In this document: piece after piece, positions 1 to 64,000 of the stretch | How positions within the stretch are numbered: the stretch's first letter is position 1 | Layout of the letters: every line of letters begins with the position of its first letter | Source: Phymorhynchus buccinoides | Taxonomy: Eukaryota; Mollusca; Gastropoda; Neogastropoda; Raphitomidae | Assembly (NCBI GenBank): GCA_017654935.2 | Contig: CM065686.1 | Coordinates: 27,660,591-27,724,590, forward strand | Direction: 5' to 3' | DNA: 64,000 bases | Notes under the pieces: model-generated | Database searches by the model: none | Told to the model about the DNA's origin: nothing | The model's input: only the letters and a program-made list of their open reading frames with translations | Translations under genes and position numbers: made by a program

Positions 1-221
1 CCCTCAGCCGTGCGGCTGCTGGCCGCCGGCTCAGGCGTTCTCCGTCCTCACGGGCTTCCCCTTCTGGCTCCGTTATTGACTTCTCGTCTTCATCCTGGGA
101 CCGGGTGGATTCTTCTGTTTCCTCAGTCTGTCCACTCGAGAGGTTCTAGCGGCATCATTCTGCCTTGGATTCGGACTCGGGCTCTGCCCGCTCCGTTTCC
201 TCCCAGCGAAGTTTGCCCTAG

Positions 222-1560
222 GTGGCTCCAGACTTCTCTGCGCAGAATCTTTCTCTCCGTTTTGGTCTCTCCCTGGCCCCCTGGTTTTTTACCACGGTGA
301 CCAGAGAGATGGCTTCTCTGGCTCGGTCCAAAGGTCTGGGACTCAAAATCTATCTGGACGATTGGCTGCTTCTCGTCTCCAGCCGTCCCATGTCTCTGTC
401 TCACACTCAGCTTCTGGTGGACCTGACCACCTCGCTGGGCTTTCGCATCAACGCGAAGAAGTCGGACCTCGTTCCTTCACAGCAGTTTTGCTACCTGGGG
501 ATGAGGTTCGGCAAGGGCAAGTTCCGTCTCAGCTTCGGAGGACGGTTTAGCAGCCTTCGCTCTCTATGACCGACCTCTCAGAAGCGAAGTCAGCCACCCT
601 GAGGCGCCTTCTCAGCCTTATAGGCCTCATGGAGTCGGTCTCGGAACTCCTCCCACTCGGCAGGGTGTTCAAGAGGCCCCTTCAGAGAGAAGTCAAGGCG
701 CGTACCCTGGACCCCTCCCTGTACGGTCGGGTGATCGTCCGCGAGGACTGGTTCAGGAGGCCGTCGGTCTTTGGACGGATGCGGCGTGGTTGAACGGTAC
801 GGTCCCAATCGAACGTTTGGGCTCCCAGCTGTTCATATACACGGACGCCTCCCTTAGCGGATGGGGGCCGCACCTGGAGGCCGAGCAGATCTCGGGATCT
901 TGGACTGTAGGAGAGTCCGAACTCCAAATCATCTGCTGGAGTTGAAAGCCTTCCGCCGGGCTCTGGCCCAATTCCTCCCCGCGGGGACGGTGGGTCACGG
1001 TGTGTGGCGGCAACTCCTCCAGTCTTTCTTTCGATCTGGGGTTGGGCCGACCGCCATGGCACTGCGCTCTCGGTAGAGCTTGTCCCGGGCAAGCTCAATG
1101 TCATTGCAGACCAGCTGAGTCGGTCCAACCGGGTCCTGTAATGGAGTGGACGATCGCCCTTCGAGCTCCGCTCCCAGTCTGGAGTCTCTAGGGCAAGCCG
1201 ATGGTGGGCCTCTTTGCCACACGGCTCAGCTCTCGTCGGCCTCTGTTTGGCTCCCCTGTTCTGGACCCTCTGGCGCTGGCGCACACGCCTTCACGATGTC
1301 GTGGGTCAGGCAGTGCATGTACGCGTTCCCTCCCACTGCTCTCATCCAGAGGGTCCAGGAGAAATGCCTTCGAGAACCGCCGGACCCGATTCTGGTGACC
1401 CCCTATTGGCCGTCCCAGCTTTGGTTTCCGGAGCTTCTCGCTCTCTCCCGGGTGGGCCCCCTGCCTCTAGACCTCTCGGGCGAAACCCTTCTGCGGCCAA
1501 AGAGCGGCATCGGCCACCCGAACGCCTCTCGGCTCAAGCTTGTCGCCTGGAGACTGTTAA
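222..1560 (+). pseudogene. DIRS-A pol remnant: RT, RNase H, methyltransferase-like
   Basis: The catalytic RT motif IYLDDW lies near 345-362, preceded by FGLSLAPWFF and followed by KKSDLVPSQQFCYLGM, all typical of DIRS RT. The upstream palm segment with the first Asp (SIDLRDAYF in the related D1 and E copies) is not found. The RNase H part shows YTDASLSGWG near 840-870, LLELKAF near 940, a damaged VTVCGGN where relatives have CGDNTT, and PGKLNVIADQLSRS near 1085-1125. The Dam methyltransferase-like part reads LFATR near 1210, YAFPPTALI near 1320 and LVTPYWPSQLW near 1395. At least three frame changes and several stops make it non-functional. Confidence 0.8.
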
Positions 1561-2216
1561 TCGGCTCTCAGTCGTCAGGGTTTTCTCTGCCGGAACGCTT
1601 GATGCCCGGGTGGGGTCCGGGCGCAGGTCCACTTCTGATCTGTACGATCTGCGCTGGGCCTCCTGGTTCGCCCTCTGTACCGCGACGAGTCCGATCCGCT
1701 GAGACTCTCCACGGTCCTTTTCGTGGAGTTCTTGTCGTTCCTGCTCCGAACCAGGAATCTTTTTGCTCAGGCGCTTTCCGGGTACAGGGCGGCCCTCCTC
1801 TGTGCCATTTCCATGGCCCTGGGTGCCGACCGTACATCGAAACTGTCCGCCGCTCCCGTCTCCCACTCTCTGGACCCGGTCCGTCTCCGAGCTCCGGCCT
1901 GGACGACCCGGGTCCCCCAAGGGTCCATTCTCTCGGCGGCCTGGCCCGCCCTGTCGGATTCTCTGCCGACTACTCGTCGGTCTCCTCGGGTTTTCTCCCG
2001 GAGTTCAGAGCGAAGAACCGACCGGGGGATGTTTCCTCTCCCGTCGTTCGCTTCTTTCGACCCGAGGTACCTGGAGGACTTGTCGAATATCACGCGTTCT
2101 GGAAGTCACGTAACACGTTACTCCATTACTGCCTGAGGGACGTTGAAACCCAGAGCGAGGGCGACACCTTCTCCATCAGGAGGGTCGTTGTCGCGCGGGT
2201 TCCCGTTGCCCTGTGA
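1535..2216 (+). pseudogene. DIRS-A tyrosine recombinase remnant, catalytic core deleted
   Basis: The N-terminal part STSDLYDLRWASWFALC (near 1630-1680) and LRTRNLFAQALSGYRAA (near 1743-1793) match the recombinases of D1 and E. SEFRAKNRPGDVSSPVV near 2005-2050 then jumps directly to FWKSRNTLLHYCLRD near 2098-2140. The roughly 100 residues between them, which hold the HxxR box in the relatives, are missing. The final Tyr region survives, followed by a normal-looking C-terminus ending at 2216. There are two or more frame changes. It cannot catalyse recombination. Confidence 0.75.
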
Positions 2217-2374
2217 CGTTAGTGCCTGGATCTCCTCGGTCCAGCCCTTCCGTTCCAGTGCGGGTGTGTCTCTTGTCATGTTTTCGGGGGGTTGGGTGTC
2301 TCTGAGGAGCATCTTTTCCCCCGTTCTCTCTCATGGCTATTTTTGAAGCATCACCCGCCCCCGCTGGGGCAAAC

Positions 2375-2831
2375 TGCAATTGTTTTTAGGTGTTGGTAGT
2401 GTATGGCTAGAATAGATTGATGGATTTTAATTAATATTCAAATATTATTTACTTTGTATCTAGCTAAATACCTATTTTATTTTTTTAATTGCACTTTTTT
2501 TTTAATTTTTTATTACAATCTATCTAGCTAAATACCTACCAACACCTAAAACAAAAAAGGGTCCCTCCCTTCCTCCCTCTCTTCGGATGCTTCTCTTTTT
2601 AAGGGAGTATCAGGAATGAAGGGAAGTCACCCCGGATTACTAGGCTACGGTACGCCATCATGGGAACTAACCCAGGCAGTGTTACCAGGGCTAGTAGGCC
2701 TAGCTCCGTGGCTGACTTCGTTTCTTTATGTGTTAAGGTTTAACCCAGGTCGGTTGGTGTGCATGCAATTGTTTTTAGGTGTTGGTAGGTATTTAGCTAG
2801 ATAGATTTTAATATTAATTAAAATCCATCAA
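2375..2831 (+). repeat. DIRS-A ICR and 3' terminal repeat, left copy
   Basis: The ICR runs from CAATTGTTTTTAGGTGTTGG near 2378 to CCAACACCTAAAACA near 2553, and the 3' terminal repeat runs on to 2831. In the mirror copy the ICR is 107 bp long; here it is interrupted by AT-rich sequence (2420-2505) that includes a second degenerate TAGCTAAATACCTA motif. The terminal repeat holds the segment CCATCATGGGAACTAACCC shared with the element's 5' end. Confidence 0.75.
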
Positions 2832-2884
2832 TCTGTAGGTTTTCAGGAAATCTGCTAATTCTACGTGTTGCGTGTGCTGGGCAG

Positions 2885-3026
2885 GCTGACGGAGGAGGAT
2901 GTGAGCACCAAGGTGGGTCTGCGTGTGGAGTCGGTAGTGGTGCTGGTCCTCTTCATGATCATGCTCTTCATCCACTCCCAGCTGGTGGAGAGCACCACGC
3001 GCCTCGACTTTCTCTGGAAAGTGGAG
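2885..3026 (+). CDS. Adenylyl cyclase-like exon, left copy
   Basis: In frame with GTG 2865 this reads TEEDVSTKVGLRVESVVVLV, a hydrophobic stretch (LVLFMIMLFI), then HSQLVESTTRLDFLWKVE. The tail resembles the membrane-exit segment just before the C2 catalytic domain of animal membrane adenylyl cyclases, which make cAMP from ATP. A branch-point-like CTAAT (2855-2859) and GGCAG at 2880-2884 give a plausible acceptor; an upstream TTTTCAG at 2840-2846 is excluded by an in-frame TAA at 2856. GT at 3027 follows GTGGAG as a weak donor. No neighbouring exons are visible, so this may be one exon of a large gene or a stranded fragment. Identity rests on family resemblance only. Confidence 0.55.
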
Positions 3027-3404
3027 GTCTGCTATATTGACAGTTCTATGAAAGCAGCATTACATGAGAGCCTTTGCATTTGTCTGTCTTGTCTGCTGTC
3101 AATGTTGTCATCAAAAAGATATATAGCTTGTTGTGCTCATACAATAACTTGTGTACACTGCAATGTATTATGTTAATAAACTTTGTTTAAACCATAAGTT
3201 TATAAAATAAAATAAAAAAAGGATGAGTTTTGTCTATCATGATGGTCCTGACAGTTTGTCTCTCAGTTTTCTGGTTTACAAGTCATCAAAAAGGTGGGGG
3301 GGGGGGGGGGTGCCCTTTGGGGGGGGGGGGGTTGCCTTCCTTTCCCCTTGCCCATAATCCCACACTACTCTCATGGATTTTCCTCCAGTTGACCTTTGTC
3401 TTGT
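3027..3404 (+). other. Non-coding flank of the exon, with G-runs
   Basis: No coding signal follows the putative donor. AATAAA occurs at 3174-3179 in an AT-rich stretch. Two poly-G tracts at about 3296-3310 and 3319-3330 are separated by TGCCCTTTG. The mirror lies at about 3945-4320 with different tract lengths. Confidence 0.6.
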
Positions 3405-3503
3405 ATGTAAAATGTTCCCATCCCAACACACAAGCCCAAAGGTTAAAGTACTACCGATGACAGTGTGAACATTAAACGATCTCAATTTACGAAGACAGTG
3501 CAT
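3405..3503 (-). pseudogene. Short CR1/Jockey-like LINE fragment, left arm
   Basis: On the minus strand this reads LRKLRSFNVHTVI and then LTFGLVCWDGNI, the pattern found just after the RT domain of CR1/Jockey-type ORF2 proteins. A dozen or so residues normally between the two blocks are absent. It is a small dead fragment. Confidence 0.45.
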
Positions 3504-3617
3504 GTTTAGTATTAGGTATTTGGTACTTTAAAGTCACAGAAGCATCTCTGTGAAATTCGCCACCCAATTTATAAAAAAAAAGTTTTGGATGCGATTTTTG
3601 TAGTGATTATGTGTAAA

Positions 3618-3725
3618 CACTGACCAACTGCGGGCCAGAAAAGATCTGAGAAGAACCCAAGCGAAGACCGCTGCTACGAACACATTAATCCCAGTGGCAA
3701 TGAAAACGCTGTCATTTGGTCAAAA
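3618..3725. other. Loop at the P1 axis
   Basis: This 108-bp single-copy segment lies between the arms. Nothing in it is recognisable as coding. The arm ends next to it hold an A/T run followed by GGATGCGATTTTTG and its complement. Confidence 0.7.
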
Positions 3726-3838
3726 TTTACACATCATCACACAAAAATCGCATCCAAAACTTTTTTTTTATAAATTGGGTGGCGAATTTCACAGAGACCT
3801 CTCTGACTATAAAGTACCAAATACCTAATACTAAACAT

Positions 3839-3937
3839 GCACTGTCTTCGTAAATTGAGATCGTTTAATGTTCACACTGTCATCGGTAGTACTTTAACCT
3901 TTGGGCTTGTGTGTTGGGATGGGAACATTTTACATAC
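3839..3937 (+). pseudogene. Short CR1/Jockey-like LINE fragment, right arm
   Basis: Mirror of 3405-3503, encoding the same LRKLRSFNV and LTFGLVCW blocks on the plus strand with the same internal loss. It adds nothing independent beyond confirming that the arms share one origin. Confidence 0.45.
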
Positions 3938-4320
3938 AAGACAAAGGTCAACTGGACAAAGTAATAAAGAAAGAGGGTGGGATGATGGGTAAAGGGAAAG
4001 GGAAAGGGCAACCCCCCCCCCCCCCAAAGGGCAACCCCCCCCCCCCCCCCCACCTTTTTGATGACTTGTAAACCAGAAAACTGAGAGACAAACTGTCAGG
4101 ACCATCATGATAGACAAAACTCATCCTTTTTTTATTTTATTTTATAAACTTATGGTTTAAACAAAGTTTATTAACATAATACATTGCAGTGTACACAAAT
4201 TATTGTATGAGCACAACAAGCTATATATCTTTTTGATGACAACATTGACAGCAGACAAGACAGACAAATGCAAAGGCTCTCATGTAATGCTGCTTTCATA
4301 GAACTGTCAATATAGCAGAC

Positions 4321-4482
4321 CTCCACTTTCCAGAGAAAGTCGAGGCGCGTGGTGCTCTCCACCAGCTGGGAGTGGATGAAGAGCATGATCATGAAGAGGA
4401 CCAGCACCACTACCGACTCCACACGCAGACCCACCTTGGTGCTCACATCCTCCTCCGTCAGCCTGCCCAGCACACGCAACAC
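4321..4482 (-). CDS. Adenylyl cyclase-like exon, right copy
   Basis: Minus-strand duplicate of the exon at 2885-3026, with identical translation across the visible exon (TEEDVSTKVGLRVE to RLDFLWKVE). By the same acceptor logic coding starts near 4462. The DIRS array begins 34 bp upstream at 4516. If this is a live gene, the array therefore lies in the intron before this exon, and the preceding exon must be beyond at least 20 kb of retrotransposon. Confidence 0.5.
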
Positions 4483-4515
4483 GTAGAATTAGCAGATTTC
4501 CTGAAAACCTACAGA

Positions 4516-4896
4516 TTGATGGATTTTAATTAATATTAAAATCTATCTAGCTAAATACCTACCAACACCTAAAAACAATTGCATGCACACCAATCGACCT
4601 GGGTTAAACCTTAACACATAAAAGAAACGAAGTCAGCCACGGAGCTAGGCCTACTAGCCCTGGTAACACCCCCGGGTTAGTTCCCATGATGGCGTACCGT
4701 AGCCTAGTCATCCGGGGTGACTTCCCTTCATTCCTGATACTCCCTTAAAAAGAGAAGCATCCGAAGCGAGGGAGGAAGGGAGGGACCCTTTTTGTTTTAG
4801 GTGTTGGTAGGTATTTAGCTAGATAGATTGTAATATTAATTAAAATCCATCAATCTATTCTAGCCATACACTACCAACACCTAAAAACAATTGCAG
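4516..4896 (-). repeat. DIRS-A 3' inverted terminal repeat and ICR
   Basis: 4516-4760 is the inverse of 10190-10405. The ICR at 4790-4896 is built from an inverse copy of the 3' edge (GGTATTTAGCTAGATAG...) fused to an inverse copy of the 5' edge (CCATCAATCTATTCTAGCC), which spells the joined ends of a circular intermediate. A GA-rich tract (GAGGGAGGAAGGGAGGGACC, 4768-4787) stands just before it. Confidence 0.82.
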
Positions 4897-5053
4897 TTTG
4901 CCCCAGCGGGGGCGGGTGATGCTTCAAAAATAGCCATGAGAGAGAACGGGGGAAAAGATGCTCCTCAGAGACACCCAACCCCCCGAAAACATGACAAGAG
5001 ACACACCCGCACTGGAACGGAAGGGCTGGACCGAGGAGATCCAGGCACTAACG

Positions 5054-5740
5054 TCACAGGGCAACGGGAACCCGCGCGACAACGACCCTCCTGATGGAGA
5101 AGGTGTCGCCCTCGCTCTGGGTTTCAACGTCCCTCAGGCAGTAATGGAGAAACGTGTTACGTGACTTCCAGAACGCGAGATATTCGACAAGTCCTCCAGG
5201 TACCTCGGGTCGAAAGAAGCGAACGACGGGAGAGGAAACATCCCCCGGTCGGTCCTTCGCTCTGAACTCCGGGAGAAAACCCGAGGAGACCGACGAGTAG
5301 TCGGCAGAGAACCCGACAGGGCGGGCCAGGCCGCCGAGAGAATGGACCCTTGGGGGACCCGGGTCGTCCAGGCCGGAGCTCGGAGACGGACCGGGTCCAG
5401 AAAGTGGGAGACGGGAGCGGCGGACAGTCTCGAGGTACGGTCGGCACCCAGGGCCATGGAAATGGCACAGAGGAGGGCCGCCCTGTACCCGGAAAGCGCC
5501 TGAGCAAAAAGATTCCTGGTTCGGAGCAGAAACGACAAGAACTCCACGAAAAGGACCGTGGAGAGTCTCAGCGGATCGGACTCGTCGCGGTACAGAGGGC
5601 GAACCAGGAGGCCCAGCGCAGATCGTACAGATCAGAAGTGGACCTGCGCCCGGACCCCACCCGGGCATCAAGCGTTCCGGCAGAGAAAACCCTGACGACT
5701 GAGAGCCGATTTACAGTCTCCAGGCGACAAGCTTGAGCCA
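5054..5740 (-). pseudogene. DIRS-A tyrosine recombinase remnant, right copy
   Basis: It has the same structure as the left copy: STSDLYDLRWASWFALC and LRTRNLFAQALSGYRAA are present, the HxxR core is deleted after SSPVVRFF, and the C-terminal FWKSRNTFLHYCLRD is kept. The shared deletion shows that the enzyme was already dead before the P1 duplication. Small substitutions separate the copies. Confidence 0.75.
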
Positions 5741-7047
5741 AGAGGCGTTCGGGTGGCCGATGCCGCTCTTTGGCCGCAGAAGGGTTTCGCCCGAGAGGTC
5801 TAGAGGCAGGGGGCCCACCCGGGAGAGAGCGAGAAGCTCCGGAAACCAAAGCTGGGACGGCCAATAGGGGGTCACCAGAATCGGGTCCGGCGGTTCTCGA
5901 AGGCATTTCTCCTGGACCCTCTGGATGAGAGCAGTGGGAGGGAACGCGTACATACACTGCCCGACCCACGACATCGTGAAGGCGTGTGCGCCAGCGCCAG
6001 AGGGTCCAGAACAGGGGAGCCAAACAGAGGCCGACGAGAGCTGAGCCGTGTGGCAAAGAGGCCCACCATCGGCTTGCCCTAGAGACTCCAGACTGGGAGC
6101 GGAGCTCGAAGGGCGATCGTCCACTCTGTTACAGGACCCGGTTGGACCGACTCAGCTGGTCCGCAAAGACATTGAGCCTGCCCGGGACAAGCTCTACCGA
6201 GAGCGCAATGCCATGGCGGTCGGCCCAACCCCAGATCGAAAGAAAGACTGGAGGAGTTGCCGCCACACACCGTGACCCACCGTCCCCGCGGGGAGGAAAT
6301 GGGCCAGAGCCCGGCGGAAGGCTTTCAACTCCAGCAGATGATGTGGAGTTCGGACTCTCCTACAGTCCAAGACCCCGAGATCTGCTCGGCCTCCAGATGC
6401 GGCCCCCATCCGCTAAGGGAGGCGTCCGTGTATATGAACAGCTGGGAGCCCAAACGTCCGATTGGGACCGTACCGTTCAACCACGCCGCATCCGTCCAAA
6501 GACCGACGGCCTCCTGAACCAGTCCTCGCGGACGATCACCCGACCGTACAGGGAGGGGTCCGGGGTACGCGCCTTGACTTCTCTCTGAAGGGGCCTCCTG
6601 AACACCCTGCCGAGAGGGAGGAGTTCCAAAAGGACCCCAAGAGGCCTAGAAGGCTGAGAAGGCGCCTCAGGGTGGCCGACTTCGCTTCTGAGAGGTCGGT
6701 CACAGAGAGAGAAGGCTGCTAAACCGTCCTCCGAAGCTGAGACGGAACTTGCCCTTGCCGAACCTCATCCCCAGGTAGCGAAACTGCTGTGAAGGAACGA
6801 GGTCCGACTTTTGGCGTTGATGCAAAAGCCCAGCGAGGTGGAAAGATCCACCAGAAGCTGAGGGTGAGACAGAGACATGGGACGGCTGGAGGCAAGAAGC
6901 GGCCAGCCGTCCAGATAAACTCTGAGTCTCAAACCGTTGGACTGAGCCAGAGAAGCCAACTCTCTGGTCACCGCGGTAAAAAAACCAGGGGGCCAGGGAG
7001 AGACCAAAACGGAGAGAAAGATTCTGCGCAGAGAAGTCTGGAGCCAC
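5711..7047 (-). pseudogene. DIRS-A pol remnant, right copy
   Basis: RT/RNase H/methyltransferase-like remnant matching 222-1560. FGLSLAPWFF, KKSDLVPSQQF-type and GMRFGKGKFRLS blocks are visible, but the frame is lost in the middle of RT (near 6960) where the left copy still reads through IYLDDW. RNase H and methyltransferase-like blocks (YAFPPTALI, LVTPYWPSQLW) persist in other frames. Several stops make it non-functional. Confidence 0.75.
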
Positions 7048-7049
7048 CT

Positions 7050-9984
7050 AGGGCAAACTTCGCTGGGAGGAAACGGAGCGGGCAGAGCCCGAGTCCGAAT
7101 CCAAGGCAGAATGATGCCGCTAGAACCTCTCGGGTGGACAGACTGGGGAAACAGAAGAATCCACCCGGTCCCAAGGCAATAGCGGAGCCAGAAGGGGAAG
7201 CCCGTGAGGACGGAGAACGCCCGAGCCGGCGGCCCGCAGCCGCACGGCCGAGGGACCGTTGCCTCTTGACGGACCGAGACGGCCGACCCGAAGAGCCACC
7301 CCGGGTAGGGGACCGTTAACGGCTACCCGGACGGAACACCGGGGCTACCGGAGACCGACGGGTACCGTGCGGTGAAGCACCGTGCCGGCGGCCAAGGGCC
7401 GGGCGGACGGGCGACCGCTGGATGCGGGCGAACGGGGGAACCGAGCCCAGCCGAGCGGTTCATTCACGGACTCAAAAGAGCCTGAAAAACCACAGGAGAA
7501 TTCGTAGGAGAAAAAGTTTTCCCCAAATTCTCTGAGATGGGCCGAATCAACGAAGCCGCAAAGCCATAGCCCTTGAGGGATAGAGAGAAAGATTCCTCCA
7601 ACTGTAACAAGTTGGAAGACTCAATCTTGGCCTGGGCAAGATTCCTGTCGCAAAGGAGCTTCTCTGTTCCGGCCTTAGAAGGCTAAAGCGAAACGGTAGC
7701 TTCTGCCATCTCCCCGGCACAGAGGAAAGCCTTAGCCTTCCGATTGGAGTGGTCCAGAAGCTTAGGAGCTTGTAAGGACCAGAGCTCCACTCCCTGGCGA
7801 GTGGCCGGACCGGGCCAGAACACGCTGCTACGCCCATGCGTGGATGGAGACGGGCTTAGCTAAGTCCACGTCCGAATCCACTGGAGAGCGCTGACGTAAC
7901 AAGCCTCTGGGGTGGACTGACTGGAAGAACCAGGAGAAACCACCCCAACTTTGAGACCGAGTACCCACAGGGGGCCGGTGAACGCCCAAGCCGAGTGGTG
8001 GGACACCGTGCCGCCTGCTGGAAGCTGGGCGGACGGGAGTGCCGTCAAGGGAGCCGTGCGGCGAGCCATCGCGCCGTCGACGTAAGTCTGACAGGCGGAA
8101 GACCGTTGCCGGTGGACGGGCTGAAGAACCGCTACCGAATCCGTCTTAGACGGACGGTACGGGGAGCCAACATCGTGCCCTCGGGCCACGGCGGTGGCCA
8201 CCGCTGCGGACACCGCCCGTCGGACCACGGACCGAAGCGGGCGGTGACGCAACCGCCGGACCATGGACCGAGCGTTCCGTAGCGGACGGTGACGGAGACC
8301 GTCTGACCGCAAGGTGGCGCCGTGTGTCCCGGGTCCCACCGCCGGCAGCCAGCGGCAGGACCGGGTGGGCGGCTGGCCGTAGCCTGAGGCCGTAGTGCCG
8401 CGTCAACCGGTGCCGTACCGAACGTACGGACACCGGGAACCATGGGCGGCTACCCAGACGGTGCACCGGTGCCAGCGGCGACCGACGGGTACCGTGCGGT
8501 GAATCACCGTGCCGCCGGCCGAAGGGCGGGCGGACGGGAGACCGCTGGACGCGGACAGACCGTGACGGCGGCGGACGGACACCGGAAACCATCGGCGGCT
8601 ACCCGGGAGATCGCTGGCTGGGTAGCTGGACCGAGTGCATCACCGGTGCCGTACCGTCCATACGGCGCGACCGGACGGGTACCGTGCGGTGAATCACCGT
8701 GCCGCCGGCCGGAGGGCGGGCGGACGGGAGACCGCTGGACGCGGACGGACCGTGACGGGCGGACGGGGGAACCGCCGTCACGGGGTCCGAGCGATGAGTC
8801 ACCGTGCCGCGGACCGAAAGGCCGGCGGCCGGGAGATCGCTGGCTGGCCGTAGCCTGGAGCCGAGTGCCGCATCGACCGGTGCCGTACCGTCCATACGGC
8901 GACCGGGAACCAAAGGCGGTTACCCGGACGGTGCACCGGTGCCACCGGCGACCGACGGGCACCGTGCGGAGAATCACCGTGCCGCCGGCCGAAGGGCGGG
9001 CGGACGGGAGACCGCTGGATGCGGACGGACCGTCGTTCACCGGGCGGGCCGATTTACGGTGAACCGCCGTCACGGTGCGTCCTCGTCGATGAGTCACCGC
9101 GCCGCCGAACCCGAAAATAGGGCGGCCGGGAGATCGCTGGCTGGCCGACAGCCTGGAGCCGAAGTGCCGCATCGACCGGTGCCGTACCGTCCATACGGCG
9201 ACCGGGAACCAGTGGGCGGTTATGTGGGACGGTGCACCGGTGCCACCGGCGACCGACGGACCAAAATCCCCCTCCTCCCGGGAATGGGTGGAGGAAGGAG
9301 ACCCCCGACCGTGCGGAGAATCACCGTGCCGCCGGCCGAAGGGCGGGCGGACGGGAGACCGCTGGAGTGCGGACGGACCGTGACGGGCGGACGGGGGAAC
9401 CGCCGTCACTGGGGGTCCGAGCGATGAGTCACCGAGGCCGCGGACCGAAAGGCCGGCGGCCGGGAGATCGCTTATGTTTGGACGCACGGAACAACCGGGG
9501 CATGGGGGAGACCGTCGTTCACCACGGCGGTCCGCCGATTTACGGTGATCGGCTCAAGTATCCCAAACAACCGGTGCGTCCTCGTCGACCCGGGCCGGCT
9601 CCAGCCGAACCCGAGGAAAAAGGGGTGTGAGGACGCCCGGGGCCCGATCACCAGACATACTTCTGGCAGAAGATGTACCAGCGCGGGGAAGGATAGCCTC
9701 CTGGCCTGTGGAATCCCTCGGCCACTCAGTGGGCCGCCATGTGGGGCCGTCCCTCCAGGCGAGTATGCTTGTTGAGCCGTAGCAGACGACGTTTTGAAAG
9801 CTGATATTTCGTGCTAAGACTTTTCTTTCTTAGATTTCTCCCTGGGCGAATTCTTCCGTCTACCACTCAATAGGTAGTAGAAGAAGAAACAAAAGCCCTA
9901 GTACATAACAGGGGGGGGGAGAATATTGAGGAAGAGACCGAGACAAAAAAGTCTGGGTGACTGATACAGTGGAGTTGAAGCCAT
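7050..9984 (-). pseudogene. DIRS-A gag-like ORF1 region, degraded and repeat-expanded
   Basis: By position between pol and the 5' repeat this is ORF1. A likely start is ATG at 9984-9982 (MASTPLYQSP), comparable in place to a start-like MASCTP in DIRS-B. The block around 7455-7840 is shared with DIRS-C (18582-18975). The centre (7330-9640) is replaced by GC-rich tandem repeats that translate on minus into YGRYGTG-like strings, recalling the short RYDG repeats in the intact DIRS-E ORF1. No long open frame survives. Confidence 0.6.
7330..9640. repeat. GC-rich minisatellite within DIRS-A ORF1
   Basis: A block reading CCGTGCCGCCGGCCGAAGGG and then GCGGACGGGAGACCGCTGGA recurs near 8505, 8697, 8975 and 9325, with a degenerate copy near 7380. 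It alternates with a second block, CCGTACCGTCCATACGGCGA, near 8655, 8883 and 9186. Spacing is irregular (about 190-350 bp), so this is a higher-order array with unit gain and loss. Confidence 0.8.
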
Positions 9985-10189
9985 AATGGCCGACATCGTT
10001 AGAAAAACGAAGTGAGCCAAGCCCACAAAATATTTCATAACTCCAGTAAAAGAAATCCTAGAAGAGGCTGAAATGAACGAATCAATAGCCGAAAGCCTCA
10101 AGAATCGAACTGGAAAGGAGAAAAAGGAACGAACAAACCCTGAAGAGAGTAAATAAGACAATTTCTCAGAAGGAAGAACCCAAGTCAGA

Positions 10190-10405
10190 TCATGGCGCCC
10201 TGGGATATCAGGAATGAGGGGAAGTCACCCCGGATGACTAGGCTACGGTACGCCATCATGGGAACTAACCCAGGGGTGTTACCAGGGCTAGTAGGCCTAG
10301 CTCCGTGGCTGACTTCGTTTCTTTATGTGTTAAGGTTTAACCCAGGTCGGTTGGTGTGCATGCAATTGTTTTTAGGTGTTGGTAGTGTATGGCTAGAATA
10401 GATTG
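10190..10405 (-). promoter_or_regulatory. DIRS-A 5' terminal repeat (probable promoter/leader)
   Basis: Inverse of 4516-4760 over about 200 bp. In DIRS elements the left terminal repeat drives transcription; that role is taken from the family and is not shown here. The inner edge carries GGCGCC next to CAT, also seen at the comparable place in DIRS-E. No clear TATA box was found. It ends in the core where DIRS-B begins. Confidence 0.6.
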
Positions 10406-10775
10406 GTGGATTTTGATTAATCCTACTATCTATTTAATTTAATACTTACCAACACTCAAAACAACTGCATTAGCCTAAAACAACCTGGAACCTTACCCTA
10501 GCACATAGCTAAAACGAAAGTGGCCCCAAGGGACTGCACCCATACCGCAGGGAGTAGCGGGAGTGACTCCCCTTACTTCCGGGTATGACGCGCACCCTTG
10601 GGACACCGGATATGTCATTCATGAAATTTTACAGCCCCGCATCAGGAGGGAGGCTGGGAGGGAACAATTTTTTGTTTTGAGTGTTGGTAAGTATTAAATT
10701 AAATAGATAGTAGGATTAATCAAAATCCACCAATCTAATTTAATCATACTGTACCAACACTCAAAACAACTGCAG
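10403..10775 (-). repeat. DIRS-B 3' terminal repeat and ICR
   Basis: The terminal repeat begins ATTAATCCTACTATC and includes CCAACACTCAAAACAACTGC. The ICR (10672-10775) starts TTGTTTTGAGTGTTGGTAAG and ends CCAACACTCAAAACAACTGC, with the circle-junction segment GATTAATCAAAATCCACC between. A purine tract (AGGAGGGAGGCTGGGAGGG) lies at about 10645-10663. Confidence 0.82.
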
Positions 10776-11041
10776 ATTACCACCGTGGTGGAGGGTGATG
10801 CGTGCCAACTGACACACCAACAACCCGAAAAGGCATTTTACAAACAGAGAGGGTAACACTCATACATGAAGAAAACCCCCTGAAAGATGCAAAACATCCA
10901 TCAAATATGTCAATAAATACCCCCAAATAATCATATACATGATATACCAAAGAACACAGAAAGACAAAACGCAGGGACTCACACTACAAGGAGACCGGAA
11001 CCTGCGAAACGACAACCTTCTTAAAGGAAAAGGAGACGTCT

Positions 11042-12109
11042 TCAACCTGAGCGGTGATGTCCCTCAGATAATAACAATTTCACGAGAGGGACGCCCTTCA
11101 CTATCGCCAGGGAAGAGCTGAAGGCCCGCAACTCATGGGCGCGAATGGGGTTATCAGGCAACCAAACCAGAGAGCCAGCGTAAGCCAACTTAATGGGGTT
11201 GAGGATGCAACGAAACACAGTACCTTTAGCCACATCGCTACAATACTTGGTATTGATGGAGACAAACAACCGACGCTTAGACCCTCTGAAGGACTTGGTC
11301 CGAGGAAGTAAAAACGTAGAGCTCCAACTCGAAAAGGAGACTAGAGGAGAGGACACGTCGCCAGACTGATTCTTTGCCCGGAACTCCGGGAGAAAAGAAA
11401 GGAAGACGGACGAGAAAACCTCCTCGAACTGGACGTCCTTGGTCAGGCCACTCAGAGCATGCACACCGCTGATGCGCCGAGAGTGGCGAGCGAGATCAGA
11501 AAAAACTGTCTTAAGAGTCAGAAGCTTAAGGGACGACTTCAGAGGTTCATACTTGTCCCTGAGAAAGAAAGAAAGAACAAAAAAGATGTCCCACTGGGGA
11601 CACTGGAACGTCCTGGACAGAGCCTGGAGGCACACAGTGTCGAGAAAGTGAGAAACAGGCAAGGCTGAGAGATTCTCCGTAAACTTGGAACCAAAGGCCA
11701 ACAAAATTGTGCTAATCAAAGCCGCCCTATAACCGGATAAGGTTTGAGAAGACAAATTCCTGGTTCTAAGCAAGTGAGAGAGGAATTCTAAAAACTGGAC
11801 CATTGGGGGACGAATCGGGTCAAACTTTCTAACCTGACAGAAGGAAAACCAGGTGGTCCAACGAAAATCATACAGATCGTGAGTCGACTTACGCCTAGAG
11901 GCGACCAACAGGTCCACAGTGCGTGTGGAGAATCCCTGGCTACGAAGCCCTAGTCGAATAGTCGCCATGCGACCAAGATTAGCCTTGAAGGGCAAGGGTG
12001 TCCGACCCAGCCTCTTGGCTGAAGAAGAGTGGCGTGAGTGAGATTGAGAGGAAGAGGACCGTCCTTCGCCATGTAGAGAACTTCTGGAAACCAATGGCTC
12101 GTGGGCCAC
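11042..12109 (-). pseudogene. DIRS-B tyrosine recombinase, truncated before the catalytic Tyr
   Basis: Open for 355 codons. It shows the N-terminal SAM-like region (STHDLYDFRWTTWFSFC, LRTRNLSSQTLSGYRAA), the first catalytic Arg region (RRISGVHALSG), and the second box PIRAHELRAFSSSLAIVKG with HxxR. Where relatives continue W-RS--TF--FYLR-Y, this copy reads LLLSEGHHRSG and stops, so the nucleophilic Tyr is lost to a late frameshift. DNA downstream still spells the lost segment in another frame. Other domains are full length for the family. Confidence 0.8.
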
Positions 12110-12207
12110 ATTGGTGTGACGAGAATCAAGTCCGGGTGCTCCCGGAGGACTTCTTCAACACCCGGGGGATTAGTGCCATCAGAGGGAAGGAATACAACGG
12201 CATGCAC
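11950..12207 (-). pseudogene. DIRS-B methyltransferase-like pol tail
   Basis: Reads EEVLREHPDLILVTPMWPTSHWFPE and then PLPLNLTHATLLQPRG, equivalent to the end of the DIRS pol protein after RNase H. It overlaps the recombinase reading frame, as in DIRS-E. RNase H and RT upstream are missing, so only the tail of pol remains. Confidence 0.65.
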
Positions 12208-12249
12208 TTCAGCAAGAAGTGCGAGACAGTGGTGGCGTACAGCTTAGCG

Positions 12250-12541
12250 GTACGGTAGCACCTAAGGCCATGGAACTCATACTGAAGATGGCTGCTCTGT
12301 ACCCAGAAAGGGTATGGGCAGAGATTTCTAGACCTGAGAAGAAAAGCTAAGAATTCGACGAATGAACCGAAGAAGGTCTTAACGGATCGAACTTCCTGTC
12401 ACCACAGAAGGCGAACCAAGAGAAAGAGTCCTGAAAAAGTCCGGGAAGGCATCTCTGGAAAGCACATGGCTGACTATCAAAGCAGTCAGGAGAAGACAAA
12501 CTCCGCATCGAGTCACCTAGAGCAGCCAAGGCCTGATACAT
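12250..12541 (-). pseudogene. Second recombinase N-terminal fragment in DIRS-B
   Basis: FQDSFSWFAFCGDRKFDPLRP resembles the SAM-like start of DIRS recombinases (compare WFSFCQVRKFDPIRP in this element's main recombinase). A closely similar piece lies in DIRS-C at 16104-16499. A second partial copy upstream of the first suggests that B was assembled by recombination between two related elements. Confidence 0.55.
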
Positions 12542-12551
12542 TACGGACTAT

Positions 12552-14720
12552 GAGTGGCCGGACCGGGCCACTACACACTGCTACGCCCTTTCGAACTGGA
12601 AAATATCGATCGAAGGGGCGAGTCTGGGTCAGAAAACAAACTGGACAAGACTAGTTCAGAATGTCGGGCAAGCAAAGGACCGATGGCGGGATAGAGACAG
12701 CTAGTACTAGGATGAGAATCCGCAAGAGCAGCAGATTCAGCCTCTGACCTAGCAAACTGAGAAACCACGGTACGAATGTGCGACTGCACTTCGTAACCAA
12801 CTCTACATGCTAAGACCGACGAAAGGGACCCCCGTTGACTGGGTGAAAAACCAGCGGAGACAATTCGATCGGTTGGGAGGTAAAATAAAAATAAAAAAAC
12901 TGCCTATGAAGTAGGAACAGACAGCAACAGCAACATAGTTGCTATCGCATGACGTCAAATCGAACCAGATGACGCGGAAATGTCCCCACCGAAAAGGAAA
13001 ACATGTAGACAAAAAGCGAAACAGTGTGCAAACGTGACGATGACACACCTCGACCTAAACCATAAAAAACGGTCGGAACGAGACGCCGAAGACCAAAAGG
13101 GGGGGGGCCTGAAGGAAGGCAAAAATCACCCCGTCGAACAACTTTAGGTTGAAAGCTGTGCCGTTCGGTGATCTGACGGCTGAGCAGGGAAGATCATGCT
13201 AGCCGGACAGTTAAAGCCAGATCGGGACGGAACCAGTCCGAAACAGGATGACTGGAACGGCCGAACGAGTCAACAGGTTGAACAACTCATGGTTGAAACC
13301 GTGAAAGAAGGAGTGCGCACTCTGACTTCTCTCTGCAAGGGCCTTTGTATACCCAGGCCAGAGGAAGGAGCTCCGAAATCGACCCCATTAGACTAAGAAA
13401 ACCGAGGGGACAGCGAAGTGTGACCGCCTTCGTTACTGAGAGGTCGGACACCACCTGTGTCCTCCGAGGCTGAGACTGTGAACACGACCGTGTCGAACCT
13501 CATAACCAGACAGTCCCTAAAGTGCCCCTAAAAAGAGTCTCTGGCCAGAAGAATACCAAGGGAAGCTAGAGCCACTCCAATGGCTGGTCCATTCACGGAC
13601 TCAAAGAGCCTGAAAACCGCAATACAGCAAAAAACCGAACCAACAACGTCACAAAAGCACAGCCCTTGAGGGCTTTGGACAAAGATGCTTCCAACAGTAT
13701 AACGTAGGAAGGCTAAAACTTGACCGGGCAAGATTTGTCACAATGGAGTTTCTCTGCAACAGCCTTAGAAGGCTTGGAGAAAGAGGGAAAAGGGAGGTAG
13801 TCCTCATGGACACCTAGTACCAACTTGAAAGGAAGAACAACAAAAAGAGCCTAAGGAAACTGAATCTTCCTTGGGCCTGGTAGACCCGCCCAAAGAAAAC
13901 GGTTAGTTACTGCGAGAAGCGTAACAGAGTATCCAAGTGACGTCAGGATAACCGTGGAAAAAAACCGGGCAACCGATTCTTCCCCGAACAAGCCCGACTC
14001 CGGAAGGGGAAGAGAGCGCAAAACGCTCCTTTTCCCTGGACGAAAGAGACCTGTTCTGCGCCAGAAAAGAATCCCGGGCCAAGGCACAGGTTTGAACCTT
14101 CAAACCAGCCGTGACATCAGAGAGGCTCTGTAGCACATTGCCCAAAAGGGCTAGAGAGACTCCAACGGAAGCTTCATCCACCTGATCAAAGAACTGAAAA
14201 ACCGCCGGTGAATCAGAGGCTGATTTGCCTAGAGACTCCGCCAAGGTTTGCACGAGAGAGGTGGCCATGCCACAAGCCCTGAGAGAACCAGACAGAGATT
14301 CCTCGAGAGACTTGAAGGCCGAAGGCTAAAAGGAGGAAGATTCTGTCGATGCGAAAGGGAGAACCCTGAAACCCGAAGAGTCCAAGTGGCGAAAGAAAGA
14401 CAGCGTAGTACAAAGCCTGCGAGTCTAACGGAAAAGGAGAAGGAGCAGAAACCTCCGAAGGGAGAGAAACTGGAATGGGCTCCGAAACCGGTTAGGCCGG
14501 TGTAACCGAAACGGACTGTAACTGAGGATTAGACGAAAACTTCTAGAGAAGATTAAGAGAACCTGCCCAAAGGGTCCCTAGTGAGAGAAGAAGAGTCAAC
14601 TGACTTGGAAACAGAAAAACAACCGAAGCAGAAACTGCTTTGCCCGAAGTGGAAACCGAGGGGTGCAAGAAGCCATAATGGCTGACGCCACCCCGAAAAC
14701 GAACAACAGAGTGAACGAAA
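12552..14720 (-). pseudogene. DIRS-B gag-like ORF1 pieces
   Basis: The clearest piece (13903-14268) reads MATSLVQTLAESLGK, EASVGVSLALLGNVLQSLSD and CALARDSFLAQNRSL. This aligns with ASSLATSMLQSLPQIV, ERALGVALASLSQAVNAISY and ALFRDSVLDNSS in the DIRS-E ORF1. A second piece (13528-13731) has FRLFESVNGPAIGVALASLG. The rest is broken by stops. A 19-bp block at 12552-12570 recurs in A and C. 12800-13500 contains no recognisable domain. Confidence 0.65.
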
Positions 14721-14889
14721 TAATTTTTCAACTAAAACGAACACCAAGAAATGACAATGAAATAATATCGATAGGATGACTAACAGCCTTCCCAAGAAAC
14801 TGAATAGAACAAAGCTATGCACGGAACGAACCCACCAGATAGACAAGAGTCAGAAAAGGCGGAGCAGGGTAGGCCCAGGTGTGGTTGAA

Positions 14890-15100
14890 AGGCTGGAAAA
14901 TTTAAGAATGACATATCCGGTGCCCCAAGGGTGCGCGTCATACCCGGAAGTAAGGGGAGTCACTCCCGCTACTCCCTGCGGTATGGGTGCAGTCCCTTGG
15001 GGCCACTTTCGTTTTAGCTATGTGCTAGGGTAAGGTTCCAGGTTGTTTTAGGCTAATGCAGTTGTTTTGAGTGTTGGTACAGTATGATTAAATTAGATTG
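14890..15100 (-). promoter_or_regulatory. DIRS-B 5' terminal repeat
   Basis: Inverse of about 10406-10640, including CAGTTGTTTTGAGTGTTGG at 15059-15077 and ending AGATTGGTGGATTTTT at the border with DIRS-C. Presumed promoter by analogy with the family. Confidence 0.65.
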
Positions 15101-15480
15101 GTGGATTTTTATTAATCCCTACTATCTATTTAACTTAATACTTACCAACACCTGAAACAACTGCATTAGCGTTAAGCGACCTGGAGCTATACCATAGCAT
15201 ATAGAAAAACGAAAGTAGGCCTCTGGCCTTGACCCCTAGCCGGATGTGGGGCGGGAGTGATCCCCCCTTACCGGTCTAGCAGTGGCTAGGCCAATGAGCG
15301 CCTACTTCCGCCATTACAAAATTTTACAGGAAGCATCTTTATTAGTGTGGGAGGATACAAGGGAGGGTACCTCGTTTGTTTCAGGTGTTGGTAAGTATTA
15401 AGTTAAATAGATAGTAGGGATTAATAAAAATCTACCAATCTACTTTAACCATACTGTACCAACACCTGAAACAACTGCAG
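15098..15480 (-). repeat. DIRS-C 3' terminal repeat and ICR
   Basis: The repeat starts ATTAATCCCTACTATC; the ICR runs from GTTTGTTTCAGGTGTTGG to CCAACACCTGAAACAACTGC. The ICR reproduces the junction AGATTTTTATTAATCCC in inverse. A purine-rich stretch (GGGAGGATACAAGGGAGGG) at 15349-15367 precedes it. Confidence 0.8.
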
Positions 15481-16540
15481 ATTACCAAAGCGGAGGAGGG
15501 TAGATGCTTCAGTACCCCAACCCAACGCGTGAGAGCGAGACCTGGGCGCTTTTTCCCTTAGGGGGTTTAAAAAAGTGGTAATTCCACTAGACCCCCTTCC
15601 CAAAAAGCCCCGAGTAACCCCTTTTACTCCTTTAGCCTAAATGCGGCTTTAGAAAGGGAAGGTAAAAGGCCTGCTCCAAATATTGCCCCAAAACATCATT
15701 GCAATGATATACCCACTAAAGTACCATAGGGGGACTCGTTGGGAGCTTGCCTCCGTACTGACGGTCTAGACTGAGACGGCGGTCTGGGCAACAACTATCG
15801 TCCAGGGTGACCAAAACTTTCCTGATAGAGAAAGCGTCGCCTTCGTTCCCGGCCTCGATGTCTCGGAGGTCGAGCTGAAGGAACGTGTCGCGCGACCTCC
15901 AAAAGCTTAGAGAAGCTTAGTTCCGGAAAGGAGAAGCCCGAGGGCCCCGACCGGACAGAGAAAACGGTTCGAACCGTCGGGGCCGAGGACGGAACGAAAG
16001 ATGGAGATGCGAACCAGAGGCGAGGGAACGCCGCCTAGCTGATTCTAAGCCCCGAATTCTGGTAGAAAGATCAAGGTGACCGAAGAGTACTCATCCGAGA
16101 ACTCTATGACGCGGGCCAGGACGCTGAGAGCGTGAAGACCGCCGATCCTTCTGGCTGAACTACTGAGGGACTCGAGAAGTCCTGGCAGGAGCTTGGAGGC
16201 GGACCGCGTCCAAGAAGAGAGACAGGGGTGACGTACAGAAAAGCGTAGTGATGAAGGCTGCTCTGTACCCCGAAAGGGTTCGGGCAGAGAAATTTCCAGA
16301 CCCGTGAAGAAAACGCCAAGAGTTCTACAGACTGTACCGTAGAAGGTCTTAACGGATCGTACTTCCTGTCACCACCGAAGACGAACCGAACGAAAGAGTC
16401 CTGGAAAAATCCAGGAAGGCATCTCAGGAAAGAACATGGCTGACTAAAAAAGCAGCCAGGAGATGACAAACCCCGCATGGAGTCACCTAGAGCAGCCAAG
16501 GCCGATACAAAAACGGACTATGAGTGGCCGGACCGGGCCA
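15481..16540 (-). pseudogene. DIRS-C recombinase remnant and 3' untranslated region
   Basis: After the ICR comes TGCAGATTACCAAAGCGGAGG (15476-15496), a motif shared by the other families. From about 15830 short minus-strand pieces recall the recombinase, best seen at 16104-16499 (FQDSFVRFVFGGDRKYDPLRP). No catalytic HxxR or terminal Tyr box can be read. Many stops. Confidence 0.5.
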
Positions 16541-18980
16541 CCACACGCTGCTACGCCCTTTCGACCGGAAAAATATCGATCGAAGTGGCGAGACTGAGTC
16601 AAAAACAAATTGGCCCACATTTGGACAAGACTTGTTCAGAATGACGGGCAAGCAAAGGACCGACGACGGGAAGAAACAGCTAGTACTAAAAGATTAAGAT
16701 GAGAATCTGCAAAACAGCAGATTCAACTTCTAAACTAGCAAACTGAGAAGCCAAGGAACGAATGTGCAACTGCACTTCGTAACCAACTCTACATGCTAAG
16801 ACCGTAGGAAGGCAAAATAAAAACTGCCTCTGACGTAGGGACAGACCGAAACAGCAACATAGTTGCTATCACATGACGTCAAATCAAACCAGATGACGCG
16901 GAAATGTCCCCACCGAAAAGGAAACATGTAGACAAAAGCGGAACAGTGTGCAAACGTGACGTAAACACACCTCGACTTAACCCATTTCAACAGCACTGAC
17001 TCAAAATGGGGGTGGGGGGCCTGAAGGAAGGCCCAAAAACACCCAGTCGAACAACTTAAGTTGAAAACTGACGTTTAGTGATCTGACAGCTGGGCATAGA
17101 AGATCATGTTAGCCGGACAGATGAGTCCGATCGGGACGGAACCAGACCGAAAAGGATGGCTGGAACGAGTGAACGAGTCCACTGGATGAACAACTCATGG
17201 TTGTAATGAGAGGAAACGAGGGTCTGAAACAGAGCAAGTAAAAACCATGCCTGCCAGAACAGACATCATTCGAAAGAACGGCGAAGCCAGGGCCGTTCAG
17301 AAGGAAGGCAACAAGGGTACGGTTGAACCACGCTCGGTTGCAACCGTGAAAGAAGGAGCGCACGCTCCAACTTCTCTCTGCAAGGGCCTTAGTATACCTT
17401 GGCAGGAGGAAGGAGCTCCGAAACTGACTCCATCAGACTAAGAAGTCTGAGGAGACGGAAAAGTGTGACCGACTTCGTACTGAGAGGACGGACACCAACA
17501 GAGAAAACGAGGACAGTGTCCTCCGAGGCTGAGACTGTGAATCCGACCGTGTCGAACCCATCTCCAGACAGTCTTTAAAGTGCCCCAAAAAGAGTCTCTG
17601 GCCAGAAGAATCACCAAGAGAAGCTAGAGCCACTCCAAAGGTTGGTTCAATCACGGACTCAAAGAGCCTGAAAACCGCAAGAGAGGTCGTTGGAGAGGTT
17701 TTGCTCAAAGTACAGCAATGAACCGAATCAACAACGTCACAAAAGCACAGCCCTTGAGGGCTTTGGACAAAGATGCTTCCAACTCTTGTCACAATGGAGT
17801 TTCTCCGCTACAGCCTTAGAAGGCTTGGAGAAAGAGGGAAATGGGAGGTAGTCCCATGGACACCTAGCACCGACTTGAACGGATGAATCAACAAAAAAGC
17901 CCACGGGAACTGAATCTTCCTTGGGCCAGGTAGACCTGCCCAAGGAGAAACGGTTAGTTACTGCGAGAAGCATAACAGAGTATCCAAGTGACGTCAGGAT
18001 AACCGTGGAAAAATCCAATTGAACGGTACTGACTGAAAGAAACGGTAGAGGATTGAGGAACAAAAATAACCGTTTAAACGGCCATGACTTGTAACAAGTA
18101 ACCCAAGTCAGAAAAACAAGGCCTGACAGGCTGGGCCGAAAAAGGCCGGAAAAGTTGATAGAACCGGCAGGACCGGTTGAATGAGTAATCAGGTTGAACA
18201 ACCCTTGTTGTAACCAGAAAAGCATGAAACTGAATAGAGCAAGAAAACCCATGCTCGTCAGAATCGAAGAAACGGACCACAGGAGCCGTTGCAACAGACA
18301 TGAATGAAACAAAGAAAAACGATGGATCATTCCCAAAAGCCACCGTGACAAACGGAAGGTCAGAATCACCATGAGGTTCTTGAAGAACTGGAACGGAACC
18401 CGACGGTCCGTTGCCGAACCCGGTAAAATGGATCGGTGAAAGCGATCGATCAGAAGCACAAGAGCTCGAGATCAGCAGATCGAAGTAGATCTAACCAGAT
18501 GATTAGATGGTACAAGAGAACTCTTCTTGTGAGAAAACCCTTGAAGAGCCCGACGATGAACCAAAAACCGATAGAAAACGGCTGGTTCATTCACGGACTC
18601 AAAGAGCCTGAAAACCACAGGAGAATTCGTAGGAGAAAAAATTTCCCCAAATTCTCTGTGATGGGCCGAACCAACGAAGCCGCAAAGCCACAGCCCTTGA
18701 GGGCTTTGACAAAGATTCCTCCAACTGCTTGAAGTTGGAAGACTTAATCTTGGTCGGGGCAAGATTCCTGTCGCAAAGGAGCTTCTCTGCTTCGGCCTTA
18801 GAAGGCTAAAGAGAAACGGTTAGCTTCTGCCATCTTCCCGGCACAAAGGAAAGCCTCTGCTTTCCGATTGAAGTGGTCCAGAAGCTTAGGAGCTTGCAAG
18901 GACCAGAACTCCTTTCCCTGGTGAGTGGCCGGACCGGGCCAGAACACGCTGCTACGCCCTTGCCTGGATGGAGACGGACT
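16541..18980 (-). pseudogene. DIRS-C gag-like modules, multiple partial copies
   Basis: Three modules share SPQGL-C followed by FRLFESV: 17433-17792 (SLAVFRLFESVIEPTFGVALASLG), 17737-18459, and 18472-18762 (SPVVFRLFESVNEPAV). All resemble the conserved ORF1 block of DIRS-E around ERALGVALASLSQAV. The third continues into a stretch nearly the same as DIRS-A 7455-7840. The shared 19-bp block occurs at 16522 and 18923. The repetition suggests unequal exchange or template switching. No frame is long enough to work. Confidence 0.6.
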
Positions 18981-19139
18981 TAGCTAAGTCCACGTCCGAA
19001 TCCACTGGAGAGCGCTGACGTTACGAGCCTCTGGGGTGGACTGTCTGGTCAGAACCAGGAGAAACCACCCGAGCTTTTTGAGGACGAGTACCCTGAAGCA
19101 GAACCCGGTGAGGGACCACAGGGGGACGGTGAACGCCCA

Positions 19140-19500
19140 AGCCGGACCGTGTGGTAGGACGGACGGACGGTGCACCGGTACCACCGGTACCACCGGTGAC
19201 GTACCGGTGACCGTCGGGGAACCGTGCGGTGAGTCACCGTGCCGCCGGCTGGACGCCGGACGGACGGGAGACCGCTGCTTCTTGACGGGGGTGACGGTGG
19301 ACGGGCTGAAGAACCGCTACCGTTTCCATCTTACGACGGACGGTACGGGGAACCGACATCGTGCCCTCAGGCCACGGCGGTGGCTACGGTCCACGGACCG
19401 TAGCGGGCGGTGACGAAACCGCCGGGTCCACGGGACGTAGCCGTCTGACCACACGGTCCGCCGAGGCCTCCGTAGCGGACGGTGACGGAGACCGTAGCCG
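19140..19500. repeat. GC-rich repeat shared with DIRS-A
   Basis: Contains one or two degenerate units of the DIRS-A minisatellite (CACCGTGCCGCCGGC followed by GACGGGAGACCGCT), plus short ACCGGTACC repeats. This places it as the ORF1 repeat domain of C. Confidence 0.65.
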
Positions 19501-19514
19501 TCTGACCACACGGT

Positions 19515-19840
19515 CCGCCAAGGCCTCCCACCGAGGGAGGCCCGGGTACGAAGGAGGCCCGGTGAGGGAGGCCCAAGGGAGCCGGAGAGGCCTAGGCCCG
19601 GGGCCTCCTAGGTCGCGGTCTCTGAGCACGGACACCCGAGGCCTCCCACCGAGGGAGGCCCGGGTCCGAAGGAGGCCCGGCAAGGGAGGCCCGAGGGAGC
19701 CGGAGAGGCCTAGGACCGGGGAGGCCGCGGCCTCGTAGGTCGGGGCCTCCGAGGCCTCCCACCGAGGGAGGCCCGGGTCCGCAGGGAGGCCCGAGGGAGC
19801 CGGAGAGGCCTAGGCCGGGAGGCCTTGACGGTGGGGAGGC
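19515..19840. repeat. 114-118 bp GC-rich tandem repeat, about 3 units
   Basis: GGCCTCCCACCGAGGGAGGC begins units near 19523, 19641 and 19755. Each unit continues through CCCGGGTCCGAAGGAGGC and GGAGCCGGAGAGGCCTAGG. The last unit is shortened. It is specific to DIRS-C in this window. Confidence 0.85.
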
Positions 19841-19899
19841 CTCATCCGTCCGTAGACGTGACGAGCCGAGGTGTAGGGCCTCCAGGCCTGGAATACATT

Positions 19900-20112
19900 C
19901 GACCGGTGTCCCCACCGCTGGGGGGGATCACCGGGAGAAACTCTCGGACAGATGCCCGCGGCCAGGGCGAAGGGTCCGAGAGTGACACCCTTCACGCCGT
20001 CGGGGACACCGGTGTCCCCACCGCTGGGGGGATCACCGGGAGAAACTCTCGGACAGAGGCCCGCGGCCAGGGCGAAGCGTCCGAGAGTGACACCCTTCAC
20101 GCCGTCGGAGTG
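19900..20112. repeat. 105-bp tandem duplication
   Basis: Two near-identical units begin GGTGTCCCCACCGCTGGGGG near 19905 and 20010 and run through ATCACCGGGAGAAACTCTCG to CACCCTTCACGCCGTCGG. Few substitutions separate them, so the duplication is recent. Confidence 0.85.
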
Positions 20113-20994
20113 TCCCCGACGATGAGGGGGTGTTTGCCGGTAGGCCTCGGCCTCCCCGGCCGGGGAGGTGTCGAGAGGCCTACGGCCTTCCGGGCTCGAG
20201 TTCCCGTCGAGACACCGGGATGTCTGCCTGAGGCCCCAGTCATAAGACCTCGACCAATGGTCGGATGGGGACCTCCTTCGCCCTCCCTCCAACACAGGGT
20301 CGGAGAGGTTAGGGAGACTAGGCGGGCCCCCGAGTGCAAACTTGCCACTCGGAGCGACAGACATGCGCAGCTGTGACTTATCCAACGAAGTTTGTCCAGA
20401 CGTCCGTGTAGAAGTGGAGGCCGTGAAGAGAGGCCTCCTGGAACAGAAAGGCATGGCAGAAAAAACACACGGACGAAATGGGCCTAGAGGCCTTCTGCAC
20501 AACCGAAGCAGAAGGAGGGCTGAAATAAACAACTCGTGAAGACCAGTTTCCGGCTGAACGAGACGAGAACCGAAGAGGCCGCAGGAGTACTAGGCCCAGA
20601 CGGATAAAGAACGTTTAGACTTTTTAGAAAAAGTTTGAACGGATGAATTTTTCTCAAGAGGACCGAATCGGAACGATAAGAATAATATCGTGGGAGAGAA
20701 CAAACCGTAGGGTCCGAAAGAACTTGACTGATAAATAGGAACTCGAGTTGAAGAGACCAAATGACGCGCGCGCGCGCGTGCACTACTAGTACTACTAGTA
20801 GTAGTGCACGGTGTGTGACGAACAGAAAAACTAAAACTGTGAAAGTTCTAGCGAACTTAGGCTATAGAAACTGAGTCAATCGAGACTCAGTATTACACTG
20901 AAACTGATGATAGAGAGGAACAGGAACGAACCCACCAGTTAAGAGTGTTGTAAACCAAAAAGGGTAGAAGCCAGGCAGCCCAGGTCAACAAAGA
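20113..20994 (-). other. DIRS-C leader/ORF1 start region with a hairpin
   Basis: No domain is recognisable; minus-strand frames of up to 240 codons here are compositional. An alternating CG run (about 20765-20777) is followed by GTGCACTACTA and, 10 bp later, its complement TAGTAGTGCAC (20778-20809), a strong potential stem-loop. Confidence 0.5.
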
Positions 20995-21204
20995 AACGCT
21001 GGAAAATTGTAATGGCGGAAGTAGGCGCTCATTGGCCTAGCCACTGCTAGACCGGTAAGGGGGGATCACTCCCGCCCCACATCCGGCTAGGGGTCAAGGC
21101 CAGAGGCCTACTTTCGTTTTTCTATATGCTATGGTATAGCTCCAGGTCGCTTAACGCTAATGCAGTTGTTTCAGGTGTTGGTACAGTATGGTTAAAGTAG
21201 ATTG
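20995..21204 (-). promoter_or_regulatory. DIRS-C 5' terminal repeat
   Basis: Inverse of 15100-15340, including CATCCGGCTAGGGGTCAAGG and CAGTTGTTTCAGGTGTTGG. It ends AGATTGGTAGATTTC at the border with the D2 unit. Promoter role inferred from the family. Confidence 0.65.
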
Positions 21205-21496
21205 GTAGATTTCTATTAATATTAATATTTATTGTAACTAAATACTTACCAACACTCAAAACAATAGCAGAAACATCTTAATTTGGAAACCAATGCCCAA
21301 GCAACATAAAAACGAAAGTAGCAAAGGGACTACAACTCCCCTTATCGGAAGCCCGCTTACTCCCCTTTCGCTTCCGGTCATGCTGTCCATTTGACCTGTC
21401 AGCGTTGCTTTTACATTTTCCCTCGCATCAGGAGGGAGGAGGGTGGGAAACTTAGATTGTTTTGAGTATTGGTAAGTATTTAGTTAGAATAGATTG
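21202..21496 (-). mobile_element. D2: solo DIRS terminus, 295 bp
   Basis: Between the C/D2 core (21202) and the D2/D1 core (21494) is only a 3' terminal repeat and the first half of an ICR (TTGTTTTGAGTATTGGTAAG), which runs straight into the 5' edge AGAATAGATTGGTAGATTTT. Everything internal is absent. The simplest origin is recombination between the ICR and the 5' edge, which share GTTTTGAGTRTTGGTA, giving the DIRS counterpart of a solo LTR. Confidence 0.75.
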
Positions 21497-21850
21497 GTAG
21501 ATTTTTTATTAATCTTACTATCTATCTAACTAAATACTTACCAACACTCAAAACAATTGCATAAACACCAATCAGCTGGAAACCACACCTGCCACAGCAT
21601 AAAAACGAAAGCAACAGTCAGGGACCACTCCTGTGGCTAGCTATGGGTTAAGTCCCTTTAGCCCTTGCCACGTGGTTCCCTTGACCTTTCTAGTCACTTT
21701 CAATGAAGACACAAGCATCAGGAGGGAGGATGGGTGGGATCTTAGATTGTTTTGAGTGTTGGTAAGTATTTAGTTAGATAGATAGTAAGATTAATAAAAA
21801 ATCTACCAATCTATTCTAACCATACTGACCAACACTCAAAACAATTGCAG
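21494..21850 (-). repeat. DIRS-D1 3' terminal repeat and ICR
   Basis: The terminal repeat begins ATTAATCTTACTATC. The ICR at 21746-21850 goes from AGATTGTTTTGAGTGTTGG to CCAACACTCAAAACAATTGC and spells the junction AGATTTTTTATTAATC in inverse. The purine tract AGGAGGGAGGATGGGTGGGA precedes it (21720-21739). Confidence 0.82.
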
Positions 21851-22011
21851 AATACCAAAGAGGAGGAAGGTGATGCTAATCCGTACAAAAGGAAAAGCAA
21901 CAAACACTTGTACATATTAGATAAACCCTGAGATATAACTAATATGACCAATTTCCCCTAACAGGTCAATTAAATGACATACCCTGGAACATGAAAACAA
22001 AAAGACTCACA

Positions 22012-23080
22012 TTAACAGGTAACTGGAGTGTTTGCCACAACAATGCGCTTGATGGCGAAGGAATCGTCATCTCTCCTTGTTGAGTAGTCACGAAGATAAA
22101 AACTCAAAAAGGTGTTGTGTGAACGCCACATGGCGGCCTCCAGGATCTTGGTCAGGGGAACTCCTCTTATGAGAGCCAGGGAGGTACTGATGGCTCTAAT
22201 CTCGTGTGCTCTGATAGGGTTTGAAGGGAGAGTGGAAGAAAACTTAGAATAGGCAGTTCGAACTAAGTCTATTAGCCAACGAGAAATAGTTGGTTTAGCA
22301 ATGTCCTTTTGAGAATTCTCATTCAAGGAAATGAAGAGGCGACGCCTCGAACCTCGGAAAGGACTAGTACGATAGAGATAGAACTTCAAACACCGGACTG
22401 GACAGAGAAAAATCTCTGAATCGTCGTCACAAAGCACAGAGTTCAAACTGGAGATGACAACGAGAGAAGCCCTAAACTCCGAAATGAGTGAGAGAGTGAC
22501 TGAGGAACCAGACGAATTGAACTCAATATCACGCGACAATCCACTGAAAGCATGAATACTACTGATCCTATTTGCCGAAGCAAGAGCTAGCAAAAGAAGA
22601 GTCTTATAAGTCAGTAGCTTGAGCAAGAGAGACTGAAGAGGTTCACATGAATCTCGTAGAAAGTTAAGGACCAGAAAAATGTCCCACTGAGGAACACGGG
22701 TGCCGTAAGCCTCACAGCGTCAATGAAATGAGAAACCTGTGGGGAAGCAAGAGAATCTACAGAGCGAATACCCAAAGTCATGGAGATGGTGCTACTAATA
22801 GCAGCTTTGTAGCCAGCCAGCCAGTGTCTGCGCCGTCAGGTTTTTATAAAAAAAATAAGTGTGACAAAAATTCAACAAATTGAACCGAAGAGGGATGAAG
22901 AGGGTCTATCTTCTTTCCCTAACAAAACAAAAACCAGATGCGCCAACGTAAACTGTACAAAGAATTAGTGCTCTTGCGTCTAGAAGAGAGGAGTTCAACT
23001 GCTCTTATGGAGAAACCTTGTTTCTTCAGGCCCATACTTATAGTAACCAGGCGGTCAGATTGAGGACCGCTGGATTTGGA
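22012..23080 (-). pseudogene. DIRS-D1 tyrosine recombinase, near-complete but frameshifted
   Basis: The catalytic half (22012-22626) is open and keeps every expected residue: the first Arg in ANRISSIHAFSG, the HxxR box in PIRAHEIRAISTSLALIRG, and the Tyr in WRSHNTFLSFYLRDYS. Upstream, SLYSLRWRIWFLFC (near 22935) marks the SAM-like N-terminus. VSHFIDAV near 22720 is out of frame with the catalytic half, and the segment around 22690-22918 has frame changes. One or a few indels therefore inactivated it. Confidence 0.8.
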
Positions 23081-24873
23081 TGGCCGACGTTTGTCCTTGG
23101 CTGCACGAGTGTCCTTGGAGACAGGTGCAGATGCAGCGGGGCAGCCCTCTGGCAACCATGGACTCGATGGCCAATAGGGAGTGACCAAAATGAGTTGAAG
23201 GGACTCCCGAGAGAACTTCTCCAACACCCTTGGGATCAGGGGTGTTGGAGGGAAGGCGTACGCAAACATGTTTGTCCAAGGGACCGTGAAGGCATTCCGG
23301 GCAAAGGCATCCTTGTCCCGAATGGGCGACACATACAGTGGCAGCCAAGCACTGTACCTCGTGGCAAAAAGGTCCAGCCACGGCTTGCCCCACTCTTTCC
23401 AGACAGGAGGGCCTGGTGAGCAATGGTCCATTCTGTTGGAATGACCTGGGACGACCAGCTCAACTGATCGACTATGACATTTAGTTTGCCGGGGACAAAC
23501 TCTATAGTGATCACAATATCCTGCTTGTGAGCCCACAAGAGGATAGACTCTGCTGCTAGAGACAACGGGATGGACCTCGTTCCCCCTTGACGACGCAGGT
23601 GCGAAAGACAAGTCGTGTTGTCTCCCGACACAGTCACCCATTTCCCGACCAGAAGGGGAGCGAAGTGGATGAGAGCCAGACGCACTGCCTCCATTTCCAA
23701 GAGGTTGATGTGCAGACCTTGGAAGTCTTGAGACCAGAGACCGGAAATCTTTTCCCCCCAGATGGGCTCCCCAGCTCGAAAGAGAGGCATCCGTGAACAA
23801 GAAGAGCTGGTCGCACAGGAGGCGAATTGGCACAGAACTGCCAATCCACTCCGGATCCAACCACTGTGTGGAATTGGAGGAACCAAGTCCCGAGAGGCAC
23901 TGAGTCTTCTAGTCGTGACATGTCCGGGAAAAGGGCGGAAATTTGCTTCTAGAGAGGTCTTTTGTGCAACCTCCACAGAGGGAGAAGGTCTGCCATAGAC
24001 TCCATGAGACCTAAGACTCTGAGACCTTGACGAAGAGTTATGGACTGAGAAAGGAGAAGAGCGTTCAACGTCCGAGTCAACGAAAGAACACGCTCCTGAG
24101 TGGGAGACACTTGGAAACTCACAGTGTCGAAGACCATCCCCAAGTAGGTGAATCTCTGCTTGGGAGTCAGGTCTGACTTTTTGTCGTTCACCTGGAAGCC
24201 GAGTTTCGTGGCCAGAAAATTCAATTCCTGAGTGTGACTGAGACAACCTGTCTAACTCGAGTTCAAACCAGTCATCGAGGTAAACTTTGACGTATACCTC
24301 TTTCCCGAGCGATGACCGCAAACTGCCTGGTCACTTTGGAGAATATCCATGGGGCCAAGGATAGGCCGAAGGGGAGAGCCGTGAACTGAAGAACCTTCCC
24401 ATTCCAGACAAAGCGGAGGAAGTGTCTCCTTGAGGGATGGATGAGAATATGAAAATAGGCGTCTCTCAAATCTATTGAGGTAGCCCAATCGTTGACTTGG
24501 ATAGTCTGCCGGATGGAAAACGCTGTTTCCATTTTGAACTTCACTGGGCGAATTAACTTGTTGAGTGGTGACAAGTCTAGCACTGGCCGAGAAACCCTCC
24601 CGACTTTTTTGGGACAGTAAAAAGCCGGGAGTAAAAACCCGGGCCCGGGTTTTCGACTTGAACTACCACTCCTTTGACGAGCAAAGAATCGACTTCTTCT
24701 TGAAGAATCCTGAACCTTTCCGGATCCACCGGAGCGGGGAAGGAAATGGGATCTTGGGACAGGGGAGGTTCCTGCAGGAACAGAAACCGAAAATCCGCCC
24801 GCACCACCCGAAGTATCCAACCGTTCTCGACTAACTCCTGCCAGGCAGGAAAGGAGTAGCCCAGAGCTCCCAC
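22980..24873 (-). pseudogene. DIRS-D1 pol: RT, RNase H, methyltransferase-like
   Basis: RT: PISFPAPVDPERFRILQEEV, LDLSPLNKLIRPVKFKMETA, SIDLRDAYFHI with the first Asp, FGLSLAPWIF, VYLDDWFELE, and KKSDLTPKQRFTYLGMVFD. RNase H: LFTDASLSSWG, LLEMEAVRLAL, VSGDNTT and PGKLNVIVDQLSW. Methyltransferase-like: LDLFATRYSAW, AYAFPPTPLIPRVLEKF and LILVTPYWPSSPWLPE. The frame changes at least four times (near 24595, 24300, 24240 and 23900), so it cannot make one protein. Domain order matches DIRS1 elements. Confidence 0.85.
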
Positions 24874-25490
24874 GCTGGAAGGTTGAACGGCTGGATCGAC
24901 TTCGGGAGATACGGGCTCTACCGAAAAAGCTGCTGTTTCGGTTTGAACGACCTGTTAGGTCGTCCACCCCGAAAGGAAGACCTTCCTCTGAAAGGAAGCG
25001 AGCCACGAGACGAGTAGGCCTGAGCCTTGGAGAGCCACCGCGTTGAGACTGATGGTGGCGAAAAGGCTGGGACAAAGGCTGGTGACTTGAGCACTGAGAA
25101 GAGGGCATGGCCTCTGCACGAAAACGTTTGGCAACAGCCTTGTACATGGCGTCTTGAGTTGACTCCGCTTTCCGCTTAGACGCTGAGTCAATGGATATAT
25201 ACAGAAAAGATCTGCCAAAGAGTCCCACCCGAGGGAGAGGGAGAGAACGGAGCTTCTCTTTCTTCACTGAGGACAATCTACACGAAGACCGATTCAAGAC
25301 TGAGTCCCTACGGAGCGCTGCGATCTGAAGCCTGAGATGTGAGACAGTGTCAGTCAGGCTAGAGAGAGATTCTCCCAGGAGAGAAATGAGAGATCCTACC
25401 GAAGTAGCTTCAATCTCTTCATACAACTGGAAATCCGCTGGATACCCCGTGGGTGATTTTCCCAACAAACAGGTGAGAGAATGAAGGAAC
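24865..25490 (-). pseudogene. DIRS-D1 ORF1 (gag-like), C-terminal part
   Basis: FLHSLTCLLGKSPTGYPADF, SVGSLISLLGESLSSLTDTV and IAALRRDSVLNRSSCRL match the conserved ORF1 block of DIRS-E. The C-terminus is rich in Arg and Ser (SQRGGSPRLRPTRLVARF), suited to nucleic-acid binding. ORF1 overlaps the start of pol in a different frame, as in E. The N-terminal half is gone beyond 25490. Confidence 0.75.
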
Positions 25491-25608
25491 AAGACAGTTC
25501 ATTGGAGAAAGTGTACTGTTCATCTGGTGACATAATGTTAGCACTTTTGGCACTCTTTGTTTCCCCAGTCAGAACTTTCAACCCTTGCCACGCATCCCTC
25601 ACATTGCC
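25490..25608 (-). pseudogene. LINE fragment, inverted 5' part
   Basis: On minus this reads GNVRDAWQGLKVLTGETKSA and PDEQYTFSNEL, a segment found between the endonuclease and RT of RTE-like LINE ORF2 proteins. It points opposite to the C-terminal part that follows directly at 25609. The head-on arrangement with loss of the RT between fits twin priming during LINE insertion. Confidence 0.65.
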
Positions 25609-26060
25609 TGAAAGCACAAAGATCAAGGTCTATTCCACCTGCGTGCTGAGTACTCTTCTTTACTCCAGCAATACATGGACCACCTACGCCAGGCAGGAAA
25701 AGAGACTGACGCATCTCAGGCATCCGTTGGCAGGACAAAATTCCCAACACGGATGTCCTCAACCGTGCGGGACTGCAGTCTATCCATGCTCTCCTGAGTC
25801 AACGCCGCCTGCAATGGCTTGGCCATGTACGACACATGGAGGATGGTCGCATTCCGAAGGACTTCCTGTACGGCGAGCTCACTCAAGGGAAACGACATCA
25901 GGGTCGTCCAAGGCTACGCTTCAAAGATCTTAGATGACTGCAAGCGCGACCTGAAGAGCACAGGCATCAACCCTGACACCTGTGAAAGTATAGCTGAGGA
26001 GAGAGGATCCTGGAGGATCCATGCAAAAAGGAAAAAACCCCATGGTTTTCAACTGACAAA
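25609..26060 (+). pseudogene. LINE ORF2 C-terminal fragment (RTE-like)
   Basis: STKIKVYSTCVLSTLLYSSN at the start is the post-RT segment. After a small indel near 25715 the frame changes to RWQDKIPNTDVLNRAGLQS, LQWLGHVRHMEDGRIPKDF and GKRHQGRPRLRFKD, ending ERGSWRIHAKR near 26025. It is dead by truncation and frameshift. The R1/R2 copies of this locus break at 25730 inside this fragment. Confidence 0.75.
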
Positions 26061-28640
<2,580 letters not shown>

Positions 28641-28654
28641 CACCGACTATCTAT

Positions 28655-28784
28655 GAAAAGCCTCTAGTGTCTTGAAAACTTATTATCGATGCTGTATTGA
28701 ATCTGTTCTTACTGTTTCTTTTATGTGCTGGTTTGGAAGTCTGAATGTAAGGAGTCAGCGAGTGCTGAGTGACATGGTGAATGT
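28655..28784 (+). pseudogene. CR1/Jockey-like LINE ORF2, part upstream of the DIRS-E insertion
   Basis: Reads SVLKTYYRCCIESVLTVSFM, then CWFGSLNVRSQRVLSDMVN, the region after RT in CR1/Jockey-type ORF2. The frame is cut at the TGT 28782-28784 where DIRS-E starts. It resumes at 37048 with codons for VCSKVVSERQKSLEV, in phase if one TGT is kept. The two halves are therefore one LINE split by DIRS-E. Confidence 0.7.
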
Positions 28785-29160
28785 TTGATTTAGATTAATA
28801 TATCTATCTATTCTATCTATATACTTACCGTTTCACTATGAACTGAGTTTACTCTTCCAACTTGGGGCAATTGCCAAATTACCAAATACCATAGTCTAAA
28901 AAAGACTATAAATTTCTTCCCTTGGCACAGATGCTGTGCGTTTAGCCACCGGAAGTCCCATATGTAGCCACTTCCGTGGAGGCTATTTCAACTCAGGATA
29001 AATTTTCCTGAAACTTGATCAAACAATGGTTCAAAGGTGGGAGGATGGGTGGGAACCTTTTCTCGTAGTGAAATGGTAAGTATATAGATAGAATAGATAG
29101 ATATATTAATCTAAATCAAACAATCTATTCTATCATGTTACCGTTTCACTACGAACTGAG
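28782..29160 (-). repeat. DIRS-E 3' terminal repeat and ICR
   Basis: 28840-28995 is the inverse of about 35175-35361. The ICR (29063-29160) fuses an inverse of the 3' edge (ending CTAAATCAAACA) to an inverse of the 5' edge (AATCTATTCTATCATG), with a single ACA at 29120-29122 where the genomic ends each carry one. This is the classic DIRS1 arrangement for bridging the ends during circle formation. A purine tract, GGGAGGATGGGTGGGAACC, sits at 29039-29057. Confidence 0.88.
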
Positions 29161-29384
29161 TTGATTGCCAACGAGGAGGTGGGCATAGAATCATTGTTGA
29201 TGCCATCAAAAGAAACAACAACATTTTTTTAACAATACCACCCACCCGAGAGGAACCCCAATGCCGGGGTATCCATTGGTAGGTCTCCTGGAAACGGGAC
29301 CACTTGTACAAATCACAAAAACCCATTCATTTCCCCAAACAAGCATGCATATGCATACAAACCACACTACCCCAACAAGTTACC

Positions 29385-30464
29385 TTAATTCAAGGAGACC
29401 GGGGTCTGAGCCAGAACCGCCTTTTTGATGCCGAAGGTGTCGTCCTGCCTGAGGGACGAGTAGTGCCTGAGGTAGAAGCTACTGAAGGTGGACTGGGACC
29501 TCCAGTAGGCTGACTCCATGATGCTGGCCAAAGGAACCCCCTTGGTCAAGGCGAGAGAGGCACTGATAGCTCTAATCTCATGAGCCCTTATCGGGTTAAG
29601 GGGCAAGGCTGTGTCGGCATGGGTATAGGCTAATTTAATAGTAGAAATTAACCAACGAGAAATGGTGGACTTGATTATGTCCTTTGAATATTTCTCATTC
29701 AAGGAGACGAACAGTCTCCGTCGTTGCCCCCTGAAAGAAGAAGTTCTCTTCAAATAGAACTTAATAGCTCTGACTGGACACAAGAACCTATCCTCGTCAT
29801 CCTGTGAGAGGATCTGCTTAAGGCTCTGAATTGTGACAGAAGGAGAAGAGGTCTGGGAGAGCTGGTTCTTAGCCCGGAACTCTGGCAAGAAAGACAGTGT
29901 CACAGATTGGGGATTAGAACTGAACTCTATGTCCCTATCTAAACCGCTAAGAGCGTGGACGCAGCTAACACACCGAGCCGTAGCTAGGGAGACCAGAAAG
30001 ACAGTCTTGAAGGTTAGCAACTTAAGCGACAATGACGACATGGGTTCGCAGACATCCCTAAGGAACGACAGGACAAGAAAGATATCCCATTGAGGAAACC
30101 TAACCGACTGAGTAACCGAAAGGTTGCGAACTGCATCAATCACATGCGACACCTCTATGGAGCTCGAGAATGAAGGAGACTTCTTTCCCCTGGATACAGC
30201 TACTGTATGAGCAACTGCTGCCTTGTAGCCGTTGAGAGTTTGAGCCAACAGACCCCTATCAAAATGCAGATGAGAGAGGAATTGGGCGAACTCAGAGCCT
30301 GAAGGGTTCAGAGGAGGGATACCGTGAGACGAGCAGAAAACAAACCAAGAGGCCCACCTTAAGTCGTAAAGTTTGTTCGTACTCTGTCTCCTGGCTTTCA
30401 ACATGAGGTCAATCATTCTTGGAGGAATTCCACGTGATCGCAGAGCTGACCGCATAGTAGCCAT
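29385..30464 (-). CDS. DIRS-E tyrosine recombinase, intact
   Basis: A 359-codon product from ATG 30464 (MATMRSALRSRG); the frame stays open upstream to 30971 but there overlaps pol and lacks family similarity. It integrates circular element DNA. SAM-like N-terminal region with NKLYDLRWASWFVFC; first catalytic Arg in TARCVSCVHALSG; second box PIRAHEIRAISASLALTKG with HxxR; Tyr in WRSQSTFSSFYLRHYSS. All expected catalytic residues are present. The gene lies after pol and overlaps its last 50 or so bases. Likely translated by reinitiation or from a spliced RNA; the sequence does not say which. Confidence 0.9.
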   Translation of the reverse strand: MATMRSALRSRGIPPRMIDLMLKARRQSTNKLYDLRWASWFVFCSSHGIPPLNPSGSEFAQFLSHLHFDRGLLAQTLNGYKAAVAHTVAVSRGKKSPSFSSSIEVSHVIDAVRNLSVTQSVRFPQWDIFLVLSFLRDVCEPMSSLSLKLLTFKTVFLVSLATARCVSCVHALSGLDRDIEFSSNPQSVTLSFLPEFRAKNQLSQTSSPSVTIQSLKQILSQDDEDRFLCPVRAIKFYLKRTSSFRGQRRRLFVSLNEKYSKDIIKSTISRWLISTIKLAYTHADTALPLNPIRAHEIRAISASLALTKGVPLASIMESAYWRSQSTFSSFYLRHYSSLRQDDTFGIKKAVLAQTPVSLN

Positions 30465-32428
30465 GCGGTCAGCTGAAATGTCTCTGGGCTCGCGTGTCCG
30501 ACTCCTGTGCGTGGCTGGAGCAGGGTGTGCTCTGTCAGGTGCAGACTGATGGGTGGCACATGGGAGAGGTTGACGAGCTCGGGGAACCACGGGCTTGACT
30601 CCCAGAGAGGGGCGATGAGGATCAAGCGTGGCTTGTCGCGGAAGTATTTCTCGAGGACTTTCGGGACTAGTGATGTCGGAGGGTAGGCGTATGCCGACAT
30701 GCCTGTCCAAGGTATGGAGAAGGCGTTGCGCGCCAGTGCCTGAGGGTCCCTCATAGGTGAAACATAAAGCTGAAGTCTTGAATTGTACTTTGTGGCGAAC
30801 AAGTCCACATGAGGCTTTCCCCAGGTTTCCCACAGAGGCTGAAGAGACTGGTGCGCTATAGTCCATTCTGTCGGAAGGATCTGTCCCTTCCGGCTGAGCT
30901 GGTCCGCCAGAACGTTGAGTTTCCCGGGGACATACTCCACAGAGAGGAAGGTGTTGTTGGCCTGAGCCCACAGAAGAATCTCTTCCGCCTTCTCCGACAG
31001 GGGCACGGAGCGCGTGCCGCCCTGGCGACGCAAGTACGAAAGGGCCGTGGTGTTGTCGCCGCAGACGGTGACCCAGAAGTCCGAGAGGAGGTGAGCGAAC
31101 GCTTTGAGAGCTAGGGACACTGCTTCCAGCTCTAGCAGATTGATGTGTAGGAGAGACTCCGACGGGGTCCAGACGCCTGAAACCTCCTCATCGTCTAAAT
31201 GCGCTCCCCATCCAGCTGTAGATGCATCCGTGTGGAGGAATCGCTGCTGCTGCAGCGGACAGATGGGAACTGAGCTGTTGAGCCAGGAGAGACTTGTCCA
31301 TTGAGCCGTAGATTCCAGGAACCAGGGGCCTAGTTCCATCTGGTGATCGAGAGGCACATGGGAGATCGCCCTGGCTGCAAGATGGCGTTGAAGAGGCCTC
31401 TTGTGAACTCTGGCGAGAGGGAGTAGGTCTGCTACGGACTCCATCAGGCCGAGAAGCCGAAGAAGCTGACGGGCTGAAGCCGAGGTTTTCTGTCTGAGGA
31501 GGGACACTGAACTCAGGAGGTTGTGGACTCGCTCCTGAGACGGGTGGACACAGAACCGCACTGAATCGAACACCATCCCTAGGTAAGAGAAGGTGGTCGA
31601 GGGGACGAGGTCCGACTTCTTTTCGTGGATCTTGAAGCCCAAGGACCGAGAAAGTTCTATCAGAATGTTTGTCTGGGACTGACACAAGCTTCATGAAGAG
31701 GCCAGAAGGAGCCAATCGTCGAGGTAGATGCGCAGGCGAAGGGACTTCGCCCTGGCAAGGCGGGCTAACTCCTTGACGACTCTTGTGAAGATCCAAGGGG
31801 CTGGGGACAGTCCAAACGGAAGGGCCACAAACTGGTACGTTCGTTCTTGCCAGACGAACCTCAGGAAGCGATGGCGCGAAGGATGAATGGCCACATGAAA
31901 GTAGGCGTCCCTGAGGTCGATGGAAGTCGACCAATCGTTGGGGTGAATTGCAAGACGGATGGAAGCTGCTGTTTCCATCTTGAATTTGGGGGTCCGGATG
32001 AATCTGTTCAGGGGGGAGAGGTCCAGGACTGGACGGAACTCCCCATTCTTCTTGGGGACCACAAAAAGTCTTGAGTAAAACCACGGGTCCGAGGGGACCA
32101 CTTGGACGATGGCTGACTTCTGGAGAAGCGACTCGACTTCCTTTTGAAGGGCGTTGAACTTCGCTTGGTCCGTGGGAGGGGGAAAGGAGATGGGGGAGGA
32201 AGACAGGGGAGGTTCCTGAACAAACTGGAACCGGAAGCCTGCCCGCACGACCTGAAGGATCCAGGGGCTCGAGACCAAGTGTTCCCATGCTGGAAGGCAT
32301 TTCAGCAGAGAACCTGCACTTGAGTCGGCCATGAGTCCCGGATCCCCCAAAGGTGGTACGGGCTTTACTGAAAAGGCTGCTTCTGTCCCACGAACGGCGC
32401 TCGGGAACGCCGAGCAGAGCCGGGCCAA
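30413..32428 (-). pseudogene. DIRS-E pol: RT, RNase H, methyltransferase-like, with one in-frame TGA
   Basis: 672 codons in one frame, interrupted only by TGA at 31693-31691. RT: PISFPPPTDQAKFNALQKEV, LDLSPLNRFIRTPKFKMETA, SIDLRDAYFHVAIHPSR, FGLSPAPWIF, IYLDDWLLLASS (the stop follows immediately), then KKSDLVPSTTFSYLGMVFD. RNase H: HTDASTAGWG, LLELEAVSLAL, VCGDNTTALSYL and PGKLNVLADQLSR. Methyltransferase-like: VDLFATKYNSR, AYAYPPTSLVPKVLEKYF and LILIAPLWESSPWFPE. DIRS-A has Arg at the stop position, so a CGA to TGA change is likely. Without suppression the product ends just after the YLDD motif. Confidence 0.88.
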
Positions 32429-34947
32429 CCAGAGCGCCGTCCCGAGGACAAGCCCCTACGGGGGTTGGAGGGAGTCTGGAATTGTTGAGGAGGGCGAGAA
32501 GACTGAGCCGGAGGTCGGAAGGACTGCTGGTGGTAGGAGCGACCTCTGGAAGACATGCCCCAAGCAGGGGAGTAGCTAGGACGCCTCTGACCAGGACGGT
32601 GACGTTTTGCCGGCGGGGGAGTGGGTTCACTGTTTGCTGAACGACGAGCCCAACTCATGAGGTGCTCCTGAGACAAATCATGCCTCCTCTTCTTGGCCTG
32701 ATCCAATACCTCCTTGAGGGAGGCCGGGTGAAATGTAGAAGATGGTGTAGAAGCACAAGACCTGATCTTCGCCCTTTCCTCACCAGAGAGCGACACCGAC
32801 GAATTATCCAGCACAGAGTCCCTGAAGAGAGCAGCAAGCTGAGTCTTTGAAGAAGCGGAGACATAGGAGATGGCATTGACTGCCTGACTAAGAGAAGCGA
32901 GTGCCACACCAAGAGCCCGTTCGTCAATGTCCGGTTTCAGTTTGAAGTCCTCAGGGTGTTTCGTAGCCGTAGAGCCCACGATTTGCGGCAGGGACTGGAG
33001 CATAGAAGTTGCCAGTGATGATGCCCTCAGAATAGAGAACACAGAACGTTCCAGGTTGTTGAACGCCTGTAGAGAGGTGTGGATCTTGGAACGCTTGCCA
33101 CGGAAACCCAACATGGACCGCTCCATTGGAGAGACTTCTGAGAAGGACGGAATAGGCACGAAGGATTTCGCCAGCTGGAAGGGTGGGTAAAACTCCTTCT
33201 TAGAGAACAGTCCAGAAGCAGAGGGGACCGGTTCTGGAGTAAACGTGGCGGACGGAGTGTCTTCATCCTCCATTTGCACCGGTGCAGGGCTGGTCCACAA
33301 CTCAGAGTCCGATCGCTGAATAATGCGACGGATGAAGGGTGACGTATGCAGGGCAAGAAGAGTCTCTTTCTCAGCTTGGAACTGCCCGAACGGGGTTGGC
33401 TGATCGGGCTGTTTGTTCGGGACTTGAGTCAACGGCTTGATGTCACTACAGAACGGTTGAAGAATACTCAAGTAGGCTTGATGTTTGCCAGAAGAGGGGA
33501 TAGAGTCCATCTGAACCGGTGGTTCAAACTGCGCATTCTCGAGGTCTTGCATGTAAGACCGTTCTGACCCGTGAAAGTCGCTTTGAGAGGCTTGATCAAG
33601 GTTCCTGTGGACGTCTTGAGAGTAGGGACGCCCTTCTGGGTCAACCATGCTCTCGAAGTCATGATAGTCATCATATTCTGATGGGTAAAATTCTTCGTCC
33701 ATGGATGGAATTTTCCGAGAGTGCGCTCCCTGTCCGTTTGAGCGAGTAGCATGATATCCATCCGTTGTGGAAGGAAATCCATCCGTTGGAACTCTCTTTG
33801 ACGGTATGTCACGGTCCGTTGACTGGCCAGGGACAGAGGCCGTTGTGTTGCCGTCCGTGTGGCTCTGGGTGCACGGAACGGGGCCATCATGACGGGTGCC
33901 GTCGTGTCGATTGCCGCCGTAGCGGTTGCCGTCGTAGCGGCTGTATTCGTAGCGGTCCCCGTCAGAACCGTAGCCGTCGTAGCGGCTGCCATCATGGCGG
34001 CTATCGTTGGACGGGTAGCGGGTAGCGGATAGCGGGTACTGGGTCGGCCGTGTCCCGAAGGGCACGGTTGCCGCGAACGGCTGCTGAGAGCTAGCGGTCA
34101 CGGCAATGGTGTTTGTTCCGTTCCGGACCGAGTGGCATGTTCTATTGTTATCATGCTCCGAGTACGCTCTTTTTCTTCCGCTGTACTGGGGGAGAGACTG
34201 GGTTTCCGTAGCCATTTTGTGCCCGTGAGGGTCATGCACCGTATCCCGTTCGTGCCCGTAAGGGTCATGCCCGTGCGGGCGGTTTTTACACTCACGTGTC
34301 CGAGAAGTTTCACCCGGGTGAAGATGAGCAGAACGGCGCTGGGTGGCCGTGCGGGGACCCATGGGGGCCGGAGACCTGTCGAAGTAGACTGTATCATGTT
34401 CCTCAGGACACACAGAAATGCCAGTGTGCCGTTCCCTGTGGGCCAACTGAGTCGACGACATGACGGATGGAAATTCTTCTTTCACGGCGAAACAATCTTG
34501 GGAATGCTCAGAGAAAGTGTCCATGCAAGAAGGGTCAACTGGGTAACCCGCTTCGTCCGTGAGAGGTCCCTGTGTAGATCGTTCAGTTTGTCCAGTCATT
34601 TTCGAGGTGGGCCCTGGTTCGACTAAAAGAGCGGACAGAGAAGAGGAGGGGACCAAAACCATGCCCTTGCTTTTGAAACCCGCTATCATCTCGTCAACAA
34701 GAGAGCTAGAATCCACTACCGTAATGACCTGCTCCTGAGAAACACTAGGAGAAGGAAGAGCCGCAGGAGAGGGGGATGAACCGCTTTTCTTAGAACTAGA
34801 CGACCTGTGCTTAGCCTCTTTCTGACTAGACGAACGACTAGAAGAAGAACTAGCAGGAAGGAACTTGCCCTTCTCATCCCGTTTGGGATTGAGAGGGTCA
34901 GAAGAAACACCAGACTTAGTCGTGAGAACCGGGTCGACAGAAGACAT
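32365..34947 (-). CDS. DIRS-E ORF1 (gag-like), 860 codons, intact
   Basis: Starts MSSVDPVLTTKSGVSSDP at 34947, about 215 bp inside the 5' repeat. The N-terminal 70 residues are Ser/Lys rich. Residues about 230-250 have HDPYGHERDTVHDPHGHK repeats, and 310-356 a run of RYDG/RHDG repeats. A conserved block (LATSMLQSLPQIVG, ERALGVALASLSQAVNAISY, ALFRDSVLDNSS) is shared with B, C and D1. The C-terminus is basic (SGWPGSARRSRAPF). No zinc knuckle is visible, which is usual for DIRS ORF1. Presumed structural nucleic-acid-binding protein of the replication particle. The last 64 bp overlap pol in another frame. Confidence 0.82.
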   Translation of the reverse strand: MSSVDPVLTTKSGVSSDPLNPKRDEKGKFLPASSSSSRSSSQKEAKHRSSSSKKSGSSPSPAALPSPSVSQEQVITVVDSSSLVDEMIAGFKSKGMVLVPSSSLSALLVEPGPTSKMTGQTERSTQGPLTDEAGYPVDPSCMDTFSEHSQDCFAVKEEFPSVMSSTQLAHRERHTGISVCPEEHDTVYFDRSPAPMGPRTATQRRSAHLHPGETSRTRECKNRPHGHDPYGHERDTVHDPHGHKMATETQSLPQYSGRKRAYSEHDNNRTCHSVRNGTNTIAVTASSQQPFAATVPFGTRPTQYPLSATRYPSNDSRHDGSRYDGYGSDGDRYEYSRYDGNRYGGNRHDGTRHDGPVPCTQSHTDGNTTASVPGQSTDRDIPSKRVPTDGFPSTTDGYHATRSNGQGAHSRKIPSMDEEFYPSEYDDYHDFESMVDPEGRPYSQDVHRNLDQASQSDFHGSERSYMQDLENAQFEPPVQMDSIPSSGKHQAYLSILQPFCSDIKPLTQVPNKQPDQPTPFGQFQAEKETLLALHTSPFIRRIIQRSDSELWTSPAPVQMEDEDTPSATFTPEPVPSASGLFSKKEFYPPFQLAKSFVPIPSFSEVSPMERSMLGFRGKRSKIHTSLQAFNNLERSVFSILRASSLATSMLQSLPQIVGSTATKHPEDFKLKPDIDERALGVALASLSQAVNAISYVSASSKTQLAALFRDSVLDNSSVSLSGEERAKIRSCASTPSSTFHPASLKEVLDQAKKRRHDLSQEHLMSWARRSANSEPTPPPAKRHRPGQRRPSYSPAWGMSSRGRSYHQQSFRPPAQSSRPPQQFQTPSNPRRGLSSGRRSGWPGSARRSRAPFVGQKQPFQ

Positions 34948-35361
34948 GCTGTCACTAGTGTCAGGGGCAACGACCGAACGACCAGTTCACACAATTTCAA
35001 AAATCAATATATCACCAAATACACAAGAAACAAATCAAATATTACTTCTAAAACACTAGCCGACCAAACCTGCACCCCAATGGGGTATGGGAACACAGAT
35101 AAAGGCGGGATGGCAAAGAAATCCAAAGTTTAAAGCAATAAAAAACAGAGAGGGAAGAAAAAGATGGCGCCCCAAAAGTTGGAAAATTTATTCTGAGTTG
35201 AAATAGCCTCCACGGAAGTGGCTACATATGGGACTTCCGGTGGCTAAACGCACAGCATCTGTGCCAAGGGAAGAAATTTATAGTCTTTTTTAGACTATGG
35301 TATTTGGTAATTTGGCAATTGCCCCAAGTTGGAAGAGTAAACTCAGTTCGTAGTGAAACGG
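34948..35361 (-). promoter_or_regulatory. DIRS-E 5' terminal repeat and leader
   Basis: The repeat (about 35175-35361, plus 37027-37047 beyond the solo LTR) contains TATAAATTT read on minus, overlapping a perfect stem ATAGTCT/AGACTAT with a 5-base A-rich loop at about 35280-35298. A GGCGCCATCTT motif on minus lies near 35162-35172 at the inner edge. TATA plus leader makes this the likely promoter. The solo LTR separates the outer 21 bp from the rest and may disturb it. Confidence 0.65.
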
Positions 35362-37021
35362 TGTGACGTAAGTGTCCCGCGCGACCCGCTTTCTTTATTT
35401 CTTATCTACACCCCCCCCCCCCCCCTTTCTCCCCTCCCCCCCCCCCCCCCCTCTCTCCTTTTCATTTCTCTGTCCGGCCGCCACGTTAATTGCCACCCAC
35501 CATCTAAAGAACGCCGAATAAGGCAATTATCTCTTTGAAGCAAGATCTATCTACCCATCACAAGAAAGTGACAACCACGGTTATCTCCCTTTGAAGATGG
35601 TTTTGCCGTTCCGAGCACGAGAAGGATTTGAATGTCAGCACGTGATAAGGATGTAATAGGCGCGTGATTGTTCGGTACATTTAGAACAGCATCTTGTGAC
35701 GTGTGGACTGTAATACACCAATAGCAGGCTTTCATTGTTTGAAAGTGAAGGCTATAATTGGCGTAGTGAGAAAAAGTTTTTCACACAAGACGCTGAAACT
35801 GACTAGAGCAACACCTCTCCCAGCCAGAATAGCCCACCTAGTAAGTCTTATTGATGACTGGTGATTGAGACTGGTTGTTTGTTTGACTCTAGTTTTGATC
35901 TAGATCCTATGTTCAATGATGAATAAGGAGTAGATAGATATGCTATAGAAAAGAAGTGGTAAACATTCTATTCTATTTATGTGCACTGATTATTTGTGTG
36001 TGTGTGTTTTTGACTTGAACACTTTTGGTACCAGAACCGGAGTTTATGCCTACTAACCCTTTTGTCTATTTTTAGTAGGAAACCTATGGGCCGCAATCTT
36101 GCACTTTATGATACCATTCCTTTCCAGGTGTTGGATGGAGAGTGATGATGGATTGATCACCTTTTATGTTTTTCTGATCTCAGTTTGTTAACTGAAATTC
36201 AGTTTATTTATTAAATAGTGCTATTGTACAAGGGAAGCCTTCTAGCCGGTTGGGATTCACTAATGCCCTGCCGACTGAAGCCCCTTGTCTCTAAGCCATA
36301 GAGATCTACATCCACCTTCTCCTGTGATTATCAGCAGGGCATCGTGGGCCGGAAGATCATCCCGGACTCCACCAAGCACCAAGACGGGATCGCCGCCAAG
36401 ACGACACGCACCCAGAATCCGCGAGGAGACCACGCCTGAACCGTGCCATCCCGCGAAGCCGTAACCGGAACGACTGGGAGCTACTCTCACCTGACGAGCA
36501 AGCCCAGAACTTCAAACAGCTAAGTCCACCTGACTGCGCCAATCATTTGAACTTTCCTACGGACACCGAAGATAATTAGTAACCCTTCCGGCATGGGGCG
36601 AACCTTATAGAAAGACAAAAGTCTTGTGAATCCTTTCGGATTTCATTGTTTTTTTATCCATATTTTGTTTTGGCGCCATTGAGCTGCTTTATTATTATTG
36701 TTGCATAATCTTATGCAGATTTTGGGAGTAAATAAAATACAAGTGTCAAATAATCCTGAACCCTTTGGTCAGACTGATGAGAGTGGGAGTCTTGTAATTT
36801 CATGTAAAACCCTACTACTCTCTGTCTGCCATTTAGAGCAATTCAACCACTTGTATTTCTTACAACCATACGAGCCAGAACCCGGGCACAAATATAAATT
36901 TATTAGATGAAAAGGGGCCGGGAAAGTTGCTCATCTCCCATACCCTAGAGAAGTGGGCTAAAGGCAAATTTTCTAAAGTCTTCCCTAGGGACTTAGCCTT
37001 TTAACCCATTACCTCATCACA
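35362..37021 (+). mobile_element. Solo LTR of the gag-pro-int element
   Basis: 1,660 bp beginning TGTGACGTAAGTG and ending ACCTCATCACA, flanked by perfect 5-bp duplications AACGG at 35357-35361 and 37022-37026. It matches the LTRs of the full-length copies at 44887-50745 and 58336-64000, and those stand at the same DIRS-E base with the same duplication. This is therefore the same insertion after LTR-LTR recombination removed the interior. Poly-C tracts near 35409-35450 vary in length among the copies. Confidence 0.92.
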
Positions 37022-37047
37022 AACGGTAACATGATAGAATAGATTGT

Positions 37048-37264
37048 GTGCAGCAAGGTTGTGAGTGAAAGGCAAAAGAGTCTGGAAGTGTTGTATGCTG
37101 AGCGAGTGGTGCGAAAGGCCAAGCAGATAGCGACTGATGAGTGTCATGTTCTTGCCCACCATTATGAACTTTTGCCATCAGGACGCAGGTATCGAACTTT
37201 CAAACTAAAATCACGGGCACAAAAAACTTTCCTACCACGTTCTATCCATCTCTTAAATTCATGA
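37048..37264 (+). pseudogene. CR1/Jockey-like LINE ORF2 C-terminus (right half of split LINE)
   Basis: Reads VCSKVVSERQKSLEV, then ELLPSGRRYRTFKLKSRAQK and TFLPRSIHLLNS before a stop at 37262-37264. The SGRRYR and FLPR-I-LLNS pattern closes CR1/Jockey-type ORF2 proteins. Together with 28655-28784 it is one reading frame interrupted by DIRS-E. Confidence 0.72.
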
Positions 37265-37675
37265 TTCATTTTTCTCTCTCTCTCTCTCTCTCTCTCACTC
37301 TCTCTCTCTCTCTCTCAGTCGTTATTCTATCTTGTTCTGATTGAAACAGCTAGCTGACTGCAGTAATTGTTAAATGTTAATGTGTAGAGATACTATTATC
37401 ATCTGTATTGATGTGTGTGTATTGATTGTTGATGACGAGAAGTATTCCAAAAATGTTATTTGATTGACTGTTATAAGTTAATAATGGTTACTCTGTTTTA
37501 AATGTGCACATTGCTAAGTTCATGTAATGGATTTTAATAATGATTTGATTGGTATAATTTTGTTTCACATGTTTGATTAATGTTCTTTCAGTTATGTTGT
37601 ATCTCTGTCATGTTGTTGCACCTAACCTGAATTTATCTTTTGGAGATATTAAAGTATACTTGAACTTGAACTTGA
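37265..37675 (+). other. LINE 3' untranslated region with CT microsatellite and TTGAAC tail
   Basis: A (CT)n run lies at 37271-37318, then AT-rich 3' sequence ending in TTGAACTTGAACTTGAA near 37657-37675. Short tandem repeats at the 3' end are typical of CR1/Jockey-like LINEs, so this is the natural end of the element above. Confidence 0.6.
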
Positions 37676-38283
37676 AGAAGTTTACTTCACTCAAATTACT
37701 CGGCATATACATTGACAACAACTTATCCTGGTCAAAACACATGGACATTCTGTCCAAGAAAATTTCAAAAAAAGTATTTCAGCTCAATAGAATAAAACAC
37801 TTTTTAGATCAACATACTCGTAGACTTTTTTTCCATGCCTATATCCAACCTGATATTGATTATGCATCAACATGTTGGGATTCAGCTAGTAAAAACACAC
37901 TCAAACATGTTGAAAGATTATATAAACGCTCTCTTAAACTCATACTCCTTAAATCGTCATCCCTAGAAACCAATGACTATAAAGAACTTAACATTCTACC
38001 ATTTGATTTGAAATGCCTACTAAATAAAGGTACCCTTATGTACAAGATCATAAATAAGTTAGCACCAAAATATTTTATTACTAAATTTAAAGTCCATACA
38101 ATTCGAAGCAAAACCAAATTAACAATGCCCCGCCCCAGAACAGATCTATATAAATCATCCCTTACATTCTCAGGTGGTAAATTGTGGAACGACCTCCCTG
38201 ATAATCTAAAAAATAAAACTAGCGTATCTTCCTTTCGAAAATCTTATCACAAGTTCCTAATGGAGAATCTTGTTTATCAATAA
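37676..38283 (+). pseudogene. Second LINE ORF2 C-terminal part, 5' truncated
   Basis: Open from about 37676 to 38283: LKLLGIYIDNNLSWSKHMD, LFFHAYIQPDIDYASTCWDS, RLYKRSLKLILLKSSSLE, MPRPRTDLYKSSLTFSGGKL and WNDLPDNLKNKTSVSSFRKS. This is the thumb and C-terminal region of a LINE reverse transcriptase. 5' truncation at the join with the previous element's tail is the usual LINE insertion outcome. The mirrored copy (43619-44250) has an extra frameshift. Confidence 0.75.
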
Positions 38284-38351
38284 TTAATGAGTTTTACTAC
38301 AAACGTTACCAATGCCATCAGCTTATGCCTAGATTCTTATAAATCTCTCGT

Positions 38352-38397
<46 letters not shown>

Positions 38398-38750
38398 TCC
38401 CATCTTATCTTATAATGGTTTTTTTTTGTTCTTCCTTAAAAGTGGTTTTATTCTGAAAAATTGTCATTATCTCAAAATTGTTTCCCTTTTTTCGTACTCA
38501 ATTTAAACTACCAATTCAAGTGCACCACTGTTAAGTATTATCCATGTTTGCTTTAATTCCCATTTTTGATATCTTTTTCAATTATTTCATGTGCCAATTT
38601 TTGTTCCATTTTCTTGACTTGATTGTTTTATGTCAAATTTTCTTTGCTTGATGCATAGTATGAATGTGTGAGTGAGAGGGCAAGGTGTAAAGAAGCTATT
38701 GTAGCTTATCCTTTTTACCCTCAATAAAACATTCGTATTCGTATGTATTT
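38284..38750 (+). other. 3' untranslated region of the second LINE
   Basis: CT microsatellite at about 38350-38393, then AT-rich sequence, AATAAA near 38726 and an ATTCGTATTCGT tail at 38734-38745, consistent with the element's natural 3' end. Confidence 0.55.
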
Positions 38751-38799
38751 CATATTTCTCTCTCTCTCTCTACACCCCAAGAAATGTAAATAGTTACTT

Positions 38800-39522
38800 A
38801 TCACCACCAGACAAAAGCGTCAAAACCTGACCCTTGGCTCTCAATCCCTGTATATCAATGGTGAAATCATGGAAGAGTGACTATCATAAAATTTTGTGAC
38901 TTATTATCGATCACAACCTTTCATGGTCCCATCAAATATATATGGTTTGTAAGCAAGTATTGAAAAAAGTCAACTTTCCAGGATAACGCATTTTCTTGAT
39001 TTAGAGAGTCGTAAACTTTTTTTCAATGCTTATATCCAGTCACACATCAACTATGCCTCTACAATTTGGGATCTGGCAAGCGAGAAAAATGTAAAACCAT
39101 TATGCAGTTTGTATAGACGTGCATTGAAATTGATCCTTCTGAAATCCTCTTCCCTTACACTTGCTGATTATCAGCGTTTAGAAATTCTACCTCTAAAATG
39201 GAAGCTTGTGTACAACAAAGCAATTTTTATGTTTAGATTAATGTCCGATAATGATCCTCCAACATTAAAAAATAAATTTGAAATTAACCTTGTCCGTAAT
39301 GTTTTTAAAATAAAAATACCTCTTCCAAGAGTTGACCTTTTTAAATCTAGTCTTGTATATTCAGGTGGCTGCTTATGGAATGATATTTCATCTTCCTTTA
39401 ATGTGTACTCTGGAATTGATGTCTTTAAAAAAGAGTACCATAAGTATCTTATGTTGAAACATACAAGCAATCATTCAACGCCAATCATTTTTCAGCTAAA
39501 ACTTTCCATTAAACCTGGGTAG
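38800..39522 (+). pseudogene. Third LINE ORF2 C-terminal part, frameshifted
   Basis: Related to but distinct from the second LINE: ITHFLDLESRKLFFNAYIQS and INYASTIWDLAS near 38985-39085, then an open stretch 39109-39522 with YRRALKLILLKSSSLTLADY, IPLPRVDLFKSSLVYSGGCL and WNDISSSFNVYSG. Stops and frame changes occur before 39000. 3' sequence continues to about 40110 with CT runs (39823-39882) and an A-rich end. Confidence 0.7.
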
Positions 39523-40140
39523 AGAAATTATTATGTGTGCAATATTGGGGATTCTTCTGTGACATGCCTATCTCTTTACCTCCCCAAATTAAGAATATAA
39601 TGTCACTGGATACCAGACCCTCATTTGATGCCTTTCAGTGACATGGGCGTTAAATCATTGTGGTGCCAAGAGGCGACAGTAGCGATGAAAGGGTTAACCA
39701 CATTCTTAGTTTGAAATTGAAATATGTTTCCACTTTTGATATGTTGACATGTATGCATATTATCTACTTTGTTATTGTTAAATTATTAACAAGTTTTGTA
39801 TTTACCTTATTTCATGTGTTTCTCTCTCTCTCTCTCTCTTCTCTCTCCTCTCTCTCAGTCTCTTCTCTCTCTCTCTCTCTCCTTTTATGTGTGTGAGAGG
39901 GAGGGGGGGGAGGGGGAGGGAGAGACTGACGGTTTTGTTGTCGCATCTATTTTTTCTTCTTCATGGATAATTGTTCGATGATTATTTTAGCATGCTTCAT
40001 TATTTTTGTGTTGAAATATATTGATTTTCTTGCATGTTTGCAATTAAAAATTGAGGGCAAGATGTAAAAAAGCCCATTGTGTGATTACTCTTTGTCCCTC
40101 AACAAAAAAAAAAAAGTTTTGTTATGATTCGTTCGTTATC
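39523..40140 (+). other. 3' region of the third LINE
   Basis: AT-rich with a CT/G-rich simple-sequence patch (39823-39925) and the end block GAGGGCAAGATGTAAAAAAG to an A run at about 40105-40117. The related block GAGGGCAAGGTGTAAAGAAG ends the second LINE, so the two belong to one family. Confidence 0.55.
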
Positions 40141-40199
40141 TCATCTCTCCCTCTCACTCTCATCACTTTTCCCCACAATGCATGAATCATGATGCATTT

Positions 40200-40652
40200 C
40201 TTTTGAACCTGCCAGGATCAGGATATGTGCTGACATAGCCAACATAGCATATAAAGATCCAACACTGGAACCTGCCAAGATCCAGTCATCTACCAATATT
40301 ACCAACATAGCATATACATATCCAACATTGGAACATGCCAGGATCCAGCCATTTACCAATATTGCCAACATAGCATATGCAGATCCAACACTGGAACCTG
40401 CCAGGATCCAGCCATCTACCAATATTGCCAACATAGCATATACAGATCCAACATTGGAACATGCCAGGATCCAGCCATCTACCAATATTGCCAACATAGC
40501 ATATATCCTACCAACATTAGAACCTGCCAGGATCCGGCCAATTGCCAACATACCATATATCCTACCAACATTAGAACCTGCCAGGATCCAGCTATTTACC
40601 AATATTGCCAACATAGCATATATCCTATTAACATTAGAACCTGTCAGGTTCC
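40200..40652. repeat. 63-bp satellite, left arm
   Basis: GGATCCAGCC starts units at 40341, 40404 and 40467, with GGATCCGGCC at 40530 and a shortened 54-bp step to 40584. The unit includes ATTGCCAACATAGCATATRC and GATCCAACAYTGGAACC. As 63 is divisible by three, the array stays open on both strands with 21-residue repeats. It runs into the N gap. Confidence 0.92.
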
Positions 40653-41152
40653 NNNNNNNNNNNNNNNNNNNNNNNNNNNNNNNNNNNNNNNNNNNNNNNN
40701 NNNNNNNNNNNNNNNNNNNNNNNNNNNNNNNNNNNNNNNNNNNNNNNNNNNNNNNNNNNNNNNNNNNNNNNNNNNNNNNNNNNNNNNNNNNNNNNNNNNN
40801 NNNNNNNNNNNNNNNNNNNNNNNNNNNNNNNNNNNNNNNNNNNNNNNNNNNNNNNNNNNNNNNNNNNNNNNNNNNNNNNNNNNNNNNNNNNNNNNNNNNN
40901 NNNNNNNNNNNNNNNNNNNNNNNNNNNNNNNNNNNNNNNNNNNNNNNNNNNNNNNNNNNNNNNNNNNNNNNNNNNNNNNNNNNNNNNNNNNNNNNNNNNN
41001 NNNNNNNNNNNNNNNNNNNNNNNNNNNNNNNNNNNNNNNNNNNNNNNNNNNNNNNNNNNNNNNNNNNNNNNNNNNNNNNNNNNNNNNNNNNNNNNNNNNN
41101 NNNNNNNNNNNNNNNNNNNNNNNNNNNNNNNNNNNNNNNNNNNNNNNNNNNN
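40653..41152. other. Assembly gap, exactly 500 N
   Basis: A round 500-base N run marks a scaffold join of probably unknown size. It lies beside the satellite and at the axis of inverted repeat P2. Confidence 0.99.
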
Positions 41153-41310
41153 ACACTTCAAAAACATAGCAGAAACATCTTTAAGTTGGAAACCAAGCCC
41201 AAGAAACATAAAAATGAGTAGCAAAGGGACCGCAGCTCCCCTTACCGGAAGCGAAAGGGGAGTAAGGGGACCTGTCGGCGTCACTTTTTCATTTTCCACT
41301 AATGCCCCAA
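41153..41310. repeat. DIRS-D-type terminal repeat fragment at the gap edge
   Basis: AACATAGCAGAAACATCTTT, then GAAACATAAAAATGAGTAGC and CAAAGGGACCGCAGCTCCCC, resembles 21255-21400 of the D2 terminus (CAATAGCAGAAACATCTTAA). There is no counterpart on the other side of the gap, so a DIRS D-family element may lie in or next to the unsequenced interval. Confidence 0.65.
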
Positions 41311-41424
41311 CAGCACACCTATATTGGTCCGATATTGGTACAATCTATTCTACTATATTAGCCCGTTATAGGCTCCGATATTGGTCCTATATCGATTTTG
41401 CACCATAAAATCCTGTATAGCCAA
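41311..41424. other. Spacer with ATATTGG repeats
   Basis: Short degenerate GATATTGGTCC-like repeats and no coding signal. It lies between the DIRS fragment and the satellite. Confidence 0.4.
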
Positions 41425-41868
41425 TATTGGAAATAAGCCAGATCCTATCAGGTTCCAATATTGGCTTTATATATGCTATGTTGGCAATTGGCTGGAACCT
41501 GACAGGTTCTAATGTTAATAGGATATATGCTATGTTGGCAATATTGGTCAATTGCTGGATCCTGGCAGGTTCTAATGTTGGTAGGATATATATGCTATGT
41601 TGTCAATATTGGCAAATGGCTGGATTCTGGCAGGTTCTAATGTTGGTAGGATATAATTATGCTATGTTGGCAATATTGGTAAATGGGCTGGGTCCTGGCA
41701 GGTTCCAGTGTTGGATCTGTATATGCTATGTTGGCAATATTGGTAAACGGCTGGATCCTGGCAGGTTCCAGTGTCGGATCTGTATATGCTATGTTAGCAA
41801 TAATGGTAAATGGCTGGATCCTGGCAGGTTCCAGTGTCGGATCTGTATATGCTATGTTGGAGCACACA
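41425..41868. repeat. 63-bp satellite, right arm
   Basis: Inverse orientation of the left-arm satellite: GGATCCTGGCAGGTTC with GTATATGCTATGTTGGCAAT per unit. Unit number and several bases differ from the left arm, as expected for independently evolving or imperfectly assembled arrays. Confidence 0.9.
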
Positions 41869-42391
41869 ATTGGGCTTTTTTACATCTTGCCCTCAATCAA
41901 ACATGCAAGAAAATCAATATATTTCAACACAAAAATAATGAAGCATGCTAAAATAATCATCGAACATTATCCATGAAGAAGAAAAATAGATGCGACAACA
42001 AAACCGTCGGTCTCTCCCTCCCCCTCCCCCTCCCCCTCTCACACACACATAAAAGGCGCATGAGAGAGAGAGAGAGAGAGAGAGAGATGAGAGAAAACAC
42101 ATGAAATAAGGTAAATACAAAACTTGTTAATAATTTAACAATAACAAAGTAGATAATATGCATACATGTTAACATATCAAAAGTGGAAACATATTTCAAT
42201 TTCAAACTAAGAATGGGGTTAACCCTTTCATCGCTACTGTCGCCTCTTGGCACCACAATGATTTAACGCCCATGTCACTGAAAGGCATCAAATGAGGGTC
42301 TGGTATCCAGTGACATTATATTCTTAATTTGGGGAGGTAAAGAGATAGGCATGTCACAGAAGAATCCCCAATATTGCACACATAATAATTT

Positions 42392-43080
42392 CTCTACCCA
42401 GGTTTAATGGAAAGTTTTAGCTGAAAAATGATTGGCGTTGAATGATTGCTTGTATGTTTCAACATAAGATACTTATGGTACTCTTTTTTAAAGACATCAA
42501 TTCCAGAGTACACATTAAAGGAAGATGAAATATCATTCCATAAGCAGCCACCTGAATATATGACTAGATTTAAAAAGGCCAACTCTTGGAAGAGGTATTT
42601 TTATTTTAAAAACATTACGGACAAGGTTAATTTCAAATTTATTTTTTAATGTTGGAGGATCATTATCGGACATTAATCTAAACATAAAAATTGCTTTTGT
42701 TGTACACAAGCTTCCATTTTAGAGGTAGAATTTCTAAACGCTGATAATCAGCAAGTGTAAGGGAAGAGGATTTCGGAAGGATCAATTTCAAAGCATGCCT
42801 ATACAAACTGCATAATGGTTTTACATTTTTCTCGCTTGCCAGATCCCAAATTGTAGAGGCATAGTTGATGTGTGACTGGATATAAGCATTGAAAAAAAGT
42901 TTACGACTCTCTAAATCAAGAAAATGCGTTATCCTGGAAAGTTGACTTTTTTCAATACTTGCTTACAAACCATATATATTTGATGGGACCATGAAAGGTT
43001 GTGATCGATAATAAGTCACAAAATTTTATGATAGTCACTCTTCCATGATTTCACCATTGATATACAGGGATTGAGAGCCA
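42392..43080 (-). pseudogene. Third LINE, mirrored copy
   Basis: Minus-strand copy of 38800-39522. The block IPLPRVDLFKSSLVYSGGCL of the left copy is broken here by a frame change near 42560, and another lies near 42650. Flanked by GA microsatellite at about 42063-42088 and its 3' region at 41870-42390. Confidence 0.65.
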
Positions 43081-43089
43081 AGGGTCAGG

Positions 43090-43514
43090 TTTTGACGCTT
43101 TTGTCTGGTGGTGATAAGTAACTATTTACATTTCTTGGGGTGTAGAGAGAGAGAGAGAAATATGAAATACAAAATACGAATGTTTTATTGAGGGTAAAAA
43201 GGATAAGCTACAATAGCTTCTTTACACATTGCCCTCTAACTCACACATTCATACTATGCATCAAGCAAAGAAAATTTGACATAAAACAATCAAGTCAAGA
43301 AAATGGAACAAAAATTGGCACATGAAATAATTCAAAAAGATATCAAAAATGGGAATTAAAGCAAACATGGATAATACTTAACAGTGGTGAACTTGAATTG
43401 GTAGTTTAAATTGAGTACGAAAAAAGGGAAACAATTTTGAGACAATGACAATTTTTCAGAATAAAACCACTTTTAAGGAAGAACAAAAAAAACCCATTAT
43501 AAGATAAGATGGGA

Positions 43515-43550
<36 letters not shown>

Positions 43551-43618
43551 ACGAGAGATTTATAAGAATCTAGGCATAAGCTGATGGCATTGGTAACGTT
43601 TGTAGTAAAACTCATTAA
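43090..43618 (-). other. 3' untranslated region of the second LINE, mirrored
   Basis: AT-rich; TTTATT near 43183 on + is the inverse polyadenylation signal. GA microsatellite at about 43520-43549. No coding. Confidence 0.5.
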
Positions 43619-44250
43619 TTATTGATAAACAAGATTGTCCATTAGGAACTTGTGATAAGATTTTCGAAAGGAAGATACGCTAGTTTTATTTTTTAGATTA
43701 TCAGGGAGGTCGTTCCACAATTTACCACCTGAGAATGTAAGGGATGATTTATATAGATCTGTTCTGGGGCGGGGCATTGTTGATTTGGTTTTGCTTCGAA
43801 TTGTATGGACTTTAAATTTAGTAATAAAATATTTTGGTGCTAACTTATTTATGATCTTGTACATAAGGGTACCTTTGTTTAGTAGGAATTTCAAATCAAA
43901 TGGTAGAATGTTAAGTTCTTTATAGTCATTGGTTTCTAGGGATGACGATTTAAGGAGTATGAGTTTAATAGAGCGTTTATATAATCTTTCAAAATGTTTG
44001 AGTGTGTTTTTACTAGCTGAATCCCAACATGTTGATGCATAATCAATATCAGGTTGGATATAGGCATGGAAAAAAAGTCTACGAGTATGTTGATCTAAAA
44101 AGTGTTTAATTCTATTGAGCTGAAATACTTTTTTTGAAATTTTCAAAAAAAATCAGAATGTCCATGTGTTTTGACCAGGATAAGTTGTTGTCAATGTATA
44201 TGCCGAGTAATTTGAGTGAAGTAAACTTCTTCAAGTTCAAGTTCAAGTAT
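43619..44250 (-). pseudogene. Second LINE, mirrored copy with frameshift
   Basis: It carries the same protein blocks as 37676-38283. An indel near 44145 in an A/T run splits LLGIYIDNNLSWSKHMD from the rest, and substitutions such as HVERL to HFERL occur. It shows how the two locus copies have diverged. Confidence 0.72.
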
Positions 44251-44599
44251 ACTTTAATATCTCCAAAAGATAAATTCAGGTTAGGTGCAACAACATGACA
44301 GAGATACAACATAATTGAAAGAACATTAATCAAACATGTGAAACAAAATTATACCAATCAAATCATTATTAAAATCCATTACATGAACTTAGCAATGTGC
44401 ACATTTAAAACAGAGTAACCATTATTAACTTATAACAGTCAATCAAATAACATTAGGAATACTTCTCGTCATCAACAATCAATACACACACATCAATACA
44501 GATGATAATAGTATCTCTACACATTAACATTTAACAATTACTGCAGTCAGCTAGCTGTTTCAATCAGAACAAGATAGAATAAGGACTGAGAGAGAGAGA

Positions 44600-44639
<40 letters not shown>

Positions 44640-44643
44640 TGAA

Positions 44644-44863
44644 TCATGAATTTAAGAGATGGATAGAACGTGGTAGGAAAGTTTTTTGTGCCCGTGATTT
44701 TAGTTTGAAAGTTCGATACCTGCGTCCTGATGGCAAAAGTTCATAATGGTGGGCAAGAACATGACACTCATCAGTCGCTATCTGCTTGGCCTTTCGCACC
44801 ACTCGCTCAGCATACAACACTTCCAGACTCTTTTGCCTTTCACTCACAACCTTGCTGCACACA
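44644..44863 (-). pseudogene. Split CR1/Jockey-like LINE C-terminus, mirrored copy
   Basis: Same protein as 37048-37264 (ELLPSGRRYRTFKLKSRAQK; stop at 44644). DIRS-E begins next to it at 44861. The upstream half of this LINE, which should follow the DIRS-E 3' end, is absent from this copy because of the deletion. Confidence 0.7.
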
Positions 44864-44886
44864 ATCTATTCTATCATGTTACCGTT

Positions 44887-46534
44887 TGTGACGAGGTAAT
44901 GGGTTAAAAGGCTAAGTCCCTAGGGAAGACTTTAGAAAATTTGCCTTTAGCCCACTTCTCTAGGGTATGGGAGATGAGCAACTTTCCCGGCCCCTTTTCA
45001 TCTAATAAATTTATATTTGTGCCCGGGTTCTGGCTCGTATGGTTGTAAGAAATACAAGTGGTTGAATTGCTCTAAATGGCAGACAGAGAGAAGTAGGGTT
45101 TTACATGAAATTACAAGACTCCCACTCTCATCAGTCTGACCAAAGGGTTCAGGATTATTTGACACTTGTATTTTATTTACTCCCAAAATCTGCATAAGAT
45201 TATGCAACAATAATAATAAAGCAGCTCAATGGCGCCAAAACAAAATATGGATAAAAAACAATGAAATCCGAAAGGATTCACAAGACTTTTGTCTTTCTAT
45301 AAGGTTCGCCCCATGCCGGAAGGGTTACTAATTATCTTCGGTGTCCGTAGGAAAGTTCAAATGATTGGCGCAGTCAGGTGGACTTAGCTGTTTCAAGTTC
45401 TGGGCTTGCTCGTCAGGTGAGAGTAGCTCCCAGTCGTTCCGGTTACGGCTTCGCGGGATGGCACGGTTCAGGCGTGGTCTCCTCGCGGATTCTGGGTGCG
45501 GGTCGTCTTGGCGGCGATCCCGTCTTGGTGCTTGGTGGAGTCCGGGATGATCTTCCGGCCCACGATGCCCTGCTGATAATCACAGGAGAAGGTGGATGTA
45601 GATCTCTATGGCTTAGAGACAAGGGGCTTCAGTCGGCAGGGAATTAGTGAATCCCAACCGGCTAGAAGGCTTCCCTTGTACAATAGCACTATTTAATAAA
45701 TAAACTGAATTTCAGTTAACAAACTGAGATCAGAAAAACATAAAAGGTGATCAATCCAACATCACTCTCCATCCAACACCTGGAAAGGAATGGTATCATA
45801 AAGTGCAAGATTGCGGCCCATAGGTTTCCTACTAAAAATAGACAAAAGGGTTAGTAGGCATAAACTCCGGTTCTGGTACCAAAGTTAAAGTCAAAAACAC
45901 ACACACAATAATCAGTGCACATAAATAGAATAGAATGTTTACCACTTCTTTTCTATAGCATATCTATCTACTCCTTATTCATCATTGAACATAGGATCTA
46001 GATCAAAACTAGAGTCAAACAAACAACCAGTCTCAATCACCAGTCATCAATAAGACTTACTAGGTGGGCTATTCTGGCTGGGAGAGGTGTTGCTCTAGTC
46101 AGTTTCAGCGTCTTGTGTGAAAAACTTTTTCTCACTACGCCAATTATAGCCTTCACTTTCAAACAATGAAAGCCTGCTATTGGTGTATTACAGTCCACAC
46201 GTCACAAGATGCTGTTCTAAATGTACCGAACAATCACGCGCCTATTACATCCTTATCACGTGCCGACATTCAAAATCCTTCTCGTGTTCGGAACGGCAAA
46301 ACCATCTTCAAAGGGAGATAACCGTGGTTGTCACTTTCTTGTGATGGGTAGATAGATCTTGCTTCAAAGAGATAATTGCCTTATTCGGCGTTCTTTAGAT
46401 GGTGGGTGGCAATTAACGTGGCGGCCGGACAGAGAAATGAAAAGGAGAGAGGGTGGGGGGTGGGGAGGGGAGAAAGGGGGGGGGGTGTAGATAAGAAATA
46501 AAGAAAGCGGGTCGCGCGGGACACTTACGTCACA
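44887..46534 (-). repeat. 3' LTR, R1 copy
   Basis: Bounded by TGTGACGTAAG (minus, at 46534) and its TCACA end at 44887. It contains AATAAA on minus near 45173-45178 and TATAATT near 46143-46149 as polyadenylation and promoter candidates. Poly-G tracts at about 46452-46487. Confidence 0.9.
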
Positions 46535-46618
46535 GAGGCCCCCCGAAGAAAAGATTCTGGTACCGGAATCTTCCTGTGGAACGCCGACTCCACTTTCGAC
46601 TTGGGTAACAGGGACAAA

Positions 46619-48817
46619 TTAGTGGGGAGACTGGGTCGGCTGGAATGGTGGAACATCTGGTCGCAACACAGAGTTCAAAGGAGCAGGTGGGTTGGAAATC
46701 AGTGGAATGGATTCCGACTGAGGTTGTTGCGGCAATCCTGTGTTGAGTTGTCCCAAGGTTGATTGCAGAATAGCAAACACCTCTTGCCTGAGTTTCCCCT
46801 TTAGCCTGGATTCATCATTGCTGATGATGTGGTTTGGTAGGCCGATTCGGGCGAAAATGGCTTTGAGTGCCGCGGCTATCTGGCTAGCATCAAGTGAGGA
46901 GATTGGGGCGGCATCGCACCTCATGGTACATATGTCGACCACGGTGACTATGTACCGGAATTTCTTCTTCCGTTGAGGTAGAGGCCCGACCAAGTCGACT
47001 GCCACTCGCTGAAAGGGAGGGGTAGGTGACGGCTGTATGTGCGGCGGCCTGTCCCGATAGTACCTTCGGTGGGTGTTTGCGGGTACAGTGCTGCCTTTCA
47101 CCTGAGGTACCTGTGGCGAGTGGTCTTGGGTCGTTAGGCGGACATTCCTTGGGAAGGATTTTCCAAGTTGTGGCGGACTTGGGGACTTGGGACAATCTGG
47201 ATTGGCTCGCGCGGCAATTTGGTTTGCCGCGTTGAGAGGTTTCTTCCCTGCTGAGGGAGATTTGCTCTTTGGGAAGGAGGGAGGGAGTTGGTTTGTGGAT
47301 TGGGGAGAAGGGAATCCTGCTGAAACTAGGGCAGGTTGAGAGGGGTGCCCTAAAAACACATACTGTGATCCCAGTATGAGGTCATAGACAGGACTGTCCA
47401 TGAGCACTGCCTTGATGGGTCCCTTAACATATCTGGTGTCGACATTGATTATGGCGACTGGCAAAGTGGAAGGGGGGATTGCAGCATCAGGGCCCTGCAG
47501 AGAGATGAAGTCTCCCGTGTATGCTGACGCGGGGACTAGGGATCCGCAGACAATGGCGTCGCATGACAGTCCAGTGTCATAGAGACACTGAACAGGGATG
47601 TTGTTGACAGTCGCCTGTCCAACGACTGACGGTGTGCCTGGACACTGGATTGGGGAGGGGTTTGTGCAATTCTGCGAAGTCGAGACGACTTGCATAGTTG
47701 CAACATTTTGCCGCTTGTAAGCAAGTTTCCTGCAGTCATCCCGATTGTGGGTGTTCGACTTGCAGTATGAGCAGAATAAGGGTTGTCCCAGTGGTTGTCG
47801 TTCATGGGTAGAACTGTTTGACCCACTGTTGGAGTTGGGGTTACCACTGCTCTGCTGTGAACCAGTGGACCCAACTACTTGCAGTTTTGGCCTTTTAGGG
47901 GCGCTAGGTTCATCATGGGCTAGAGTGTACCGGTCACTTAGCTGGATGAGGTCAGCCAGAGTTGTGGCACCTTGTTCGGCAGTAAAGGTGCGTAACTCTG
48001 GGGACATGGTTTCGCGCAGTTGCTCGCCAACCATCAGTTCCCGGAGATCCTCATAGGACTCTGTTTTGGCAGAAAGGGACACCCATTTGGTCAGATAGTT
48101 CCCCAGTCTATCTGAAAATTGGGCATAGGACTCTCCCCTACCTTTTCTGGTTGACCGGAACTTTTTCCGGTAGGCGTCCGCTGTCAACTCGTATCTGTTG
48201 AGCAGGGCTTCTTTCAAAGCTGGGTAGTCAGTAATTTGGCTTGACGGAAGTTTACTGTATACCTCATAAGCCACACCCCTGAGACTTTGGGCAAGCTTGA
48301 GGTTGAACTTTTCCGGAGCAAGCTCAAATTCCTGGGCCAGTCTTTCAAATCTATCGAGGAATGCATCGATAGACTCGGTTGCCTCATTGAATGCCTCCAA
48401 TGTGAAGGTCATGGCTGAGGTATGAATGGGAGGGGGAAAATTTTGAGGGGCAGCAGTCTCAGAGTCTGCTGAGTTTTCAAGCTGCTTCATAGCTAGCTCA
48501 TGGTCTCGCGCTTTTTCTCGCTCAGTGGCCTCAAGTTCGAGTTCTTTATTTTTGGCATCCTGCACTAGTTGCCTCTGCCTTAACTCATGAGTACGGATTT
48601 GCTCTTGCTCTGCTCTCTGTTTGTCTTTCTCAGCGTCCTCGCGAGCTTTATCAGCCTCTTGAGCCTCATGAGCTCTCTGTTTGTCTTTCTCAGCCACCTC
48701 GCGAGCTTTCTCTTTGTCATATTCAGATATGACAAAATTGGCTAACTCTTGGCCTGACATTCCTAGAGATTCTCCCCATTCTTTAAGTTCCCTCCTAAGT
48801 TTAACAATCTCAGCCAT
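46619..48817 (-). CDS. Gag-protease-integrase polyprotein, R1 copy, 732 codons
   Basis: One open frame from ATG 48817. Residues 1-125 form a charged coiled coil with EKDKQRA repeats. About 135-300 is a capsid-like region (SIDAFLDRFERLAQEFEL, ALLNRYELTADAYRKKFRS, YAQFSDRLGNYLTKWV) resembling the Gypsy capsid fold from which SCAN domains derive. A CCHC knuckle CSYCKSNTHNRDDC is near 349. The aspartic protease has CLYDTGLSCDAIV near 413 and YDLILGSQYV near 475. A partial integrase core (VAVDLVGPLPQRKKKFRYIV) runs from about 605 but ends at ISNDESR without a clear catalytic Glu. No RT or RNase H. This is an endogenous retrotransposon, no infectious agent. Confidence 0.85.
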   Translation of the reverse strand: MAEIVKLRRELKEWGESLGMSGQELANFVISEYDKEKAREVAEKDKQRAHEAQEADKAREDAEKDKQRAEQEQIRTHELRQRQLVQDAKNKELELEATEREKARDHELAMKQLENSADSETAAPQNFPPPIHTSAMTFTLEAFNEATESIDAFLDRFERLAQEFELAPEKFNLKLAQSLRGVAYEVYSKLPSSQITDYPALKEALLNRYELTADAYRKKFRSTRKGRGESYAQFSDRLGNYLTKWVSLSAKTESYEDLRELMVGEQLRETMSPELRTFTAEQGATTLADLIQLSDRYTLAHDEPSAPKRPKLQVVGSTGSQQSSGNPNSNSGSNSSTHERQPLGQPLFCSYCKSNTHNRDDCRKLAYKRQNVATMQVVSTSQNCTNPSPIQCPGTPSVVGQATVNNIPVQCLYDTGLSCDAIVCGSLVPASAYTGDFISLQGPDAAIPPSTLPVAIINVDTRYVKGPIKAVLMDSPVYDLILGSQYVFLGHPSQPALVSAGFPSPQSTNQLPPSFPKSKSPSAGKKPLNAANQIAARANPDCPKSPSPPQLGKSFPRNVRLTTQDHSPQVPQVKGSTVPANTHRRYYRDRPPHIQPSPTPPFQRVAVDLVGPLPQRKKKFRYIVTVVDICTMRCDAAPISSLDASQIAAALKAIFARIGLPNHIISNDESRLKGKLRQEVFAILQSTLGQLNTGLPQQPQSESIPLISNPPAPLNSVLRPDVPPFQPTQSPH

Positions 48818-49063
48818 GGTTGTAAATACAACTATTCAAAATAAAAACAAAGCTGCTGAGTTGAATGTATCAAACAACACTTAACTATTTCAGCATAAAC
48901 AGAAATAGCATGCACATCAAAATAAAGTCATAAATAGCATTCAAACAAATCAAATCAAAACACAGTGAACCAAATCACAATAACTTTCCCAGTGGACACA
49001 AGATCAGTTTTGAAAAGGAACTACCGTTTGAATTGAAATTTGTTAGACTTTATGAAAAAAAAT

Positions 49064-49083
49064 ATCCCGGACGCGAGCCCCCA
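49064..49083 (-). promoter_or_regulatory. Primer binding site, R1 copy
   Basis: Six bases inside the 5' LTR edge, minus strand, reads TGGGGGCTCGCGTCCGGGAT. It resembles the proline-tRNA type site but has an extra CG in the middle. Confidence 0.65.
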
Positions 49084-49089
49084 ATTAGA

Positions 49090-50745
49090 TGTGACGAGGT
49101 AATGGGTTAAAAGGCTAAGTCCCTAGGGAAGACTTTAGAAAATTTGCCTTTAGCCCACTTCTCTAGGGTATGGGAGATGAGCAACTTTCCCGGCCCCTTT
49201 TCATCTAATAAATTTATATTTGTGCCCGGGTTCTGGCTCGTATGATTGTAAGAAATACAAGTGGTTGATTTGCTCTAAATGGCAGACAGAGAGAAGTAGG
49301 GTTTTACATGAAATTACAAGACTCCCACTCTCATCAGTCTGACCAAAGGGTTCAGGATTATTTGACACTTGTATTTTATTTACTCCCAAAATCTGCATAA
49401 GATTATGCAACAATAATAATAAAGCAGCTCAATGGCGCCAAAACAAAATATGGATAAAAAAACAATGAAATCCGAAAGGTTTCACAAGACTTTTGTCTTT
49501 CTATAAGGTTCGCCCCATGCCGGAAGGGTTACTAATTATCTTCGGTGTCCGTAGGAAAGTTCAAATGATTGGCGCAGTCAGGTGGACTTAGCTGTTTCAA
49601 GTTCTGGGCTTGCTCGTCAGGTGAGAGTAGCTCCCAGTCGTTCCGATTACGGCTTCGCGGGATGGCACGGTTCAGGCGTGGTCTCCTCGCGGATTCTGGG
49701 TGCGGGTCGTCTTGGCGGCGTTCCCGTCTTGGTGCTTGGTGGAGTCCGGGATGATCTTCCGGCCCACGATGCCCTGCTGATAATCACAGGAGAAGGTGGA
49801 TGTAGATCTCTATGGCTTAGAGACAAGGGGCTTCAGTCGGCAGGGCATTAGTGAATCCCAACCGGCTAGAAGGCTTCCCTTGTACAATAGCACTATTTAA
49901 TAAATAAACTGAATTTCAGTTAACAAACTGAGATCAGAAAAACATAAAAGGTGATCAATCCATCATCACTCCCCATCCAACACCTGGAAAGGAAGGGTAT
50001 CATAAAGTGCAAGATTGCGGCCCATAGGTTTCCTACTAAAAATAGACAAATGGGTTAGTAGGCATAAACTCCGGTTCTGGTACCAAAAGTGTTAAAGTCA
50101 AAAACACACACACACAAATAATCAGTGCACATAAATAGAATAGAATGTTTACCACTTCTTTTCTATAGCATATCTATCTACTCCTTATTCATCATTGAAC
50201 ATAGGATCTAGATCAAAACTAGAGTCAAACAAACAACCAGTCTCAATCACCAGTCATCAATAAGACTTACTAGGTGGGCTATTCTGGCTGGGAGAGGTGT
50301 TGCTCTAGTCAGTTTCAGCGTCTTGTGTGAAAAACTTTTTCTCACTACGCCAATTATAGCCTTCACTTTCAAACAATGAAAGCCTGCTATTGGTGTATTA
50401 CAGTCCACACGTCACAAGATGCTGTTCTAAATGTACCGAACAATCACGCGCCTATTACATCCTTATCACGTGCCGACATTCAAAATCCTTCTCGTGTTCG
50501 GAACGGCAAAACCATCTTCAAAGGGAGATAACCGTGGTTGTCACTTTCTTGTGATGGGTAGATAGATCTTGCTTCAAAGAGATAATTGCCTTATTCGGCG
50601 TTCTTTAGATGGTGGGTGGCAATTAACGTGGCGGCCGGACAGAGAAATGAAAAGGAGAGAGGGTGGGGGGTGGGGAGGGGAGAAAGGGGGGGGGGGTGTA
50701 GATAAGAAATAAAGAAAGCGGGTCGCGCGGGACACTTATGTCACA
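49090..50745 (-). repeat. 5' LTR, R1 copy
   Basis: Nearly the same as 44887-46534. It differs by the ACATAAG start, a few substitutions and homopolymer lengths. Low LTR-LTR difference indicates a fairly recent insertion. Confidence 0.9.
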
Positions 50746-51160
50746 CCGTTTCACTACGAACTGAGTTTACTCTTCCAACTTGGGGCAATTGCCAAATTAC
50801 CAAAATACCATAGTCTAAAAAAGACTATAAATTTCTTCCCTTGGCACAGATGCTGTGCGTTTAGCCACCGGAAGTCCCATATGTAGCCACTTCCGTGGAG
50901 GCTATTTCAACTCAGAATAAATTTTCCAACTTTTGGGGCGCCATCTTTTTCTTCCCTCTCTGTTTTTTATTGCTTTAAACTTTGGATTTCTTTGCCATCC
51001 CGCCTTTATCTGTGTTCCCATACCCCATTGGGGTGCAGGTTTGGTTGGCTAGTGTTTTAGAAGTAATATTTGATTTGTTTCTTGTGTATTTGGTGATATA
51101 TTGATTTTTGAAATTGTGTGAACTGGTCGTTCGGTCGTTGCCCCTGACACTAGTGACAGC
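50746..51160 (+). promoter_or_regulatory. DIRS-E 5' terminal repeat and leader, R1 copy
   Basis: Mirror of 34948-35361, with the ATAGTCT/AGACTAT stem and TATAAATTT near 50809-50834 and GGCGCCATCTT at 50937-50947 on plus. Confidence 0.65.
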
Positions 51161-51606
51161 ATGTCTTCTGTCGACCCGGTTCTCACGACTAAGTCTGGTG
51201 TTTCTTCTGACCCTCTCAATCCCAAACGGGATGAGAAGGGCAAGTTCCTTCCTGCTAGTTCTTCTTCTAGTCGTTCGTCTAGTCAGAAAGAGGCTAAGCA
51301 CAGGTCGTCTAGTTCTAAGAAAAGCGGTTCATCCCCCTCTCCTGCGGCTCTTCCTTCTCCTAGTGTTTCTCAGGAGCAGGTCATTACGGTAGTGGATTCT
51401 AGCTCTCTTGTTGACGAGATGATAGCGGGTTTCAAAAGCAAGGGCATGGTTTTGGTCCCCTCCTCTTCTCTGTCCGCTCTTTTAGTCGAACCAGGGCCCA
51501 CCTCGAAAATGACTGGACAAACTGAACGATCTACACAGGGACCTCTCACGGACGAAGCGGGTTACCCAGTTGACCCTTCTTGCATGGACACTTTCTCTGA
51601 GCATTC
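51161..51606 (+). pseudogene. DIRS-E ORF1 N-terminal part, R1 copy
   Basis: MSSVDPVLTTKSGVSSDP to DTFSEHSQ equals the first 149 residues of the intact ORF1. It then reads across the deletion into LINE sequence and stops at 51799. A chimeric open frame of 212 codons results, without expected function. Confidence 0.8.
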
Positions 51607-51845
51607 CCAACGGATGCCTGAGATGCGTCAGTCTCTTTTCCTGCCTGGCGTAGGTGGTCCATGTATTGCTGGAGTAAAGAAGAGTACTCAGCACGCAGGT
51701 GGAATAGACCTTGATCTTTGTGCTTTCAGGCAATGTGAGGGATGCGTGGCAAGGGTTGAAAGTTCTGACTGGGGAAACAAAGAGTGCCAAAAGTGCTAAC
51801 ATTATGTCACCAGATGAACAGTACACTTTCTCCAATGAACTGTCT
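51607..51845. pseudogene. LINE fragment at the deletion join, R1 copy
   Basis: Inverse of 25490-25730: LINE C-terminal piece (KVYSTCVLSTLLYSS on minus) followed by the opposed VRDAWQGLKVLTG piece on plus. The part beyond 25730 in the left copy is missing. It proves that this join formed by deletion in a locus already carrying the twin-primed LINE. Confidence 0.8.
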
Positions 51846-54536
51846 TGTTCCTTCATTCTCTCACCTGTTTGTTGGGAAAATCACCCACGGGGTATCCAGC
51901 GGATTTCCAGTTGTATGAAGAGATTGAAGCTACTTCGGTAGGATCTCTCATTTCTCTCCTGGGAGAATCTCTCTCTAGCCTGACTGACACTGTCTCACAT
52001 CTCAGGCTTCAGATCGCAGCGCTCCGTAGGGACTCAGTCTTGAATCGGTCTTCGTGTAGATTGTCCTCAGTGGAGAAAGAGAAGCTCCGTTCTCTCCCTC
52101 TCCCTCGGGTGGGACTCTTTGGCAGATCTTTTCTGTATATATCCATTGACTCAGCGTCTAAGCGGAAAGCGGAGTCAACTCAAGACGCCATGTACAAGGC
52201 TGTTGCCAAACGTTTTCGTGCAGAGGCCATGCCCTCTTCTCAGTGCTCAGGTCACCAGCCTTTGTCCCAGCCTTTTCGCCACCATCAGTCTCAACGCGGT
52301 GGCTCTCCAAGGCTCAGGCCTACTCGTCTCGTGGCTCGCTTCCTTTCAGAGGAAGGTCTTCCTTTCGGGGTGGACGACCTAACAGGTCGTTCAAACCGAA
52401 ACAGCAGCTTTTTCGGTAGAGCCCGTATCTCCCAAAGTCGATCCAGCCGTTCAACCTTCCAGCGTGGGAGCTCTGGGCTACTCCTTTCCTGCCTGGCAGG
52501 AGTTAGTCGAGAACGGTTGGATACTTCGGGTGGTGCGGGCGGATTTTCGGTTTCTGTTCCTGCAGGAACCTCCCCTGTCCCAAGATCCCATTTCCTTCCC
52601 CGCTCCGGTGGATCCGGAAAGGTTCAGGATTCTTCAAGAAGAAGTCGATTCTTTGCTCGTCAAAGGAGTGGTAGTTCAAGTCGAAAACCCGGGCCCGGGT
52701 TTTTACTCCCGGCTTTTTACTGTCCCAAAAAAGTCGGGAGGGTTTCTCGGCCAGTGCTAGACTTGTCACCACTCAACAAGTTAATTCGCCCAGTGAAGTT
52801 CAAAATGGAAACAGCGTTTTCCATCCGGCAGACTATCCAAGTCAACGATTGGGCTACCTCAATAGATTTGAGAGACGCCTATTTTCATATTCTCATCCAT
52901 CCCTCAAGGAGACACTTCCTCCGCTTCGTCTGGAATGGGAAGGTTCTTCAGTTCACGGCTCTCCCCTTCGGCCTATCCTTGGCCCCATGGATATTCTCCA
53001 AAGTGACCAGGCAGTTTGCGGTCATCGCTCGGGAAAGAGGTATACGTCAAAGTTTACCTCGATGACTGGTTTGAACTCGAGTTAGACAGGTTGTCTCAGT
53101 CACACTCAGGAATTGAATTTTCTGGCCACGAAACTCGGCTTCCAGGTGAACGACAAAAAGTCAGACCTGACTCCCAAGCAGAGATTCACCTACTTGGGGA
53201 TGGTCTTCGACACTGTGAGTTTCCAAGTGTCTCCCACTCAGGAGCGTGTTCTTTCGTTGACTCGGACGTTGAACGCTCTTCTCCTTTCTCAGTCCATAAC
53301 TCTTCGTCAAGGTCTCAGAGTCTTAGGTCTCATGGAGTCTATGGCAGACCTTCTCCCTCTGTGGAGGTTGCACAAAAGACCTCTCTAGAGGCAAATTTCC
53401 GCCCTTTTCCCGGACATGTCACGACTAGAAGACTCAGTGCCTCTCGGGACTTGGTTCCTCCAATTCCACACAGTGGTTGGATCCGGAGTGGATTGGCAGT
53501 TCTGTGCCAATTCGCCTCCTGTGCGACCAGCTCTTCTTGTTCACGGATGCCTCTCTTTCGAGCTGGGGAGCCCATCTGGGGGGAAAAGATTTCCGGTCTC
53601 TGGTCTCAAGACTTCCAAGGTCTGCACATCAACCTCTTGGAAATGGAGGCAGTGCGTCTGGCTCTCATCCACTTCGCTCCCCTTCTGGTCGGGAAATGGG
53701 TGACTGTGTCGGGAGACAACACGACTTGTCTTTCGCACCTGCGTCGTCAAGGGGGAACGAGGTCCATCCCGTTGTCTCTAGCAGCAGAGTCTATCCTCTT
53801 GTGGGCTCACAAGCAGGATATTGTGATCACTATAGAGTTTGTCCCCGGCAAACTAAATGTCATAGTCGATCAGTTGAGCTGGTCGTCCCAGGTCATTCCA
53901 ACAGAATGGACCATTGCTCACCAGGCCCTCCTGTCTGGAAAGAGTGGGGCAAGCCGTGGCTGGACCTTTTTGCCACGAGGTACAGTGCTTGGCTGCCACT
54001 GTATGTGTCGCCCATTCGGGACAAGGATGCCTTTGCCCGGAATGCCTTCACGGTCCCTTGGACAAACATGTTTGCGTACGCCTTCCCTCCAACACCCCTG
54101 ATCCCAAGGGTGTTGGAGAAGTTCTCTCGGGAGTCCCTTCAACTCATTTTGGTCACTCCCTATTGGCCATCGAGTCCATGGTTGCCAGAGGGCTGCCCCG
54201 CTGCATCTGCACCTGTCTCCAAGGACACTCGTGCAGCCAAGGACAAACGTCGGCCATCCAAATCCAGCGGTCCTCAATCTGACCGCCTGGTTACTATAAG
54301 TATGGGCCTGAAGAAACAAGGTTTCTCCATAAGAGCAGTTGAACTCCTCTCTTCTAGACGCAAGAGCACTAATTCTTTGTACAGTTTACGTTGGCGCATC
54401 TGGTTTTTGTTTTGTTAGGGAAAGAAGATAGACCCTCTTCATCCCTCTTCGGTTCAATTTGTTGAATTTTTGTCACACTTATTTTTTTTATAAAGACCTG
54501 ACGGCGCAGACACTGGCTGGCTGGCTACAAATAGCT
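51845..54536 (+). mobile_element. DIRS-D1 segment, R1 copy (ORF1 C-term, pol, recombinase N-term)
   Basis: Inverse of 22795-25490. In order: ORF1 C-terminus 51845-52450; RT 52464-53388 with SIDLRDAYFHI and VYLDDWFELE; RNase H about 53477-53900 with LFTDASLSSWG and VSGDNTT; methyltransferase-like domain 53914-54200; recombinase start to about 54480. It has the same frameshifts as D1. It stops at the P3 axis before the recombinase catalytic half, so the element is dead. It shares derived bases with the R2 copy against D1. Confidence 0.85.
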
Positions 54537-54600
54537 GCTACTAATAGCAGCTTTGTAGCCAGCCAGCCAGTGTCTGCGCCGTCAGGTCTTTATAAAAAAA
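54482..54600. repeat. P3 centre: near-spacerless fold-back
   Basis: CTGGCTGGCTACAAATAGCTGCT is followed by ACTAAT and AGCAGCTTTGTAGCCAGCCA. The left flank carries two extra bases (AT) next to the stem. In D1 (22790-22815) the same place reads GGTGCTACTAATAGCAGC, so the fold-back formed at or beside this short AGCAGCT element. Confidence 0.85.
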
Positions 54601-57237
54601 ATAAGTGTGACAAAAATTCAACAAATTGAACCGAAGAGGGATGAAGAGGGTCTATCTTCTTTCCCTAACAAAACAAAAACCAGATGCGCCAACGTAAACT
54701 GTACAAAGAATTAGTGCTCTTGCGTCTAGAAGAGAGGAGTTCAACTGCTCTTATGGAGAAACCTTGTTTCTTCAGGCCCATACTTATAGTAACCAGGCGG
54801 TCAGATTGAGGACCGCTGGATTTGGATGGCCGACGTTTGTCCTTGGCTGCACGAGTGTCCTTGGAGACAGGTGCAGATGCAGCGGGGCAGCCCTCTGGCA
54901 ACCATGGACTCGATGGCCAATAGGGAGTGACCAAAATGAGTTGAAGGGACTCCCGAGAGAACTTCTCCAACACCCTTGGGATCAGGGGTGTTGGAGGGAA
55001 GGCGTACGCAAACATGTTTGTCCAAGGGACCGTGAAGGCATTCCGGGCAAAGGCATCCTTGTCCCGAATGGGCGACACATACAGTGGCAGCCAAGCACTG
55101 TACCTCGTGGCAAAAAGGTCCAGCCACGGCTTGCCCCACTCTTTCCAGACAGGAGGGCCTGGTGAGCAATGGTCCATTCTGTTGGAATGACCTGGGACGA
55201 CCAGCTCAACTGATCGACTATGACATTTAGTTTGCCGGGGACAAACTCTATAGTGATCACAATATCCTGCTTGTGAGCCCACAAGAGGATAGACTCTGCT
55301 GCTAGAGACAACGGGATGGACCTCGTTCCCCCTTGACGACGCAGGTGCGAAAGACAAGTCGTGTTGTCTCCCGACACAGTCACCCATTTCCCGACCAGAA
55401 GGGGAGCGAAGTGGATGAGAGCCAGACGCACTGCCTCCATTTCCAAGAGGTTGATGTGCAGACCTTGGAAGTCTTGAGACCAGAGACCGGAAATCTTTTC
55501 CCCCCAGATGGGCTCCCCAGCTCGAAAGAGAGGCATCCGTGAACAAGAAGAGCTGGTCGCACAGGAGGCGAATTGGCACAGAACTGCCAATCCACTCCGG
55601 ATCCAACCACTGTGTGGAATTGGAGGAACCAAGTCCCGAGAGGCACTGAGTCTTCTAGTCGTGACATGTCCGGGAAAAGGGCGGAAATTTGCCTCTAGAG
55701 AGGTCTTTTGTGCAACCTCCACAGAGGGAGAAGGTCTGCCATAGACTCCATGAGACCTAAGACTCTGAGACCTTGACGAAGAGTTATGGACTGAGAAAGG
55801 AGAAGAGCGTTCAACGTCCGAGTCAACGAAAGAACACGCTCCTGAGTGGGAGACACTTGGAAACTCACAGTGTCGAAGACCATCCCCAAGTAGGTGAATC
55901 TCTGCTTGGGAGTCAGGTCTGACTTTTTGTCGTTCACCTGGAAGCCGAGTTTCGTGGCCAGAAAATTCAATTCCTGAGTGTGACTGAGACAACCTGTCTA
56001 ACTCGAGTTCAAACCAGTCATCGAGGTAAACTTTGACGTATACCTCTTTCCCGAGCGATGACCGCAAACTGCCTGGTCACTTTGGAGAATATCCATGGGG
56101 CCAAGGATAGGCCGAAGGGGAGAGCCGTGAACTGAAGAACCTTCCCATTCCAGACGAAGCGGAGGAAGTGTCTCCTTGAGGGATGGATGAGAATATGAAA
56201 ATAGGCGTCTCTCAAATCTATTGAGGTAGCCCAATCGTTGACTTGGATAGTCTGCCGGATGGAAAACGCTGTTTCCATTTTGAACTTCACTGGGCGAATT
56301 AACTTGTTGAGTGGTGACAAGTCTAGCACTGGCCGAGAAACCCTCCCGACTTTTTTGGGACAGTAAAAAGCCGGGAGTAAAAACCCGGGCCCGGGTTTTC
56401 GACTTGAACTACCACTCCTTTGACGAGCAAAGAATCGACTTCTTCTTGAAGAATCCTGAACCTTTCCGGATCCACCGGAGCGGGGAAGGAAATGGGATCT
56501 TGGGACAGGGGAGGTTCCTGCAGGAACAGAAACCGAAAATCCGCCCGCACCACCCGAAGTATCCAACCGTTCTCGACTAACTCCTGCCAGGCAGGAAAGG
56601 AGTAGCCCAGAGCTCCCACGCTGGAAGGTTGAACGGCTGGATCGACTTTGGGAGATACGGGCTCTACCGAAAAAGCTGCTGTTTCGGTTTGAACGACCTG
56701 TTAGGTCGTCCACCCCGAAAGGAAGACCTTCCTCTGAAAGGAAGCGAGCCACGAGACGAGTAGGCCTGAGCCTTGGAGAGCCACCGCGTTGAGACTGATG
56801 GTGGCGAAAAGGCTGGGACAAAGGCTGGTGACCTGAGCACTGAGAAGAGGGCATGGCCTCTGCACGAAAACGTTTGGCAACAGCCTTGTACATGGCGTCT
56901 TGAGTTGACTCCGCTTTCCGCTTAGACGCTGAGTCAATGGATATATACAGAAAAGATCTGCCAAAGAGTCCCACCCGAGGGAGAGGGAGAGAACGGAGCT
57001 TCTCTTTCTCCACTGAGGACAATCTACACGAAGACCGATTCAAGACTGAGTCCCTACGGAGCGCTGCGATCTGAAGCCTGAGATGTGAGACAGTGTCAGT
57101 CAGGCTAGAGAGAGATTCTCCCAGGAGAGAAATGAGAGATCCTACCGAAGTAGCTTCAATCTCTTCATACAACTGGAAATCCGCTGGATACCCCGTGGGT
57201 GATTTTCCCAACAAACAGGTGAGAGAATGAAGGAACA
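54543..57237 (-). mobile_element. DIRS-D1 segment, R2 copy
   Basis: Minus-strand twin of 51845-54536, with the same domains, the same frame breaks and identical long translated blocks. The recombinase start is at about 54600-54780, methyltransferase-like region to 55170, RNase H to 55610, RT 55695-56619 and ORF1 C-terminus to 57237. Confidence 0.85.
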
Positions 57238-57476
57238 AGACAGTTCATTGGAGAAAGTGTACTGTTCATCTGGTGACATAATGTTAGCACTTTTGGCACT
57301 CTTTGTTTCCCCAGTCAGAACTTTCAACCCTTGCCACGCATCCCTCACATTGCCTGAAAGCACAAAGATCAAGGTCTATTCCACCTGCGTGCTGAGTACT
57401 CTTCTTTACTCCAGCAATACATGGACCACCTACGCCAGGCAGGAAAAGAGACTGACGCATCTCAGGCATCCGTTGG
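57238..57476. pseudogene. LINE fragment at the deletion join, R2 copy
   Basis: Direct equivalent of 25490-25730, ending at TTGG 57473-57476 where DIRS-E ORF1 begins. Same breakpoint as R1. Confidence 0.8.
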
Positions 57477-57920
57477 GAATGCTCAGAGAAAGTGTCCATG
57501 CAAGAAGGGTCAACTGGGTAACCCGCTTCGTCCGTGAGAGGTCCATGTGTAGATCGTTCAGTTTGTCCAGTCATTTTCGAGGTGGGCCCTGGTTCGACTA
57601 AAAGAGCGGACAGAGAAGAGGAGGGGACCAAAACCATGCCCTTGCTTTTGAAACCCGCTATCATCTCGTCAACAAGAGAGCTAGAATCCACTACCGTAAT
57701 GACCTGCTCCTGAGAAACTAGGAGAAGGAAGAGCCGCAGGAGAGGGGGATGAACCGCTTTTCTTAGAACTAGACGACCTGTGCTTAGCCTCTTTCTGACT
57801 AGACGAACGACTAGAAGAAGAACTAGCAGGAAGGAACTTGCCCTTCTCATCCCGTTTGGGATTGAGAGGGTCAGAAGAAACACCAGACTTAGTCGTGAGA
57901 ACCGGGTCGACAGAAGACAT
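57477..57920 (-). pseudogene. DIRS-E ORF1 N-terminal part, R2 copy, with 2-bp deletion
   Basis: Starts MSSVDPVLTTKSGVSSDP at 57920. A 2-bp loss near 57716 shifts the frame after LPSPS; the frame of the remainder (SQEQVITVVDSSSLVDEM) is reached only from another start. The R1 copy lacks this lesion, so it arose after the arms separated or is a sequencing error. Confidence 0.78.
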
Positions 57921-58335
57921 GCTGTCACTAGTGTCAGGGGCAACGACCGAACGACCAGTTCACACAATTTCAAAAATCAATATATCACCAAATACACAAG
58001 AAACAAATCAAATATTACTTCTAAAACACTAGCCAACCAAACCTGCACCCCAATGGGGTATGGGAACACAGATAAAGGCGGGATGGCAAAGAAATCCAAA
58101 GTTTAAAGCAATAAAAAACAGAGAGGGAAGAAAAAGATGGCGCCCCAAAAGTTGGAAAATTTATTCTGAGTTGAAATAGCCTCCACGGAAGTGGCTACAT
58201 ATGGGACTTCCGGTGGCTAAACGCACAGCATCTGTGCCAAGGGAAGAAATTTATAGTCTTTTTTAGACTATGGTATTTTGGTAATTTGGCAATTGCCCCA
58301 AGTTGGAAGAGTAAACTCAGTTCGTAGTGAAACGG
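57921..58335 (-). promoter_or_regulatory. DIRS-E 5' terminal repeat and leader, R2 copy
   Basis: Same as 34948-35361. It ends AACGG at 58331-58335, which is the target duplication of the LTR element that follows. Confidence 0.65.
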
Positions 58336-60001
58336 TGTGACATAAGTGTCCCGCGCGACCCGCTTTCTTTATTTCTTATCTACACCCCCCCCCCTTTCTC
58401 CCCACCCCCCCCCCCCCCCCCCCCAACCCTCTCTCCTTTTCATTTCTCTGTCCGGCCGCCACGTTAATTGCCACCCACCATCTAAAGAACGCCGAATAAG
58501 GCAATTATCTCTTTGAAGCAAGATCTATCTACCCATCACAAGAAAGTGACAACCACGGTTATCTCCCTTTGAAGATGGTTTTGCCGTTCCGAACACGAGA
58601 AGGATTTTGAATGTCGGCACGTGATAAGGATGTAATAGGCGCGTGATTGTTCGGTACATTTAGAACAGCAATCTTGTGACGTGTGGACTGTAATACACCA
58701 ATAGCAGGCTTTCATTGTTTGAAAGTGAAGGCTATAATTGGCGTAGTGAGAAAAAGTTTTTCACACAAGACGCTGAAACTGACTAGAGCAACACCTCTCC
58801 CAGCCAGAATAGCCCACCTAGTAAGTCTTATTGATGACTGGTGATTGAGACTGGTTGTTTGTTTGACTCTAGTTTTGATCTAGATCCTATGTTCAATGAT
58901 GAATAAGGAGTAGATAGATATGCTATAGAAAAGAAGTGGTAAACATTCTATTCTATTTATGTGCACTGATTATTTGTGTGTGTGTGTTTTTGACTTTAAC
59001 ACTTTTGGTACCAGAACCGGAGTTTATGCCTACTAACCCTTTTGTCTATTTTTAGTAGGAAACCTATGGGCCGCAATCTTGCACTTTATGATACCCTTCC
59101 TTTCCAGGTGTTGGATGGAGAGTGATGATGGATTGATCACCTTTTATGTTTTTCTGATCTCAGTTTGTTAACTGAAATTCAGTTTATTTATTAAATAGTG
59201 CTATTGTACAAGGGAAGCCTTCTAGCCGGTTGGGATTCACTAATGCCCTGCCGACTGAAGCCCCTTGTCTCTAAGCCATAGAGATCTACATCCACCTTCT
59301 CCTGTGATTATCAGCAGGGCATCGTGGGCCGGAAGATCATCCCGGACTCCACCAAGCACCAAGACGGGATCGCCGCCAAGACGACCCGCACCCAGAATCC
59401 GCGAGGAGACCACGCCTGAACCGTGCCATCCCGCGAAGCCGTAATCGGAACGACTGGGAGCTACTCTCACCTGACGAGCAAGCCCAGAACTTGAAACAGC
59501 TAAGTCCACCTGACTGCGCCAATCATTTGAACTTTCCTACGGACACCGAAGATAATTAGTAACCCTTCCGGCATGGGGCGAACCTTATAGAAAGACAAAA
59601 GTCTTGTGAATCCTTTCGGATTTCATTGTTTTTTTATCCATATTTTGTTTTGGCGCCATTGAGCTGCTTTATTATTATTGTTGCATAATCTTATGCAGAT
59701 TTTGGGAGTAAATAAAATACAAGTGTCAAATAATCCTGAACCCTTTGGTCAGACTGATGAGAGTGGGAGTCTTGTAATTTCATGTAAAACCCTACTTCTC
59801 TCTGTCTGCCATTTAGAGCAATTCAACCACTTGTATTTCTTACAACCATACGAGCCAGAACCCGGGCACAAATATAAATTTATTAGATGAAAAGGGGCCG
59901 GGAAAGTTGCTCATCTCCCATACCCTAGAGAAGTGGGCTAAAGGCAAATTTTCTAAAGTCTTCCCTAGGGACTTAGCCTTTTAACCCATTACCTCGTCAC
60001 A
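58336..60001 (+). repeat. 5' LTR, R2 copy
   Basis: 1,666 bp, TGTGACATAAG to ACCTCGTCACA. Promoter candidate TATAATT near 58733; polyadenylation signal AATAAA at 59711-59716. Short frames of 60-90 codons are shared by all LTR copies but show no domain and are not called as genes. Confidence 0.92.
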
Positions 60002-60007
60002 TCTAAT

Positions 60008-60027
60008 TGGGGGCTCGCGTCCGGGAT
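60008..60027 (+). promoter_or_regulatory. Primer binding site, R2 copy
   Basis: TGGGGGCTCGCGTCCGGGAT, six bases after the 5' LTR. Proline-tRNA type with two extra central bases. Confidence 0.65.
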
Positions 60028-60273
60028 ATTTTTTTTCATAAAGTCTAACAAATTTCAATTCAAACGGTAGTTCCTTTTCAAAACTGATCTTGTGTCCACT
60101 GGGAAAGTTATTGTGATTTGGTTCACTGTGTTTTGATTTGATTTGTTTGAATGCTATTTATGACTTTATTTTGATGTGCATGCTATTTCTGTTTATGCTG
60201 AAATAGTTAAGTGTTGTTTGATACATTCAACTCAGCAGCTTTGTTTTTATTTTGAATAGTTGTATTTACAACC

Positions 60274-62475
60274 ATGGCTGAGATTGTTAAACTTAGGAGG
60301 GAACTTAAAGAATGGGGAGAATCTCTAGGAATGTCAGGCCAAGAGTTAGCCAATTTTGTCATATCTGAATATGACAAAGAGAAAGCTCGCGAGGTGGCTG
60401 AGAAAGACAAACAGAGAGCTCATGAGGCTCAAGAGGCTGATAAAGCTCGCGAGGACGCTGAGAAAGACAAACAGAGAGCAGAGCAAGAGCAAATCCGTAC
60501 TCATGAGTTAAGGCAGAGACAACTAGTGCAGGATGCCAAAAATAAAGAACTCGAACTTGAGGCCACTGAGCGAGAAAAAGCGCGAGACCATGAGCTAGCT
60601 ATGAAGCAGCTTGAAAACTCAGCAGACTCTGAGACTGCTGCCCCTCAAAATTTTCCCCCTCCCATTCATACCTCAGCCATGACCTTCACATTGGAGGCAT
60701 TCAATGAGGCAACCCAGTCTATCGATGCATTCCTCGATAGATTTGAAAGACTGGCCCAGGAATTTGAGCTTGCTCCGGAAAAGTTCAACCTCAAGCTTGC
60801 CCAAAGTCTCAGGGGTGTGGCTTATGAGGTATACAGTAAACTTCCGTCAAGCCAAATTACCGACTACCCAGCTTTGAAAGAAGCCCTGCTCAACAGATAC
60901 GAGTTGACAGCGGACGCCTACCGGAAAAAGTTCCGGTCAACCAGAAAAGGTAGGGGAGAGTCCTATGCCCAATTTTCAGATAGACTGGGGAACTATCTGA
61001 CAAAATGGGTGTCCCTTTCTGCCAAAACAGAGTCCTATGAGGATCTCCGGGAACTGATGGTTGGCGAGCAACTGCGCGAAACCATGTCCCCAGAGTTACG
61101 CACCTTTACTGCCGAACAAGGTGCCACAACTCTGGCTGACCTCATCCAGCTAAGTGATAGGTACACTCTAGCCCATGATGAACCTAGCGCCCCTAAAAGG
61201 CCAAAACTGCAGCAAGTAGTTGGGTCCACTGGTTCACAGCAGAGCAGGTTTAACCCCAACTCCAACAGTGGGTCAAACAGTTCTACCCATGAACGACAAC
61301 CACTGGGACAACCCTTATTCTGCTCATACTGCAAGTCGAACACCCACAATCGGGATGACTGCAGGAAACTTGCTTACAAGCGGCAAAATGTTGCAACTAT
61401 GCAAGTCGTCTCGACTTCGCAGAATTGCACAAACCCCTCCCCAATCCAGTGTCCAGGCACACCGTCAGTCGTTGGACAGGCGACTGTCAACAACATCCCT
61501 GTTCAGTGTCTCTATGACACTGGACTGTCATGCGACGCCATTGTCTGCGGATCCCTAGTCCCCGCGTCAGCATACACGGGAGACTTCATCTCTCTGCAGG
61601 GCCCTGATGCTGCAATCCCCCCTTCCACTTTGCCAGTCGCCATAATCAATGTCGACACCAGATATGTTAAGGGACCCATCAAGGCAGTGCTCATGGACAG
61701 TCCTGTCTATGACCTCATACTGGGATCACAGTATGTGTTTTTAGGGCACCCCTCTCAACCTGCCCTAGTTTCAGCAGGATTCCCTTCTCCCCAATCCACA
61801 AACCAACTCCCTCCCTCCTTCCCAAAGAGCAAATCTCCCTCAGCAGGGAAGAAACCTCTCAACGCGGCAAACCAAATTGCCGCGCGAGCCAATCCAGATT
61901 GTCCCAAGTCCCCAAGTCCGCCACAACTTGGAAAATCCTTCCCAAGGAATGTCCGCCTAACGACCCAAGACCACTCGCCACAGGTACCTCAGGTGAAAGG
62001 CAGCACTGTACCCGCAAACACCCACCGAAGGTACTATCGGGACAGGCCGCCGCACATACAGCCGTCACCTACCCCTCCCTTTCAGCGAGTGGCAGTCGAC
62101 TTGGTCGGGCCTCTACCTCAACGGAAGAAGAAATTCCGGTACATAGTCACCGTGGTCGACATATGTACCATGAGGTGCGATGCCGCCCCAATCTCCTCAC
62201 TTGATGCTAGCCAGATAGCCGCGGCACTCAAAGCCATTTTCGCCCGAATCGGCCTACCAAACCACATCATCAGCAATGATGAATCCAGGCTAAAGGGGAA
62301 ACTCAGGCAAGAGGTGTTTGCTATTCTGCAATCAACCTTGGGACAACTCAACACAGGATTGCCGCAACAACCTCAGTCGGAATCCATTCCACTGATTTCC
62401 AACCCACCTGCTCCTTTGAACTCTGTGTTGCGACCAGATGTTCCACCATTCCAGCCGACCCAGTCTCCCCACTAA
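60274..62475 (+). CDS. Gag-protease-integrase polyprotein, R2 copy, 733 codons
   Basis: Open throughout from ATG 60274. Same domains as the R1 copy: coiled coil, SCAN-like capsid region, CCHC knuckle near residue 350, DTG protease near 414 with ILG motif near 475, and a truncated integrase core about 605-690. It differs by a one-residue insertion (LQQVVGS) and a few substitutions (SRFNPNS for SSGNPNS). Codons 691-733 (LNTGLPQQPQSES...) are low-complexity, unlike integrase. The open frame over 2.2 kb in a defective element is unexpected unless it is recent or still selected. Confidence 0.85.
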   Translation: MAEIVKLRRELKEWGESLGMSGQELANFVISEYDKEKAREVAEKDKQRAHEAQEADKAREDAEKDKQRAEQEQIRTHELRQRQLVQDAKNKELELEATEREKARDHELAMKQLENSADSETAAPQNFPPPIHTSAMTFTLEAFNEATQSIDAFLDRFERLAQEFELAPEKFNLKLAQSLRGVAYEVYSKLPSSQITDYPALKEALLNRYELTADAYRKKFRSTRKGRGESYAQFSDRLGNYLTKWVSLSAKTESYEDLRELMVGEQLRETMSPELRTFTAEQGATTLADLIQLSDRYTLAHDEPSAPKRPKLQQVVGSTGSQQSRFNPNSNSGSNSSTHERQPLGQPLFCSYCKSNTHNRDDCRKLAYKRQNVATMQVVSTSQNCTNPSPIQCPGTPSVVGQATVNNIPVQCLYDTGLSCDAIVCGSLVPASAYTGDFISLQGPDAAIPPSTLPVAIINVDTRYVKGPIKAVLMDSPVYDLILGSQYVFLGHPSQPALVSAGFPSPQSTNQLPPSFPKSKSPSAGKKPLNAANQIAARANPDCPKSPSPPQLGKSFPRNVRLTTQDHSPQVPQVKGSTVPANTHRRYYRDRPPHIQPSPTPPFQRVAVDLVGPLPQRKKKFRYIVTVVDICTMRCDAAPISSLDASQIAAALKAIFARIGLPNHIISNDESRLKGKLRQEVFAILQSTLGQLNTGLPQQPQSESIPLISNPPAPLNSVLRPDVPPFQPTQSPH

Positions 62476-62559
62476 TTTGTCCCTGTCGCCCAAGTCGAAA
62501 GTGGAGTCGGCGTTCCACAGGAAGATTCCGGTACCAGAATCTTTTCTTCGGGGGGCCTC
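62476..62559 (+). other. 3' untranslated end with purine tract
   Basis: Ends CTTCGGGGGGCCTC directly before the 3' LTR. The G run is the plausible polypurine primer for plus-strand DNA. Confidence 0.5.
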
Positions 62560-64000
62560 TGTGACGTAAGTGTCCCGCGCGACCCGCTTTCTTTATTTCT
62601 TATCTACACCCCCCCCCCCTTTCTCCCCTCCCCACCCCCCCCCCCTCTCTCCTTTTCATTTCTCTGTCCGGCCGCCACGTTAATTGCCACCCACCATCTA
62701 AAGAACGCCGAATAAGGCAATTATCTCTTTGAAGCAAGATCTATCTACCCATCACAAGAAAGTGACAACCACGGTTATCTCCCTTTGAAGATGGTTTTGC
62801 CGTTTCCGAACACGAGAAGGATTTTGAATGTCGGCACGTGATAAGGATGTAATAGGCGCGTGATTGTTCGGTACATTTAGAACAGCATCTTGTGACGTGT
62901 GGACTGTAATACACCAATAGCAGGCTTTCATTGTTTGAAAGTGAAGGCTATAATTGGCGTAGTGAGAAAAAGTTTTTCACACAAGACGCTGAAACTGACT
63001 AGAGCAACACCTCTCCCAGCCAGAATAGCCCACCTAGTAAGTCTTATTGATGACTGGTGATTGAGACTGGTTGTTTGTTTGACTCTAGTTTTGATCTAGA
63101 TCCTATGTTCAATGATGAATAAGGAGTAGATAGATATGCTATAGAAAAGAAGTGGTAAACATTCTATTCTATTAATGTGCACTGATTATTTGTGTGTGTT
63201 TTTGACTTTGGTACCAGAACCGGAGTTTATGCCTACTAACCCATTTGTCTATTTTTAGTAGGAAACCTATGGGCCGCAATCTTGCACTTTATGATACCCT
63301 TCCTTTCCAGGTGTTGGATGGGGAGTGATGATGGATTGATCACCTTTTATGTTTTACTGATCTCAGTTTGTTAACTGAAATTCAGTTTATTTATTAAATA
63401 GTGCTATTGTACAAGGGAAGCCTTCTAGCCGGTTGGGATTCACTAATGCCCTGCCGACTGAAGCCCCTTGTCTCTAAGCCATAGAGATCTACATCCACCT
63501 TCTCCTGTGATTATCAGCAGGGCATCGTGGGCCGGAAGATCATCCCGGACTCCACCAAGCACCAAGACGGGATCGCCGCCAAGACGACCCGCACCCAGAA
63601 TCCGCGAGGAGACCACGCCTGAACCGTGCCATCCCGCGAAGCCGTAATCGGAACGACTGGGAGCTACTCTCACCTGACGAGCAAGCCCAGAACTTGAAAC
63701 AGCTAAGTCCACCTGACTGCGCCAATCATTTGAACTTTCCTACGGACACCGAAGATAATTAGTAACCCTTCCGGCATGGGGCGAACCTTATAGAAAGACA
63801 AAAGTCTTGTGAATCCTTTCGGATTTCATTGTTTTTTTATCCATATTTTGTTTTGGCGCCATTGAGCTGCTTTATTATTATTGTTGCATAATCTTATGCA
63901 GATTTTGGGAGTAAATAAAATACAAGTGTCAAATAATCCTGAACCCTTTGGTCAGACTGATGAGAGTGGGAGTCTTGTAATTTCATGTAAAACCCTACTT
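62560..64000 (+). repeat. 3' LTR, R2 copy, partial
   Basis: Begins TGTGACGTAAG and continues to the window end without reaching its CA edge. It differs from the 5' LTR at a few positions, including a shorter GTGT run and loss of AACACTTT near 63210. Confidence 0.9.

What the first reader, a model, noticed from the sequence alone, without database searches (positions are those of the whole stretch)
22795..64000. One locus present three times in alternating orientation, with an 8.77-kb deletion shared by two copies
Reading both strands, the right half of the window is the left half again. L is 22795-40652, R1 (41425-54536) is inverted and R2 (54543-64000) is direct. R1 and R2 both lack L 25731-34501, joined at a TTGG microhomology (25727-25730 and 34498-34501), and both hold a full LTR element where L has a solo LTR. 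What first looks like a chimeric DIRS-E/LINE/DIRS-D1 transposon is simply this deletion. The pattern fits either repeated inverted duplication (breakage and fusion) or two haplotypes concatenated head to head.
Basis: seen in the sequence. Interest (0 to 1): 0.82.

Follow-up and report, generated by a model that had tools for sequence, protein, structure and literature searches.

The report
Tripled locus at scaffold gap, fold-back
The same stretch of transposon-rich DNA appears three times in alternating directions, but one join is only a run of unknown bases between two contigs and the other is a hairpin-type fold-back, so most likely two versions of one locus were placed side by side in the assembly and one of them folded back on itself; sequencing reads are needed to know whether any of it is real.

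Summary
The sequence observation holds. L (22790-40652), R1 (41153-54540, inverted) and R2 (54543-64000, direct, cut by the window end) are collinear copies. R1 and R2 share one 8,771-bp deletion joined at TTGG. L has a solo LTR where R1 has the complete LTR element, with the same AACGG flanks.

Three facts change the interpretation. (1) L and R1 are separated by exactly 500 N (40653-41152), and the same 63-bp minisatellite lies on both sides; their adjacency is scaffolding, not sequence. (2) R1/R2 is a spacer-free palindrome turning at a hairpin present in L (TGCTA-CTAA-TAGCA), a fold-back signature found in under 1% of simulated random fold-backs. (3) R1 and R2 differ: no difference from 9 to 3001 bp from the centre, then 38 events, 36 of them in the LTR element. 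L, R1 and R2 are three sequences, so two concatenated haplotypes alone do not suffice.

Best reading: false allelic duplication across the gap, plus a fold-back, artefactual or real. Reads were not available and the genome search did not complete. Ordinary to moderately interesting.

The parts
22790..40652 (+). Copy L (undeleted, solo LTR); ends at the N gap inside a 63-bp minisatellite
   Evidence: self-BLAST and alignment; N run begins at 40653
40653..41152 (.). Gap of exactly 500 N between the stretch with L (contig A) and the stretch with R1+R2 (contig B)
41153..54540 (-). Copy R1, inverted, with the 8,771-bp deletion and a full LTR element (homology to L from 41863, then minisatellite)
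54543..64000 (+). Copy R2, direct, with the same deletion; LTR element cut by the window end
54533..54551 (.). Centre of the R1/R2 palindrome: fold-back tip, loop CTAA, with two extra bases (TA) on the R1 side
22790..22803 (+). Hairpin in the unrearranged copy L at which the palindrome turns: stem TGCTA / TAGCA, loop CTAA
25731..34501 (+). Segment of L missing from both R1 and R2 (TTGG at 25727-25730 and 34498-34501)
51607..51610 (-). Deletion joint in R1 (TTGG)
57473..57476 (+). Deletion joint in R2 (TTGG)
28779..37050 (-). DIRS-type element of L: inverted terminal repeats 28827-29008 / 35181-35362, internal complementary region 29063-29162, RT ORF, a weak recombinase match, and an 860-aa ORF in the gag position (no Pfam match); right end split by the solo LTR
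22012..25492 (-). Second DIRS-like element: RT match in ORF 24272-25492 and neighbouring ORFs; the palindrome centre falls inside it
   Evidence: RVT_1 E 1.8e-06, 28.3 bits, just under the cut-off of 29.6; ORFs; recombinase reading of 22012-22626 by resemblance only (no Pfam match)
35362..37021 (+). Solo LTR in L, flanked by AACGG on both sides
44887..50745 (-). Full LTR retroelement in R1 (LTRs 44887-46534 and 49090-50745; gag ORF 46619-48817), same AACGG flanks
   Evidence: Retrotrans_gag and SCAN above cut-off
58336..64000 (+). Same LTR element in R2, outer LTR cut at 64000; gag ORF 60274-62475 open
40238..40652 (+). 63-bp minisatellite at the end of contig A
41481..41860 (-). Same 63-bp minisatellite near the start of contig B, reverse orientation (similarity reaches 41422)

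Best explanation
Two separate events make the pattern. First, contig A (L) and contig B (R1+R2) are two divergent versions (alleles) of one transposon-rich locus, both kept in the assembly and placed tail to tail across a 500-N gap at a minisatellite: a false heterotype duplication. Second, within the deletion-bearing version, R1/R2 is a fold-back: a DNA 3' end closed on itself at the hairpin with a 5-bp stem and a 4-nt loop, was extended on its own strand and gave a spacer-free palindrome. I think it slightly more likely that this happened in a library molecule, with the outer arms then assembled from other reads, than in the chromosome. Shown: the gap, the shared deletion, the hairpin, the identical inner 3 kb. 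Inferred: allelism, the fold-back mechanism and the in vitro origin.
For: Exactly 500 N between L and R1 with the same minisatellite on both sides. L and R1 differ in the right flank: 30 substitutions in 2,733 aligned bases for L 37022-39771, 48 in 3,013 if the indel-rich last stretch to 40083 is kept (sums), and by a solo/full LTR at one insertion site, as alleles do. Assembly gaps between the copies are described as a mark of false duplications (PMC9516828, passages). Fold-back: stem TGCTA/TAGCA with a 4-nt loop in L; a match of 5 bp or more occurs in 0.87% of 200,000 simulated close fold-backs. R1 and R2 share the deletion and all six single-base differences from L in the inner 2.9 kb, so they derive from one version. 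No R1/R2 difference from 9 to 3001 bp from the centre, then 38 events; 29 remain after leaving out the tip and nine C-tract events, P = 1.6e-5 if rates were uniform. Such a step is expected if one short palindromic molecule bridges two separately built arms. Palindromic reads and false inverted duplications in an assembly are documented (PMC6218980, passages; fold-back reads in PMC12870357, passages).
Against: No reads, depth or Hi-C could be examined. The stem at the centre is not what a missed adapter needs; it favours a physically folded molecule, in vivo or in vitro. PMC12870357 saw no systematic fold-back artefacts in its three PacBio samples and about 0.55-0.6% in nanopore genomic DNA, so an artefact that reaches an assembly would be uncommon. 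The outer R1/R2 differences look like real variation, not noise: both gag ORFs are open, one indel is of 3 bp, 5 of 8 changed codons are synonymous, so at least one further real version of this element must exist. The step at 3 kb lies close to a change of sequence class; outside the LTR element there are only 2 events in 3.8 kb, for which the step is weak (P = 0.05). L and R differ by only 0.2% in the inner 2.9 kb but 1.1-1.6% in the flank, a jump that simple allelism does not explain.
Confidence: 0.5

Rival explanations
1. R1/R2 is a real inverted duplication in this organism's chromosome, made by fold-back priming at a resected break, on the deletion-bearing haplotype; L is the other allele, misplaced next to it by scaffolding.
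For: 5-bp stem and 4-nt loop at the exact centre. Human fold-back junctions show 2-8 bp of inverted microhomology in 13 of 18 junctions without long repeats, and 4-6 bp are said to suffice in yeast (PMC3907307, passages); a 5-bp inverted repeat was used in yeast (PMC10622511, passages). Two extra bases about 8 nt from the turn. Real-looking differences between the outer arms.
Against: Simple ageing of a duplication predicts differences throughout the arms, but the inner 3 kb have none, so local homogenisation must be added. The human cases in PMC3907307 have spacers of 766 bp or more, not 4 nt.
Confidence: 0.33
2. All three copies are real: repeated inverted duplication in one chromosome, the 500-N gap hiding a second palindrome centre that could not be assembled.
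For: Both sides of the gap hold the same minisatellite in mirror orientation. Three different sequences L, R1, R2. That palindrome centres are hard to assemble is general knowledge.
Against: No sequence joins L to R1. L differs from R by a deletion, a solo LTR and 1.1-1.6% in the flank, which is much for a recent duplication but usual for alleles of a highly heterozygous organism (the last point is recalled).
Confidence: 0.12
3. Three haplotypes (pooled individuals or a polyploid) of one locus, concatenated.
For: L, R1 and R2 are three distinguishable sequences. LTR variants do not follow the copies: of 15 gap-free variable columns after alignment column 100, two group R1-inner with R2-outer and two group L with R1-outer.
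Against: Does not explain the hairpin at the R1/R2 centre nor the identical inner 3 kb.
Confidence: 0.05

Closest known systems
False heterotype duplication in genome assemblies (PMC9516828, abstract and passages seen)
   Same: Divergent versions kept as neighbouring copies with an assembly gap between them
   Different: Here the copies are inverted to each other and one of them is itself palindromic; read depth, a main criterion, could not be tested
Palindromic (fold-back) reads after amplification, missed SMRTbell adapters or in nanopore data (PMC6218980, PMC12870357, passages seen)
   Same: Spacer-free inverted copies, identical near the centre
   Different: A 5-bp stem in the unrearranged copy marks the centre, and the outer arms differ by real-looking variants
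Fold-back inverted duplications in human and yeast chromosomes (PMC3907307, PMC10622511, passages seen)
   Same: Short inverted repeat at the turning point
   Different: Loop of only 4 nt, against spacers of 766 bp or more in the human series; no chromosome-scale evidence here
DIRS1-like retrotransposons (PMC3266345, passages seen)
   Same: The element at 28779-37050 has inverted terminal repeats, an internal complementary region matching both ends, and RT
   Different: It is only the substrate of the rearrangement; its right end is split by a solo LTR, and the recombinase match is weak

Membership tests
False heterotype duplication | Assembly gap between the copies | tested here: met
   500 N at 40653-41152 between L and R1; for R1/R2 there is no gap, so that pair does not meet it
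False heterotype duplication | Haploid-level read depth, 1-copy k-mers, discordant linked reads | not testable with these tools
   No reads; the genome search unanswered
Fold-back inverted duplication | Short inverted repeat in the unrearranged sequence at the turning point | tested here: met
   TGCTA-CTAA-TAGCA at L 22790-22803; P(5 bp or more) 0.0087 for simulated close fold-backs, 0.0048 for spacers up to 5 kb
Fold-back inverted duplication | Present in the organism's chromosome (spanning molecules, copy gain) | not testable with these tools
   No reads
Palindromic read artefact | Arms from one molecule, so no true sequence differences | tested here: inconclusive
   Met from 9 to 3001 bp from the centre, not met beyond (38 events), but outer arms may come from other reads
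DIRS1-like retrotransposon (28779-37050) | Inverted terminal repeats and internal complementary region matching both ends | tested here: met
   Repeat of 182 nt, 99% complementary; 29063-29125 pairs with 28779-28841, 29117-29146 with 37021-37050 and 29140-29162 with 35340-35362
DIRS1-like retrotransposon (28779-37050) | Reverse transcriptase | tested here: met
   RVT_1, E 1.2e-12, 48.4 bits, above the cut-off of 29.6
DIRS1-like retrotransposon (28779-37050) | Tyrosine recombinase | tested here: inconclusive
   Phage_integrase E 0.043, 14 bits, below the cut-off of 27.1
DIRS1-like retrotransposon (28779-37050) | Methyltransferase domain | not tested
   No dedicated search made
DIRS1-like retrotransposon (28779-37050) | No target site duplication, 3-bp circular junction | not tested
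   Exact termini were not worked out

The most novel reading that the evidence does not exclude
A natural, inherited, spacer-free palindrome of more than 18 kb, made by snap-back synthesis at a hairpin with a 5-bp stem and a 4-nt loop inside a DIRS-like retrotransposon, whose inner 3 kb per arm are kept identical by arm-to-arm conversion while the outer arms, carrying an LTR element, diverge: a chromosome record of fold-back repair and of conversion that fades with distance from the centre.
Probability: 0.2. Interest if true: 0.5.

Novelty: new member of a known kind. Interest (0 to 1): 0.25.

Why it matters
If artefact, it is a clear warning: counts of genes, repeats and structural variants near such gaps are inflated, and an apparent chimeric transposon is only a deletion joint. 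It also shows how the two joins of an apparent triplication can be told apart from sequence alone. If the palindrome is real, it would be a natural fold-back duplication with the priming hairpin still readable in an unrearranged copy, and with a measurable gradient of arm identity.

Tried and rejected
Rejected: R as the ancestral state with L carrying an 8.77-kb insertion flanked by a TTGG target duplication. The 860-aa ORF of L and the terminal and complementary repeats of the DIRS-type element run across the point, so R is deleted. Rejected: independent LTR insertions in L and R; both have AACGG at the same place. Rejected: R1 as an exact copy of R2.

Left open: that the inner identity is only a matter of sequence class. 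Outside the LTR element there are just 2 difference events in 3,793 bp (P = 0.05). The P of 1.6e-5 assumes one rate over DIRS and LTR sequence and uses 29 events after leaving out 10 of 39 (1 at the tip, 9 in C-tracts). In the flank comparison I quote 2,733 bases and left out the indel-rich stretch 39772-40083 (18 more substitutions in 280 aligned bases); both figures are given.

Led nowhere: a protein search with the 860-aa ORF (7,983 candidates scored, none at E 0.001 or better; 1 of 3 searches used); the RT ORF in genome contigs and viral contigs (47 and 3 pattern matches, none confirmed). Seven paper searches were made, listing 3 of 3, 12 of 104, 12 of 32, 10 of 25, 10 of 12, 10 of 217 and 8 of 33 papers. 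I saw the listings only, apart from passages of seven papers. No listed title or abstract start named this locus, but without an organism name this is no proof of absence. Passages of PMC11226609 were seen and not used.
Full report
What was checked. Self-comparison of the window confirms three collinear copies in alternating orientation. L 22797-25730 matches R2 54543-57476 (99.8%) and, from 22799, R1 54540-51607 (99.7%). L 34498-37021 matches R1 51610-49090 and R2 57473-60001 (about 99%). L 35362-40083 matches R1 46534-41863 (97.5%). The segment L 25731-34501 is absent from both R1 and R2, with the same joint at TTGG; a match of 4 bp or more occurs in 1.7% of simulated deletions of that length. 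The matches run over kilobases at 97-99.8%; chance is not an explanation.

Direction of the differences. The deletion is derived in R. In L an 860-aa ORF, 32365-34947, is open across the point (it stands where a DIRS gag would, but has no Pfam match). The element 28779-37050 has the repeat plan of a DIRS1-like element: 182-nt inverted terminal repeats (28827-29008, 35181-35362) and an internal complementary region (29063-29162) that matches both ends (definition from passages of PMC3266345). Its RT is recognised by Pfam (E 1.2e-12), its recombinase only weakly (E 0.043, below cut-off). The LTR difference goes the other way. R1 holds a complete element, 44887-50745, flanked by AACGG on both sides, and L holds a solo LTR, 35362-37021, with the same AACGG flanks. 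One insertion was therefore reduced to a solo LTR in L. Each version has its own derived change, as two alleles would.

The L/R1 join. It is a run of exactly 500 N, 40653-41152. The sequence before it ends inside a 63-bp minisatellite (40238-40652); the sequence after it reaches the same minisatellite, in opposite orientation, after 328 bp by the tandem-repeat call (41481-41860) or about 270 bp by BLAST (from 41422). No base supports the adjacency. In the flank L 37022-39771, L and R1 differ at 30 of 2,733 aligned bases (1.1%); with the indel-rich stretch to 40083 it is 48 of 3,013 (1.6%; sums). In the inner DIRS segment L differs from both R copies at six single sites in 2,934 bp, all transitions. 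This jump from 0.2% to above 1% is not explained by simple allelism. Gaps between copies are listed as a mark of false duplications (PMC9516828, passages). I take this join to be scaffolding of two versions of the locus; that is inference.

The R1/R2 join. It is continuous sequence. The arms meet without a spacer at about 54541, inside a second DIRS-like element. The unrearranged copy L has TGCTA-CTAA-TAGCA there (22790-22803). R2 follows L from 22790 and R1 follows L from 22799, so the turn lies at a 5-bp stem with a 4-nt loop. R1 carries two extra bases (TA) about eight bases from the turn. In 200,000 simulated close fold-backs from this window's own sequence, 0.87% show 5 bp or more of such a match; with spacers up to 5 kb, 0.48% do. 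A 5-bp stem with a loop of 3-8 starts at 520 of 40,652 positions of contig A, so such hairpins are common, and the argument rests on the coincidence with the turn.

What the literature passages say. Human fold-back junctions show 2-8 bp of inverted microhomology (13 junctions), with spacers of 766 bp or more, and 4-6 bp are said to suffice in yeast (PMC3907307). DSB-induced cases in yeast centre on short inverted repeats, one of 5 bp (PMC10622511). In vitro, palindromic molecules arise in amplification and through missed adapters (0.5% of reads in a non-amplified PacBio control, part of them false positives), and an assembly of amplified DNA held numerous inverted duplications that were absent after correction (PMC6218980). 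Nanopore genomic DNA shows about 0.55-0.6% fold-back reads, while three PacBio samples showed no systematic ones (PMC12870357).

R1 against R2. Alignment over about 9.46 kb gives 39 difference events. One is the TA at the tip. There is none from there to 3,001 bp from the centre, and 38 lie beyond: 2 in the short DIRS piece and 36 in the LTR element (13 inner LTR, 8 internal, 15 visible outer LTR). Leaving out the tip and nine C-tract events, 29 remain, and the empty inner 3 kb has P = 1.6e-5 under one uniform rate. Counting only non-LTR sequence, the step rests on two events (P = 0.05). The outer differences look like true variation: both gag ORFs are open, one indel is in frame, and 5 of 8 changed codons are synonymous. 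LTR variants are scrambled between copies: of 15 gap-free variable columns after alignment column 100, two group R1-inner with R2-outer and two group L with R1-outer. That points to exchange between LTRs, or to mixing in assembly or polishing, which would also weaken the count of three true sequences.

Judgement. L, R1 and R2 are three sequences as printed. Two concatenated haplotypes cannot give three sequences in a diploid unless R1/R2 is itself a fold-back, the sample is mixed, or part of the R1/R2 difference is assembly error. The most economical account has two parts: a second version of the locus placed tail to tail across a gap, and a fold-back of the deletion-bearing version. The sequence favours a physically folded molecule over a mere missed adapter, but cannot tell a library molecule from a chromosome. 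The identical inner 3 kb fits a short palindromic molecule bridging separately built arms; it also fits arm-to-arm conversion near the centre of a real palindrome. I hold the first somewhat more likely.

Limits. The window's genome could not be searched and no reads are held. The palindrome's true length is unknown, because the window ends at 64000 inside R2.

Noticed in passing
1-3630 and 3713-7254: A second, probably older inverted pair with arms of about 3.6 kb, 96-97% alike, 82 bp apart, reaching the window start; unlike the R1/R2 palindrome it differs most near its centre and its outer end.
   Followed up: partly
12280-13962 and 16246-18013: A diverged direct duplication (83-92%, four pieces) about 4 kb apart, probably copies of one transposon.
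   Followed up: no
8667-9472: Tandem repeat of about 280-bp units, with ORFs over 200 aa on both strands.
   Followed up: no
20999-21858: Cluster of repeated and inverted short units (a 75-nt perfect inverted pair, spacing near 290 bp) beside the second DIRS-like element, perhaps its terminal and complementary repeats; a related inverted piece lies at 15062-15329.
   Followed up: no
44887-46534, 49090-50745, 58336-60001, 62560-64000, 35362-37021: LTR variants do not follow the copies: two sites pair R1-inner with R2-outer and two pair the solo LTR with R1-outer, suggesting exchange between LTRs or mixing during assembly.
   Followed up: partly
22797-25730 against 37022-40083: L and R differ by 0.2% in the inner DIRS segment but 1.1-1.6% in the right flank, a jump that simple allelic divergence does not explain.
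   Followed up: partly
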